Shown piece after piece: positions 1 to 44,749 of a DNA stretch of 44,749 nt. Positions within the stretch are counted from its first letter, which is position 1. Every line of letters starts with the position of its first letter. A program made the position numbers and the translations under genes. The DNA lies in assembly GCA_009781425.1 (NCBI GenBank), contig WQYC01000020.1, forward strand, positions 1 through 44,749. The letters are read 5' to 3'. The notes under the pieces are model-generated. The model saw nothing but the letters and a program-made list of their open reading frames with translations. It searched no databases and was not told the DNA's origin. Source of the DNA: Oscillospiraceae bacterium. GTDB lineage: Bacteria; Bacillota; Clostridia; Oscillospirales; Ruminococcaceae.

Positions 1-290
1 CCGCCGAGCCCCGCCATAAACGGGATTTTCTTGTCAATATTAATTTCGATATGCTTTTTTATACCGCTTTTATGCAGAAATAATACAGCAGCTTTGTGCG
101 CCGTGTTATCGGCGTCAACGCCTGTAATTCCCGTGCCGTCAGTAACTACAATTTCAACATCGTCAGCCAAATCAATAAGGCACATCGTCGTCAAAACCTC
201 ATGATAGCCGTCCTCGCGCTTGCCGAGAATGTCTAAGAAGAAGTTGAGTTTTGCGTAGGCTTTAACGGTTATCCGATTATTTAATTTCAC
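1..290 (-). CDS. ispE: 4-diphosphocytidyl-2-C-methyl-D-erythritol kinase, N-terminal part
   Basis: This is the first 96 codons of IspE, the GHMP-family kinase that phosphorylates CDP-methylerythritol in the MEP isoprenoid pathway; the rest lies off the left edge. The translation opens with VKAYAKLNFFLDILGKREDG followed by YHEV, the family signature, and reaches PFMAGLGG at the edge, the start of the ATP-binding glycine motif. The start is inferred to be GTG at 288-290, nine bases after a GAGG, because no ATG lies in frame upstream of the conserved region. It overlaps the end of the aminotransferase gene by 14 bases, which suggests translational coupling. Confidence 0.9.
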   Translation of the reverse strand, partial: MKLNNRITVKAYAKLNFFLDILGKREDGYHEVLTTMCLIDLADDVEIVVTDGTGITGVDADNTAHKAAVLFLHKSGIKKHIEINIDKKIPFMAGLG

Positions 291-1470
291 GTAAAAATTC
301 CTCAATACGCGCGAAAGCGTCGGTTAAATGCTTCAGCGAGTAAGCGTAAGACACGCGAACAAAGCCCTCGCCGCTCTTCCCGAACGCAGTCCCCGGGACG
401 ACTGCCACGCGCTTGGATTTAATCAGCCGTTCGCAGAATTCCTCGGAGGTAAGCCCTGTCGATTTTATGCAGGGGAAGACGTAAAACGCGCCTTCGGGAT
501 TGAAGCAATTGAGCCCCATATCATTGAAGCTTTTCACGCAGAGCCGCCGCCGCATATCGTACTCGTTAACCATGTAATCCACGTCCCGCCTAACTTCTGG
601 CGAGCTTAGCGCAGTAATCGCCGCATACTGGCTCGTTGTCGGGCTGCACATGATTGCATACTGGTGAATTTTTAGAATCTGCGTCAGAATCGGCTCGGGC
701 CCCGCGACCCAGCCGAGCCGCCAGCCCGTCATTGCAAAGGCTTTCGAGAAGCCGTTAATTAAGATTGTCCGCTCTCTCATGCCGTCAAGCGAAGCAATTG
801 AAACGTGCTTTTTTAAGTCTTCGCCGCCGTCGCTATAAGTAAGCTCGGCGTAAATCTCGTCGCTGATTGCCATGATTTCAGTGCCGCGCAGAATTTCCGC
901 GATTTCCTCAAGCTCATCGCGCCGCATAACTGCGCCTGTCGGGTTGTTAGGGAACGGCAGGATTAAAGCTTTAGTCTTCGGCGTAATCGCCGCTTTTAAC
1001 GCTTTGGGGGTCAGCTTGAAATTGTCCTCAACTTTTGTGATTATCGGCACAGCAACGCCGCCCGCAAGCTCCACCAAAGGCGCGTAGCAGACGAAGCTCG
1101 GCTCGGGAACAAGCACCTCGTCGCCATCGTTTACAAGCGCGCGGATTGCAATATCAATCGCCTCCGAGCCGCCGACGGTCACAACGATTTCGTTGTTCGG
1201 GTCGTAGCTGACGCCTAATAAATTCTGCATATATTTGCAGGCTTCAACGCGAAGCTCGACCATTCCCGAGTTTGAGGAATAGCGCGTGTGTCCTGTTTCA
1301 AGCGACAGAATCGCTTTTCTGCGAATCGCCCACGGTGTTTTAAAATCCGGCTCGCCGACAGACAGCGAAATCACGTTGTCCATAGTTGCGGCAATGTCGA
1401 AAAACTTCCTTATGCCCGAAAACTGAATGGATTTGACCTTTTCGGACAGTATTTTATCATAATTTATCAT
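277..1470 (-). CDS. PLP-dependent class I/II aminotransferase
   Basis: A cytosolic fold-type I aminotransferase of 397 residues, full length for the AspC/PatA-like group. NNPTG at about residues 175-179 binds the cofactor phosphate region, and SKAFAMTGWRLG at 242-253 holds the Schiff-base lysine K243. The substrate cannot be told from sequence; aromatic, branched or acetyl-diaminopimelate-type substrates are all possible. Its ATG shares one base with the stop codon of the upstream Lrp gene (TAATG), so the two are translationally coupled. An Lrp regulator directly before an aminotransferase is a recurrent arrangement in Firmicutes and suggests amino-acid responsive control. Confidence 0.93.
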   Translation of the reverse strand: MINYDKILSEKVKSIQFSGIRKFFDIAATMDNVISLSVGEPDFKTPWAIRRKAILSLETGHTRYSSNSGMVELRVEACKYMQNLLGVSYDPNNEIVVTVGGSEAIDIAIRALVNDGDEVLVPEPSFVCYAPLVELAGGVAVPIITKVEDNFKLTPKALKAAITPKTKALILPFPNNPTGAVMRRDELEEIAEILRGTEIMAISDEIYAELTYSDGGEDLKKHVSIASLDGMRERTILINGFSKAFAMTGWRLGWVAGPEPILTQILKIHQYAIMCSPTTSQYAAITALSSPEVRRDVDYMVNEYDMRRRLCVKSFNDMGLNCFNPEGAFYVFPCIKSTGLTSEEFCERLIKSKRVAVVPGTAFGKSGEGFVRVSYAYSLKHLTDAFARIEEFLREIK

Positions 1471-1970
1471 TAGGGAGAAACAAGGCTCCTTTCGTCGTCA
1501 GCATCAACAGGGAAAAGCGTGTCTTTTTCCTTAAATCGCTTCAGTATAAAATGTGTGGCTGTCGATAAAACGCCGTCCATGACTGCTAAATGGTCAGATA
1601 CAAACATGGCGACCTCTCTTAAATTCTCGCCCTTGACCGTCACAGCCAAATCAAAACCGCCGCTCATGAGCTGAACGCTCACGACCTGCCTGTTTTGGGC
1701 GATTTTATTTGCAATCGCGTTGTAGCCGTTTTCCATTTGCGGCGAAACTTTTAACTCGACAATCGCGGTAACAGCGTTTTTGTCATACGCTTCTTCGTTA
1801 ATAATCGCTGTAAACCCTACAAGAATCCCCTCTTTTTCAAGCTCGGCGATTTCCTCGCCGACAGCCTGCGCTGTTACGCCGAGCATTGCTGCGATTTGTT
1901 CGTCGGTGAGTCTCGCATTCCCGCGCAGAATGTGCAGAATTCTGTCTCTGATGGTTTTAGAATTGTCCAT
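1470..1970 (-). CDS. Lrp/AsnC family transcriptional regulator
   Basis: A 166-residue one-component regulator of the feast/famine family. Residues 1-55 form the winged helix-turn-helix (RLTDEQIAAMLGVTAQAVGE), and residues from about 65 to 140 form the RAM ligand-binding and oligomerisation domain (VELKVSP, FDLAVTVKG, ATHFILKRFK). An AAGGAG lies just before the ATG, two bases after the PsiE-like stop codon. It is coupled to the following aminotransferase, which is its most likely target together with itself. The effector is unknown but members usually sense an amino acid. Confidence 0.93.
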   Translation of the reverse strand: MDNSKTIRDRILHILRGNARLTDEQIAAMLGVTAQAVGEEIAELEKEGILVGFTAIINEEAYDKNAVTAIVELKVSPQMENGYNAIANKIAQNRQVVSVQLMSGGFDLAVTVKGENLREVAMFVSDHLAVMDGVLSTATHFILKRFKEKDTLFPVDADDERSLVSP

Positions 1971-1972
1971 TT

Positions 1973-2362
1973 TTATTCTCCTTCCGATTTTTGTTTGGAA
2001 TTGTAAATCAAATATTTTTTAGCGGCGAACAAGCCCGCAATCGCTATTACGCCGATTAATAAATCAATCGTCCGTTCGTGATAAATTACCGTCTGCCGCG
2101 CAATTGCAAAAAGCAACACGTCTATTACCGTTTCGGGTGTCAGCTTGAACAGCATTTTCACGAACTCAACGCCGATGACAAGCGTGAACGCCATCGACAG
2201 GATTCTTTCAAAGTCGGCAGAAATTAAAACTAAATCCGCTCCCGTAAGCTCGAAAACCGCTTCGACTAATTTTATTGCAATCACAATCAACAGCAGCAGC
2301 GCAATCACAATTTCAAACGCTTTTGCGGTTTTCTCAAGATGCTTTAAGCCTATTTTTTTCAT
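1973..2362 (-). CDS. PsiE-like small integral membrane protein
   Basis: A predicted 129-residue membrane protein with about four hydrophobic segments (IVIALLLLIVIAIKLVEAVF, ILSMAFTLVIGVEFVKMLF, VIDVLLFAIARQTVIYH, DLLIGVIAIAGLFAAKKYLI). The phrase FAIARQTVIYH followed by DLLIGVIAIAGLFA resembles the phosphate-starvation-inducible PsiE family; the role of that family is unclear. The start at 2362 is preferred because GAGAGGAG precedes it at good spacing, whereas an upstream TTG in frame has none. It ends two bases before the Lrp gene, so it is probably the leading gene of a psiE-lrp-aminotransferase-ispE run. Confidence 0.7.
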   Translation of the reverse strand: MKKIGLKHLEKTAKAFEIVIALLLLIVIAIKLVEAVFELTGADLVLISADFERILSMAFTLVIGVEFVKMLFKLTPETVIDVLLFAIARQTVIYHERTIDLLIGVIAIAGLFAAKKYLIYNSKQKSEGE

Positions 2363-2379
2363 TGTTTCTCCTCTCAAAC

Positions 2380-2405
2380 GGTGCGCCGAGGGCGTCGCAC
2401 CCTAC
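2380..2405. repeat. REP-like palindrome (GTGCGCCGAGGGCG / CGCACCCTAC type)
   Basis: A GC-rich inverted repeat ending in CCCTAC lies between the PHP gene and the PsiE-like gene. It shares its CGCCGAGGGCGTCGC core and terminal CCCTACAT with the long palindrome at 41591-41651. Its end supplies the TAG stop codon of the PHP gene. Confidence 0.6.
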
Positions 2406-3214
2406 ATAATATCAACGAATACAGGTTTTCTTTTTTCAAAGTAAGCGATTCGCCTGAAGCCTGCGGCTTTCGCTATTTCCGCGCCTTCGCGGAAATCCGC
2501 GGCTAAGTCGGAGGTTCTGTGCGCGTCCGAGCCGATTGTAATTATTTCGCCGCCCGCTTCCTTAAACATTTTCACGTGTTCTAAGCCGGGGTCAGCCCTG
2601 CCGTAGCCCTGTTTGCGAAGCCCGCCTGTGTTGATTTCCAAGCCGATTCCGCGCCCTACAGCAGCCTTGAATATTTCGCGTATATTCTCTGTATATTCGG
2701 TTAAATCTACCGCGATTCCGTCCCGCCCCGTAATATACCGCAGAAAATAAGTCAAGTGCCCGAGCACGTCTACGTCGGCGTGCTGTGCGGTTTCAAGCAT
2801 TTCTGCGAAGTACAGCCGCAGAAGCTTCGGAATATCCTGCGAATGATAGTCGAGATAATAAAAATCCTCATGCTCTCTGACCTCGTGAATTGAACCAATG
2901 ACGAAATCAAAGCCGAAGTCCGCGATTAATTTTTCAGCAAGTGCAGGCTCATGCATGAACTGCCCGAGCTCCGCCCCGAAGCCGATTCTGATTCTGTCGG
3001 CGTATTCTTCAATCAGCGGCGGGATTTCAGCCGCGCCGAGCGGCATTAGCTCGCTCTGCTTATAATACGAGCTGTAGTAATTGCTGACGTCGATGTGGTC
3101 GGTAAAAGTCAGCGCATAAAGCCCCAGTTCGATTGCTTTTTCAATCATTTCGCGGGGCGAATGTTCGCCGTCGAAGGAAAAATTGCTGTGTACGTGTGTG
3201 TCAATAATGTTCAT
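2402..3214 (-). CDS. PHP-domain phosphatase, histidinol-phosphatase (HisK) type
   Basis: A 270-residue metal-dependent phosphoesterase of the PHP superfamily. Metal-ligand motifs seen are DTHVHSNFS near the start, FTDHID, the GSIHEV stretch and GSDAHRTSDL near the C-terminus. The length and motifs fit the HisJ/HisK histidinol-phosphatase group, which makes histidinol from its phosphate, but no other his genes are nearby, so the substrate is an inference. The start is taken at MNIIDTHVHS (3214). A longer reading from 3244 would run back through a promoter. That promoter sits only nine bases from the ATG and no Shine-Dalgarno is seen, so the mRNA is probably leaderless. Confidence 0.87.
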   Translation of the reverse strand: MNIIDTHVHSNFSFDGEHSPREMIEKAIELGLYALTFTDHIDVSNYYSSYYKQSELMPLGAAEIPPLIEEYADRIRIGFGAELGQFMHEPALAEKLIADFGFDFVIGSIHEVREHEDFYYLDYHSQDIPKLLRLYFAEMLETAQHADVDVLGHLTYFLRYITGRDGIAVDLTEYTENIREIFKAAVGRGIGLEINTGGLRKQGYGRADPGLEHVKMFKEAGGEIITIGSDAHRTSDLAADFREGAEIAKAAGFRRIAYFEKRKPVFVDIM

Positions 3215-3223
3215 AATATTTTC

Positions 3224-3252
3224 ATTATACACCATGAAAAGCAATAATGCAA
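3224..3252 (-). promoter_or_regulatory. Promoter of the PHP gene, likely leaderless
   Basis: On the minus strand TTGCAT and TATAAT are separated by 17 bp, and the TATAAT ends nine bases before the ATG. Transcription would begin at or within two or three bases of the start codon. Confidence 0.6.
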
Positions 3253-3396
3253 GATATTTTCACGTTTTATTTATTACGTTTTAGCTCAATTTTCAATCGC
3301 TGTCAACAAAAATCTCGCCGACAACCTTGATTTAGTTGTACGAAATGGCGCGCAAAATGCGATAATAAATAAACGTAACCCTAAAAAAGTTACGTT

Positions 3397-3480
3397 TTAC
3401 GATATTCCGGCTGTGCTTGTGCTGAGGATTAGGAGGCGGGAGTGCTTGTCGGAAATGGGTGGGAAGGACTTGGGGTTCAT
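3397..3480 (-). pseudogene. 5' remnant of hypoxanthine-DNA glycosylase gene (cassette A)
   Basis: These 27 codons start MNPKSFPPISDKHSRLLIL, matching the first 19 codons of the intact glycosylase gene at 16442-16924 almost residue for residue, then diverge and stop. The remnant is divergent from the MuF-like gene exactly as in cassette B. It marks the left limit of the duplicated block. Confidence 0.8.
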
Positions 3481-3498
3481 ATTTACCTCAAAACATCA

Positions 3499-3549
3499 TT
3501 GTATTGCACGCAGTATCTTTGATATAATGTAGATAATCTATATTATATC
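3499..3549 (+). promoter_or_regulatory. Promoter and palindromic operator of cassette A
   Basis: TTGTAT, 18 bp, then an extended TGATATAAT. The -10 lies in a near-perfect 29-bp palindrome at 3521-3549 (GATATAAT, TAGAT, ATCTA, ATTATATC arms). The same palindrome stands base for base before cassette B at 16966-16994. It looks like a repressor or activator site; the regulator is unknown. Confidence 0.65.
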
Positions 3550-3560
3550 AAGGAGAAATC

Positions 3561-4274
3561 ATGAAAAATCAAAAACGACCAAAAGAATATTTTAAGGACA
3601 GTAGTAGACTTTTTGATAATAATGTGTTATTATCAAAGGGGGAGAAGGAAGGACACGGGTATTATCAGTTTCTGACTTCGGGTACAAATGTTTGTGCGAG
3701 ATGTCAGAAGTTGCACAGAAAAATATTCAGGTATTCTGAAATTACAGAGAAAGAAGCTATACCGCCGATACACCCGAATTGTAGGTGTGAGATTGTGGTG
3801 TTGGAGGGGGATATTAATGATATATGGGATTCTGTTACTATAACAAGAATCGGTACTTTACACCCGGCGATTCAAGATTCTGCCATTGCGTTTATCCTTG
3901 CGGCTCAAAAACAGGATATAAATCTACGAATAACTGACGGTTTTCGTTCAATTGAAGAGCAAAATATATTATATGAACAAGGAAGAACAACACCGGGAGC
4001 TATTGTTACAAATGGTAGAGGAGGTCAAAGTTACCATAATTTTGGTCTTGCACTTGATGTTGTGGAAATGAAAGACGGCGTTCCTTTATGGGAAGAAACT
4101 GATTGGGATAAAGTCGGAGCTTTAGGGAAACAATTTGGTTTTGAGTGGGGTGGCGATTGGGCTTCATTTGTAGACAGACCGCATTTTGAAATGAGTTTTG
4201 GTTTTTCTACATCTCAATTTCTTCAAATGTATAATGATGATAAAACTACAGACGGATTCGTAAATATACAATAG
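3561..4274 (+). CDS. MuF-like zinc-tail protein fused to VanY/M15-type peptidoglycan peptidase
   Basis: A 237-residue two-part protein. Residues 1-82 are nearly identical to the start of the gene at 17006 and contain C45-x2-C48 and HPNCRC (H71, C74, C76), the zinc-binding end of the phage Mu F / SPP1 gp7 head-morphogenesis fold. Residues about 90-225 are an M15 peptidase: SYHNFGLALD gives ligands H159 and D166, and DRPHFEM gives H208, as in L-alanyl-D-glutamate endopeptidases (CwlK, Ply500) and VanY. Such enzymes cut peptidoglycan stem peptides. There is no signal peptide and no phage structural gene nearby. A strong AAGGAG precedes the ATG. Lipoprotein genes follow at once. I read it as a possible cell-wall-targeting effector; a degraded phage module is the alternative. 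Confidence 0.8.
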   Translation: MKNQKRPKEYFKDSSRLFDNNVLLSKGEKEGHGYYQFLTSGTNVCARCQKLHRKIFRYSEITEKEAIPPIHPNCRCEIVVLEGDINDIWDSVTITRIGTLHPAIQDSAIAFILAAQKQDINLRITDGFRSIEEQNILYEQGRTTPGAIVTNGRGGQSYHNFGLALDVVEMKDGVPLWEETDWDKVGALGKQFGFEWGGDWASFVDRPHFEMSFGFSTSQFLQMYNDDKTTDGFVNIQ

Positions 4275-4293
4275 GATTTAAGGAGTTATAGGA

Positions 4294-4767
4294 ATGATAA
4301 AAAACATAAAACGTATATTTATATATTTAACTATATTATTATCATTTGTATCTTGCAACACGACACAAATCGTCGAATTCGATTCGACGACAGTTGTCAT
4401 TTACAAAGACATTTATGATTACTCGTCGGAGGGCGGTTATATTCAAGCTGTTTTATTAAATGATGACATAAAATATCTTCATGTAAAAATTTTCGGCGAA
4501 ACATATCGGAGTAATTTTAATTATTCTTTTAATGAAAACAACGTGATTATTTCTATTGTAAGAGAAAACTACACACAGCCATTTTACATTGAACCCGAAG
4601 CTGTTTTAATAAAAAGCATTGAGCGGGAAATGTATCTTTTGGAAAACGATAAGCTTTATGAAATCGTTAATGCAAGCGGCGTAATGAATGAGTTAAGCGA
4701 TGAAAAACGCAATGAAATTGTAGATTTGATGAATAGTTTTGTTGATGAAGTATTTAACGGGAGATAA
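4294..4767 (+). CDS. Predicted lipoprotein, cassette A first
   Basis: A 157-residue protein with a type II signal peptide: basic MIKNIKR, a hydrophobic stretch, and lipobox SFVSC with lipidated C21. The mature part is acidic and mainly beta-predicted by eye, with no family I recognise. AGGAG precedes the ATG, 19 bases after the hydrolase stop; the next lipoprotein gene starts three bases later, so the three are surely one transcript. It has no counterpart in cassette B. Its last codons (FNGR, stop) do match the end of the lysozyme gene in cassette B, because conserved block 2 starts there. It is a candidate immunity protein for the M15 effector (inference). Confidence 0.75.
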   Translation: MIKNIKRIFIYLTILLSFVSCNTTQIVEFDSTTVVIYKDIYDYSSEGGYIQAVLLNDDIKYLHVKIFGETYRSNFNYSFNENNVIISIVRENYTQPFYIEPEAVLIKSIEREMYLLENDKLYEIVNASGVMNELSDEKRNEIVDLMNSFVDEVFNGR

Positions 4768-4770
4768 TTT

Positions 4771-5667
4771 ATGAAATCAAAAACGCTTCTCATTATATCA
4801 ATAATACTTTTATTTATTATCGTATTTTCAGGTTGCAATGCAGATATTCCGCTTGATTCATGGCTCGGTTCATACAGCTTAACCGAATTTATTGAGGGTA
4901 TAGGCTCACCCATTATGATGAGCTATGAAATCACAATTTACGAAGAAGACGAGAAATATTTCGCAGACATAATTATAAACGGTTTTCAAACTATGTCACG
5001 AATAAAAGCCACAGTAGATGGAAATGAAGAATCAATTGATTTAATTTTCGATTCATATTTGCCGGATAATATGTTTGAAATATTTGAGAAAGGTGATTTG
5101 CTTTTATCGTTTTCGAGGAGCGGAGATGAAATTATAACTTCACGGGGGCGAATTGAATCAATTTGGGTTGATAATACAGAACAGGGAATTTATTTTAAAA
5201 AAAGTAACATAACCTACAACCAACTATTCTACGGAACATGGCGGATAGCCGAACTTATCCCGCCGGATTTATCAGTTCCCTCCGGTCGCACCGTTCTTAA
5301 TTCTGACGGCGAACTATACTGGGATTTTACTTCAATATTAAATATCGAAGTTACTTTTAAGGATAATTACATAAAATACGAAGGCGAAAAGCACGAATTA
5401 ATGCATGAATTTGAAACGTACAGTCTACCGTTATTTTTGGAAAATGATACTGTTAATGGTTATTATTATGCGAGCAGTTTAGGTATTTCGGGAAATTATT
5501 TTTCTGTAGTTTATTTTCTGCACCCCTATTATCAAAAAACGGAAAACCTTGACGAAAACAAACTTAATCAGATTTACATAAGTGATTTGTGTTATTTATA
5601 TTTGAAAGATTATAATACGATTTATGCTTCGGACAGCGTATTAATTTATCGTTTGGAGCGCATATAA
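4771..5667 (+). CDS. Predicted lipoprotein, cassette A second, shared leader
   Basis: A 298-residue lipoprotein with lipobox VFSGC (C22). The signal peptide MKSKTLLIISIILLF is shared almost exactly with the cassette B lipoprotein at 17816, at DNA level from 4753 to about 4839, but the mature parts are unrelated. The mature region begins LDSWLGSYSLTEF and has an alternating pattern reminiscent of DUF5991-type lipocalin-like proteins; a second similar unit may start at FYGTWRIAEL near residue 153. No signature of enzyme activity is visible. It would sit on the outer face of the membrane, next to peptidoglycan, fitting a protective or inhibitor role, which is inference. Confidence 0.75.
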   Translation: MKSKTLLIISIILLFIIVFSGCNADIPLDSWLGSYSLTEFIEGIGSPIMMSYEITIYEEDEKYFADIIINGFQTMSRIKATVDGNEESIDLIFDSYLPDNMFEIFEKGDLLLSFSRSGDEIITSRGRIESIWVDNTEQGIYFKKSNITYNQLFYGTWRIAELIPPDLSVPSGRTVLNSDGELYWDFTSILNIEVTFKDNYIKYEGEKHELMHEFETYSLPLFLENDTVNGYYYASSLGISGNYFSVVYFLHPYYQKTENLDENKLNQIYISDLCYLYLKDYNTIYASDSVLIYRLERI

Positions 5668-5683
5668 TTTAAAATATTTCCAT

Positions 5684-5983
5684 TTACTCCCTATAATCCA
5701 CACAGGCGCGGTCTTTCGTAACCGCACGCACAAACTCGCCGACGCGCTTATGCTCGGGGTGAACGATGTAAGCCGCCAGAGCTTCCTCGCTCTCGAAAAG
5801 GCTATCGAGCATAATATTTCTGTTGCTTGAAGGCATAGCATTAATTTGCACTTTTAATTCAACAATTCCGTCAATAAGTTCCGGTAATTCCTCTAAAAGA
5901 GCTTTCATTTTCTCTGCATTTTGCGTGTTTTCATTTGGCGTAAAACCGTCTGCGTAATTCCACATTACTACGTGTCGTATCAT
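5684..5983 (-). CDS. Dabb (stress-response A/B barrel) domain protein
   Basis: A 99-residue single-domain protein of the dimeric ferredoxin-like Dabb family. It starts MIRHVVMWNYADG, contains the usual ELPELIDGIVELKVQINAM stretch and ends with HPEHKRVGEFVRAV. Family members are small stress proteins or cyclase-like enzymes; no function can be assigned here. GAGG precedes the ATG, and a consensus promoter lies at 6013-6041. It converges on the cassette A lipoprotein gene, leaving 16 bases between stops. An in-frame deleted copy is at 18586-18753. Confidence 0.85.
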   Translation of the reverse strand: MIRHVVMWNYADGFTPNENTQNAEKMKALLEELPELIDGIVELKVQINAMPSSNRNIMLDSLFESEEALAAYIVHPEHKRVGEFVRAVTKDRACVDYRE

Positions 5984-6012
5984 TTTTGTAACCTCTGAAA
6001 ATTTGTTTCTTT

Positions 6013-6041
6013 ATGATACCACAAAAAGTTTAAAATGTCAA
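6013..6041 (-). promoter_or_regulatory. Promoter of the Dabb gene
   Basis: Minus strand TTGACA, 17 bp, TATCAT. It is conserved base for base at 18783-18811 upstream of the deleted copy. Confidence 0.75.
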
Positions 6042-6051
6042 TTAGAACAAG

Positions 6052-6077
6052 AAAACCGCCGTGATTACGGCGGTTTT
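6052..6077. terminator. Bidirectional hairpin terminator, conserved in both cassettes
   Basis: Stem of 11 bp (AAAACCGCCGT with ACGGCGGTTTT) around a 4-base loop. The copy at 18823-18847 has a compensating T-A to C-G change at the loop end of the stem, so pairing is kept. It separates the dockerin relic from the Dabb gene. Confidence 0.75.
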
Positions 6078-6087
6078 GATGCTTCAA

Positions 6088-6213
6088 TTAAATCTTGTCA
6101 ATTAAGCTTGCGATTAATCTGAGGATTTGTAACGCGTCTGCGCCATGTTTATAAATGCTCATCCACTTTGCAAAATATTCATGGAAATACTACGTTGTTT
6201 TGTTTGCGGTCAT
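6088..6213 (-). pseudogene. Relic of a dockerin protein gene
   Basis: Reading leftward there is a start with a ribosome site (AGGAGAG before MTANKTT, then TAG), and in another frame the end of a dockerin repeat, GADALQILRLIASLIDKI and stop. This matches the end GTNNALNILRLVAGIIEKI of the giant protein at 18858-23231, and the first codons resemble its MQTKTT start. I infer a paralogue reduced to its two ends by a large internal deletion. Confidence 0.6.
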
Positions 6214-6502
6214 TTATGTAACTCTCCTGTAATAATTATTAGCGGCAAAGCCACAAATCAATTATACAAGAGGTTTTGCATTTGGCTATACAAACATCTT
6301 TTGTAAATACGCTGTTTTTAACAGCTTTACTTAAAACAATCGGCGAGCAGTTGACGTTCGATAACTGCGAATAGTGATAAAACCTGCATATTATTTGAAT
6401 TATCGGTACATTTCTGCTTGACAAGTTATAGATTTTATGCTATAATTAGAGTATAAGAAACGTGCCGAATTTTACTTAAACATTTTGAAAGGAAGTGTTT
6501 AA
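6214..6502. other. Non-coding junction region with integrase promoter
   Basis: No credible gene is seen between the dockerin relic and the integrase pseudogene. It holds a consensus promoter at 6418-6446 and an AAAGGA ribosome site at about 6488. It probably contains the left end of the old mobile element. Confidence 0.5.
6418..6446 (+). promoter_or_regulatory. Promoter of the broken integrase gene
   Basis: TTGACA, 17 bp, TATAAT, followed by an AAAGGA and the ATG at 6503. Confidence 0.75.
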
Positions 6503-7060
6503 ATGGCAAATATAACTAAGCGCGGCAACGCATATTTAATAACTGTTTCGTGTGGGTAGGCAGTAGACGGAAAACAAGTCAAGCAGTTTGCAAGCGAATA
6601 CTTGAAAGACGTTGCACCGTCTAACCTTAAAGCGAATACACTTGCGAATTATCATAATTACAGCAAGAGGACGTTTGCGGCTATCGGTCATTTACGGTTA
6701 GACAAAGTAACACCTCGACACATTCAACAGTTTATTAAAGACTTAGAAACTGGCGAACGATTTGACAAGTACCGCAAGGGGGCTTTATCCGCAAAGACTA
6801 TCAAAAACCATATAGCATTTATTTCTTCGGTTTTTGAATATGCTCGGAAAATGCAAGTGCTTTCATTCAATCCGTGCGGCTCTGTTATTCTTCCGAAAGA
6901 CAGAGCAGAAGAACAGCAACAAGAAATTTACACAGTAGAGGAAACGCAGAACATTTTAGCTTTATTGTGTCAAGAGGAAAAGAAAAATTTTCACTACGTC
7001 ATTTATTTTCTTCTCGCTGTCTACACAGGATTCCGCAGGGGGGACGCTTATGTCAAGCAC
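6503..7060 (+). pseudogene. Truncated tyrosine integrase
   Basis: The reading frame begins MANITKRGNAYLITVSCG, the usual N-terminal arm of ICE-type integrases, then meets TAG at 6557. After the stop it continues in frame as the SAM-like core-binding domain (NLKANTLANYHNYSKRTFAA, IGHLRLDKVTPRHIQQFI), but part of the arm-binding domain is missing. The catalytic domain ends abruptly just after the first arginine (TGFRRG, about 7040), where unrelated sequence begins. The HxxR and tyrosine boxes are absent, so it is inactive. The break point is next to the serine recombinase element, which probably inserted or recombined here. Confidence 0.85.
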
Positions 7061-7094
7061 AAACTAAAAAATTTTTCAAATTATTTTATAAATC

Positions 7095-7138
7095 GAAAAA
7101 AAGCGCAGCACCCATCGTTGTTTAAGGGTACTGCGCTT
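7095..7138 (-). terminator. Terminator of the serine recombinase gene
   Basis: Stem AAGCGCAG with CTGCGCTT, followed on the minus strand by a run of seven T. It lies 17 bases after the recombinase stop codon. Confidence 0.7.
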
Positions 7139-7154
7139 CATATATATTTCGTAA

Positions 7155-9188
7155 TTAAACAGCTTCCGTTTTTGTAAAATTCTCAAACTTCCAGTGAATC
7201 TCAATATGGTTATTCGGGAAGACGAGAACTTTTTCAATAAGAGCATCCACAATATCTTTCGGTTCAGCCGTTTCGCTTAGTGCGTTTTTTGCGAGAACAG
7301 CAGTTTTGTTATCCGCTTCTTTTTTGCGAGCCGATTGTTGGAAAACGGCAAGTTGCTGAGTCAACTGCTCAATCTGCTTCGTGTAGTCGTCTTTGAGCGA
7401 ATGAAAAGTATCACGGTCAATTTCAAGGCATATAAATTTTTCATAGCACTCCTGTCGCTGTTTAGAAAGCAAACTGATTTGCTTTTTTATTTCAACACTA
7501 TTGAGCTGAACAACAGAGCCATCAAGCTGACTGTTATTTACCGCAGTCTTACGGAAACCCGATAAATCAACGCAGTTCAAAACAACCTCGGCTTGTTTTT
7601 TGATTATATCCATAACAGCATTTTCGAGTTCATCGGAACGACACTTCATTTTATAGCACTTCGCCGCAGGGTTTGCGTGTGTATGAGCGCACCTGTATAC
7701 AGGCGGATTGGTCGCATCGCCGTATGAAAGTGCATAACCGCGACAGCCGCAGACGACTTTCCCGTACAACAAATAATCGCGTTTTTTCGTATTTTTACGG
7801 CTTTGTGAGCGGATTTTCTGTACTTCTTCAAAAACATCTTTAGATATAATCGGAAGGTGTTTATCGGCGATTATTATCCACTCGCTGCGAGGTCGAAGAT
7901 AAAATTTACCGTTCTCGTCTTGAAACGATTTCCCGCCAACGTATGAGCCGATATATTGCTCATCTTTCAAAATATCCTTTAACGCCTGCGTTTTCCAGTG
8001 ACAAGTCGGAATAATATTTGCTCCTTTGGTAAGTTTTCGTTCTTCGTTTAATGTAGGAATACCAAGCTCACGCAGCTTGTTACAAATATCTCTAAGCGAT
8101 GAGCCGTTTAATGTCATGTTGAAAATCATACAAATCACTTCTGCTGTTTTAGAATTTATTTCCCAAATACCGTTATTTACAGTGTAGCCGTATGGAACAG
8201 CGCAAGATTTTCTTTCACCGTTTACTATGCGTTCTCTCAATTTGTTCGCATGATTACTCGGAACAGGCTTTTCGGCAATAAATGCTTTCGGATTTGCCAA
8301 AATTTCTTGCACTCTCTCGAATTCTTCTTTGCTCACAATTGACGGGTGGCTGTCGGGAATTATAATCCACTCCGAGCGTGGTTTTTCAATCATAGCTATT
8401 GAGCCGACACGGGAGGTTTCTCGCTTTCCCGCTACATAAGAACCGGTGTATTGTTCGTTAGTTAATATTCGGTAGATTTGCCGTGTAGTCCAGTTAAACT
8501 CCGGTATGATGTCCTTACCTTTTTTATGATAATCGTATTCCATCGGTGCAAGGCGGCGGTCAGCGAACAACTTATTACGGATTTGCGCCGTAGTCTTGCC
8601 GTTAAGTGCCATGTCATAAATCTCGCGGACAACCTCGGCGGCGAGTGGGTCGTGTTCCCATCTGCCTTTGTCGTTTTTGCGATAACCGTAAATCGCACCG
8701 CCGACAATGTGTTCGCCGTTTTGCATAAGCACACGCTTCGCGCTTTTAATCTTCTTTGATAAATCTGCGCTGTAATATTCGTTCATCATAAACTTGAACG
8801 CAATGTCAATACCGCCTGTGCCGTCTTTGTAATCATTAGAATCGAAGCGGTCGCTCACGGCGATAAACCGCACACGGTATAGCGGGAACACCTTTTCAAT
8901 GTAATAACCGCTTTCTAATGCGTTTCGGGCGAATCTTGAAAAGTCTTTTACTATAATGCAGTTTATTCTACCGCACCGCACAAGCTCAATCATTTCTTGA
9001 AAAGCAGGGCGTTCGACGTTTGTTCCCGTGAAGCCATTATCTATGAACTCTAAAATCTGCGCCCCCGGCATATTCATATCTTCGATGTGACAATCAAGAA
9101 GAAGCCGCTGATGAGGTATACTCAGACTCTCGGAAACCGTGTCGTCTTGGGAAAGACGAATATACTTCGCTATTACACACTCATTCAT
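7155..9188 (-). CDS. Large serine recombinase with a duplicated recombinase domain
   Basis: A 677-residue site-specific recombinase of the TnpX/TndX type. The N-terminal catalytic domain (1-150) has the nucleophile serine in AKYIRLSQDD and the motif IIVKDFSRFARN. Two consecutive recombinase (PF07508-type) units follow, at about 165-290 and 320-450, each with a YGY start, a W(T/K)TxxIxxIL-like helix, a YxGSYVxGK segment and PRSEWIII. A zinc ribbon follows (CGCRGY, then RCAHTH and KCYKMKCRS), then a coiled-coil end. It mobilises circular DNA by serine-linked strand exchange. The ATG overlaps the stop of an upstream truncated recombinase gene by eight bases, so the two were coupled. Single-unit relatives are usually shorter. 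Confidence 0.92.
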   Translation of the reverse strand: MNECVIAKYIRLSQDDTVSESLSIPHQRLLLDCHIEDMNMPGAQILEFIDNGFTGTNVERPAFQEMIELVRCGRINCIIVKDFSRFARNALESGYYIEKVFPLYRVRFIAVSDRFDSNDYKDGTGGIDIAFKFMMNEYYSADLSKKIKSAKRVLMQNGEHIVGGAIYGYRKNDKGRWEHDPLAAEVVREIYDMALNGKTTAQIRNKLFADRRLAPMEYDYHKKGKDIIPEFNWTTRQIYRILTNEQYTGSYVAGKRETSRVGSIAMIEKPRSEWIIIPDSHPSIVSKEEFERVQEILANPKAFIAEKPVPSNHANKLRERIVNGERKSCAVPYGYTVNNGIWEINSKTAEVICMIFNMTLNGSSLRDICNKLRELGIPTLNEERKLTKGANIIPTCHWKTQALKDILKDEQYIGSYVGGKSFQDENGKFYLRPRSEWIIIADKHLPIISKDVFEEVQKIRSQSRKNTKKRDYLLYGKVVCGCRGYALSYGDATNPPVYRCAHTHANPAAKCYKMKCRSDELENAVMDIIKKQAEVVLNCVDLSGFRKTAVNNSQLDGSVVQLNSVEIKKQISLLSKQRQECYEKFICLEIDRDTFHSLKDDYTKQIEQLTQQLAVFQQSARKKEADNKTAVLAKNALSETAEPKDIVDALIEKVLVFPNNHIEIHWKFENFTKTEAV

Positions 9189-9377
9189 TTTCTGTAACCT
9201 CCTCCTTGTTATAAACCGGTTCGTCTAAGAAACTAAACTTGACTTCTATGCGTTTGTCGGGATAAACCGTGATTCCGTCTACTAATCTGTCAACAATCTC
9301 TGCCGTTAAGTCGGAAATCTGCTCTAACTTTTGTACATTCGCATGAGCCTGTGATAATTCCGATAGCGAATGATTCT
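9181..9377 (-). pseudogene. C-terminal remnant of a second serine recombinase
   Basis: Only about 64 codons remain: a coiled-coil segment (SLSELSQAHANVQKLEQI) followed by DRLVDGITVYPDKRIEVKFS and a short acidic tail. That is the typical last part of large serine recombinases, and it matches the end of the gene at 7155 in style (VDALIEKVLVFPNNHIEIHW). A TAG lies in frame just upstream at the break. The full-length gene would have been the first of a tandem recombinase pair. Confidence 0.75.
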
Positions 9378-9481
9378 ACGTCGATTGCTCCGGGAGCAGG
9401 GAAAGCGGGAGCGTTCGGGTAGAAAATCCGCACGGCATCTTCCGAGATTATATAATGCGGTGTAAGCTATAAGGAGTAATA

Positions 9482-9627
9482 ATGGACTATTAAATACAAC
9501 GGCTTGATAATGAAAAGTGGCAAGGTCATGAGTTTTTTTCAGCGACTATGCCGACAATATTATACACATTAACGGAAATTCAAAGTGGCAAAGCGTAATC
9601 CGCTTGAACGGTGTACGTTTCGACTGA
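9482..9627 (+). pseudogene. Possible GNAT acetyltransferase relic
   Basis: After AAGGAG an ATG opens MDY, stop, then IQRLDNEKWQGHEFF and, after a frame change, HINGNSKWQSVIRLNG and stop. The start resembles the opening of small Clostridial GNAT proteins, but the frame is broken at least twice. The family call is weak. Confidence 0.25.
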
Positions 9628-9633
9628 TAAAAT

Positions 9634-9670
9634 AACCACCGCCTTGATTGATGTAATCAAGGCGGTGGTT
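9634..9670. repeat. Hairpin with 16-bp arms
   Basis: AACCACCGCCTTGATT pairs perfectly with AATCAAGGCGGTGGTT around a 5-base loop. No clear T run follows on the plus strand; ATTTTAT follows on the minus strand. It may be a terminator or an element end. Confidence 0.5.
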
Positions 9671-9886
9671 CACGATATATCGGCTGTCTTTAGTTTTAGT
9701 TTAGGTCAACTTTCGGTCAACAAAGTTGCAAAAAGTTGTTGTAAATCCTGTTTGTTCTTGGAAGTTAGAACAAGCTGATGTGAGTGATAGAGCGGTTTGT
9801 CGCGGGTTGCGTGAAGTTGACGAAAACGGTGGTTTTATTATCAATTAAATATCAAATTAAAACTTAAATGGCGTTCCCGATTTTTC

Positions 9887-9910
9887 AAAGTGGTCGAATT
9901 CGACCACTTT
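9887..9910 (+). terminator. Palindromic terminator facing the ATPase gene
   Basis: A 24-bp perfect palindrome (AAAGTGGTCGAA / TTCGACCACTTT) with TTTTTT on the plus strand. It ends one base before the stop codon of the convergent ATPase gene. Confidence 0.65.
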
Positions 9911-9911
9911 T

Positions 9912-11312
9912 TTATTGCACACCTTTCATAAGCGGAATGTCAAACGCCTTATCACTCGACAGCATTAATAATGCTTCGGGATAACCTAAGCGATACAAAG
10001 TGCCGTTACCCGCTTCTCGAGCAACTCCGGGGAGGTCGGTTAAAATTCTGTATGCTTCTCTATCACGGAAAACATGATTAACAGAACAATCAGTTGTTCT
10101 CTTATGCGTTATTGTTGCTTCTAAAAATAATGGTGGTTTTGTTATATCTGAACACGTCATTAAATCAACTTCGCCTATTTCTTTATCGACGAATTTATAA
10201 GAATAGTGAATCTTCTCATACCCTCTGCGGTATATTTCTTCTGATTTTACAGCTAATTCATACAATTCGCCATATAATGCAGGGTTGCTACATAGAATTC
10301 CAACTATGTCCTCAATATTAATCATTAGGCGAGTGTAAACCAAAGGACTGATTACGCTTAAAGTATATTCTTTCAATACTCTATCTAAGCTTTCGGCACT
10401 GTCAACCTCGGCTAAAAGCACATGGGCTAAGTCTATTTTTTGTTTTTCATCAGCATTCTTTTTCAAATCAACAAAAGCATATCCATTCTTTAACAGGAAA
10501 TTTAATGCTTGCGCTATCTCTTTGGGGGATAATTCGGTTGATAATGCGTTAGCTTGCCCTATCAAAGAACTTGATAAGTCAATTCCTAATTTACGCAAGG
10601 TTTTAGCTGTGTATTCTTGTTTTCCCGGAACTGTTTCGCCAAAACTCTTTGTATTCACATGACGGTTCAAGGTGTATGCAAGCACATTGTAAACCGCCTT
10701 TGCTAAATCCTTAGACAGCACTTTATGACGTGTATCGCAGAACAAATTTTCCGCAGAGATTTGCATTTCGTCAGAAACTTCGCCTAAATATCCTACATTA
10801 AAGGAAATCCTCATTCCTTTGGGAATATCTTTTAACCGATAAAAATCTTGAATATCGCTGTCCGTAGGAGTGTAATCTTCGCCATACTCGCCGATTCGTC
10901 CCGAAAAGTACAAATATTCCTCAAAACTCAAAGGGAACATTTCTATTTTATCACTGCGACAACCTAAATGTTCTATTCCAAGCTGAGATAACGCACCATA
11001 AGACGAGCCTGTTATTACTAACCGCCGTCCTTCTAATTCGGTATGAACATCACGATATACCATATCATAATCTTTCACATAGCCGATTTCATCAAAACAT
11101 AACAACTGCTCCGGTCTGTCGAATAATTCCTCATATTCGGCGGTGGTCATAAGTGTTTCTTTGAAATTGACATAATAACCGCCATATGCCTCCGCAAACT
11201 GTTTCAACACAGTAGACTTACCGACACGGCGAATTCCCAAAACGATTGCGACGCTTTGGTTTTCATCTTTTAACCACTTTTCAAGTTGGTAAAACGCTTT
11301 ACGCTTTTTCAT
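9912..11312 (-). CDS. AAA-family ATPase with C-terminal nuclease-like domain
   Basis: A 466-residue protein of the AAA_14/DUF4143-type group. GIRRVGKST at 26-34 is Walker A and LLCFDEIG at 70-77 is Walker B; TGSS is the sensor-1-like motif. The middle holds helical, winged-helix-like parts. Near the end EIGEVDLMT followed by FLEATITHK fits a PD-(D/E)xK nuclease core. Members are widespread on mobile elements with unknown function. The ATG comes one base after the stop of the Xre gene, with GGAGG inside that gene, so the two form an operon. The pair may be an addiction or defence unit, but that is only a suggestion. Confidence 0.85.
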   Translation of the reverse strand: MKKRKAFYQLEKWLKDENQSVAIVLGIRRVGKSTVLKQFAEAYGGYYVNFKETLMTTAEYEELFDRPEQLLCFDEIGYVKDYDMVYRDVHTELEGRRLVITGSSYGALSQLGIEHLGCRSDKIEMFPLSFEEYLYFSGRIGEYGEDYTPTDSDIQDFYRLKDIPKGMRISFNVGYLGEVSDEMQISAENLFCDTRHKVLSKDLAKAVYNVLAYTLNRHVNTKSFGETVPGKQEYTAKTLRKLGIDLSSSLIGQANALSTELSPKEIAQALNFLLKNGYAFVDLKKNADEKQKIDLAHVLLAEVDSAESLDRVLKEYTLSVISPLVYTRLMINIEDIVGILCSNPALYGELYELAVKSEEIYRRGYEKIHYSYKFVDKEIGEVDLMTCSDITKPPLFLEATITHKRTTDCSVNHVFRDREAYRILTDLPGVAREAGNGTLYRLGYPEALLMLSSDKAFDIPLMKGVQ

Positions 11313-11313
11313 T

Positions 11314-12111
11314 TCACTTTTTCCTCCCCCGATTATTCCTATACATATCCGATTTTTCCAACGCTTTTATCAACACTTCCGTTTCTTCATCTGTCAAGAC
11401 TTTGGTATTCAACCCAATTTGCTTTCCGAGAAGTGCCAACTTCGCTCGACCTTTACTCTTACTTTTCATTAACTCGTCAATATCGCCTGTTAGTGCCTTA
11501 ATCACGTCCGATTGCTCGTCAGTACGGACGTTCTTTTTGTGTTCATCGTACATGGTAACAATCAAGCTGCGGAATCGCTCAATGACCTTGTTCAACAAAA
11601 ATTCATCTTCGTTGATTGCCCCCTCTTTGAGAATCTGAATCGCCATATCATTACCACCGACCTTGTACTGCTCACGGATTTTATGTTCTGCCAACTCAAA
11701 AACAGCGTTCCATGACTTAACCTGCGTGTCGATTGTGCGGTCAAGATAGATTTCAACGGCAGTCAGTAACTTGAAGAAATCGGGATGAGCGATTAACGCG
11801 CTTAATAATCGGGTGTTGATTTTCTGCTCTCGGAGCGTTTCAACCGCAGAATCGGACAAACATAACTCATTAACCTTTATATTATATGGTATGCGGTTAT
11901 CCGACAATCCGAACAGAAAATCTGTCGAAACTTTGTAAAAAGCCGCTAATTCCCGAATATCTTGATAGCCTGTGCGGTAATCTTCTTCGCTTTCGAGCCG
12001 TTGGAGCGTGGAAGTGGGAATCATCGTCATTTCGGATAACTCGGCGATGGTTAGCTTGCGTTCATCACGCAAATCACGCAGTTTCTCTTGTAGTGTGAGT
12101 GTGCAGGTCAT
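11314..12111 (-). CDS. Xre-family transcriptional regulator
   Basis: A 265-residue protein whose first 65 residues are a helix-turn-helix of the HTH_3 type (LRDLRDERKLTIAELSEMT, then STLQRLES and FYKVSTDFLFGLSD). The remaining 200 residues are mostly helical with charged segments and no family I can name. The start at 12111 is chosen because GAGG lies seven bases upstream; an ATG six bases earlier is too close. An operator-like inverted repeat over its own promoter suggests autorepression. It is co-transcribed with the ATPase gene. Confidence 0.85.
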   Translation of the reverse strand: MTCTLTLQEKLRDLRDERKLTIAELSEMTMIPTSTLQRLESEEDYRTGYQDIRELAAFYKVSTDFLFGLSDNRIPYNIKVNELCLSDSAVETLREQKINTRLLSALIAHPDFFKLLTAVEIYLDRTIDTQVKSWNAVFELAEHKIREQYKVGGNDMAIQILKEGAINEDEFLLNKVIERFRSLIVTMYDEHKKNVRTDEQSDVIKALTGDIDELMKSKSKGRAKLALLGKQIGLNTKVLTDEETEVLIKALEKSDMYRNNRGRKK

Positions 12112-12134
12112 AGGCATACCTCATATATTATTGA

Positions 12135-12175
12135 GTGTTAGTCTATATTCTAACACATTTTTTTGAATTTGTCAA
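12135..12175 (-). promoter_or_regulatory. Promoter and operator of the Xre-ATPase operon
   Basis: Minus strand TTGACA, 17 bp, TAGAAT. GTGTTAG and CTAACAC arms at 12135-12156 form an inverted repeat over the -10. Confidence 0.75.
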
Positions 12176-12309
12176 CGAAACCCGTTTATGGGTTTTATTT
12201 AATTTTATCGAAAATAACCCAATTTCGGGATATACGGCGTGACCTCGCTTAAAGTGGTATGATGTAGTCAGACAAAGCAACAAATAACCGCAGAAAGGAG
12301 GGAAAAACC

Positions 12310-12495
12310 GTGGAAAACAAAGAAAGATTGCTTACCATTAAGGAAGCCGCAGGGCTGATTGACGGACTGACCGAGTACAGAATCCGCCAACTCTGCGTAT
12401 CGGGAACGTTGAAATGCTTCAAAGCCGGTAGAAAATATCTCATAACCGAGCGGAACTTACGCTCAATGGTTTTCGGTGAAGATTCGATAGCTTAG
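12310..12495 (+). CDS. Excisionase-like small HTH protein
   Basis: A 61-residue MerR/Xis-like DNA-binding protein: LLTIKEAAGLIDG, EYRIRQLCVSGTLKCF and AGRKYLITERNLR make up the helix-turn-helix and wing of HTH_17 proteins. The start is GTG, well placed after AGGAGGG. Such proteins direct excision or control element genes. A 218-base leader separates it from the RepA-type gene, and no terminator is seen between them. Confidence 0.85.
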   Translation: MENKERLLTIKEAAGLIDGLTEYRIRQLCVSGTLKCFKAGRKYLITERNLRSMVFGEDSIA

Positions 12496-12506
12496 ACCCC
12501 GACAAT

Positions 12507-12660
12507 GCACCTTGAAAATTGAATGACCGTCCGAACGGAATATTTACTCAGCGAAGTATCTGCATTAGGCTTGATTGGATTAATCCAATCAAGCTGCGTA
12601 CCAAGAGTAGAGAAACGATAAAACCGCCGAGTAGGGTAGGTTGTTAGGAATCCGTTCGGG
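12507..12660 (+). promoter_or_regulatory. Structured leader with rRNA-leader-like motif before the RepA-type gene
   Basis: GCACCTTGAAAATTGAA at 12507-12523 is identical over 17 bases to 44627-44643 in the rRNA operon leader. CCGAACGGA (12531-12539) can pair with TCCGTTCGG (12651-12659), closing a domain that contains a perfect 26-bp palindrome at 12569-12594 with GCTTGATTGGATT arms. The layout suggests a structured 5' RNA, possibly linked to boxA-type antitermination (inference). Confidence 0.5.
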
Positions 12661-12713
12661 TGAAACGGCACTAAAACTAAAATCTAAACTATAAATCTAT
12701 GAAAGGATATTTT

Positions 12714-13718
12714 ATGCAAAACACAAAACTAAAAATATTTTCAATGGAAGAAATCGAAACGGAATACGTTTCATGGCTATGGAAGCCGTATATTCCATTC
12801 GGGAAAATCACAATCGTACAAGGCGACCTCGGTGACGGTAAAACCACCATGATGTTGGCAATCGCCGCCGATTTAACGAGAGGACGAGCGTTACCGACAG
12901 GAAGCACCACCGAACCTGTCAACGTGTTGTTTCAAACTGCTGAGGACGGACTTGCCGATACAATCAAACCCAGACTTGAAGATTTGGGGGCGGATTGCAA
13001 TCGGGTTCATGTTATAGATGAATCAGAGAAATCGCTGACGTTTTCCGATGAACGAATTGAACAGGCTATAATAAAAACCGAAGCAAAGCTACTAATTCTT
13101 GACCCGCTTCAAGCGTATATCGGTAGTGGTGACATGAATAGCGCAGGCGGGATTCGTCCGTTGATGAAACTTCTCGCAGGTGTTGCAGAGCGTACCGAGT
13201 GTGCAATTGTAATTATCGGGCACCTTAATAAAGGTAAAAGTAAATCGCAGTATCGTGGACTTGGTTCAATCGACATCTATGCCGCCGCTCGAAGTGTGTT
13301 GACCGTCGGACGAATAGGTGAATACAGTCGAGCGGTTGTTCAAGGTAAATCTAATCTCGCACCGCCGGGGAAAGCAATCGCATTTGAACTTGACCCTGTT
13401 CTTGGATTTAAGTGGCTCGGTGAATGTGACGTTGACACCGATGACGTTATAAGCGGTAAAGCCAACCGACCCGAAAGCCAGTCCGATAAAGTACGGCGAA
13501 TTATTCTATCCGCATTGTCGGACGGTAGCGAAATCGCGGCGAATGACATTATCGAAGAAGCTAAAGACGAGGGAGTGTCTACTATTACACTTAAACGTGT
13601 CAAGAAAGAACTCGGAGTAATATCTACCAAGCGCGGCGAACAATGGTACTGGCAGTTCTGTCCTCTTATTATGAGGGCGGTAACAAGTTATTCCGTTCCC
13701 GATTGCCCCGAAAAGTGA
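12714..13718 (+). CDS. RepA-type AAA ATPase
   Basis: A 334-residue RecA-fold ATPase of the plasmid RepA/AAA_25 group. GDLGDGKTT at 37-45 is Walker A, LLILDPLQAYI is Walker B, and AIVIIGHLNKGK is the following strand with its polar residues. A C-terminal winged helix is likely (IILSALSDGSEIAANDI onward). Such proteins act as replicative helicases or primase partners of integrative elements and plasmids. The start at 12714 follows AAAGGA; an ATG at 12699 overlaps that site. The partner primase/relaxase genes expected downstream are missing, so the element is incomplete. Confidence 0.85.
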   Translation: MQNTKLKIFSMEEIETEYVSWLWKPYIPFGKITIVQGDLGDGKTTMMLAIAADLTRGRALPTGSTTEPVNVLFQTAEDGLADTIKPRLEDLGADCNRVHVIDESEKSLTFSDERIEQAIIKTEAKLLILDPLQAYIGSGDMNSAGGIRPLMKLLAGVAERTECAIVIIGHLNKGKSKSQYRGLGSIDIYAAARSVLTVGRIGEYSRAVVQGKSNLAPPGKAIAFELDPVLGFKWLGECDVDTDDVISGKANRPESQSDKVRRIILSALSDGSEIAANDIIEEAKDEGVSTITLKRVKKELGVISTKRGEQWYWQFCPLIMRAVTSYSVPDCPEK

Positions 13719-13811
13719 AAATTTTGAGGTCGGACATCAAACGGACATCAAAACCGAAAAAACCGCATAATAAAAAGCCGCAAAACCGCTCTATGAGCGA
13801 CTTCACGGCTA

Positions 13812-13853
13812 TCTGAGTGACAGGATTTGAACCTGCGGCCTCTACCACCCCAA
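13812..13853. repeat. Left attachment site, tRNA-Pro 3' duplicate
   Basis: A 42-bp perfect copy of the 3' part of tRNA-Pro(GGG), from the anticodon loop to the discriminator base; the other copy is 29108-29149 in the same orientation. A terminator-like hairpin follows the tRNA direction at about 13775-13810. I read it as the island end away from the intact tRNA. Confidence 0.85.
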
Positions 13854-14063
13854 CGGCTTCCGGGCGTTTTGGCGGATTTTGTTAAACGTCGTTTAACATA
13901 GGTATAATGCGGTTTTTCAAGATTTCGGTTTTGGCGCGTTTGGGTCAAATTTGCCCTGTTTTGACCCGTTTGTTGGACAAATATTGGACTGGGATTTAGT
14001 TAGTTATAATAACTAATTTCTTTTTATTTCACTAAAACATTTATTTCACTAAAACATTTAATG
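13854..14063. other. Island left-end non-coding region
   Basis: It holds GTTAAAC/GTTTAAC arms at about 13881, the arm-like TTGTTGGAC at about 13970, a TAGTTAT/ATAACTA inverted repeat near 14001, and a tandem 17-bp repeat (TTATTTCACTAAAACAT twice, 14024-14057). No gene is seen. Confidence 0.5.
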
Positions 14064-14927
14064 TCAATCATTATCATCCCCTTCAATCATCGAAATTTTC
14101 TGTTGCCCAAGGCTCTTTGCGTTCAGTTGGCTGACAGCGGGTTTTCCGGTGCGTAGTTCGAGTTGTTCACGGGCGATTTTTGCCGTTTCTGCACCCTCAC
14201 GAGCAACCTCTGCACTTTCAGCGAATCCGACAGGCTGACGAGCAATAGATATATCGGTAGCGGCGACTTCCGCAAGCATATTAAGTACAAGCTCAGTATT
14301 TGTCATATTATCACGCAGATTTTCTTTCTTCAAGCCCTTGTACTTGCGATATTCACGGGTAGTCATGCCGCTCCAAGTCCTGCTCATCAAATCGGTGAGA
14401 GCGGCATACTCAATGCCCTCTTGAACTCCGCTTTCGTCCCATTCATCGGTCAATGCTTTGCGAACCTCAATTGATTTAATCCGCTGATTTATCCAGTTTT
14501 CGCTATAACCTAAACGGCGGTAATTCTGTATAGCACGGTCGATTGACAATTCGGGGTCAACGGTTTCATCAATGCGTTCGCTCCCGACTTTGGCGAGCCA
14601 CAGCTTAAACGGCTCGGCTTTTTTGCTCGGAACTGACTGAATAAGCCGTAAAACCTGCTCTGTGTCCATGACGTCTGTTTTATAATTTTTGCCATCGGCA
14701 GCAGGCAATTTCAGTTGACTACAATTTGTAGCCAACTCGCTTCCTTCCTTTTTCAATCGCGTTTTTAGCACGCTCCAATACTTACGCGCACCGTCATGCG
14801 TGGGTTGTTCAGTTAATATTTCTACTATATCCAAAACAGAAAGCCAATATTTTTCGTTTTCCTCGTCCCAAATATACCGGACTTGCTTATCCTCGAATAA
14901 TTTAATTTTGTTTTTGGGTTCACTCAT
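14064..14927 (-). CDS. Bro-N domain protein (phage antirepressor-like)
   Basis: A 287-residue protein. The Bro-N domain (about 8-120) reads KLFEDKQVRYIWDEENEKYW, then WLSVLDIVEILTEQ and DTEQVLRLIQSVPSKKAEPF. The central part is the conserved YSENWINQRIKSIEVRK and SGMTTREYRKYKGLKKENL followed by MTNTELVLNMLAE. These features define a family common on integrative elements, related to viral Bro and phage antirepressors; DNA binding is likely but its target is unknown. AAGGAT precedes the ATG. It follows the AlbA-type ATPase gene by 19 bases on the same strand, probably in one operon. Confidence 0.88.
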   Translation of the reverse strand: MSEPKNKIKLFEDKQVRYIWDEENEKYWLSVLDIVEILTEQPTHDGARKYWSVLKTRLKKEGSELATNCSQLKLPAADGKNYKTDVMDTEQVLRLIQSVPSKKAEPFKLWLAKVGSERIDETVDPELSIDRAIQNYRRLGYSENWINQRIKSIEVRKALTDEWDESGVQEGIEYAALTDLMSRTWSGMTTREYRKYKGLKKENLRDNMTNTELVLNMLAEVAATDISIARQPVGFAESAEVAREGAETAKIAREQLELRTGKPAVSQLNAKSLGQQKISMIEGDDND

Positions 14928-14946
14928 GGCAACTATCCTTCGTTTA

Positions 14947-16401
14947 TTATTGTTTCGTTAAATATTTTTGATTTCTGCTCGTTGGTTTATCAGGAATAGT
15001 CATAGTTATTTTTCCGCTTTCAAGAAGTGGGGTAATATAAGTTTTTACAACGTGGTTTTTATCTTTCAACTTTAAAAGTTCTTGAATTTCTGTTCTGCTT
15101 CGCGGAATAGAGCAGAATTTTATAATTTTATCTTGTGGGGTATCTTGTGGGGTATCTTGTGGGGTGGTTTTTTCAATTTCAATTTGCAACTTTAAAACAA
15201 CTCTGTCGGGATTAAACTGTTCGACTAAAACAGGACGGTTCAATCCGTTTTCTTCCCATACTGAGTGAATCCCATATAAGCCGCTTCCTGCACGTTCACC
15301 GATTAAAATAAGAGCGAACATCTTCATTAGTGTTTGATTCCGTGTGTCAGAAACGCCACCGCTCACGGCTTCGTCAACACTAATTCGCATTGAACCGGGA
15401 TTCGATATTGTAATTTCTTTGAATGATTTCTCAATTACAAGCCCCCGACGTTCATAGTAATTAGAGTGAATGAGAGCATTCGCAACAGCTTCCCTTATAG
15501 CTTCGTGCATAGGGGTATCGTCAATACGGTCTAAACCATTTTTCAATTTGAACGGTGTTTTTACATCGCCTGTAACTCTTGCATAAATCTTGAAATAGAA
15601 GTCATATAAATTTCCGCTCCACTCGCCTAAATTGGAAACGACTCTATCGCTCCAACGAGTGGTTTCGTCGAGCTTTTCGCGATAATCCAAGAAGTAATTA
15701 GGAAACTCCCTAACGATTTCATATTCATAGCCAAACATTAAAATTCCTGCAGCAGTAGGGTGGACTTTTCCGGTTTCCTTGTCTTTTGCTAATGCGCCGA
15801 TTTTCAATAAGAGCTCATCAACGGGAATATCATTCCAAACGTGCTTTGGCTTTAAGTTTGAGAATCTCGTTTTATATCGCATGACCGTATCGTTATCAAA
15901 AGAACTAATGTCATGTTTTTTCAACATTAATAAATCGTGCGAGTTATCATCGCTATCGCTAATCATGTTTGTTACTTCAGATTTAGTACAATGATAATCA
16001 CCTTCACCATTTCTGCGGAATGAGCCTGTAAGTGGATTTTCGCCAATATAAACAGGCTTGAACTGACGTTCCGCTCTCGGAACATCGATTTTTATAATTC
16101 TTTTGCCCTTAGAAACTTCAATAATCTGCACGTTATGGTCGCTCAAAGTATTTACGCTGACAACTTTTTTGTTGTTGATATTATTCCAAAAATCCTGCAA
16201 CATTTTCTCGGCATTTTTGACACCCGACATACTGAAAGTTTTATCGCTGTTTTCGGTAACACCAAGCAAAATAACACCGCCGAGCGAATTCGCAAACGCG
16301 GAATACGTCGCCCATATACTTTTAGGCAAGGTGGTTTCTGCTTTTTTCGCTTCGATGCGGTTATTTTCTTTGTAATTTGATAAATCTTTTATCGAAAACA
16401 T
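14947..16401 (-). CDS. AlbA_2 (Schlafen-like) DNA-binding domain and HATPase_c_4 protein
   Basis: A 484-residue protein. Residues 1-150 are the AlbA_2/Schlafen DNA-binding domain (ENNRIEAKKAE, then SAFANSLGGVILLGV). The middle holds a HATPase_c_4 region with REAVANALIHSNYYERRG and ISNPGSM as nucleotide-binding motifs. A winged helix ends the protein. Before it are three TPQD units made by 12-bp tandem repeats. The family is often annotated as an ATP-dependent helicase-like or transcriptional regulator, without a proven role. The start at 16401 has GAGGAG eight bases before; the ATG at 16422 has none. It leads into the Bro-N gene. Confidence 0.88.
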   Translation of the reverse strand: MFSIKDLSNYKENNRIEAKKAETTLPKSIWATYSAFANSLGGVILLGVTENSDKTFSMSGVKNAEKMLQDFWNNINNKKVVSVNTLSDHNVQIIEVSKGKRIIKIDVPRAERQFKPVYIGENPLTGSFRRNGEGDYHCTKSEVTNMISDSDDNSHDLLMLKKHDISSFDNDTVMRYKTRFSNLKPKHVWNDIPVDELLLKIGALAKDKETGKVHPTAAGILMFGYEYEIVREFPNYFLDYREKLDETTRWSDRVVSNLGEWSGNLYDFYFKIYARVTGDVKTPFKLKNGLDRIDDTPMHEAIREAVANALIHSNYYERRGLVIEKSFKEITISNPGSMRISVDEAVSGGVSDTRNQTLMKMFALILIGERAGSGLYGIHSVWEENGLNRPVLVEQFNPDRVVLKLQIEIEKTTPQDTPQDTPQDKIIKFCSIPRSRTEIQELLKLKDKNHVVKTYITPLLESGKITMTIPDKPTSRNQKYLTKQ

Positions 16402-16441
16402 AGATTTTACTCCTCGCTTCAATATGTTATGTCATAGTATA

Positions 16442-16924
16442 TCACAATTCTAAGATAAAATCAAGTTCCGCTTTCCATGCCGCTGTCAATCTTTGCAAGC
16501 TCCACACGGCATTCGCCGGACTGGTGGAAGGCATACACACGACAGGTAGCGATAAACCCAATTTCTGACATAGTTTATACGCTTTCGCGCCGTTACACAA
16601 AACTTTCTCAATCTGCATTTTGCTTATAAATCCGGCGATGTTATTATAAACCGGCTCGCGAATTGTCGAATCATCGGAGCCTGTAATTTTGCACGATTCT
16701 AAAACGTCCCATAAAGCGATTTTATTCGCCAAAAGTAGCTGCGTTTTATCCTTTACAGTCTGCGGGAGCGGCTTTCCAAGACACGCCGCAAGCACCCGCC
16801 AGAAACGGTTTTGCGGGTGCGAATAATAAAAGCCCGCCTCGCGCGACTTAACGCTCGGCATTGTGCCGAGGATTAGGAGGAGGGAGTGCTTGTCTGAAAT
16901 GGGCAGGAAGGATTTGGGGTTCAT
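16442..16924 (-). CDS. Hypoxanthine-DNA glycosylase (UDG superfamily, family 6)
   Basis: A 160-residue DNA repair enzyme expected to remove deaminated adenine. LGTMPSVKSREAGFYYSHPQ followed by NRFW is motif 1 of the UDG superfamily as found in family 6, and MPSTSPANA is motif 2. The start at MNPKSFLP (16924) is chosen because GAGG lies just upstream; a longer frame to 16954 lacks a site. It is divergent from the MuF-lysozyme gene with 81 bases between. Its first codons are duplicated as a remnant in cassette A (3397-3480), so this gene flanked the cassette before duplication. Confidence 0.87.
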   Translation of the reverse strand: MNPKSFLPISDKHSLLLILGTMPSVKSREAGFYYSHPQNRFWRVLAACLGKPLPQTVKDKTQLLLANKIALWDVLESCKITGSDDSTIREPVYNNIAGFISKMQIEKVLCNGAKAYKLCQKLGLSLPVVCMPSTSPANAVWSLQRLTAAWKAELDFILEL

Positions 16925-16943
16925 GTTTACCTCGAAAACTTCA

Positions 16944-16994
16944 TTGTATTGCACACAGTATCTTTGATATAATGTAGATAATCTATATTATATC
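16944..16994 (+). promoter_or_regulatory. Promoter and palindromic operator of cassette B
   Basis: TTGTAT, 18 bp, TGATATAAT, with the 29-bp palindrome at 16966-16994 identical to that of cassette A. It would drive the MuF-lysozyme and lipoprotein genes. Confidence 0.65.
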
Positions 16995-17005
16995 AAGGAG
17001 AAATC

Positions 17006-17812
17006 ATGAAAAATCAAAAACAATCAAAAGAATATTTTAAAGACAGCAGTAGACTTTTTGATAATAATGTGTTATTATCAAAAGGGGAGAAGGAAGGGAA
17101 TAGGTATTATCAGTTTCTGACTGAGGGTACAAATGTTTGTGCGAGATGCTCGGCATTAGACGGCAAGAAGATTAAAATTTCTGATGCTAAAGCAGGAGAG
17201 AATCTGCCGCCACTACATCCGAATTGTAGGTGTGAGGTTGTGGTGTTGGAGGCGTCGGAAGGAGCTTATGCAGACCCGAATAACGCATATGGTTTATCGG
17301 AATCACAAAAAATATCAAATGCCGAATATATACATCGGGTTCTAAAAGAACAAGGCTGGTCTACACAAGCTATAGCCGCATTATTAGGTAACATAGAAAA
17401 AGAAAGTGGCTTCAATCCTGCCGCTTATGAAGTTCCCGGAAATAAAAATCGAGGATACGGATTAATTCAATGGACACCCGCTACACCTTTTCTTTCTCAT
17501 TTCGGAATAAACGAAGTTGAAGCAGACGAAATGGCACTAAATAGTCCAAGTATTCTTATTGATATGCAGTTAGAATTTTTGACACTAACTTCAACTACAT
17601 CTTGTTATGACACAAGACAGTGGTATCCCACTATGAGGTTTTTCTCGCCATACGAAATGAGTTTTAACAGTTTTATTACCTCGACTAACTGCCCGAGAGA
17701 GTTGGCTTCTGTTTTCCACTCGCATTACGAACGGTCTGCCGATTCTGAAGACGGAATTAGAGGAAGAGCAGATAGTGCAGAAAAATGGTTTAATTACTTT
17801 AACGGGAGATAA
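17006..17812 (+). CDS. MuF-like zinc-tail protein fused to phage-tail-lysozyme domain
   Basis: A 268-residue two-part protein. Residues 1-82 match the cassette A protein nearly residue for residue, with C45-x2-C48, a better preserved ALDGK segment, and HPNCRC (H71, C74, C76). From about residue 104 it carries a phage tail lysozyme domain: YIHRVLKEQGWSTQAIAALL, then GNIEKESGFNP with the likely catalytic glutamate E133, and GYGLIQWTPA. This cuts glycan strands, whereas the cassette A protein cuts peptides. There is no signal peptide. The stop is followed after three bases by the lipoprotein gene. I infer an effector with a swapped toxin domain; a leftover phage lysin is less likely because no phage genes accompany it. 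Confidence 0.82.
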   Translation: MKNQKQSKEYFKDSSRLFDNNVLLSKGEKEGNRYYQFLTEGTNVCARCSALDGKKIKISDAKAGENLPPLHPNCRCEVVVLEASEGAYADPNNAYGLSESQKISNAEYIHRVLKEQGWSTQAIAALLGNIEKESGFNPAAYEVPGNKNRGYGLIQWTPATPFLSHFGINEVEADEMALNSPSILIDMQLEFLTLTSTTSCYDTRQWYPTMRFFSPYEMSFNSFITSTNCPRELASVFHSHYERSADSEDGIRGRADSAEKWFNYFNGR

Positions 17813-17815
17813 TTT

Positions 17816-18610
17816 ATGAAATCAAAAACGCTTTTTATTATATCAATAATACTTTTATTTATTATCATATTCTCGGGTTGCAATAACGATAATTCATTTA
17901 ATGACAACTCGGATACTATTGATTACACCGAATATTTAAACAAAATATGGATTATTAACGATTGGGATTATGAAAGCTATCGTTATTCTCTGTCATTTTT
18001 TATCAATAGTATAGAAGCCGGTAATATTAGAGGTGAGCTTTCGGTAGGTGGGATAACGGCTATGCCTGCGTTCTATTTTTATTCGTTTAATTCTGTAAAA
18101 TTCTGTGATTTTGAAGGAGTCATTATTGACGGAACAGCTGAATGTGAGTTTGACGACGGCGAAGGGAACAAAGGAATTATTTCCTTGAATTTCGGAAATA
18201 ACCAAATAGAAGCCGAAATTAAATTTACGAGCAAAAAATTCCCTGACTTAAATAATACTGCTGACGGTATTTATATTTTTGAACCTTATAATTTAGAGCA
18301 TTTAAGTAGTTCCATGATTAACACATTTGCGCTCACTGTTGATTTAAACTCATGGAGAATCGTCAATCTTGTAACAACTGTAATTGATGGGAATAAACCT
18401 TATCCAACAGCGTTTTTGACCAATGAATACGGCGATATTTTATATCAATTCGGAGCATATCAGGTCGGCTCGAAAATCACAGATGTATTTATAGAAGATA
18501 TAAATGAAGACGGCTTGAAAGACGTGAAAATTATTACTGATTTCGGCATTGAATTTTTATTTTTACAAATGGAGAACGGCTTGTTTTACCGCAGTGCGCT
18601 TGAATTATAA
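17816..18610 (+). CDS. Predicted lipoprotein, cassette B, shared leader
   Basis: A 264-residue lipoprotein with lipobox IFSGC (C22). Its signal peptide and 87 bp of DNA around the start (17798-17884) match the cassette A lipoprotein, but the mature part is unrelated. The C-terminal half contains DVFIEDINEDGLKDVKIITD, an FG-GAP/VCBS-like calcium-loop segment. The mature N-terminal part is beta-rich with no family I can name. It directly follows the lysozyme gene on one transcript, as expected of a paired immunity protein guarding the outer envelope (inference). Its 3' end overlaps the deleted Dabb gene on the other strand by 25 bases. Confidence 0.75.
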   Translation: MKSKTLFIISIILLFIIIFSGCNNDNSFNDNSDTIDYTEYLNKIWIINDWDYESYRYSLSFFINSIEAGNIRGELSVGGITAMPAFYFYSFNSVKFCDFEGVIIDGTAECEFDDGEGNKGIISLNFGNNQIEAEIKFTSKKFPDLNNTADGIYIFEPYNLEHLSSSMINTFALTVDLNSWRIVNLVTTVIDGNKPYPTAFLTNEYGDILYQFGAYQVGSKITDVFIEDINEDGLKDVKIITDFGIEFLFLQMENGLFYRSALEL

Positions 18611-18753
18611 TCCACACAAGCGCGGTCTTTCGTAACCGCACGCACAAACTCGCCGACGCGCTTATGCTCGGGGTGAATGATGTAAGCCACCAGAGCATCC
18701 TCGCTCTCGAAAAGGCCGTCTGCATAATTCCACATTACTATGTGTCGTATCAT
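18586..18753 (-). pseudogene. Dabb gene with in-frame internal deletion
   Basis: It opens MIRHIVMWNYADG, then jumps directly to LFESEDALVAYIIHPEHKRV and ends NSSALR. Compared with 5684-5983 about 48 residues are missing and the frame is kept, giving a 55-residue product that lacks most of the barrel. Promoter and ribosome site are intact. The final codons run into the lipoprotein gene on the other strand. Confidence 0.75.
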
Positions 18754-18782
18754 TTTTGTAACCTCTGAAAATTTGTTTCTTT

Positions 18783-18811
18783 ATGATACCACAAAAAGTT
18801 TAAAATGTCAA
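18783..18811 (-). promoter_or_regulatory. Promoter of the deleted Dabb gene
   Basis: TTGACA, 17 bp, TATCAT on the minus strand, identical to 6013-6041. Confidence 0.75.
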
Positions 18812-18822
18812 TCAGAACAAGA

Positions 18823-18847
18823 AAACCGCCGCAATTGCGGCGGTTTT
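18823..18847. terminator. Terminator between dockerin gene and Dabb copy
   Basis: AACCGCCGC / GCGGCGGTT stem around AATT with flanking A and T runs. It lies just past the stop codon of the giant dockerin gene and is the counterpart of 6052-6077 with a compensatory base pair. Confidence 0.75.
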
Positions 18848-18857
18848 GATGCTTCAA

Positions 18858-21800
18858 TTAAATCTTCTCAATAATCCCTGCGACAAGGCGCAATATATTC
18901 AACGCGTTATTCGTTCCTATATCACCTTTGCCGCCGTTCGCGACAAACTGCTGAATTGAATTAAGCTCGCTGATTCCTGCGATGTGCCGCAGTAGCGCCA
19001 GCGCGTCGCTCGTTTCTACCTCGCCCGTGCCTGTAATGTCGCCTGTTTTAAAGGTTAATACTAAATAATCGCCCGCTGCAGCTACGTTTATGTTCGCGTT
19101 GCCGTTCGTGCCGACTGTGGAAGCCGAAACAAACTCAAGCTCGCCTGTTTCTGCGTTGAATTTCACAAGTACAGCGTTTTGTCCTGCGAAATCCGCGCCG
19201 ACGCTGACGCTTACGTTTCCTGCAGTTGTGACCTTAAGCTGATTCACGGGGATATTATCGTTTATTGCATTAATTACGTCTTTCGGGATATTAACTATAA
19301 TCGTTGTTGTTCCGCTAACCTGCTGTACAGGCGGGGTTGCGGGCGTTTCATCGCTCGGCGTACCACCGCCACCACCACCACCGGACGGCTTTTTCGTGTT
19401 TCCTGTCGGGCAGGGGTTCTCACAATTCCCCTCGCCCTTGCAGTTAGTTCCGCAAGGCGTAAATGTTTTAGGGTCGCAGTCATCGCAGATTCCGCAGTCA
19501 CAAGGCGGTTTAGGACATTCACAGGGCTCTTCCCCGCAGTCCTCGCAGACAGGGTCGTCGGGGTCATCAATGACGCAAAGCTCACATTCACACTCATACC
19601 ATGCGCCGAGCATGGGAGTGATTCCGTCAAAATAATCGTTAAACTTCTCGTCCCACTGACGATAGCGGGAGAGCGAGTGCTCAAAGCTCCATGTTGTATG
19701 CGCGCTCGTCACCTGCACAGCCCGCCACAAGCCGCCTGTGCCCTCTGTTGTATCGCTCGTTTTCGCGATTACATCATCGGCTAAAGCCGCCACCGCCGTC
19801 GCGTAAACTAAGTTATTATAAACATCATAAGGGTTGCTGTAGTTATCGCCGACGTCACAGTCATCATGGACATCATGGCATAAGCACCGCAAGCAGTCAC
19901 CGCATTGATTATAATCAAAATAGACGCCGCAGGTCATGCAAAAATCACATTCATCGCAATAACCTAAATCGTTTTCATAGCAATCGCCGCAAGCACCGCC
20001 AATCATATCCTCGCCGCAGTTATCTATTTTGCATTTACCGTCTTCGTCACCGTAGCAGTCACTGCATACTTGGCAATAACCGCATAATGATAAACCCGCT
20101 CCAAAGAAACAATACAAGCACCACCAAAGCTCACAGCACCTAAATAACGCAACCTCGCCCGGGTTTTCGCTGCCGCAGCTATTGCAGCCGTTAAATACTT
20201 CGCCGAAAGCCTTTTCTTCGCCGATATAGAGGTTATTCACCGCCGAGTCGAAGTATACCTGCCCCGCGATGCCGCCGATAAATTCCTCATAAACGGCGGA
20301 AATCTTAATATCAAGCTCTGCCATAGACAGCGTATTTAACACGCAGGCTAAGCTTGCGGGCTCGACCGCCGAGGTATAACCCACGATACCGCCGACAAAC
20401 AGAGAGGCTGCGGCGAACGAAGCGCAATCACCACATTTTCCGTCATTTCTGTCATAGCAGAAGCCGCAGTCCGGGCATATCGTGTAGTTATAGTAGTTAT
20501 GACAGTCTTCGCAGCCGATGCAGTCTTCCATGTTCCACCAGCATAACAGGGTATCAGTTTCATCGCAATTCCGGCAGTCGCCGATAAGCAGCTCACAATA
20601 ACCACAACCATCGCCTATTTCATTGCAGTTGCCGCAGTCCAAGCATATCGTGAAGCCTTCAGAGTTATGACAGTCTACGCAGTCTTGGCAGTCTTTGCAT
20701 AAAAGGGTGTAGGGTTCATCGCAATACCAGCAGTCGCCGTAGAGTAAGCTGTCGTTTATTCCTGCGGAGATTAACGTCCCGTAAATGGCGGTGCTGGCGA
20801 TATTGCTGTCGTAGCTTGCGCCTGCCGCGCCGCCCATGTAAAGCATGGAGCTTATTTCGATTTCAGGAGCAAACATCGTCACAAACGCGACCTCGCCGCC
20901 GTAAACGTCTACGCCGTTCATTATGCTCATGTATAAGCCGACGCTGTTTTTGTATTCGCCTTTATGGAGATAACCCGCAACGCCGCCGATAAACGCGGAG
21001 CTATTCCTGTAAAATTCTTCAACGTCAAGCATTACTGTAGGGTTGATAATTTCCACGTCGCGGATTTGCGCTCCTACGCCGAGCCCCGTCACCGCGCCTA
21101 AAGCCGTGGCTTTGTCAGTTCCGTTCTCAACCTTATCGCTGATGATTACGGGGTTGTCTAAGACTAAATTCCTCACTGTGCTGTATTCCAATACCGCGAA
21201 AAGCCCCGCCGCGTGGTATAAATTGCCGTAGTCGCTGTCGTAGCTCTGTTGCTCTATCATGCCGCCGCCGCTGTTTAATATATATTGACCCGTGCCTGTT
21301 ACGTTCAGCCCCGAAATCGTATAACCCTGCCCGTCGAAGACTGCGTTGGTCAAGATAGCGGGCTCGGTGATTGCTTTGCCTGTGAGGTCAAGGTCAGCCT
21401 CTAAGTAAATCGTAGTACAGCACCAAGCCGTGTTGTCTTCAAGCAATTCTTCGTAAAAATACCGAAAATCTTCTTCGTTTTCAATGAAAAGCTCTTTTAC
21501 TTCGTCGGTGCCGCAGTTGCAGGGGTAGAATTCGCTGCCGTCGCACATATCGCAGCCCACGCCGCTACATTCACAGTCGTCCACACACACATCGCAGCCC
21601 TCGCCGTTACAGTTGTCGCAGACGCCGACGTCACAGCAGTCAACACAACCGCAAGTGCAATTGGGGTTGGGCTCGGAGCAACATTCGCCGATACCGCCGC
21701 AACCGCCGCCTGTATCGCCGTAGCCCTCAGGGAGCTCGACGTCTAAGATATACCAGAAATCCCCGTTGAAAGTATAATCAATTTCAAGCCAACCACCGTC

Positions 21801-23231
21801 AATAAACGAATACACGTCAAAATCGTCGTTATACCAATTATTTTCATTTATCCGCCAGTCAAAGTTACCGTAAGAATCAAAAGAGAAAACTAAAGCTTCA
21901 TCTCCGAGAATTTGGCAGTATGTGGGGTTCATGCCAACGCTAAAATCTTCGCGTCCGTAGACTATATCACATATATAGTTAAAACCAAACAGCACGCCTT
22001 TTTCAATGAAGAAATCAACGTCGCAGTCTTGGAAATACGCACTAACCGCTACGCCGTTCGGCGCGGTGTTGATGATTCTGCCGTCGGTCATGAGGAACTC
22101 GCCGTCACCTATAATACTCAGCATACTGCCGTCTTTATTATACCCGTAAAGCTCTGCTTCCCAGGTTACCTTGGCGTATTTGTCAAAAAATAAACTAATA
22201 TTATTAAATTCGGGGAGCGACGCTTCACCTGTTATAATGACGTCACCGGTTAGATAAAATTCGTGCAAATTCGTGAATTCGCTCGGAGCGTAAATATCAT
22301 ACTCCCAGCCGTCGCCGCTGCTGCCGCCCGTCCATACGAAGTCGTCGTCGTCCCACTCAAAGTCGGAAAGGTCAATGACGCCGACGTCATCGCCGCCGAC
22401 GATGGGGGTGAAATCGTAATAAAAGACAGAAACATCACCTGAGCCTTCACGATAAAAAATCCATAATTCGTATAGAAACGCATCATATTCGTAGTCGAAA
22501 TCGTTGTCTGCGGCTTTTTCAATATGCAAGACACTGCCTTCGCCGCCGAAGTCATCAGCCTCGCCCTCGACGAGGTCTCCCCAAACGTCTATATCGTCAA
22601 ACGCGATGATTACGGCGTTGTCTTCGATTACAGGAACGTCGCCTCCTGCGAGCTTGACAACATCGTTTAAATCATCATTAAAAACGAATACAGCCGAGTC
22701 TTCGGTTAAGACGATTGAAGCGTTAGTCGCGTAAATCGCAATGCCGGATGATGCCATGTTGGCAATCACGCCGCCCTCCATGATGAATTCGCCTTGGAAA
22801 ACTGAAAGCACGCTATTATTATAGATATTGCCGTAAAGCTCGGCGTCCCATATTACGGTTGAGTTGGAGGGCATAAGTAAGGAAAGTATGTGGTCCTCGG
22901 GAAAATGGGCTTCGCCTATAATCGTGACATCATCTAAAATTTCAAAATCATGATAAATAGTTCCGGAGGCGTCATCTACTTCGTATCTCCAGCTGCTGCC
23001 AACGCCGCCGTTGACGCCGCCGAGCCATACGTATTCGTCTTCAAGCAAAACGAAGTCGTTGAGGTTGATAACGTCGGCGTCGCTGTAGCTGCCGCTTCCG
23101 CCTCCGCCGCCGGGGAGACCGTCCGCGCTCGCGGTCAGCGGCGGTAAGCCGCCGAGAAGTGATGTAATAAGTAGTGCGAGGGTCAGAAACGTTGAAATCA
23201 GTTTGTTTCTGTGGGTAGTTTTAGTTTGCAT
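18858..23231 (-). CDS. Giant secreted cysteine-rich protein with GLUG-like repeats and C-terminal dockerin
   Basis: A 1457-residue exported protein. A signal peptide (FLTLALLITSLLGGLPPLTA) is followed by two related beta-rich units of about 220 residues (each with INLNDF or IDLSDF, DVTIIGEA or DVIITGEA, WDAELYG or WEAELYG). Then come several cysteine-rich segments, including a tandem 49-residue-type repeat with CxxC, CxDC, CHN and DCGxC spacing, inserted between GLUG-like beta-solenoid pieces (VFDGQGYTISGLN, FIGGVAGYL, FVGGIVGYT, FIGGIAGQV). A GGGGGGG linker, a beta domain and a type I dockerin (GDITGTGEVETSDALALLRH, then NALNILRLVAGI) end the protein. The dockerin implies attachment to a cohesin; none is in the window. 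The start at 23231 follows AAGGGG, and 49 extra upstream codons have no such site. Confidence 0.85.
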   Translation of the reverse strand: MQTKTTHRNKLISTFLTLALLITSLLGGLPPLTASADGLPGGGGGSGSYSDADVINLNDFVLLEDEYVWLGGVNGGVGSSWRYEVDDASGTIYHDFEILDDVTIIGEAHFPEDHILSLLMPSNSTVIWDAELYGNIYNNSVLSVFQGEFIMEGGVIANMASSGIAIYATNASIVLTEDSAVFVFNDDLNDVVKLAGGDVPVIEDNAVIIAFDDIDVWGDLVEGEADDFGGEGSVLHIEKAADNDFDYEYDAFLYELWIFYREGSGDVSVFYYDFTPIVGGDDVGVIDLSDFEWDDDDFVWTGGSSGDGWEYDIYAPSEFTNLHEFYLTGDVIITGEASLPEFNNISLFFDKYAKVTWEAELYGYNKDGSMLSIIGDGEFLMTDGRIINTAPNGVAVSAYFQDCDVDFFIEKGVLFGFNYICDIVYGREDFSVGMNPTYCQILGDEALVFSFDSYGNFDWRINENNWYNDDFDVYSFIDGGWLEIDYTFNGDFWYILDVELPEGYGDTGGGCGGIGECCSEPNPNCTCGCVDCCDVGVCDNCNGEGCDVCVDDCECSGVGCDMCDGSEFYPCNCGTDEVKELFIENEEDFRYFYEELLEDNTAWCCTTIYLEADLDLTGKAITEPAILTNAVFDGQGYTISGLNVTGTGQYILNSGGGMIEQQSYDSDYGNLYHAAGLFAVLEYSTVRNLVLDNPVIISDKVENGTDKATALGAVTGLGVGAQIRDVEIINPTVMLDVEEFYRNSSAFIGGVAGYLHKGEYKNSVGLYMSIMNGVDVYGGEVAFVTMFAPEIEISSMLYMGGAAGASYDSNIASTAIYGTLISAGINDSLLYGDCWYCDEPYTLLCKDCQDCVDCHNSEGFTICLDCGNCNEIGDGCGYCELLIGDCRNCDETDTLLCWWNMEDCIGCEDCHNYYNYTICPDCGFCYDRNDGKCGDCASFAAASLFVGGIVGYTSAVEPASLACVLNTLSMAELDIKISAVYEEFIGGIAGQVYFDSAVNNLYIGEEKAFGEVFNGCNSCGSENPGEVALFRCCELWWCLYCFFGAGLSLCGYCQVCSDCYGDEDGKCKIDNCGEDMIGGACGDCYENDLGYCDECDFCMTCGVYFDYNQCGDCLRCLCHDVHDDCDVGDNYSNPYDVYNNLVYATAVAALADDVIAKTSDTTEGTGGLWRAVQVTSAHTTWSFEHSLSRYRQWDEKFNDYFDGITPMLGAWYECECELCVIDDPDDPVCEDCGEEPCECPKPPCDCGICDDCDPKTFTPCGTNCKGEGNCENPCPTGNTKKPSGGGGGGGTPSDETPATPPVQQVSGTTTIIVNIPKDVINAINDNIPVNQLKVTTAGNVSVSVGADFAGQNAVLVKFNAETGELEFVSASTVGTNGNANINVAAAGDYLVLTFKTGDITGTGEVETSDALALLRHIAGISELNSIQQFVANGGKGDIGTNNALNILRLVAGIIEKI

Positions 23232-23280
23232 AAGTATTTCCCCTTTTAGTTTATTTTCGTACAATAGCCGTATACAATAA

Positions 23281-23309
23281 AGTATAGCACTCAATAAACA
23301 TAAAGGCAA
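23281..23309 (-). promoter_or_regulatory. Promoter of the giant dockerin gene
   Basis: Minus strand TTGCCT, 17 bp, TATACT, about 50 bases before the ATG. It gives the gene its own start in addition to any read-through from the two-component operon. Confidence 0.5.
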
Positions 23310-23319
23310 TAGAAAAACA

Positions 23320-23343
23320 AAAGGTTGAGAAATCTCAACCTTT
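23320..23343 (-). terminator. Terminator overlapping the response-regulator stop codon
   Basis: AAAGGTTGAGA pairs with TCTCAACCTTT, then TTTTGTTTTT on the minus strand. The TGA stop of the response regulator is inside the 5' arm. Confidence 0.7.
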
Positions 23344-24003
23344 CTTAAAAACATACCCCTCACCCCGCACGGTTTCAATGGTATATCCCGTATCTGTTAA
23401 ACTCTTGCGAAGCCGCGACAAATGGGATTTTAACGTCTTGTCGGTGTTTCCGTAAGGCAGATTCCATATTTGCTCGTATAAGTATTCTTGGCGTATGATA
23501 CGGTTTTCGTGCCGGACAAAAAGCAGAAGCAGGGAAAATTCCTTTTGCGTTAAAAGCATATTTTCGCCGTTAATAAAAGCCTGTAAGCTGATTAGGTCAA
23601 GCGACAACGCACCGCGTGTGATTAGTTTCGGGATTCGCTCTGTCTGTTCCAAAACTTTCTTAACCCTCGCCAAAAGGTCGGCGTAGACAAACGGCTTACC
23701 TATGTAATCGTCCGCGCCCATTTCAATTCCCCGCGCCGAATGTTCGCCCCTGTTCCACGCCGTCAGCATGATTATAGGAATGTCGTTCCCCTCGGTGCGT
23801 AGCTCTTTGAGGTATTCCAAGCCGTTACCGTCGGGGAGCATAATGTCAAGAATGATAATGTCGGGTGTGGTTTCTGACAGCGTTTTCCGTGCTTTTTTCA
23901 GATTCTCGGCAGTGAGGACGGTATACCCTGCATTTTCTAAATTGACACGGTTGTTTTCTAAAACGTCAAGTTCATCTTCAACGCATAATACGGTTTTCTT
24001 CAT
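23335..24003 (-). CDS. OmpR-family response regulator
   Basis: A 222-residue two-component regulator. The receiver domain (1-115) has acidic ED at 9-10, phosphoacceptor D53 in IILDIMLPDG, the switch threonine in IIMLTA, and K in GKPF. The C-terminal winged helix includes LLTQKEFSLLLLFVRHENRI and RLRKSLTDTGYTIETVRGEGYVF. The ATG overlaps the stop of the kinase-like gene by four bases (ATGA). It lies just upstream of the giant dockerin gene on the same strand, so that gene is a plausible target. Its partner lacks an ATPase domain, so phosphate may come from elsewhere. Confidence 0.93.
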   Translation of the reverse strand: MKKTVLCVEDELDVLENNRVNLENAGYTVLTAENLKKARKTLSETTPDIIILDIMLPDGNGLEYLKELRTEGNDIPIIMLTAWNRGEHSARGIEMGADDYIGKPFVYADLLARVKKVLEQTERIPKLITRGALSLDLISLQAFINGENMLLTQKEFSLLLLFVRHENRIIRQEYLYEQIWNLPYGNTDKTLKSHLSRLRKSLTDTGYTIETVRGEGYVFKKG

Positions 24004-24899
24004 TGTTTACGCACCCCGCTTTCTTCGTTTTCAGCGTTTTCAGAAAGTGCGGCGTTAATCATATCAGCCATTTCCATAATCTTATCTTGTGATTTGTTAA
24101 TGAGTTCCTCGGTTTTTTCGGGTTTGATTTTAATAGTTTGTATGCTTGTCGAAACAACGGTAAGAGGAGTTAAAAGTTGGTGGCTCATTTTCTTGTAGAA
24201 ATCGGCTTCTGCGGCTTTTTCTTCGGCTTGGCGTTTGGCGGCTTCGGTTTCGGCTATTCTGCGTATCGCTATTTCAAACAAATAACAAATCAGCAGAAGT
24301 ACGACATAAAGCACAATACGGATAATTATAAATTCTATGCCGTGCGTGTGTGATGAAATGAAGTTACTGCCACTGAACATGATTATTGCGAAGAACGCAA
24401 GCGGAATCAGCCAAAAGAATTTCCACAGGTCGGATTGATTGATAGCGGGGTTTGTGTAAAGCTTTCTGAGTAAGAACATCAACGGCGGTAAGGTAATCCC
24501 GCACACAACAAGGCTTATAATCGCCGCCGCGAATAGAGATGAATCGAATAGCTTCTCTGCCGTATGTGTTCCCGTGCCGATTACAATCGGGCTGTACATT
24601 AACGCCACCGTTTGCAAGAAAATATTCTGTAATATTCTCTTTCGGAACACAAAGAACGGCATAATGTTCACGGGGAGCGTTACGCCGAGCATAATAAATT
24701 GAACGGTCTGCACGTTAATTTCCCTGTGCTGTCCAATAAACAGAACAACACCGCACAGGAATAACGTATAACCGCATAAATATACGATAACCGAGCGTGT
24801 CTTTACGTCCCGTGTTTTCCACATGGGATAGAGGAAAAGCGGGATACACGCAATGAACGGGACGGCTACATTGAATAGTTCTATAAGATAATCGGTCAT
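24000..24899 (-). CDS. Histidine-kinase-like membrane protein lacking the ATPase domain
   Basis: A 299-residue protein with about seven predicted membrane helices in residues 1-210, a short coiled coil (RRIAETEAAKRQAEEKAAEA) and a DHp-type dimerisation segment with the phospho-accepting histidine in KKMSHQLLTPLTVV. The protein stops about 40 residues later; no N, G1 or G2 box is present here, and the reading frame closes in the start of the response regulator. This is therefore not a complete kinase. It may receive phosphate from another kinase, act as a phosphatase, or sense and titrate the regulator. The start at 24899 follows AGGAG; an ATG nine codons upstream does not. Confidence 0.85.
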   Translation of the reverse strand: MTDYLIELFNVAVPFIACIPLFLYPMWKTRDVKTRSVIVYLCGYTLFLCGVVLFIGQHREINVQTVQFIMLGVTLPVNIMPFFVFRKRILQNIFLQTVALMYSPIVIGTGTHTAEKLFDSSLFAAAIISLVVCGITLPPLMFLLRKLYTNPAINQSDLWKFFWLIPLAFFAIIMFSGSNFISSHTHGIEFIIIRIVLYVVLLLICYLFEIAIRRIAETEAAKRQAEEKAAEADFYKKMSHQLLTPLTVVSTSIQTIKIKPEKTEELINKSQDKIMEMADMINAALSENAENEESGVRKQ

Positions 24900-25079
24900 A
24901 GTTTGCTCCTGTTCTGATGAATACATTAATTATAGAGGTTAAATCGGTGTTTGTCAAGAGAAGTGGGAAACGTATGAAAATTTAAAATTACCTGAAATTA
25001 CGATTAATTTTCTTATTAAAACAGCAAATAATAAGATATGCGTACCATGTCGGGCCGCTTAATTTATAGGAGTTTCAAA

Positions 25080-25468
<389 letters not shown>

Positions 25469-25530
25469 TCATCGCTTCACGCTCCTCGGCTCGCTCTATT
25501 TCTGCCTTACCTCAAAAAATCTGTACTGTC

Positions 25531-25934
25531 ATCCTTATATGGTTAGATTTTAGTCAGAATTTCTTTAAATAAATCTCATAAAACCGCCTATAGATTGAAA
25601 AACAACCGTACAGAAATTTCTGCCTCTTTCTGCCTTGAAAGCCATGAGCTTCACAGTTTTTCTGTACGGTTATTTCTTGTCGATTTTTGCCACACCCTCA
25701 ATAATTACGCACAGTCTTTTTGCCTCGAAAAGCATCCCCGCTTAGTGCTATCTTATAACTAAGCGCATTTTATAAAAATTCCACATTTTTGCCTTGTATA
25801 CCCACATTACAAGCGGCAAATACCACTAAGCGTTTTTAATATAATTTCTCGTTTTATAAACGAGCTTTTTAATTTTTGCGCTTAGTGCTTTTCTGCCATT
25901 TTCCGCCGCACCGCCCCACTATCCTTATATGGTT
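25531..25934. repeat. Repeat cluster: 14-bp direct repeats, inverted repeats and CGCTTAGTG motifs
   Basis: ATCCTTATATGGTT occurs at 25531-25544 and 25921-25934. AACCGTACAGAAA (25604-25616) is inverted at 25659-25671. CGCTTAGTG occurs at 25739 and 25879 and inverted at 25758 and 25824. The set looks like a recombination or control region rather than chance, but has no known name to me. Confidence 0.6.
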
Positions 25935-26057
25935 TCCTTGATTTCAAAACTATCTCGAAATACCCGCACAGTAAGCGAAAAAAGTAGGGCGGCAAAAGCC
26001 GCTTTTCTCAGTGTAATTTCGCTTTTGAAATACGCACTTCACCGCCCAACTTTAAAA

Positions 26058-26504
26058 TTAATTCTGAGACGAAATCCATTTTCTTATAATCCTATCCACA
26101 GTAGATTTGCTAATCACAATATCGTTTTCAACGCAGATTTTTGAAATTTCTGCGAAGCTATTTCCTCTTTGCCTTAATCCAATTACATAGTTTTCAATTT
26201 CCGTTGTAATTTTTGATTTCCGCCCTGCGCCGCGCTCGTTAAAACTTCTCTGCGATTTCAGGTCCAGTGCATAAAGCAACTCATGTTTTTCCATGATTAC
26301 CTCGTCAATAGTGGTTTCTAACTCTTCAATTCTAAGATTTTGCTTTTCACTCTCATTTTGAAGCTCGGCGATAGTTGAATTTTTGGCTATAAGTATTGTC
26401 TTTAACCTCTCAATTTCCTGCTGCATATAATCAAGCGTAGATTCTAAGTTGACAGGCTTCGGAGTTCTCTGCACCCTGTTGTCAAAAAGCGGTGACGGTC
26501 TCAT
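26058..26504 (-). CDS. Coiled-coil protein with resolvase-type HTH
   Basis: A 148-residue protein. Residues about 20-80 form a coiled coil (YMQQEIERLKTILIAKNSTI, then AELQNESEKQNLRIEELE). Residues about 95-145 form a resolvase-like helix-turn-helix (GAGRKSKITTEIENYVIGLR, then FAEISKICVENDIVISKSTV), related to the DNA-binding tail of Tn3 resolvases and Hin. No catalytic domain is present. GAGAGGAGG lies before the ATG. It may bind the nearby repeat region or the TTTTTGAATTAA repeats just upstream of its gene. The function is unknown; such proteins accompany integrases on Clostridial elements. Confidence 0.75.
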   Translation of the reverse strand: MRPSPLFDNRVQRTPKPVNLESTLDYMQQEIERLKTILIAKNSTIAELQNESEKQNLRIEELETTIDEVIMEKHELLYALDLKSQRSFNERGAGRKSKITTEIENYVIGLRQRGNSFAEISKICVENDIVISKSTVDRIIRKWISSQN

Positions 26505-26529
26505 ATCTTCTCCTCCTCTCCCATAAATA

Positions 26530-26597
26530 TTTTTGAATTAATTCTGAATTATCCCCGTTTTAATTCAAAATTAAAGCTTGTTTTTGAATTAACTCTG
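26530..26597. repeat. Two direct repeats TTTTTGAATTAA(T/C)TCTG
   Basis: Copies at 26530-26546 and 26581-26597 match at all but one position, 51 bases apart, with further TTAATTC pieces between and after. They lie upstream of the coiled-coil HTH gene and may be its operators. Confidence 0.5.
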
Positions 26598-26664
26598 TGT
26601 TAATTCTGATACGCATTTCACCGAGATAAACGACGATTAAACTATCGCCGTTATTTCTCCCGCC

Positions 26665-26895
26665 TCACTTCTCAATCCGCAATCTCTGCTGCTCACCTAT
26701 CTCGGGTGCAGGAAACGCCGCAGGATTACTCACGAAATCATAAAGCGTAGTCGCGTTAATCAAACGCTTTCGCCCTGCCATAATCGACGGAAGCTGACCC
26801 GACAAGCACAGCTCCCGAATCCGCCACTTCGACAGTCCCGGAATCTGCTTCGATGCCTCGTCAATTGTCATGAGCCTCATTTCTCTTTCAAGCAT
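26665..26895 (-). CDS. Excisionase-like HTH protein
   Basis: A 76-residue MerR/Xis-type DNA-binding protein: LMTIDEASKQIPGLSKWRIR, then LCLSGQLPSIMAGRKRLINA. It resembles the 12310 protein in layout and length. A very strong GAGGAGGTGAG site precedes the ATG at 26895, so the full-length reading is preferred over an internal ATG. It is divergent from the Xre-integrase operon, and the pair probably controls integration versus excision of the island. Confidence 0.85.
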   Translation of the reverse strand: MLEREMRLMTIDEASKQIPGLSKWRIRELCLSGQLPSIMAGRKRLINATTLYDFVSNPAAFPAPEIGEQQRLRIEK

Positions 26896-26935
26896 AATCT
26901 CACCTCCTCTTCATAAATATTTCTCCTACCGTCGC

Positions 26936-26964
26936 TTGACAAATCAGTTTTTATGTGTTAGTAT
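26936..26964 (+). promoter_or_regulatory. Promoter of the Xre-integrase operon
   Basis: TTGACA, 17 bp, TAGTAT. A direct repeat GTCTACAT / GTCTATAT follows at about 26987 and 27018 and could be the Xre operator. Confidence 0.65.
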
Positions 26965-27102
26965 TAGGTAAAGAGAGAAAACGAAACGTCTACATTAATG
27001 GATTGCAACGATTTGCGTCTATATATGTGGACTATAACTAATATATCACGCTCTTTGGTAAATGTCAATGCTTTTTCGTGAAAAGAAAGGAAATTAATAA
27101 TT

Positions 27103-27693
27103 ATGAGTGTCGAAAAATCGCTAAAATTCTCAGGTCAGCTACGCGTACTTCTTTACAAAAACGATGTCACGCAGACAGCTCTCGCCGATTCCATCGGCGT
27201 TTCCAAACAGGTCATTTCAAAATGGCTCGCAGGGCAGAGCGTGCCGGACATGATTAGCTTTCAACGAATCGCGAAATTCTTCAATGTGCCCTACGATTAT
27301 TTATACGGCGACGAAGAAAGCAAGGCTCTTTGGGACATAACGCCGGAATTCGGCGTTGCTGTTGCGAAGAAAATTAAAGCAAAAAAGCTGACAATCGAAG
27401 ATGTTGAACGAAGAAGCGGCTTGAAGCAAAGCATTATTAACCATTTAATAAAGTACGGCAAAACAAAAAAAGCCGGCTCGTCCGCTTTTGAATACAGAAG
27501 CGAATTCGGCTTGCGGCTTTTCGACGATTTATGTGAGGTGCTGGAGTTGGATATTGGCGATTACACGGTTTTGAATCAGCACAGCCAAGCGATTAGTCCG
27601 TACAGAGCTGATGAAGAAGCGATTATTAAAGCATTTCGCGATAAACCGGAAATGCAGGAGGCTGTGAAAAAGCTTTTAGATGTAAAGGAGTGA
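27103..27693 (+). CDS. Xre-family regulator of the island
   Basis: A 196-residue protein. Residues 8-70 form a helix-turn-helix (LRVLLYKNDVTQTALADSIG, then VSKQVISKWLAGQSVPDM and FFNVPYDYLYGDEE). The rest is a helical region with a second possible HTH-like segment (LTIEDVERRSGLKQSIINHL) and an acidic end. AAAGGA stands ahead of the ATG. Its stop falls between the ribosome site and ATG of the integrase gene, so both are co-expressed. It is the likely repressor of island excision. Confidence 0.88.
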   Translation: MSVEKSLKFSGQLRVLLYKNDVTQTALADSIGVSKQVISKWLAGQSVPDMISFQRIAKFFNVPYDYLYGDEESKALWDITPEFGVAVAKKIKAKKLTIEDVERRSGLKQSIINHLIKYGKTKKAGSSAFEYRSEFGLRLFDDLCEVLELDIGDYTVLNQHSQAISPYRADEEAIIKAFRDKPEMQEAVKKLLDVKE

Positions 27694-27698
27694 GAAAA

Positions 27699-28961
27699 AT
27701 GGCAAGTATCAGACCGCGTAAAGACAAAGACGGCAACATCGTGTCTTATCAAATCCGCGTACATAAAGGTTATGACGTGAACGGCAAGCAGTTGAAGCCT
27801 CATTCTTTAACTTGGAAACCCGCGCCCGGCATGACTACGAAGCAAATTGAAAAAGAGTTAAATCGTAAAGCGCTCTTGTTTGAGGAAGAGTGCGTAAACG
27901 GCGTGCCGACCAGCAATATTAAGCTCGCAGATTTCTGCTCGCGGTATATCGAAATAATGGAGAACAGCATATCGCCAACCACGCTTCAATTCTATAAAAA
28001 TCAAATTAACAAATTCATCATTCCCGCGCTTGGTCACATGAAATTGAAGGACATCAAAACCGCACATATTCAAAGCTACATACAGATGCTGTCAAAGCTT
28101 CCCCGCGAAACTCGAAAAGGCGAAACCACGGACGAAACTCTTTCACCGGCAACAATCAGGCGTTATCTGACAGTGTTGCAATCAATTCTAAAGTGTGCTG
28201 TGAAATTAGACCTTATCCACGAAACTCCGGCGAAAACCGAAAAGCTTACTTTACAGAAAATCACCGCTCCGAAAATCGAAGTCTTCAATAAATACGAAGC
28301 CGCAGAGATGCTTGGATGTCTCGAGAACGAGGATTTACAGTTTCAGGTTATGGTGCAGCTTGCGATTCACATGGGCGCGCGGCGCGGTGAAATAGTTGCG
28401 TTGAAATTCTCTGATGTAGAATATGTAAATCGTAAGATAACCGTGCAACGCGCCGCTATTAAAATAAAAGATATGCCGATTCAAATTAAACCGCCGAAGG
28501 ACTATGAGGTGCGGAGCGTTACAGTAAGCAAAAGTTGCTTGGAATTAGTGAAAATGCTAAAAGCCGAAAAAGAACGTGAAGCGGCACGATTACTCAACCT
28601 GTGGAATGAGGGTGACTGGCTTTTCACCCAATGGAATGGCATAATCATGAATCCCATGACACCGACCAAGCAGTTTGCGAAGTTTTTGAAGCGAAACGGT
28701 TTAAAACACCGCAAGTTCCATTGCCTCAGACACAGCTCGGCGACGCTTCTGCTCTACGGTGGCGCAAATATCAAGCACGTCCAGAGCCGCCTCGGGCACG
28801 CAGACATCGACACCACGAGCAAGTATCTGCACTACATTGAAGAAGCCGATGCTGAAGCGGCGAATATTCTTGATAATATCCTTAATGTGCAGCCTAAAAT
28901 TGAGAAAGCGAGAAAACGAAACGAGGAATTAGAGAAATCAGCAAAAGCTGAACTCGCATAA
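27699..28961 (+). CDS. Tyrosine-family site-specific integrase of the island
   Basis: A 420-residue integrase. An AP2-like arm-binding domain (ASIRPRKDKDGNIVSYQIRV) is followed by a SAM-like core-binding domain (about 65-165) and a catalytic domain with R in MGARRGE, HxxR in CLRHSSATLLL and nucleophile Y in TTSKYLHYIE. All catalytic residues visible are in place, so it should be active. The start at 27699 is chosen because AAGGAG lies eight bases upstream. It reads toward tRNA-Pro(GGG), whose 3' end is 147 bases downstream and is duplicated at 13812, identifying that tRNA as the attachment site. Confidence 0.93.
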   Translation: MASIRPRKDKDGNIVSYQIRVHKGYDVNGKQLKPHSLTWKPAPGMTTKQIEKELNRKALLFEEECVNGVPTSNIKLADFCSRYIEIMENSISPTTLQFYKNQINKFIIPALGHMKLKDIKTAHIQSYIQMLSKLPRETRKGETTDETLSPATIRRYLTVLQSILKCAVKLDLIHETPAKTEKLTLQKITAPKIEVFNKYEAAEMLGCLENEDLQFQVMVQLAIHMGARRGEIVALKFSDVEYVNRKITVQRAAIKIKDMPIQIKPPKDYEVRSVTVSKSCLELVKMLKAEKEREAARLLNLWNEGDWLFTQWNGIIMNPMTPTKQFAKFLKRNGLKHRKFHCLRHSSATLLLYGGANIKHVQSRLGHADIDTTSKYLHYIEEADAEAANILDNILNVQPKIEKARKRNEELEKSAKAELA

Positions 28962-28963
28962 AT

Positions 28964-28999
28964 AAAACGAGCGTTCCGTTGAAAGAACGCTCGTTTTTT
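28964..28999 (+). terminator. Terminator of the integrase gene
   Basis: AAAACGAGCGTTC pairs with GAACGCTCGTTTT and is followed by a T run. Confidence 0.85.
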
Positions 29000-29056
29000 A
29001 TGGAATTGTTTTTTTCTTGTTGGACTATTGTTGGACTGAGCCGTTTTGGTGCAAAA

Positions 29057-29091
29057 ACAAGCGGATTTACAAATCTTGTAAATCCGCTTGT
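29057..29091 (-). terminator. Terminator of tRNA-Pro
   Basis: Arms of 16 bp (ACAAGCGGATTTACAA / TTGTAAATCCGCTTGT) with TTTTTG following on the minus strand, just downstream of the tRNA. It belongs to the island and restores termination after integration. Confidence 0.75.
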
Positions 29092-29107
29092 AGTCAAGGT
29101 ATTTCTC

Positions 29108-29149
29108 TCTGAGTGACAGGATTTGAACCTGCGGCCTCTACCACCCCAA
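29108..29149. repeat. Right attachment site within tRNA-Pro
   Basis: The 42-bp repeat partner of 13812-13853. It spans the anticodon loop to the discriminator of the intact tRNA, so integration regenerates a functional gene. Confidence 0.85.
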
Positions 29150-29181
29150 GGTAGCGCGCTACCAATCTGCGCCACACCCAG
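29108..29181 (-). tRNA. tRNA-Pro (anticodon GGG)
   Basis: A 74-base cloverleaf without encoded CCA. Acceptor CTGGGTG pairs with CACTCAG (one G-T), the anticodon stem is CTACC / GGTAG around TTGGGGT, giving GGG, and the T arm is GCAGG / CCTGT around TTCAAAT. It is the integration target of the island. Confidence 0.93.
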
Positions 29182-29264
29182 TCAAGATATGAAAAACATG
29201 AAAAAAATATGAAAAAAAGAAAATAACTGCTTATTTTCATATTTATTTTTCTTCGCCACTACCT

Positions 29265-29293
29265 ATAGTACCACAAACAAGCTCACTTGTCAA
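29265..29293 (-). promoter_or_regulatory. Promoter of tRNA-Pro
   Basis: Minus strand TTGACA, 17 bp, TACTAT, about 85 bases before the tRNA. Confidence 0.7.
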
Positions 29294-29374
29294 CCCCCAT
29301 ATTGCATTTTTGTTGTAGATTTGAAAATGCTGATAAACGGGTATAAATGCTTGAATAACATTATTAAAGGGCGC

Positions 29375-29403
29375 TTGACAATGCTCGCAAAGCGTGGTAA
29401 ACT
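29375..29403 (+). promoter_or_regulatory. Promoter of the small membrane protein gene
   Basis: TTGACA, 17 bp, TAAACT, 35 bases before the ATG. Confidence 0.7.
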
Positions 29404-29437
29404 ATATTTACCACAAAAAAGAAAAGAGGTCTACAAA

Positions 29438-29659
29438 ATGATTCCGATTCCTATTCCAAGCGGCAGTCTGCTCTATATTGCCGGAGGTGCTTGCATACTT
29501 TTCGGGCTTTTTTCGATGATTAATGTGTTTGTGAAGAAAAAAGAAAACTCCGAGGAAAACGCGCCGAAAACACCGAATAAAGCAGTCAGATTTTTTTCGG
29601 GAATCTTCTTTATCGCTCTCGGAGTAGGATTGATTGCGTTGAATTATTTTGTGGATTGA
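29438..29659 (+). CDS. Small two-helix membrane protein
   Basis: A 73-residue protein with two hydrophobic helices (GSLLYIAGGACILFGLFSMI near the start and FFSGIFFIALGVGLIALNYF near the end) joined by a charged loop (KKKENSEENAPKT). No family is recognised. The start at 29438 is supported by AGAGG and by a promoter that would lie inside a longer reading from 29321. It stands alone between tRNA-Pro and the antitoxin gene. Confidence 0.7.
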   Translation: MIPIPIPSGSLLYIAGGACILFGLFSMINVFVKKKENSEENAPKTPNKAVRFFSGIFFIALGVGLIALNYFVD

Positions 29660-29666
29660 AAATGTG

Positions 29667-29695
29667 TTGACATTGCATTAAAAACGTGATACAAT
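29667..29695 (+). promoter_or_regulatory. Promoter of the antitoxin gene
   Basis: TTGACA, 17 bp, TACAAT, 18 bases before the ATG at 29714. Confidence 0.7.
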
Positions 29696-29713
29696 GTAAC
29701 CGAGGTGATTAAA

Positions 29714-30007
29714 ATGACTAAAAACGAAACTTTACACATTCGCGTGAACGGAAACGTAAAAGCAAACGCTGAAAAAACGCTTGATGCGCTCGGATTATCC
29801 ATATCTGAAGCGGTAAATGCGCTGCTTCACCAAATACCTCTCGTCGGGGGTCTTCCTTTCGAGGTGAAAATGCCTGCGCCCGAAAGCATTATTGTGCGAA
29901 GCATAGAAGAGCTTTATGCAAAGCTTGAAGAGGCGGAGGAGGATATTGCAGCCGGCAGGGTTATACCTGCGGAAGTTGTGCATGAAAGGTTAAAAGAGAA
30001 ATATTAA
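29714..30007 (+). CDS. RelB/DinJ-family antitoxin
   Basis: A 97-residue protein. Residues 1-45 are a ribbon-helix-helix domain of the RelB/DinJ type (LHIRVNGNVKANAEKTLDAL, then GLSISEAVNALLHQI), followed by PLVGGLPFEVKMPAPES, the usual linker, and an acidic helical tail that would wrap the toxin. GAGGTG precedes the ATG. A RelE/YafQ-type toxin is expected next; only a degraded trace is seen, so the antitoxin is probably orphaned or acts in trans. Confidence 0.87.
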   Translation: MTKNETLHIRVNGNVKANAEKTLDALGLSISEAVNALLHQIPLVGGLPFEVKMPAPESIIVRSIEELYAKLEEAEEDIAAGRVIPAEVVHERLKEKY

Positions 30008-30011
30008 TTTT

Positions 30012-30085
30012 TACGTTAAATATTCAGAAAAACTATAGCAAGAATTGTACTCGGTGCGCGGGATTTAACAGAGATTGATACATAA
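30012..30085 (+). pseudogene. Possible decayed RelE/ParE toxin trace
   Basis: Directly after the antitoxin, one frame reads YVKYSEKL, stop, and another ends ARDLTEIDT, stop. These resemble the first strand and helix of RelE/ParE toxins but are too short for a sure call. Confidence 0.3.
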
Positions 30086-30098
30086 AAATTGTAAAACT

Positions 30099-30126
30099 AC
30101 CCCCGCTCGAAAGAACGGGGGTTTAA
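30099..30126 (+). terminator. Terminator after the antitoxin region
   Basis: ACCCCCG pairs with CGGGGGT over a 10-base loop, followed by TTTAATTT. Confidence 0.65.
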
Positions 30127-30172
30127 TTTACATATTATCATTTTCGTATACCTCATTCTATATTAATAAGAT

Positions 30173-30402
30173 TCATCGCCTTGTGTTCATTTTAACCATC
30201 ATATAAAACCAATAAATACAGATACTTCCTGCAATCAGAAGCAAAGGAACACCGATATTTGTCAAAGCTTCAGAGCCGGTTACTGAACTGATAATTGTCA
30301 ATATTATACCTAAAATACCCAAGACAACCCAACTTAAAAAGAAAAAACCTCTAAATTTACTAAAAAATTCATAATGTCCCCTTCTAAAAAAATAATTTTC
30401 AT
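30173..30402 (-). pseudogene. Small two-helix membrane protein gene with frameshift at a T tract
   Basis: The frame reads YFFRRGHYEFFSKFRGFFF, then LSWVVLGILGIILTIISSV and GVPLLLIAGSICIYWFYMMV, ending MNTRR: two membrane helices. No start codon is in that frame after the upstream stop. An ATG at 30402 just downstream of a consensus promoter is out of frame by one base, and a seven-T tract lies between. It is either frameshifted, phase-variable, or affected by a sequence error. A second ATG with AGAAGGGG is also out of frame. Divergent from an Xre gene. Confidence 0.5.
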
Positions 30403-30416
30403 TGTATTATATTTAT

Positions 30417-30445
30417 ATTATAATCGTTCAGAACGATTATGTCAA
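30417..30445 (-). promoter_or_regulatory. Consensus promoter with operator in its spacer
   Basis: Minus strand TTGACA, 17 bp, TATAAT. The palindrome ATAATCGTT-CAG-AACGATTAT at 30420-30440 fills the spacer. A half site ACGATTA recurs at 30473, before the Xre gene. It is the likely operator for that Xre protein. Confidence 0.75.
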
Positions 30446-30496
30446 GCCTTTTTCGATATTTAATTGCCTTAGACGATTAAAAATAAGGTGATTAAT

Positions 30497-30742
30497 ATGA
30501 AAATCAGAACAAATTACGGCGATTCAAACATCACAGGCAAGAATATTTCAAGGCTTCGCAGAGAAAAAGGTATGAAACAAAAGGAAATGCTCGCACGATT
30601 GCAAGTGTCGGGTGTTGACATAAGCCCGTCGAGTCTTTCAGAGCTTGAAGGGCAAACAAGAATCGCAACAGACAAGGAAATCTGGGCAATATCTAAAATA
30701 TTAGGTGTTCCGATTGAATTACTTTTTGAAGAAACAGATTAA
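30497..30742 (+). CDS. Small Xre-family repressor
   Basis: An 81-residue single-domain helix-turn-helix protein: ITGKNISRLRREKGMKQKEM, then SPSSLSELEGQTRIATDKEI and ILGVPIELLFEE. The start at 30497 follows AAGGTG; an in-frame upstream codon lacks spacing. It is divergent from the frameshifted membrane gene across a promoter with a 21-bp palindrome, a typical autoregulated pair. A strong terminator follows directly. Confidence 0.87.
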   Translation: MKIRTNYGDSNITGKNISRLRREKGMKQKEMLARLQVSGVDISPSSLSELEGQTRIATDKEIWAISKILGVPIELLFEETD

Positions 30743-30767
30743 AACCGCCGATTTAATCGGCGGTTTT
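30741..30767 (+). terminator. Terminator of the Xre gene
   Basis: AAAACCGCCGATT pairs with AATCGGCGGTTTT, then TTTT. It overlaps the stop codon region. Confidence 0.8.
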
Positions 30768-30806
30768 CTTTTCCAAAAAATTTTAAAAATATTTTTCAAA
30801 AACCCC

Positions 30807-30835
30807 TTGACAAAGCTTTTGAACTATGATAAAAT
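30807..30835 (+). promoter_or_regulatory. Promoter of the hrcA-grpE-dnaK-dnaJ operon
   Basis: TTGACA, 17 bp, TAAAAT; the transcription start would fall at the edge of the first CIRCE. Confidence 0.85.
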
Positions 30836-30840
30836 ACTAA

Positions 30841-30890
30841 TTAGCACTCTCGGCGTTTGAGTGCTAACACTCGGAAAAGCAGAGTGCTAA
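30841..30890 (+). promoter_or_regulatory. Two overlapping CIRCE operators
   Basis: The first (30841-30867) is perfect: TTAGCACTC, 9 bases, GAGTGCTAA. The second (30864-30890) has a degenerate left half CTAACACTC, 9 bases, and a perfect right half, overlapping the first by four bases. CIRCE binds HrcA and represses the chaperone operon. Confidence 0.93.
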
Positions 30891-30960
30891 TGTAGGGAAC
30901 GCATTAATGCGTTCCGAAAATGGTTGAAATCGGGCGGAATGGTTAAAACCATTCCCTACG
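30891..30960. repeat. REP-like nested palindromes in the hrcA leader
   Basis: GTAGGGAACGCATTAATGCG opens a hairpin, a second hairpin is GGAATGGTT/AACCATTCC, and the ends GTAGGGA and TCCCTAC pair. It belongs to the same repeat group as 31995 and 32067 and lies in the 5' UTR. Confidence 0.65.
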
Positions 30961-30970
30961 AGGGTGAATC

Positions 30971-31999
30971 ATGGAACGAATGTACAAAATTTTTGAAGCT
31001 ATAGTTGATGAGTATATCCGCACGGGTGAGCCGATTGGCTCGAAAGCTGTGAAGGAGAAGCTTGGCTTCCCCGTGTCGAGCGCGACGATTCGCAACGAAA
31101 TGGCTTCGCTCGAGGCGCAGGGGTATCTAAACCACCCGCATACCTCGGCAGGGCGCGTGCCGACTATAAAAGGCTATCGCTTCTATATTGAGCGCATGAT
31201 GAATGAAAATCCGCGCACCCTCGCCGAAAGCGAGAAGGAAGAAATCGACGATTTCTTCAGTAAAATCAGCGGCGACTTTGACGACGAGCTTCTGATTGAA
31301 AGCGCGTCGCACGCTCTTGCCGAGCTTACGAATTGCGCGATTGTTTCAACCAACATGACCGCACGGTTTTCGGTAATTACGAAGGTCGAGCTGATTCCGA
31401 CAGGGCGTAGGGTTTATGTGCTTCTGCTGATTACTTCAGAGGGCAATATCAAGAACCGCGTCTGCCGTTTGAGCTTCGATTTAACTGGCGAGCAAATGGA
31501 ATTTTTCACAGGATTCCTTAATGAAAACCTTGCAGGCTTGAATCTTGCGAATATTTCAGAGGAGTACATTGAGGAGCTCGCCGCCGCGCTCGGAAGCTAC
31601 ATGATGACGCTTTCGCCGCTGCTCAAAGCCGTCGCGGACTTATCAAAAGAAGTCGCGGAAAAGCGCGTAATGCTGAAAGGCGAAACGAACCTGATTGCAC
31701 GGGAAGAACTGCAAAAGAATGAAATAATTTCGCTGCTCGAAAGCAGGAACGAGTTTTCGGAGCTTTTAGACACAGCGTTCTCGGGTATAAACGTCATGCT
31801 CGGCAAGGAAAAAGATACGTTCGTGGTGGAGAACTCCAGCATTATCACAGGCAGCTTCAATAAAGGGAATAAGCAGGCGGGCTCGTTCGGGGTCATTGGC
31901 CCTATGCGGCTTGACTACAAAAAAATTATCCCTTATATAGAATATTTCGCGGACAAGATGACGGTTCTGCTGTCGCTGTCCGACGAAGAAGAAATGTAG
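30971..31999 (+). CDS. hrcA: Heat-inducible transcription repressor HrcA
   Basis: A 342-residue protein of normal length. The N-terminal winged helix reads YKIFEAIVDEYIRTGEPIGS, then PVSSATIRNEMASLEAQGYL and HPHTSAGRVPTIKGYRFYI, the family hallmark; the rest is the dimerisation/GAF-like region. It represses its own operon through the CIRCE sites just upstream, with GroEL usually modulating its activity. GAGGGTG precedes the ATG. Its stop codon lies in a GTAGGG repeat end. Confidence 0.97.
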   Translation: MERMYKIFEAIVDEYIRTGEPIGSKAVKEKLGFPVSSATIRNEMASLEAQGYLNHPHTSAGRVPTIKGYRFYIERMMNENPRTLAESEKEEIDDFFSKISGDFDDELLIESASHALAELTNCAIVSTNMTARFSVITKVELIPTGRRVYVLLLITSEGNIKNRVCRLSFDLTGEQMEFFTGFLNENLAGLNLANISEEYIEELAAALGSYMMTLSPLLKAVADLSKEVAEKRVMLKGETNLIAREELQKNEIISLLESRNEFSELLDTAFSGINVMLGKEKDTFVVENSSIITGSFNKGNKQAGSFGVIGPMRLDYKKIIPYIEYFADKMTVLLSLSDEEEM

Positions 32000-32020
32000 G
32001 GGCGATTATTAATCGCCCGC
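31995..32020. repeat. REP-like palindrome after hrcA
   Basis: TGTAGG then GGCGATTATTAATCGCCC, a short palindrome that supplies the TAG stop of hrcA, as 2380-2405 does for the PHP gene. Confidence 0.6.
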
Positions 32021-32045
32021 AAAAGACAACAGAAGGAGGTACAAA

Positions 32046-32558
32046 ATGGCAAAGAAAGAAAAACCCGTAGGGAACGACGCCCACGGCGTTCCGCAAGAAG
32101 AAATGCATAATGATGTTACCCCGCAAGAAACAGAAACCCCGCAAGAACCAACCGAACTTGAAAAACTAAAAGACCAACTTCTCCGCACCATAGCGGAGTA
32201 CGACAACTACCGCAAGCGCACCGCGCGGGAGCGCATTGAGCTTGAAGCTGATATTGTCGCAAAAACAATCACGGGAATACTGCCTGCTCTTGATAATTTG
32301 GAACGCGCACTGCTGGCGGAGTGCAAGGACGAGAATTACAAAAAAGGCATCGAAATGATTCACGGCAGTTTTCTTGAAACGCTGAAAAGCTTAGGCGTTG
32401 AAGAAGTCGTTGAAGAAGATTTTGACCCTGCGGTTCATCAAGCTGTACAGCACGTTGAAAGCGAACTTGAAAGCGGCAAAGTTGTGCAGACATTTCAAAA
32501 AGGTTATAAAATCGGAAACAAAATTATAAGATTCGCGATGGTTTCAATCGCGCAGTAG
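32046..32558 (+). CDS. grpE: Nucleotide exchange factor GrpE
   Basis: A 170-residue co-chaperone that drives ADP release from DnaK. The long helix and four-helix bundle read [20 protein letters not shown], then [12 protein letters not shown], and the beta domain reads [20 protein letters not shown] and [24 protein letters not shown] lies before the ATG. Residues about 8-17 ([10 protein letters not shown]) are encoded by a REP-like palindrome inserted in frame, so the disordered N-terminus has been extended by a repeat. It lies between hrcA and dnaK with short gaps. Confidence 0.95.
32067..32094. repeat. REP-like element inside grpE
   Basis: GTAGGGAACGACGCCCACGG and the following CGTTCCGC, with GGAACG/CGTTCC arms. 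It resembles the hrcA leader repeat start GTAGGGAACGC and keeps the grpE frame open. Confidence 0.6.
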
Positions 32559-32578
32559 AATTTAAGGAGGAAACAAAA

Positions 32579-34405
32579 ATGGCAAAAATGATAGGAATAG
32601 ACCTCGGCACAACCAACTCGTGCGTATCTGTAATCGAGGGCGGTGAAGCTACCGTCATCACCAACAGCGAGGGAGCAAGAACGACGCCTTCCGTAGTCGC
32701 GTTCACAAAAGACGGCGAAAGACTCATAGGTCAGCTCGCAAAAAACCAGTCGGTCACAAACCCCGACAAGACAGTTATGTCCATAAAAAGACACATGGGC
32801 AGCGACCATAAAACCGATATTGACGGCAAAAAATACACACCGCAGGAAATTTCCGCGATGATTCTGCAGAAGCTCAAAACTGACGCAGAAGCCTATCTCG
32901 GCGAAAAAGTAGGCGACGCGGTAATTACCGTTCCCGCGTACTTTACCGACTCGCAAAGGCAAGCGACCAAGGACGCGGGGCAAATCGCAGGACTCAACGT
33001 ACACAGAATCATTAACGAGCCCACAGCGGCGGCGCTTGCCTACGGCATTGACAAGGGCGACGAGCAGAAAATCATCGTTTATGACCTCGGCGGCGGAACG
33101 TTCGACGTGTCAATTATCGAAATCGGCGACGGCGTTCAGGAGGTTCTTGCGACAGCCGGAAATAATAAGCTCGGCGGCGACGACTTCGACGAGAGAATCA
33201 TGAACTACCTCATGGCGGAGTTCAAGAAGTCTGACGGCGTTGACCTCAGCAAGGACAAATTCGCTATGCAGAGGCTCAAGGACGAAGCCGAAAAAGCGAA
33301 GATTACCCTTTCGGGCGCAGCGAGCGTAGATGTAAATATACCTTATATAACAGCGGACGCAAGCGGCCCTAAGCACATGAATGTGCCGCTCACAAGAGCG
33401 AAGTTCAACGAGCTTACCGCAGACTTAATCGAAAAGACTATGGTGCCTTTGAAGCAAGCGGTTGCGGACTCGGGCGTGAAAACAAGCGAAATCGACAAAA
33501 TCCTGCTCGTGGGCGGTTCTACGAGAATCCCTGCAGTACAGGACGCTGTGAAAAGCTTCATCGGCAAAGAGCCTTTCAAGGGGATAAACCCTGACGAGTG
33601 CGTGGCGATGGGCGCGGCGATTCAAGCAGGCGTGCTTAACAAGGAAGTAACAGGATTGCTTCTGCTTGACGTAACTCCGCTTTCGCTCGGAATCGAAACT
33701 GCGGGCGGCGTTTGCACCCGTATGATTGACAGAAACACCACGATTCCTACCAAAAAATCGCAGGTTTATTCAACCTATTCGGACAACCAGCCGAGCGTGG
33801 ATATTAATATTTTGCAAGGCGAGCGTGATTTCGCAAAGGACAACAAATCAATCGGACTTTTCAGACTTGACGGCATTGCGCCCGCACCGCGCGGCGTACC
33901 GCAGATTGAAGTTACCTTCGACATCGACGCGAACGGTATCGTTAACGTCACTGCATTAGACAAAGGCACAGGCAAGTCGCAGAACATCTCAATCACAGCT
34001 TCCACCAACATGAGCAAGGACGATATTGACAAAGCGGTCAAGGAAGCTGAAGCCTTTGCGGAAGAGGACAAAAAGCGCAAGGAAGAGGTCGAAGCACGCA
34101 ACGATGCTGACCAGGCGGTTTATCAGATTGAAAAGTCGATTGCTGACTTCGGCGAGAAAATCACCGACGATGACAAGGCGAAATTGCAGCCGAAAATCGG
34201 CGAGCTGAAAGAGGCGTTAAAAGGCGAGGACATCGAGAAAATCAAGTCGCTGAAGGAAGAATTAATGAAAGAAGCGCAGGAGATTTTCGGGCGGATTTAT
34301 CAAGAAGCGGGAGCAGCAGCGCAGCAAGCAGACGTGAGCGGCGCAGGAAGCGCGGAGGCTTCTATGGGTGATGAAAATGTGGTAGATGCGGATTTTGAGG
34401 AGTAG
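32579..34405 (+). CDS. dnaK: Chaperone DnaK (Hsp70)
   Basis: A 608-residue Hsp70 of typical Firmicute length. The actin-like ATPase domain opens [20 protein letters not shown], with [26 protein letters not shown] and [14 protein letters not shown]. The substrate-binding domain starts at [19 protein letters not shown]. The C-terminal lid is followed by a short [14 protein letters not shown] tail. AAGGAGG precedes the ATG. It works with GrpE and DnaJ, whose genes flank it, but dnaJ is separated from it by the HEPN gene. Confidence 0.98.
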
Positions 34406-34410
34406 ATAAA

Positions 34411-34447
34411 AACATGGGGAACGCCGCAAGGCGGCGTTCCTGTTTTG
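34411..34447 (+). terminator. Hairpin after dnaK
   Basis: GGAACGCCGC pairs with GCGGCGTTCC, followed by TGTTTTG. It may attenuate transcription into the HEPN gene and dnaJ, or be another REP-like element. Confidence 0.55.
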
Positions 34448-34471
34448 TGAACAATGAAAGGATATAGATAA

Positions 34472-35341
34472 ATGTACTATACAATGGAAATAGATGAATT
34501 ACGTTCGCTTTGTAGAAAACATATTGAATCATTAGAATATTGGGCAAAACGATTAATTGATGAAAAACTTTCAAGTAAGTATGGAAATAATTTTTATAAT
34601 CATATTAATGAAAATGGCGAACCAATAATCAAAAAATCAATAAAAGAAAAGGCAGAAAGACTTAAAAGAGATAATCCCCAACGTTTTAACAGGTTTGTTG
34701 ATTCTCTCTTTTTTGAAGATATAATCCATATTTTATGTAATCCGAAATTTTATAATGATTTATTTAAAGAAGCACTTAGTTATAGTTATCCGCAAGGTAA
34801 AGAAATGGTTCGTGAATACTTGAATAGAATATTACCTGTAAGAAATTCTCTTTCACATTCAAATCCAATTTCTGTAAGGCAAGCAGAACAAGTTATTTGT
34901 TATAGTAATGATTTTATTGATAGTTTAAAAGAATATTATAAAATAAAGGGATTGGAAAATATGTTTAATGTACCTACAATTATTAAAGCTACTGATTCGT
35001 TAGGTAATGAATTTTACCCAAGTGATTATAGAGTATTAAACATTATTTCTGTCAGAGATAAAAATGGAATTTTTAGAATAGGTGATACATATAACATTAC
35101 CATTGAGGTAGACCCTTCCTTTGAGCAATCATCTTATACTATTCACTGGATTGAAAAAAATACGTATTTAAGGGAAGATTTGATAAATTCATTTATGTAT
35201 CATAAGACATTTGAAACGAAAGATGTTGGTTATCAATTTAATATAGGTATTGAAATAATAACTAACAATGATTGGCACAAACATATTCATCGCGATGATT
35301 ATGTAAACTTTATTGTAACTGTTTTACCACCCGGTTCTTAA
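34472..35341 (+). CDS. HEPN-domain protein of unknown function, inserted between dnaK and dnaJ
   Basis: A 289-residue protein unlike its neighbours in base use (clearly AT-rich, with AAT/AAA/TTA codons). The N-terminal helical part ends in VRNSLSHSNP, whose R124-N-x3-H129 is the catalytic RNxxxH motif of HEPN ribonucleases; the preceding helices (LEYWAKRLIDEKLSSKYGNN) resemble Swt1-type HEPN domains. From about residue 170 a beta-rich domain follows (IKATDSLGNEFYP, IGDTYNITIEV, YTIHWIEKN), perhaps immunoglobulin-like. No signal peptide. AAAGGA precedes the ATG. Position in the heat-shock operon would make it stress-induced. A toxin or defence RNase is plausible but unproven. Confidence 0.75.
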   Translation: MYYTMEIDELRSLCRKHIESLEYWAKRLIDEKLSSKYGNNFYNHINENGEPIIKKSIKEKAERLKRDNPQRFNRFVDSLFFEDIIHILCNPKFYNDLFKEALSYSYPQGKEMVREYLNRILPVRNSLSHSNPISVRQAEQVICYSNDFIDSLKEYYKIKGLENMFNVPTIIKATDSLGNEFYPSDYRVLNIISVRDKNGIFRIGDTYNITIEVDPSFEQSSYTIHWIEKNTYLREDLINSFMYHKTFETKDVGYQFNIGIEIITNNDWHKHIHRDDYVNFIVTVLPPGS

Positions 35342-35353
35342 AAGAGGTTTATT

Positions 35354-35527
35354 ATGTCCCCCGAAAAAGAAAAAATCAACTGCTTCCACTGCGCGCATTT
35401 CGTCACGACATGGGAGCCGAAATACCCTAAGGGCTGTGCGCTGTTTGGCATAAAAACGGCGCAGATGCCTTCTGTTCTTGTTTTTAATTCGACCGGCGAG
35501 CCTTGCAACGGATTCATAAAAAAATAG
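35354..35527 (+). CDS. Small four-cysteine protein, zinc-ribbon-like
   Basis: A 57-residue protein, [16 protein letters not shown] at the start, with C10-x2-C13, C28 and C51 as probable zinc ligands and the segment [13 protein letters not shown] near the middle. Close relatives with WEPKYPKGC and [10 protein letters not shown] are familiar as a conserved small Firmicute protein sometimes labelled uracil-DNA-glycosylase-like, but it has no glycosylase motif. GAGG precedes the ATG, 12 bases after the HEPN stop. Its codon use fits the chromosome, so it was probably there before the HEPN gene. Confidence 0.75.
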
Positions 35528-35550
35528 ATTATAGACATGAGGAAAAAATT

Positions 35551-36732
35551 ATGGCAGATAACAAAAGAGATTATTACGACGTGCTGGGACTGCAAAAGGG
35601 TGCAAGCGAGGAGGAGGTCAAGAAAGCCTACCGCAAGCTTGCCAAGCAGTATCACCCCGACCTAAACCCCGATGACAAGCAGGCGGAAGCCAAGTTCAAG
35701 GAAGTGAACGAGGCGAACGACGTGCTTTCCGATGCGCAGAAGCGCCAGCGTTACGACCAGTTCGGGCACGCAGGCGTTGACCCGAGCTACGGCGGGGGCG
35801 GAGGCTTCGGCGGCTTTGGTGGGTTCGGCGGGGGGTTCGGCGGCGACGGAATTGACCTCGGGGACATCTTCGATTCGATTTTCGGGGGCGGCGGCGGACG
35901 GCGCGCTTCGCAGGCTTCAGGGCCGCGGCGCGGCTCGGATATTGCGATTAGTATTGACATCAGCTTCATGGAAGCCTGCAAAGGCGTAACCCACGAGATT
36001 GAAATAAACCGCGCCGAAACCTGCGACACCTGCAATGGTAACGGCGCGAAGCCCGGCACAACCCCGAAAACCTGCTCCGAGTGCGGCGGACAGGGGAAGA
36101 TTCGGATTCAACAGCGTACTATTATGGGTTCAATTTCCACCACGCAAACCTGCTCGCATTGTCACGGCAAGGGTAAAATTATCGAAACGCCCTGCACAAC
36201 CTGTAACGGCGCGGGACGGGTTCAAAAGCGTAAGAAAGTGTCGGTCGGCGTACCTGCAGGAATCGACGACGGGCAGACGCTCAGAGTCCACAGTGAGGGC
36301 AATGTCGGCACGAACGGCGGCGGCAAGGGCGACTTGAACGTGCGGATTTCCGTGCGGCGCGACCCGCTGTTTGAGCGGCGCGGCTTTGATATTCACTGCG
36401 ACATTCCTGTTACTTATTCGCAGGCGGTGCTCGGCGCGGAAATTGAAGTGCCGACGATTGACGGCGGCGTGAAGCTGACCGTCCCCGAAGGCACACAGCC
36501 GGAAACTGTTCTGCGGCTGAAGGGCAAAGGCGTGCAAAGATTACAGCGCGAGGGGCGCGGCGACCAGTTAGTGAGAGTCGTGCTTGAAGTCCCGCGGAAG
36601 CTGTCAAGCGCGCAGAAGGAATTCGTGAAGCAGTTAGACGCGCAGTTCACCGAGAAAAACTTTGAAAAGCGCGTGAAGTTTTTTGACAGAGTTAAAAAGT
36701 TCGGCGAGGATTTGAGGAAGAATTTTAGTTAG
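35551..36732 (+). CDS. dnaJ: Chaperone DnaJ (Hsp40)
   Basis: A 393-residue type I DnaJ. The J domain ([20 protein letters not shown], then HPD in QYHPDLNPD) stimulates DnaK ATPase. A Gly/Phe-rich region ([15 protein letters not shown]) follows, then four zinc-finger repeats [24 protein letters not shown] and CTTCNGAG, and the substrate-binding C-terminal domains. The start at 35551 has GAGG ahead; an upstream ATG at 35503 lies inside the four-cysteine gene and is rejected. Confidence 0.97.
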
Positions 36733-36736
36733 GCTA

Positions 36737-36765
36737 TTGACAAATTAATTAAAACAAGATATAAT
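36737..36765 (+). promoter_or_regulatory. Promoter of the antitoxin-like RNA
   Basis: Perfect TTGACA, 17 bp, TATAAT, with no reading frame behind it. Confidence 0.8.
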
Positions 36766-36771
36766 ATAAAT

Positions 36772-36862
36772 GGATAGAGGCGAACCGGTAAGCGGTCGCC
36801 CTCAAGAAGTGCTTTAAGAATTAGCCGTCCTATTGAGAGTGGGTGCGGCTATCTCTTTTTGT
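36772..36862 (+). ncRNA. Small RNA, probable antitoxin of a type I system
   Basis: From the promoter at 36737 a transcript of about 90 bases is expected, with a GGCGA/TCGCC hairpin and a final TAGCCG/CGGCTA hairpin followed by TCTCTTTTTG. Its last part overlaps, on the opposite strand, the end of the small toxin gene by about 14 bases. No Rfam name is claimed. Confidence 0.6.
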
Positions 36863-36935
36863 TATGGCTATGCTGCATTAAATGTATCACGTTGCAGACA
36901 ACAAGTGCTAAAGTTAAAAACTCCAACCATGTCAT
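36849..36935 (-). CDS. Putative holin-like toxin, type I toxin-antitoxin
   Basis: A 28-residue peptide, MTWLEFLTLALVVCNVIHLM then QHSHNKKR: one short hydrophobic helix with a basic tail, the pattern of Hol_Tox/TxpA-like toxins of Firmicutes. GGGGGTGA precedes the ATG. It has its own promoter (37009-37038) with a long leader of about 65 bases, while a small RNA is transcribed toward it. The peptide would insert in the cell membrane. It is too short for most gene finders. Confidence 0.65.
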   Translation of the reverse strand: MTWLEFLTLALVVCNVIHLMQHSHNKKR

Positions 36936-37008
36936 AGCTTCACCCCCGTTCCGAGGGAAGATTGACCGCTAACCGCCGTTTGCACGACTTCGCCTTTATC
37001 ACGTTTTT

Positions 37009-37038
37009 ATTTTAGCATATTATGGGGCAGGTTGTCAA
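37009..37038 (-). promoter_or_regulatory. Promoter of the holin-like toxin
   Basis: Minus strand TTGACA, 18 bp, TGCTAAAAT (extended -10). Confidence 0.7.
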
Positions 37039-37044
37039 TATATA

Positions 37045-37081
37045 AACCGCGCCGAATTCCCACAAGGAAAACGGCGCGGTT
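37045..37081. terminator. Terminator beside the 252-residue protein gene
   Basis: AACCGCGCCG pairs with CGGCGCGGTT over a 17-base loop; TTTTTT follows on the plus strand and TTTATATATT on the minus strand. Confidence 0.65.
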
Positions 37082-37099
37082 AATTTTTTGCTATATTTT

Positions 37100-37858
37100 T
37101 TATGGTATTAATCCCTTTTCTCTTAAATTCCTTTCAAACGCCCAATCATCAATAAAATAAATAGCCGCTTCTCCATCTGCAACATCGAAATAAGTTGCAT
37201 AATCGGGAATAAAATGCGCACGACCCATGAAAGCACCATGATAATAAAAGCGAATGTAAGGATACCTGCTATAATCAAATGTGTAATGCGCTTTCGTTAT
37301 CTGCTGCCAGTTAGGAGCTGCATTAATAGCGGCTTCAACAGCAGCTATTATTCTATCTTTCGCAGAATCTATATCGGAATCATGAATAATATCAATTACA
37401 TATTCATAAAAGCGAAAATCATATAGCCTGCCGACTCTATCGCTTCTTATGCGTGCGGAATCTCCTATTACTAAAGAGAATTCATCTGGGCTTAAATGTT
37501 CTAAAAATGCATTTTCTATTTCTTCAAGGTAATCTGAAAATATAATTTCATGATAATTACAAATATATAATCTTTCCGGCGTAAAATATGAATCATAATG
37601 ACGAACATTTGAATAATAAACATTAAAATAAACATCATTTTCATCTTTAAATGTGTAAACGGTTTTTCCTCTTCCGCTAATAGGTAATTGAACTACATCG
37701 GTTGATATGTATTCATAGCCAATAGTGAGCGAACTATCTAAAATACCTTCAATCACTTTTAATGCATTATGTTTGTTTTGTATGGAAACTATTGCAATAA
37801 CCGTTATTATCGGAATAAAAATAATAATGATAATGGTTATTATACATCCTTTTTTCAA
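37100..37858 (-). CDS. Membrane-anchored protein of unknown function
   Basis: A 252-residue protein with one N-terminal anchor helix (KKGCIITIIIIIFIPIITVI) and an external domain rich in tyrosine and acidic residues (ISTDVVQLPISGRGKTVYTF, RFYEYVIDIIHDSD). I do not recognise a family. The cysteine at position 5 is before the helix, so it is not a lipobox. It is AT-rich compared with the flanking DUF5050 gene. It lies between two terminators and is probably transcribed alone. Confidence 0.65.
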   Translation of the reverse strand: MKKGCIITIIIIIFIPIITVIAIVSIQNKHNALKVIEGILDSSLTIGYEYISTDVVQLPISGRGKTVYTFKDENDVYFNVYYSNVRHYDSYFTPERLYICNYHEIIFSDYLEEIENAFLEHLSPDEFSLVIGDSARIRSDRVGRLYDFRFYEYVIDIIHDSDIDSAKDRIIAAVEAAINAAPNWQQITKAHYTFDYSRYPYIRFYYHGAFMGRAHFIPDYATYFDVADGEAAIYFIDDWAFERNLREKGLIP

Positions 37859-37881
37859 ATTTACTATCCTCCACGAAATTA

Positions 37882-37905
37882 AAGGGCGGAATGAAATCCG
37901 CCCTT
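37882..37905. terminator. Terminator between the DUF5050 gene and the unknown gene
   Basis: AAGGGCGGA pairs with TCCGCCCTT over six bases; TTATTTTTTATT follows on the plus strand. It sits just after the DUF5050 stop codon. Confidence 0.65.
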
Positions 37906-37913
37906 GTTATTTT

Positions 37914-39179
37914 TTATTCCACCCTCTGCCAATCCGAGCCGTCCTTGCGCAGTCTGTAAAGCTCGTACACGCCCGGCGTTTTCGAGCCGTCGTAGTAGAC
38001 GAAGTCGCCCGCTATGTTCACATATTTGCAGTAATTTTCGGAGAGCAGTGTTTCCTCCGTGCCGTCTGTGCGGACCTTGTAAAGCACGCCGCCGTCGTCG
38101 GCATTGTGGTAAAACACCCAGTCGTCTGTTGCGTTAACCTCATACGTCGCGCATTGGTTGAGCTTGATTTTATCCTCGCCGTCAATGCTCATGCTGTAAA
38201 GGCATTTATCGTCGCTCATGTTGCTGTAAAAAATCCTGTCGCCGACGACGTTTATGTAATAGCTGATGTCGTTGTTGACCTTTGTGCGCTCCGAGCCGTC
38301 GTTGCGGACTTTGTAAACGCAGTTATTATCGCCTAAATTCTGATAATAAACCCAGTCGCCGACCGCGTTGACATAGTCGCACCTGTCCTTGCCGATTTTC
38401 GTGCGCTCAGAGCCGTCAAGCTTCATTTTATAAAGACACCAGTTATCGGTACGGTTTTGGTAGTAAATCCACTCGCCCGCTACGTTCGCGTCATGGCTGT
38501 CGTCGTCGTTGAGCTTGGTTTTATCCGTGCCGTCGGTGCGTATGCGGTAAATCCGCCAGCCCTCGTCGAAGTTGCAATAATAAACCCAGTCGCCGACAAC
38601 GTTTATGTAATAAGTTTTATCGCTGTTTAGCTGCACCTTTTCGCCTGTGTTTATATTAACCTTGAAGAGCCAGTTGTGCGAGCTGCTGTTTTGATAATAA
38701 ATCCAGTCATCTTTAATTGCAACGAAGCCGCCGTTTGAAAGGTTTCCCGTGCTGTTGCCGTATTCGATTCCCGCTTCGGCTTCGAGAACGGGCTCCGGTT
38801 CAGGCTCGGGAATTGGTTCAGGCTCCGGTTCAAGCTCGGTAATTGGTTCAGGCTCCGGTTCAGGAACAGGTTCGGGTTCAAAAACAGGTTCAGGTTCCAG
38901 TTCAATTTCCGGCTCAGGCTCGAAAAAAGGTTCCGGTTCCGGCTCGGGAATAGCTTCAAGCTCGATTTCCGGTTCCGGCTCAAAAAAAGGTTCGGGAATG
39001 GGCTCGAGTATAATTTCCGGCTCAGCTTCAAAAATAGTTTCCGGTTGGGGAACTAACTCGGGCTTCAGCTCATGCTTTCTTTCTTCAATGATTGGTTGCT
39101 TTTTGCGCTTTTGTGATACCACCACGCCCGCGACCACTACAGCCGCGACAGCGGCAAGGACAAGCGGAAACTTTGCCAT
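37914..39179 (-). CDS. Surface protein with Glu-Pro stalk and DUF5050 beta-propeller
   Basis: A 421-residue protein: an N-terminal anchor helix ([18 protein letters not shown]), then about 110 residues built of E-P, P-E-P-E and P-F-F-E repeats (a rigid extended stalk), then seven units of about 40 residues with a GDWVYYxN start and a LYKxRxDGxxxTKL end, the DUF5050 pattern of a seven-bladed propeller. It is probably displayed outside the cell; the ligand is unknown. AAGGAG precedes the ATG, and a consensus promoter lies 41 bases upstream. The stalk DNA is a degenerate hexamer repeat prone to length change. Confidence 0.85.
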
Positions 39180-39219
39180 AATTCACCACTCCTTAACCAA
39201 AATTTTCATATACATTATA

Positions 39220-39248
39220 ATTATAACGCCCCTTGTCCTAAATGTCAA
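39220..39248 (-). promoter_or_regulatory. Promoter of the DUF5050 gene
   Basis: Minus strand TTGACA, 17 bp, TATAAT. Confidence 0.8.
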
Positions 39249-39263
39249 GCCGCATTTTATTTT

Positions 39264-39455
39264 TTATCTGTACTGATTAAGATAATTTCTGTTCTTGGGT
39301 ATGCGCGGAACCTGCGCTTCTAACGCTTCGTTCGATTTTATCGCTTCCTGCTTAGTGTGCTTTGCTTTCCCCTGTAATTCCTCGACAGGCGCGACCTCGT
39401 TAAGAGGCGGCTTCATAAAATCTGTTTCGGGGCGCTTCATGCCTTTCTTTGCCAT
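39264..39455 (-). CDS. Small hypothetical protein
   Basis: A 63-residue basic, hydrophilic protein (MAKKGMKRPETDFMKPPLNE at the start, RIPKNRNYLNQYR at the end) without membrane segment or cysteine. I recognise no family. AAAGGAG stands ahead of the ATG at 39455; a longer frame to 39506 has no such site. It lies upstream of the DUF5050 gene, which has its own promoter. Confidence 0.6.
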   Translation of the reverse strand: MAKKGMKRPETDFMKPPLNEVAPVEELQGKAKHTKQEAIKSNEALEAQVPRIPKNRNYLNQYR

Positions 39456-39525
39456 AATAAATCTCCTTTTTCTTTTATTATTCGACAATCCGCAAGTTAT
39501 ATGCAATCATTGCTTCATGAATTTG

Positions 39526-39554
39526 TTGACAAGCCTGCAATTTCGTGCTATAAT
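39526..39554 (+). promoter_or_regulatory. Promoter of the SCP2-domain gene
   Basis: TTGACA, 17 bp, TATAAT, 36 bases before the ATG. Confidence 0.8.
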
Positions 39555-39590
39555 TTTTATGACAATAAAATTTAGCAGGAGGAAATTATT

Positions 39591-39938
39591 ATGGCAGCAG
39601 CAGCAAAGATTCCGCTGGAAGATATTCTCGCGGACATCAATCAAAAAACAGCAAACTTCGACGGGAGCAGCTACAACGGATTTTTAGCACTTCAGGTAAA
39701 CTTAACCGACATTGAAAAGGTTTTTTATGTTGAGGTTAAAGAAGGCAAGCTTACAATCGCACCCTTCGAGTACAACGACCGTCAAGCAAAAATGACGATG
39801 ACATCTGCGAATTTCTCGAAAATGATTAACGGGAATCTCTCGGGGACGACGGCGTTCCTTACAGGCAAGCTCAAAATCGAAGGCAGTATCGAAAAGTGCA
39901 AAGAGCTGACAGCTCTGCTCGGCGGGAAGTCTGATTAA
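39591..39938 (+). CDS. SCP2 sterol-binding domain protein
   Basis: A 115-residue single SCP2 domain: FLALQVNLTDIEKVFYVEVK, a GKLTIAPFEYNDRQAKMTMT strand pair, FSKMINGNLSGTTAFLTGKL and IEGSIEKCKELTALL. This fold makes a hydrophobic tunnel for lipids or acyl groups; bacterial stand-alone copies have no settled role. AGGAGG lies ahead of the ATG, and it has its own promoter. A GGGCGGATTT palindrome follows the stop. Confidence 0.88.
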   Translation: MAAAAKIPLEDILADINQKTANFDGSSYNGFLALQVNLTDIEKVFYVEVKEGKLTIAPFEYNDRQAKMTMTSANFSKMINGNLSGTTAFLTGKLKIEGSIEKCKELTALLGGKSD

Positions 39939-39948
39939 TAAATTAAAA

Positions 39949-39970
39949 GGGCGGATTTTTAAATCCGCCC
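39949..39970. terminator. Palindrome between SCP2 and anti-sigma genes
   Basis: GGGCGGATTT pairs with AAATCCGCCC around TT, between convergent stop codons. It may be a terminator or another REP-like unit. Confidence 0.5.
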
Positions 39971-39976
39971 CTGCGT

Positions 39977-40570
39977 TTATCTTTCCCATACAAGATATTT
40001 TTCTGCTTCACCTATATACAACCCTCCCATATCTCCTGTTAAAGCATGACCCTCGCAGTAGTATATCGTCACTATTTCATAAAGACCATCTGCTTTTATA
40101 AATTCATCATGCGTTTTAATATCTCCGGGAGCAGAATGAATTTGTGCTTGGAAAATAAGGTCGTTTCTAACACCGCCTTTTTCTTCTTCTCCGTGGAAGC
40201 AAAAATGGAGCTCGGCTGTCTTTGAATCAATATCAAATTTGTGATGAACAGACATCGATGTATAAATATAAGATTGCGAAATACGGATTCCGTCATCAGT
40301 TAACTCTGCGCTGTAGATTGTTACGTCCTCAAAAGGAACTCTGAACGAAAGAGTTTGACCGAAATAGTCATTAATGAGAACATCATACACCCGAAAACCG
40401 ACGAACGAAACCAAAACCGCAACTGCCGCCGCTATGGCGATAAACCGCTTTTTGAAAGGCAGGCGTTTCGGTTTTTCATATTTCGTTGAAACAAGAACGT
40501 TTTCGAGAATAGCTTCATTTGCTGTGATACTATTCAACTCACTGTTGATTTCGGATTTAATTATACTCAT
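39977..40570 (-). CDS. Probable anti-sigma factor, membrane-bound
   Basis: A 197-residue protein with a cytosolic N-terminus of about 42 residues, one membrane helix (FIAIAAAVAVLVSFVGFRVY, about 43-62) and an external domain (DVTIYSAELTDDGIRISQSY, HHKFDIDSKTAELHF). The arrangement and the four-base overlap (ATGA) with the ECF sigma gene make it the cognate anti-sigma, resembling the DUF4179-type anti-sigma proteins of Clostridia. No zinc HxxxCxxC motif is present. The signal sensed outside is unknown. Confidence 0.75.
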   Translation of the reverse strand: MSIIKSEINSELNSITANEAILENVLVSTKYEKPKRLPFKKRFIAIAAAVAVLVSFVGFRVYDVLINDYFGQTLSFRVPFEDVTIYSAELTDDGIRISQSYIYTSMSVHHKFDIDSKTAELHFCFHGEEEKGGVRNDLIFQAQIHSAPGDIKTHDEFIKADGLYEIVTIYYCEGHALTGDMGGLYIGEAEKYLVWER

Positions 40571-41061
40571 TGAAAATCAACTCCTTTTAAAGTTTTTTTA
40601 AGTAAGGCTTTCGCTTGTCTAAGCCTGTAATCTACCGTTGTTTGCGGTATTTTGAGGATTTTCGCGACTTCTGCCGTTTTAAACTCACTGTAATAATAAA
40701 GCAAAATCACCTCTCTGTATTTTATAGGGAGCTTGCTTATTTCCGCAGATACGGAAATGCGGGTCTCTCTCTGCCCGAACTCGTTTGACTCTGCGGGGAT
40801 TAATTCAGAGAGCTCAAAAGGCGGCTCGCGGTAGCTTTTAGAGCGCATGATATTTTTGCAAGTATTTATGGCTATTCGGGTCAGCCATGTTTTTTCGGAG
40901 GAAAGAGCTTTAAAGCTGTTTAAGCTTCTGTACGCGCTTAAAAAGGTCTCTTGAACAGCGTCTTCTGCAAGCTGAAGGTCTTTCAAGTAAAGAAAGCACA
41001 TTCGCAGAAGGCTGTCCGCGTGCTCGCGGAATAGCTCGGTTATTCTATCGTTTGGCGCCAT
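40567..41061 (-). CDS. ECF-type RNA polymerase sigma factor
   Basis: A 164-residue sigma factor. Region 2 reads DRITELFREHADSLLRMCFL, then KDLQLAEDAVQETFLSAYRS; region 4 reads LPIKYREVILLYYYSEFKTA, then EVAKILKIPQTTVDYRLRQA. It lacks regions 1 and 3 as usual for ECF proteins. The start at 41061 follows GGGGAGG; a longer frame to 41199 runs through a terminator and is rejected. The leader holds TGAAAC and GTCTAAT elements that may be its own promoter, but spacing is short (inference). Confidence 0.9.
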   Translation of the reverse strand: MAPNDRITELFREHADSLLRMCFLYLKDLQLAEDAVQETFLSAYRSLNSFKALSSEKTWLTRIAINTCKNIMRSKSYREPPFELSELIPAESNEFGQRETRISVSAEISKLPIKYREVILLYYYSEFKTAEVAKILKIPQTTVDYRLRQAKALLKKTLKGVDFQ

Positions 41062-41123
41062 ATTTGTTTCCTCCCCTCTGCATATTAGACACGGGACAGA
41101 TGTTGTTTCATACATTTTATTTG

Positions 41124-41160
41124 AAAAAAAGGACACATTTTCAATGAAACGTGTCCTTTT
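41124..41160 (-). terminator. Terminator after the YjbQ gene
   Basis: AAAGGACACGTTTC and GAAAATGTGTCCTTT arms on the minus strand followed by a T run. Confidence 0.8.
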
Positions 41161-41176
41161 ATTATAGCTTGTGATG

Positions 41177-41572
41177 TTACGCGCCAATAATCTTAACATA
41201 AAACGTCCTGTTCCTCGGCCCGTCGAACTCGGTGAAATACACGCTCTGCCACGTTCCGAGCAGTAATCTGCCTTCGGTGATTATAACGCTTGCACTGCTC
41301 CCGACTGAGCTTGCTTTCAAATGTGCGGAGCTGTTGCCCTCTGCGTGGCGAAATTCAGCTCTGTCGGGGTACGCCTTATCCAAGCCGAGCAGCATATCCC
41401 GCACTACATCGGGGTCGGCGTTCTCGTTTATAGTTATTCCCGCCGTTGTATGCGGGCAAAAAACCACGCACAATCCGTCCCGCACGCCGCTCTTTGTGAG
41501 CGATTGAACGAGACACTTGGTTATATTGGAGAAGCCCTGCTTTTCTGTGCTTAGTTTGTACTCATAAAGCAT
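41177..41572 (-). CDS. YjbQ/UPF0047 family protein (secondary thiamine-phosphate synthase type)
   Basis: A 131-residue single-domain protein: FCPHTTAGITINENADPDVV, HAEGNSSAHLKASSVGSS, then LGTWQSVYFTEFDGPRNR. These are the hallmarks of UPF0047, with conserved histidines in PHTTAG and AHLK thought to bind metal. E. coli YjbQ has weak thiamine-phosphate synthase activity, but the physiological role is not settled. The full 131 residues match the family. A long palindrome (41591-41651) stands just before the gene. Confidence 0.9.
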   Translation of the reverse strand: MLYEYKLSTEKQGFSNITKCLVQSLTKSGVRDGLCVVFCPHTTAGITINENADPDVVRDMLLGLDKAYPDRAEFRHAEGNSSAHLKASSVGSSASVIITEGRLLLGTWQSVYFTEFDGPRNRTFYVKIIGA

Positions 41573-41590
41573 AAAATTACCTCGTTATAC

Positions 41591-41651
41591 GTAGGGCGCG
41601 ACGCCCTCGGCGCGCCAAAATTAACTGCGCGCCGAGGGCGTCGCGCCCTAC
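41591..41651. repeat. Long perfect inverted repeat, REP-like
   Basis: Arms of 25 bp (GTAGGGCGCGACGCCCTCGG plus CGCGC and its complement) flank an 11-base loop. The ends GTAGGG and CCCTAC and the CGCCCTCGGCGC core link it to 2380-2405. It lies between the rpsR and yjbQ genes and could stop transcription, but there is no T run. Confidence 0.8.
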
Positions 41652-41661
41652 ATGATAATTA

Positions 41662-41919
41662 TTAATCTGAAACGTAAGGTAAAATCGCGATTTGTCTTGC
41701 TCTTTTAATCGCTGTGGTGAGCTCTCTTTGATGATAAGCGCAGCAGCCTGTAACGCGTCTCGGTAAAATTTTCGAGCGTTCGGTCATGCACTTTTTGAGC
41801 TTAGCGACGTCCTTATAATCGATGAACTCGGCTCTGTCTACGCAGAACTGGCAGACTTTTTTGCGTGCGCGCTTCATCGGACGACCGCCCTTGTCGTTAA
41901 ATTCCTTCCTGTCGGACAT
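41662..41919 (-). CDS. rpsR: 30S ribosomal protein S18
   Basis: An 85-residue ribosomal protein of usual length. [20 protein letters not shown] and [20 protein letters not shown] identify S18; the cysteines are of the zinc-type form. It binds next to S6 on the 30S platform. AGGAGG lies ahead of the ATG. It is the third gene of the rpsF-ssb-rpsR operon. Confidence 0.97.
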
Positions 41920-41991
41920 TTATATTTCCTCCTAATTGTTAAAGTGAAAAAGTAGATTCAACGGGGGTAAACCCCCGTGTCCCCCCTTAGG

Positions 41992-42513
41992 TTAAAACGG
42001 ATAATCGTCGTCAGACGATGCGTTGTCAACGAAGTCCTGTGCATCGCCCTGCGATAAAACCGGCGCGGGCACGGGAGCCTGCTGTGGCTGACTGTATCCG
42101 CTTTGATAGCCGCCGCCCTGCTGTCCGGGTGAGGGGCTGTTTTGATAGCTTTGATAATTGTTCTGATAACCGCCGCCGCCCTGCTGCTGAGCCTTGGGCT
42201 CACCCGTGAAGCTTGCGTGGTCAACAATGATTTCGACTATATCGCGCTGTACGTTGTTTTTATCAATGTACTGCCGCGTTTGCAGTTCACCGTCGAGCAG
42301 AATCATTCTGCCCTTGAAAAAATATCTGCTGATGAATTCTGCGTTGTTGCGCCAGGCGACGATGTTGAAAAAGTCAGACTTTCTGTCTTCGCCCTTTACC
42401 TGATAGTTGCGCTCCACCGCAAGCCTGAACGACAGCACCGGGACACCGTTCGGCGTTGATTTAAGCTCAAGGTCATGGCAAATTCTGCCCATTAGAATAA
42501 CTCGATTGTACAT
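41992..42513 (-). CDS. ssb: Single-stranded DNA-binding protein
   Basis: A 173-residue SSB. The OB fold (1-105) opens MYNRVILMGRICHDLELKST, then FRLAVERNY and KSDFFNIVAWRNNAEFISRY. A Gln/Gly-rich flexible linker (QQGGGGYQNNYQSYQNSP) leads to the acidic tip DDDYPF that recruits repair and replication proteins. It is flanked by rpsF and rpsR, the normal order, and is co-transcribed with them. Confidence 0.97.
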   Translation of the reverse strand: MYNRVILMGRICHDLELKSTPNGVPVLSFRLAVERNYQVKGEDRKSDFFNIVAWRNNAEFISRYFFKGRMILLDGELQTRQYIDKNNVQRDIVEIIVDHASFTGEPKAQQQGGGGYQNNYQSYQNSPSPGQQGGGYQSGYSQPQQAPVPAPVLSQGDAQDFVDNASSDDDYPF

Positions 42514-42534
42514 TATTAGCCTGTTTCCTTTCCG

Positions 42535-42891
42535 TTAATCGTCCGATTGCGCCGGTGCAGGTGCGGGTGCTTCGTCTTGCTTAACGCTTTTACTGTCTTC
42601 GCCTTGCCGCAAAACAACGAGCGAGCGTAAAACGCTTTCTGTAATGTTGATTACGCGCTCAAACTCAACGGGTACATCGGGCGTAGCGTCGAAATGATAC
42701 AGTACGTAGTAGCCGTCGTTCTCGTAATTGATAGGATATGCGAGTCTGCGCTTACCCCATTCATCAACGTTAACAAGCTCGGCTTTTTCCTTTAACAAAT
42801 CGGAAAACTTAGTAACGAGCGCGGGCACAGCTTCTTCGTCCTTAACAGAAAAAACTACTACCGCTTCGTACTTCTCTTTGATTTTAGCCAT
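42535..42891 (-). CDS. rpsF: 30S ribosomal protein S6
   Basis: A 118-residue S6: YEAVVVFSVKDEEAVPALVT, NVDEWGKRRLAYPINYENDG and YYVLYHFDATPDVPVEFERV are the family segments; a short EAPAPAPAQSDD tail ends it. GGAGG precedes the ATG. The leader (42892-42960) contains a CATGAAT/ATTCATG hairpin and may carry the S6:S18 autoregulatory element, which I cannot confirm by eye. Confidence 0.96.
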   Translation of the reverse strand: MAKIKEKYEAVVVFSVKDEEAVPALVTKFSDLLKEKAELVNVDEWGKRRLAYPINYENDGYYVLYHFDATPDVPVEFERVINITESVLRSLVVLRQGEDSKSVKQDEAPAPAPAQSDD

Positions 42892-42969
42892 TACTTTAAC
42901 CTCCTTTTGGACTTTGTCCCATGAATTTTATTCATGAGCAAGGATAGCGGAATAATTTTCCGCTCTAAT

Positions 42970-42998
42970 ATAATAGCACAAAAATACTTGCTTGTCAA
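42970..42998 (-). promoter_or_regulatory. Promoter of rpsF-ssb-rpsR
   Basis: Minus strand TTGACA, 17 bp, TATTAT. Confidence 0.8.
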
Positions 42999-43036
42999 GC
43001 ATTTCGCAAAATATGAATAAAAAACCCGAAAAATTC

Positions 43037-43065
43037 TTGACAATTCCCGCAAAAAGTGATATAAT
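43037..43065 (+). promoter_or_regulatory. Promoter of the GGDEF gene
   Basis: TTGACA, 17 bp, TGATATAAT, 58 bases before the ATG, divergent from the rpsF promoter. Confidence 0.8.
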
Positions 43066-43123
43066 GAGCCTTGTATGAATAGGTAGTTTAGCGTAGTTTT
43101 TATTAGAATATAAGGAGCTTTTC

Positions 43124-44164
43124 ATGAAACATACAGCAGATAAAATGCTTGCATATATGCGGGGTGTTGTTGACGGTACTGTCGATACTGTCGATACTGC
43201 CGATACTGCGCTTGATATAAATGAAATACCCGAGGACTTCCGGGAATTAGCGGCTGAGCTGAAGACCTTCGGCGGCTGTGTAGTTGAAACAAGACAAAAG
43301 CACAAGGACGCTCTCGAGCAAATGCAGGCGCATAACGCGTCTATTGAGCAATTTAACCTGCTTATTTCGGAGCTGATACATTATATTCCGCAGCAGATTA
43401 TCGTTGTGGAAAAAGAACATCTCGGGATTCTCTTAATGAACGAAGCGGCGATTATGGAAATGCACATAAACCATGAATACATCGAGACGATTACAAGCCT
43501 CATGGAAGAACATCTCGTTGAAGCGGGCGGAACCGAGGTCGAAATTGTTTATAATTATGAAGGCGTCAGACGTTATTTGCGGGTGAGAGCATATGAAGTG
43601 CAATGGGACGGTCAGACTGCTGTTATTTACGCTATATCTGATATAAGCGATTCCAAAAACGAGATTGAAGAATTAGAAATTCACGCTTACCGCGACAGCC
43701 TCACGAATCTTTACAACAGGGCATTCGGCATGAAAACGCTCGAGGAATGGATTGAAAATAAAAAGCGCTTTGTTTTGGTTTTTGCAGACTTGGACAGGCT
43801 TAAATACATAAACGACGAGTTCGGGCATAACGAGGGTGATATGTATATCATTAACGCCGCGAAGCACCTTTTGTCCTTCCCCGAGGACGCGGTAGTCTGC
43901 CGTCTCGGCGGCGATGAATATATGGTGCTTGTCCCCGATACAGGAAACGCAGAGGTCGAAGCAAAAACTGTTGCAATATACGATAATCTCAGTAACGACG
44001 AGTATTTAAGCGGCAAGGAATATTCGTACAGTATAAGCTTCGGATTTGTTACGGTTGACACAGATAACACGCTTCCGTCAAGCGTAATCCTGAATCTTGC
44101 CGACGAGCGTATGTACGAAAGCAAAAAGGCAAGGAAAAAAGCGCGGTTGCAAGAAAATTTATAA
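43124..44164 (+). CDS. PAS-GGDEF protein, probable diguanylate cyclase
   Basis: A 346-residue cytosolic protein. Residues about 85-180 form a PAS-like domain (YIPQQIIVVEKEHLGILLMN onward). The GGDEF domain begins at YRDSLTNLYNRAF, with FADLDRLKYINDEFGHNEGD and the active loop CRLGGDEYMVL. The signature is GGDEY rather than GGDEF; the catalytic acidic residues are kept, so it may be active in making c-di-GMP. The inhibitory RxxD site is not seen. Near the N-terminus 9-bp repeats encode VDTVDTADTA. AAGGAG precedes the ATG. Confidence 0.88.
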   Translation: MKHTADKMLAYMRGVVDGTVDTVDTADTALDINEIPEDFRELAAELKTFGGCVVETRQKHKDALEQMQAHNASIEQFNLLISELIHYIPQQIIVVEKEHLGILLMNEAAIMEMHINHEYIETITSLMEEHLVEAGGTEVEIVYNYEGVRRYLRVRAYEVQWDGQTAVIYAISDISDSKNEIEELEIHAYRDSLTNLYNRAFGMKTLEEWIENKKRFVLVFADLDRLKYINDEFGHNEGDMYIINAAKHLLSFPEDAVVCRLGGDEYMVLVPDTGNAEVEAKTVAIYDNLSNDEYLSGKEYSYSISFGFVTVDTDNTLPSSVILNLADERMYESKKARKKARLQENL

Positions 44165-44190
44165 TTTGAAATAAAAATTTAAAATAAAAC

Positions 44191-44219
44191 TTGACAAGTT
44201 AAAAAAAAGATGATATAAT
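44191..44219 (+). promoter_or_regulatory. Promoter of tRNA-Thr
   Basis: TTGACA, 17 bp, TGATATAAT, 28 bases before the tRNA. Confidence 0.8.
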
Positions 44220-44246
44220 AATTTACGTTGCGTGCGATTTGCACAC

Positions 44247-44319
44247 GCTGGTGTAGCTCAGTTGGTAGAGCAGCTGATTTGTAATCAGCAGGTCAGGGGT
44301 TCGAGTCCGTTCACCAGCT
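44247..44319 (+). tRNA. tRNA-Thr (anticodon TGT)
   Basis: A 73-base cloverleaf without encoded CCA: acceptor GCTGGTG / CACCAGC, D arm TAGCTCAGTTGGTAGAGCA, anticodon stem GCTGA / TCAGC around TTTGTAA (TGT), T loop GGTTCGAGTCC. Confidence 0.95.
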
Positions 44320-44344
44320 TCGCGTCTTTCACAAAAACTGCAAA

Positions 44345-44368
44345 AAACTTCCTTAGGGAAGTTTTTTT
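44345..44368 (+). terminator. Terminator after tRNA-Thr
   Basis: AAACTTCC pairs with GGAAGTTT over TTAG, ending in seven T. Confidence 0.85.
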
Positions 44369-44455
44369 ATTTTGAAAGAGTTTGCTGATACTTTATTATA
44401 TATGCAATAATATTACGTCAAGCACACCCGTCCGTGTGTTCTAAATTAAACCTTT

Positions 44456-44478
44456 AAAGCCCGAGTTCATCGGGCTTT
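44456..44478 (+). terminator. Second hairpin terminator
   Basis: AAAGCCCGA pairs with TCGGGCTTT over a 5-base loop and is followed by TT; it insulates the rRNA promoter from upstream reading. Confidence 0.75.
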
Positions 44479-44533
44479 TTGCAGTTTTTAAAAGAATAAA
44501 ATCGTATTTTTCAAAACTTTTTAAAAAAACCGC

Positions 44534-44562
44534 TTGACATGACGAATGATGTGTGTTATGAT
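44534..44562 (+). promoter_or_regulatory. Probable rRNA operon promoter
   Basis: TTGACA, 17 bp, TATGAT followed by a long leader without a reading frame. Confidence 0.75.
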
Positions 44563-44749
44563 AATGAAGCCGCTCAAAAAACAGAGTAGCAATCAGCAGA
44601 TAAATTGCAAAGCAATTTTCTGCGAAGCACCTTGAAAATTGAACAATAACGAACTATACGTTAAATTCAGAGATGAATTTAACAAACCTGAAAATTCCAG
44701 TATAGTCGGGGCACCACCCGACTGTGCTAAAAGTAGTTTTAATACTATA
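44563..44749 (+). ncRNA. 5' leader of a probable rRNA operon
   Basis: A leader with a GCAGATAAATTGC / GCAATTTTCTGC hairpin, then GCACCTTGAAAATTGAA, resembling the boxA-like CTTTGAAAA element of Firmicute rRNA leaders and spacers. The 16S gene itself would begin beyond the right edge; none of its sequence is visible, so this is inference from layout. Confidence 0.6.

What the first reader, a model, noticed from the sequence alone, without database searches (positions are those of the whole stretch)
3397..18870. Two chimeric cassettes with conserved blocks around swapped hydrolase and lipoprotein cores
Cassette A (3397-6213) and cassette B (16857-18870) share three blocks. Block 1 is 3421-3808 versus 16865-17252, the same 388-bp length without indels, carrying the glycosylase 5' end, promoter, operator and MuF-like N-terminus. 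Block 2 is 4753-4839 versus 17798-17884, 87 bp each, carrying the lipoprotein signal peptide. Block 3 runs from 5692 and from 18606: Dabb gene, promoter, terminator and dockerin end. Between the blocks the sequences are unrelated: M15 peptidase versus tail lysozyme, and different mature lipoproteins. This is the layout of polymorphic toxin-immunity loci diversified by recombination at shared flanks. I know of no described system pairing a MuF-like tail, a cell-wall hydrolase and a lipoprotein in this way.
Basis: partly seen in the sequence, partly recalled or inferred. Interest (0 to 1): 0.88.

Follow-up and report, generated by a model that had tools for sequence, protein, structure and literature searches.

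The report
Swappable wall-cutting toxins with lipoprotein antidotes
A bacterium carries small gene cassettes that look like interchangeable cell-wall-cutting toxins, each next to a surface lipoprotein that probably protects the owner, a cell-wall-targeting version of a toxin family so far described from phages.

Summary
The two cassettes and their shared blocks are real, with small corrections: block 1 has a 1-bp indel, and cassette A holds two lipoprotein genes, block 2 lying on the second. (1) The same genome holds two further loci with this MuF C-terminal tail and another wall hydrolase (M23; CHAP-like, below cut-off), each followed by a lipoprotein. Four related genomes have more (one broken), one with tandem headless toxin/partner cassettes. 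(2) Hydrolase type and partner co-vary: comparing 11 toxin ends and 13 mature partners gives the same four strong pairs. Searching 393 genomes with B's lipoprotein alone found one foreign homologue, directly downstream of a MuF-tail plus tail-lysozyme protein. Among 123 distinct MuF-tail loci scored, a lipoprotein follows 7 of 8 with hydrolase ends but 1 of 115 others (few genomes, so not independent). Two partners in another genome match the family of XAC2610, a proven lipoprotein inhibitor of a wall hydrolase; the window's own do not. Best reading: polymorphic antibacterial toxins that cut peptidoglycan, with extracytoplasmic immunity proteins; a variant of the MuF polymorphic toxins that here lies outside any recognised prophage. 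Delivery, toxicity and neutralisation are inferred, not shown.

The parts
3418..3479 (-). 5' remnant (about 20 codons) of a uracil-DNA-glycosylase gene at the left edge of cassette A
   Evidence: translation beside the intact copy
3421..3808 (.). Block 1 of cassette A: glycosylase 5' end, promoter, operator, MuF tail
3499..3528 (+). Sigma-70-like promoter, TTGTAT-18 bp-TATAAT (read by eye)
   Evidence: sequence
3519..3551 (.). 33-bp near-palindromic putative operator overlapping the -10 box (15 of 16 pairs)
3561..4274 (+). Toxin A, 237 aa: MuF C-terminal tail + M15 (Ply500-like L-Ala-D-Glu) peptidase; SxHxxGxAxD and WGGDW..D.PHFE present; no signal peptide seen by eye
4294..4767 (+). Lipoprotein A1, 157 aa, probable immunity protein for toxin A
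   Evidence: lipobox by own rule, +19 bp from toxin stop; no family hit
4753..4839 (+). Block 2 of cassette A: Shine-Dalgarno site + lipoprotein signal peptide
   Evidence: 82 of 87 identical
4771..5667 (+). Lipoprotein A2, 298 aa, DUF5991 domain; second, possibly non-cognate immunity protein
5684..5983 (-). Dabb (stress-responsive A/B barrel) gene, intact copy
5692..6137 (.). Block 3 of cassette A: Dabb, inverted-repeat terminator (by eye), dockerin-like 3' end
16442..16954 (-). Intact uracil-DNA-glycosylase gene beside cassette B
16865..17253 (.). Block 1 of cassette B
16964..16996 (.). 33-bp near-palindromic putative operator, identical to A
17006..17812 (+). Toxin B, 268 aa: MuF C-terminal tail + Phage_lysozyme2 domain (phi29 gp13-like); LGNIEKES motif present
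17798..17884 (+). Block 2 of cassette B
17816..18610 (+). Lipoprotein B, 264 aa, probable immunity protein; homologue in G582 also follows a MuF-tail lysozyme
18606..18907 (.). Block 3 of cassette B: Dabb remnant with in-frame 48-codon deletion, terminator, dockerin-like 3' end
13809..29149 (.). Putative integrative element holding cassette B: 45-bp repeats (44/45) at tRNA-Pro, integrase 27690-28961, repressor-like gene 27103-27693

Best explanation
Each cassette is a polymorphic antibacterial toxin-immunity module. A short MuF-type tail (the last third of the phage minor-head domain) is the constant N-terminal half. The C-terminal half is an exchangeable peptidoglycan hydrolase (M15 in A, phi29-type lysozyme in B, M23 and CHAP-like at two other loci of the genome). 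The next gene encodes a lipoprotein that is exported, sits on the outer face of the membrane where the hydrolase would act, and blocks it. Transcription starts from a promoter overlapped by a palindromic operator. The toxin has no visible export signal, so it is probably held in the cytoplasm and released by lysis or by phage-derived particles (not shown). New specificities arise by recombination in the constant pieces: promoter/operator/MuF tail (block 1) and Shine-Dalgarno/signal peptide (block 2). Shown from sequence: architecture, catalytic motifs, adjacency, co-variation, mosaicism. Inferred: toxicity, inhibition by the lipoprotein, delivery.
For: Four of four MuF-tail loci found in this genome have a hydrolase or hydrolase-like end and a following lipoprotein. 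MuF-tail proteins in general often carry toxin domains (126 distinct ends: ADP-ribosyltransferase 9, barnase-type RNase 8, TNT 2, Ntox50 2, CdiA_C 2 and others; wall hydrolases M23 2, Phage_lysozyme2 2, M15 1, CHAP 1, GH108 1, phage lysozyme 1); a barnase example has barstar downstream. Lipoprotein next door in 7 of 8 hydrolase loci versus 1 of 115 others, Fisher 9e-10; the one other has a weak phospholipase A2-like hit, below cut-off. Same four strong pairs from toxin ends and from mature partners. Blind hit: B's lipoprotein searched in 393 genomes matched one other genome, next to a MuF-tail + Phage_lysozyme2 protein whose end is 37% identical to B's. XAC2610 family over cut-off in two G060 partners (37.5 and 55.9 bits, cut-off 35); XAC2610 is a lipoprotein that inhibits a GH19 wall hydrolase (PMC10933484, passages). 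Headless tandem cassettes in G060. MuF tail of locus C21 is 94% identical to B in the same genome but 65% to its own orthologue in G026, whereas its hydrolase end matches G026 and not B.
Against: No experiment. Delivery route unknown: no WXG100 match in the genome, no SPP1-type portal; no MuF gene was detected in its contractile prophage. Hydrolase-type loci come from few genomes (the seven from three), so the Fisher value overstates independence; two of the four pairs are tandem copies in one genome. Weak extra matches do not agree with each other (toxin B-C72_1, 37 aa; partner C72_1-G060_2, 16 aa). G006: broken lysozyme remnant beside a lipoprotein unlike B's. Some partners have no lipobox: G060 third partner and G582 show a hydrophobic N-terminus without the cysteine. 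L113 (Alphaproteobacteria, GH108 end) has no same-strand lipoprotein; exported-looking genes lie convergent. Locus C21 has lost promoter and ATG and is probably silent, unless a GTG serves. C14's CHAP hit is below cut-off. A's two lipoproteins have no homologous partner in the set, so A's cognate is untested. A PHROG family of phage minor head proteins (phrog_1067) aligns with B's lysozyme part (E 1.9e-6), so a lysozyme region in a phage head protein is not new.
Confidence: 0.77

Rival explanations
1. Phage infection gear: the MuF-tail hydrolase is a virion lysin that opens the wall during DNA entry, and the lipoprotein is a superinfection-exclusion factor; the chromosomal copies are stranded remnants.
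For: In G006 the remnant lies just downstream of an SPP1-type portal gene and near a contractile sheath-initiator gene; G060's array is on a contig with capsid-like and baseplate/tail-like genes (by eye). Toxin B's lysozyme is phi29 gp13-like and matches a region of a PROHG minor head protein family, phrog_1067. [quoted passage not shown]
Against: No phage structural gene was recognised around A, B, C21 or C14 (ORF lists read; 10 window proteins by PHROGs); A and B keep intact frames, promoter and ribosome sites. Tandem headless cassettes and several swapped hydrolases fit conflict modules better than an entry tool. Of 242 phage records that match toxin B none covers 80% of it; two of them whose match spans the junction, read here, hold only the lysozyme or only the MuF part.
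Confidence: 0.14
2. One-off segmental duplication with ordinary wall-maintenance or sporulation hydrolases; lipoproteins are bystanders and the MuF tail is incidental.
For: A and B share flanking-gene fragments as a duplication would; locus C21 lies between SpoIIP and a SleB-like wall hydrolase (Pfam Hydrolase_2).
Against: No signal peptide seen on the hydrolases; same tail-hydrolase-partner order at unrelated sites and in other genomes; partner types track hydrolase types.
Confidence: 0.07

Closest known systems
MuF polymorphic toxins (Jamet et al. 2017, PMC5576092; characterised members Apk2 and Bxa, PMC11699363)
   Same: MuF-type N-terminal part, exchangeable C-terminal toxin domain, immunity gene just downstream
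   Different: Only the last ~40 of 112 Pfam MuF positions in A and B; end acts on peptidoglycan; partner is exported; A and B not in a recognised prophage, whereas the 2017 abstract calls MuF toxins exclusively (pro)phage-encoded
X-T4SS effector XAC2609 / lipoprotein immunity XAC2610 (PMC10933484, passages)
   Same: Wall hydrolase without signal peptide paired with lipoprotein inhibitor; two G060 partners match the XAC2610 family, and the full-length G060 toxin has a PG-binding domain and a weakly GH19-like end
   Different: XAC2609 carries a T4SS secretion signal (XVIPCD); here an N-terminal MuF tail; window partners A1, A2 and B do not match the XAC2610 family
TelC / TipC of Streptococcus intermedius (PMC6193138, passages)
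   Same: Antibacterial toxin acting in the inner wall zone with a membrane-anchored outward immunity protein
   Different: TelC is a lipid II phosphatase exported by T7SS; no WXG100 match in this genome
phi29 gp13 (PDB 3csr) and Ply500 (PDB 2vo9; names recalled, entries)
   Same: Best solved relatives of the B and A toxin ends
   Different: Phage tail and lysis enzymes; no MuF tail or partner gene known to me (recalled)

Membership tests
MuF polymorphic toxins (Jamet 2017) | MuF domain PF04233 over its cut-off | tested here: met
   A 32.8, B 38.1 bits, cut-off 29.6; C21 37.2; G582 35.0; C14 28.2, just under
MuF polymorphic toxins (Jamet 2017) | Full-length MuF domain | tested here: not met
   A and B match positions 73-111 and 71-111 of 112 only; C14 spans 7-110, under cut-off
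MuF polymorphic toxins (Jamet 2017) | C-terminal toxin domain and immunity ORF downstream | tested here: inconclusive
   Hydrolase end and adjacent lipoprotein present; toxicity and immunity not assayed
MuF polymorphic toxins (Jamet 2017) | Encoded within a temperate phage or prophage | tested here: not met
   A, B, C21, C14: no phage structural neighbour recognised, no SPP1 portal in the genome; phage context for G006 (Pfam) and G060 (by eye). Not every window ORF was scanned
XAC2610-type lipoprotein inhibitors | NCBIfam NF047539 over cut-off 35 | tested here: not met
   Window partners A1, A2, B: no hit (B again). G060 partners 1 and 2 met (37.5, 55.9); C72 partner 25.1, under
XAC2610-type lipoprotein inhibitors | Inhibits the neighbouring peptidoglycan hydrolase | not testable with these tools
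   needs an enzyme assay
Polymorphic toxin loci with orphan cassettes | Headless toxin ends with own immunity gene in tandem behind a full-length toxin | tested here: met
   G060: full-length toxin then three headless cassettes sharing linker sequence. Not seen in the window itself
T7SS effectors | WXG100-type component in the genome | tested here: not met
   PF06013, 0 matches in own genome; 2 of 14 control genomes rang

The most novel reading that the evidence does not exclude
The bare MuF tail is a portable address tag that works outside its own phage: chromosomal cassettes make tagged wall-cutting toxins that are loaded into heads of unrelated resident phages or phage-like particles, so that a lysogen arms its particles from a swappable, separately inherited toxin-immunity stock.
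Probability: 0.15. Interest if true: 0.88.

Novelty: new variant of a known kind. Interest (0 to 1): 0.64.

Why it matters
It would extend MuF toxins, in the papers seen here mostly enzymes acting in the cytoplasm and bound to phages, to the cell wall and to chromosomal loci, and would give several unnamed lipoprotein families a probable role as inhibitors of peptidoglycan hydrolases. Each toxin/partner pair is a directly testable enzyme and specific inhibitor, and the bare MuF tail poses a clean question: what reads it.

Tried and rejected
Simple duplication: disfavoured because partners track hydrolase types across genomes.

Type VII delivery: no WXG100 match.

DUF5991 as a marker of the system: of 394 genomes 3 matched, own included; in the two foreign loci no hydrolase was recognised by eye within the fetched flank, though a DUF5991 remnant sits near the G582 toxin. 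Not diagnostic.

B's lipoprotein as an XAC2610 relative: only a 19-residue DxNxDG motif aligns, probability 9%; not claimed.

Structures: the G060 partner-2 model has mean pLDDT 47.9 and the lipoprotein-B model 40.5; both unusable, so no fold search was run.

Viral contigs: for toxin B 15 loci were listed, matched within residues 23-94 only, not the lysozyme part, and not examined further; G060 toxin: no pattern match; lipoprotein B: no relative. Plasmids: 4 records match toxin B, none covers 80%.

Phage fusion check: records MT837434.1 and MZ832314.1, whose matches span the MuF/lysozyme junction, were opened; the first holds a lysozyme without MuF motif, the second a head protein without lysozyme (by eye). 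Other records were not opened.

Sampling notes: the 126 ends are from 250 loci; 91 with ends under 70 aa and 33 near-duplicates were dropped, among them G006, whose frame is broken; 3 more were too close to a locus end. Lipobox calls come from my own regular expression with a hydrophobicity rule, not a trained predictor. L037 (G060 toxin 1) was counted as hydrolase on kinship and a weak GH19-type profile hit (4ok7, E 0.006), not on Pfam. G582 was found later and is in neither count.
Full report
Observation. The repeats are present at the stated places. Block 1 carries one 1-bp indel and an internal allele difference of about 55 bp; with gaps it is 87% identical. It holds a 33-bp near-palindrome identical in A and B and not found elsewhere in the 2.55-Mb genome at up to 3 mismatches. 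Block 2 (82 of 87) is the Shine-Dalgarno site plus lipoprotein signal peptide: the NGR-stop codons that end the gene before it supply GGGAG. In B that preceding gene is the hydrolase; in A it is a first lipoprotein, so A has two lipoprotein genes. Block 3 includes Dabb, which in B has lost 48 codons in frame, and A keeps about 20 codons of the glycosylase.

What the genes are. Toxin A: MuF tail plus M15 peptidase, best solved relative an L-alanyl-D-glutamate peptidase (2vo9, E 1.4e-29). Toxin B: MuF tail plus Phage_lysozyme2, best solved relative Morphogenesis protein 1 (3csr, phi29 gp13 by recall, E 1.9e-20). Catalytic motifs (recalled) are present. No signal peptide is visible at either N-terminus (by eye).

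Same genome. A MuF-tail search gave four loci: A, B, C21 and C14. C21 has an M23 end and a 156-aa lipoprotein between SpoIIP and a SleB-like hydrolase; its 5' end, promoter and ATG are replaced by other sequence, so it is probably silent unless an internal GTG serves. C14 has a 447-aa protein with a CHAP-like end (22.7 bits, cut-off 26) and a 350-aa lipoprotein.

Other genomes. Genus scan: MuF-tail matches in 25 of 71 genomes. Hydrolase ends with a partner were seen in G000, G026 and, broken, in G006 (motif screen of L027-L244; Pfam of the 126 distinct ends; reading of loci); ends under 70 aa were not scanned. The other loci read mostly look like phage-type MuF proteins. G026 (record WRCY01000012.1) carries the C21 orthologue. 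G060 (record WRLU01, another family of the order) has two MuF-tail toxins and, behind one, three headless cassettes, one with the same weakly GH19-like end and two with a phage-lysozyme end, each with a following partner gene; they share linker sequence while ends differ. The G006 remnant lies beside portal and sheath-initiator genes (Pfam); G060's contig has capsid-like and baseplate/tail-like genes by eye. That these records are termite-gut genomes is recalled from their bin names, not from a call. Two records titled Alphaproteobacteria join a short MuF tail to GH108 or phage lysozyme (L113, L119); L113 has exported-looking genes convergent to it.

Is the partner tied to the hydrolase? Of 123 scored distinct MuF-tail ends a lipoprotein starts within -60 to +150 bp of the stop in 7 of 8 with hydrolase ends and 1 of 115 others, Fisher 9e-10. 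The exception, L123, has a weak phospholipase A2-like hit (19.3 bits, cut-off 23.9). Non-independence: the seven come from three genomes. All-against-all at E 0.01: toxin ends pair as B-G582, C21-G026, G060_1-2, G060_3-4, plus a weak B-C72_1 (37 aa); mature partners pair as the same four plus a weak C72_1-G060_2 (16 aa). The weak extras disagree. The B-G582 pair was found blind, by searching 393 genomes with the lipoprotein alone: 2 matched, own and G582, and the gene before the G582 hit is MuF tail + Phage_lysozyme2. Against: G006's lipoprotein does not resemble B's.

What the partner is. Two G060 partners pass the XAC2610_fam cut-off, a third MuF locus's partner is under it. XAC2610 is a lipoprotein that inhibits the GH19 hydrolase XAC2609 (PMC10933484, passages; named cognate immunity protein in PMC7286519, passages). 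The window's own partners do not match that family; A2 matches DUF5991; the similarity of B's partner to the XAC2610-type ones is limited to a short motif.

Recombination. C21's MuF tail is 94% identical to B's in the same genome but 65% to its orthologue in G026, while its end is 55% identical to G026's and gives no match to B's. This fits exchange in the constant part. A and B share flanking-gene fragments as well, so duplication of a longer segment, or import of a related allele, followed by core replacement is likely.

Context. B lies within a putative 15.3-kb integrative element bounded by 45-bp repeats at tRNA-Pro with an integrase. The genome has a contractile prophage on contig C2 (Baseplate_J by Pfam, other genes by eye) but no SPP1 portal and no WXG100 match. 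MuF-tail barnase proteins in other Clostridia-type records also sit among non-phage-looking genes in the three loci whose neighbours I read (L104, L122, L129, by eye), so non-prophage MuF-tail toxins are not unique to this genome.

Phage-side evidence. Toxin B matches 242 phage records, none over 80% of its length; two junction-spanning matches that I opened are not fusions. But PHROG family phrog_1067, minor head proteins, aligns with B's lysozyme part (E 1.9e-6), so lysozyme regions in phage head proteins exist.

Comparison with print. The 2017 MuF paper's abstract says MuF toxins are exclusively within temperate phages and prophages; the word search of its main text gave 0 for peptidoglycan, lipoprotein, hydrolase and lysozyme (PMC5576092). 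In the passages of the 2012 survey that I saw, no wall-hydrolase toxin is listed with MuF (PMC3482391, 12 of 22 places shown). The 2017 polyvalent-protein paper reports lysozyme domains in virion proteins and a zeta-like kinase fused to MuF (PMC5512222, passages). Apk2 and Bxa are characterised members (PMC11699363, passages). Searches listed no paper that by title or abstract start joins a MuF tail, a wall hydrolase and lipoprotein immunity; the listings were partial (for example 12 of 19,843) and only open-licence PMC papers are held.

Verdict. Works like a polymorphic toxin-immunity system aimed at peptidoglycan (0.77). Not filed as a strict member of the MuF toxin family, because full-length MuF and prophage location were tested and not met for A and B; it is a variant. 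Delivery, toxicity and inhibition await experiment.

Noticed in passing
window 13809-13853 and 29105-29149: 45-bp repeat (44/45) overlapping the 3' half of tRNA-Pro(ggg) 29108-29181, with tyrosine integrase and repressor-like gene beside it: a likely integrative element that contains cassette B, a glycosylase, a two-component system and a dockerin-like giant gene.
   Followed up: partly
window 6602-9188: Integrase fragment and a large serine recombinase between the cassettes, so several mobile elements seem stacked here.
   Followed up: partly
L120 4074-5369: Amidase_3 domain fused in front of a MuF-like tail (13.9 bits, below cut-off) and a barnase-like end in another Oscillospiraceae record: a wall hydrolase that may serve delivery rather than killing.
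   Followed up: partly
L113, L119, L121: Two alphaproteobacterial records and one titled only 'bacterium' share a ~95-aa MuF tail; two have different lysozyme-type ends (GH108, phage lysozyme), L121 is cut off.
   Followed up: partly
L104, L107, L122, L124, L129, L134: Short MuF-tail + barnase-like proteins; a barstar-like gene follows (Pfam-checked for L104 only).
   Followed up: partly
L123 1703-3667: MuF tail with a weak phospholipase A2-like end followed by a 376-aa lipoprotein with WD40-like repeats: perhaps another envelope-acting toxin with exported immunity.
   Followed up: no
window 38755-39046 and 38220-38632: Low-complexity E/P repeats and four 117-bp-spaced repeats within one gene (37914-39179).
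   Followed up: no
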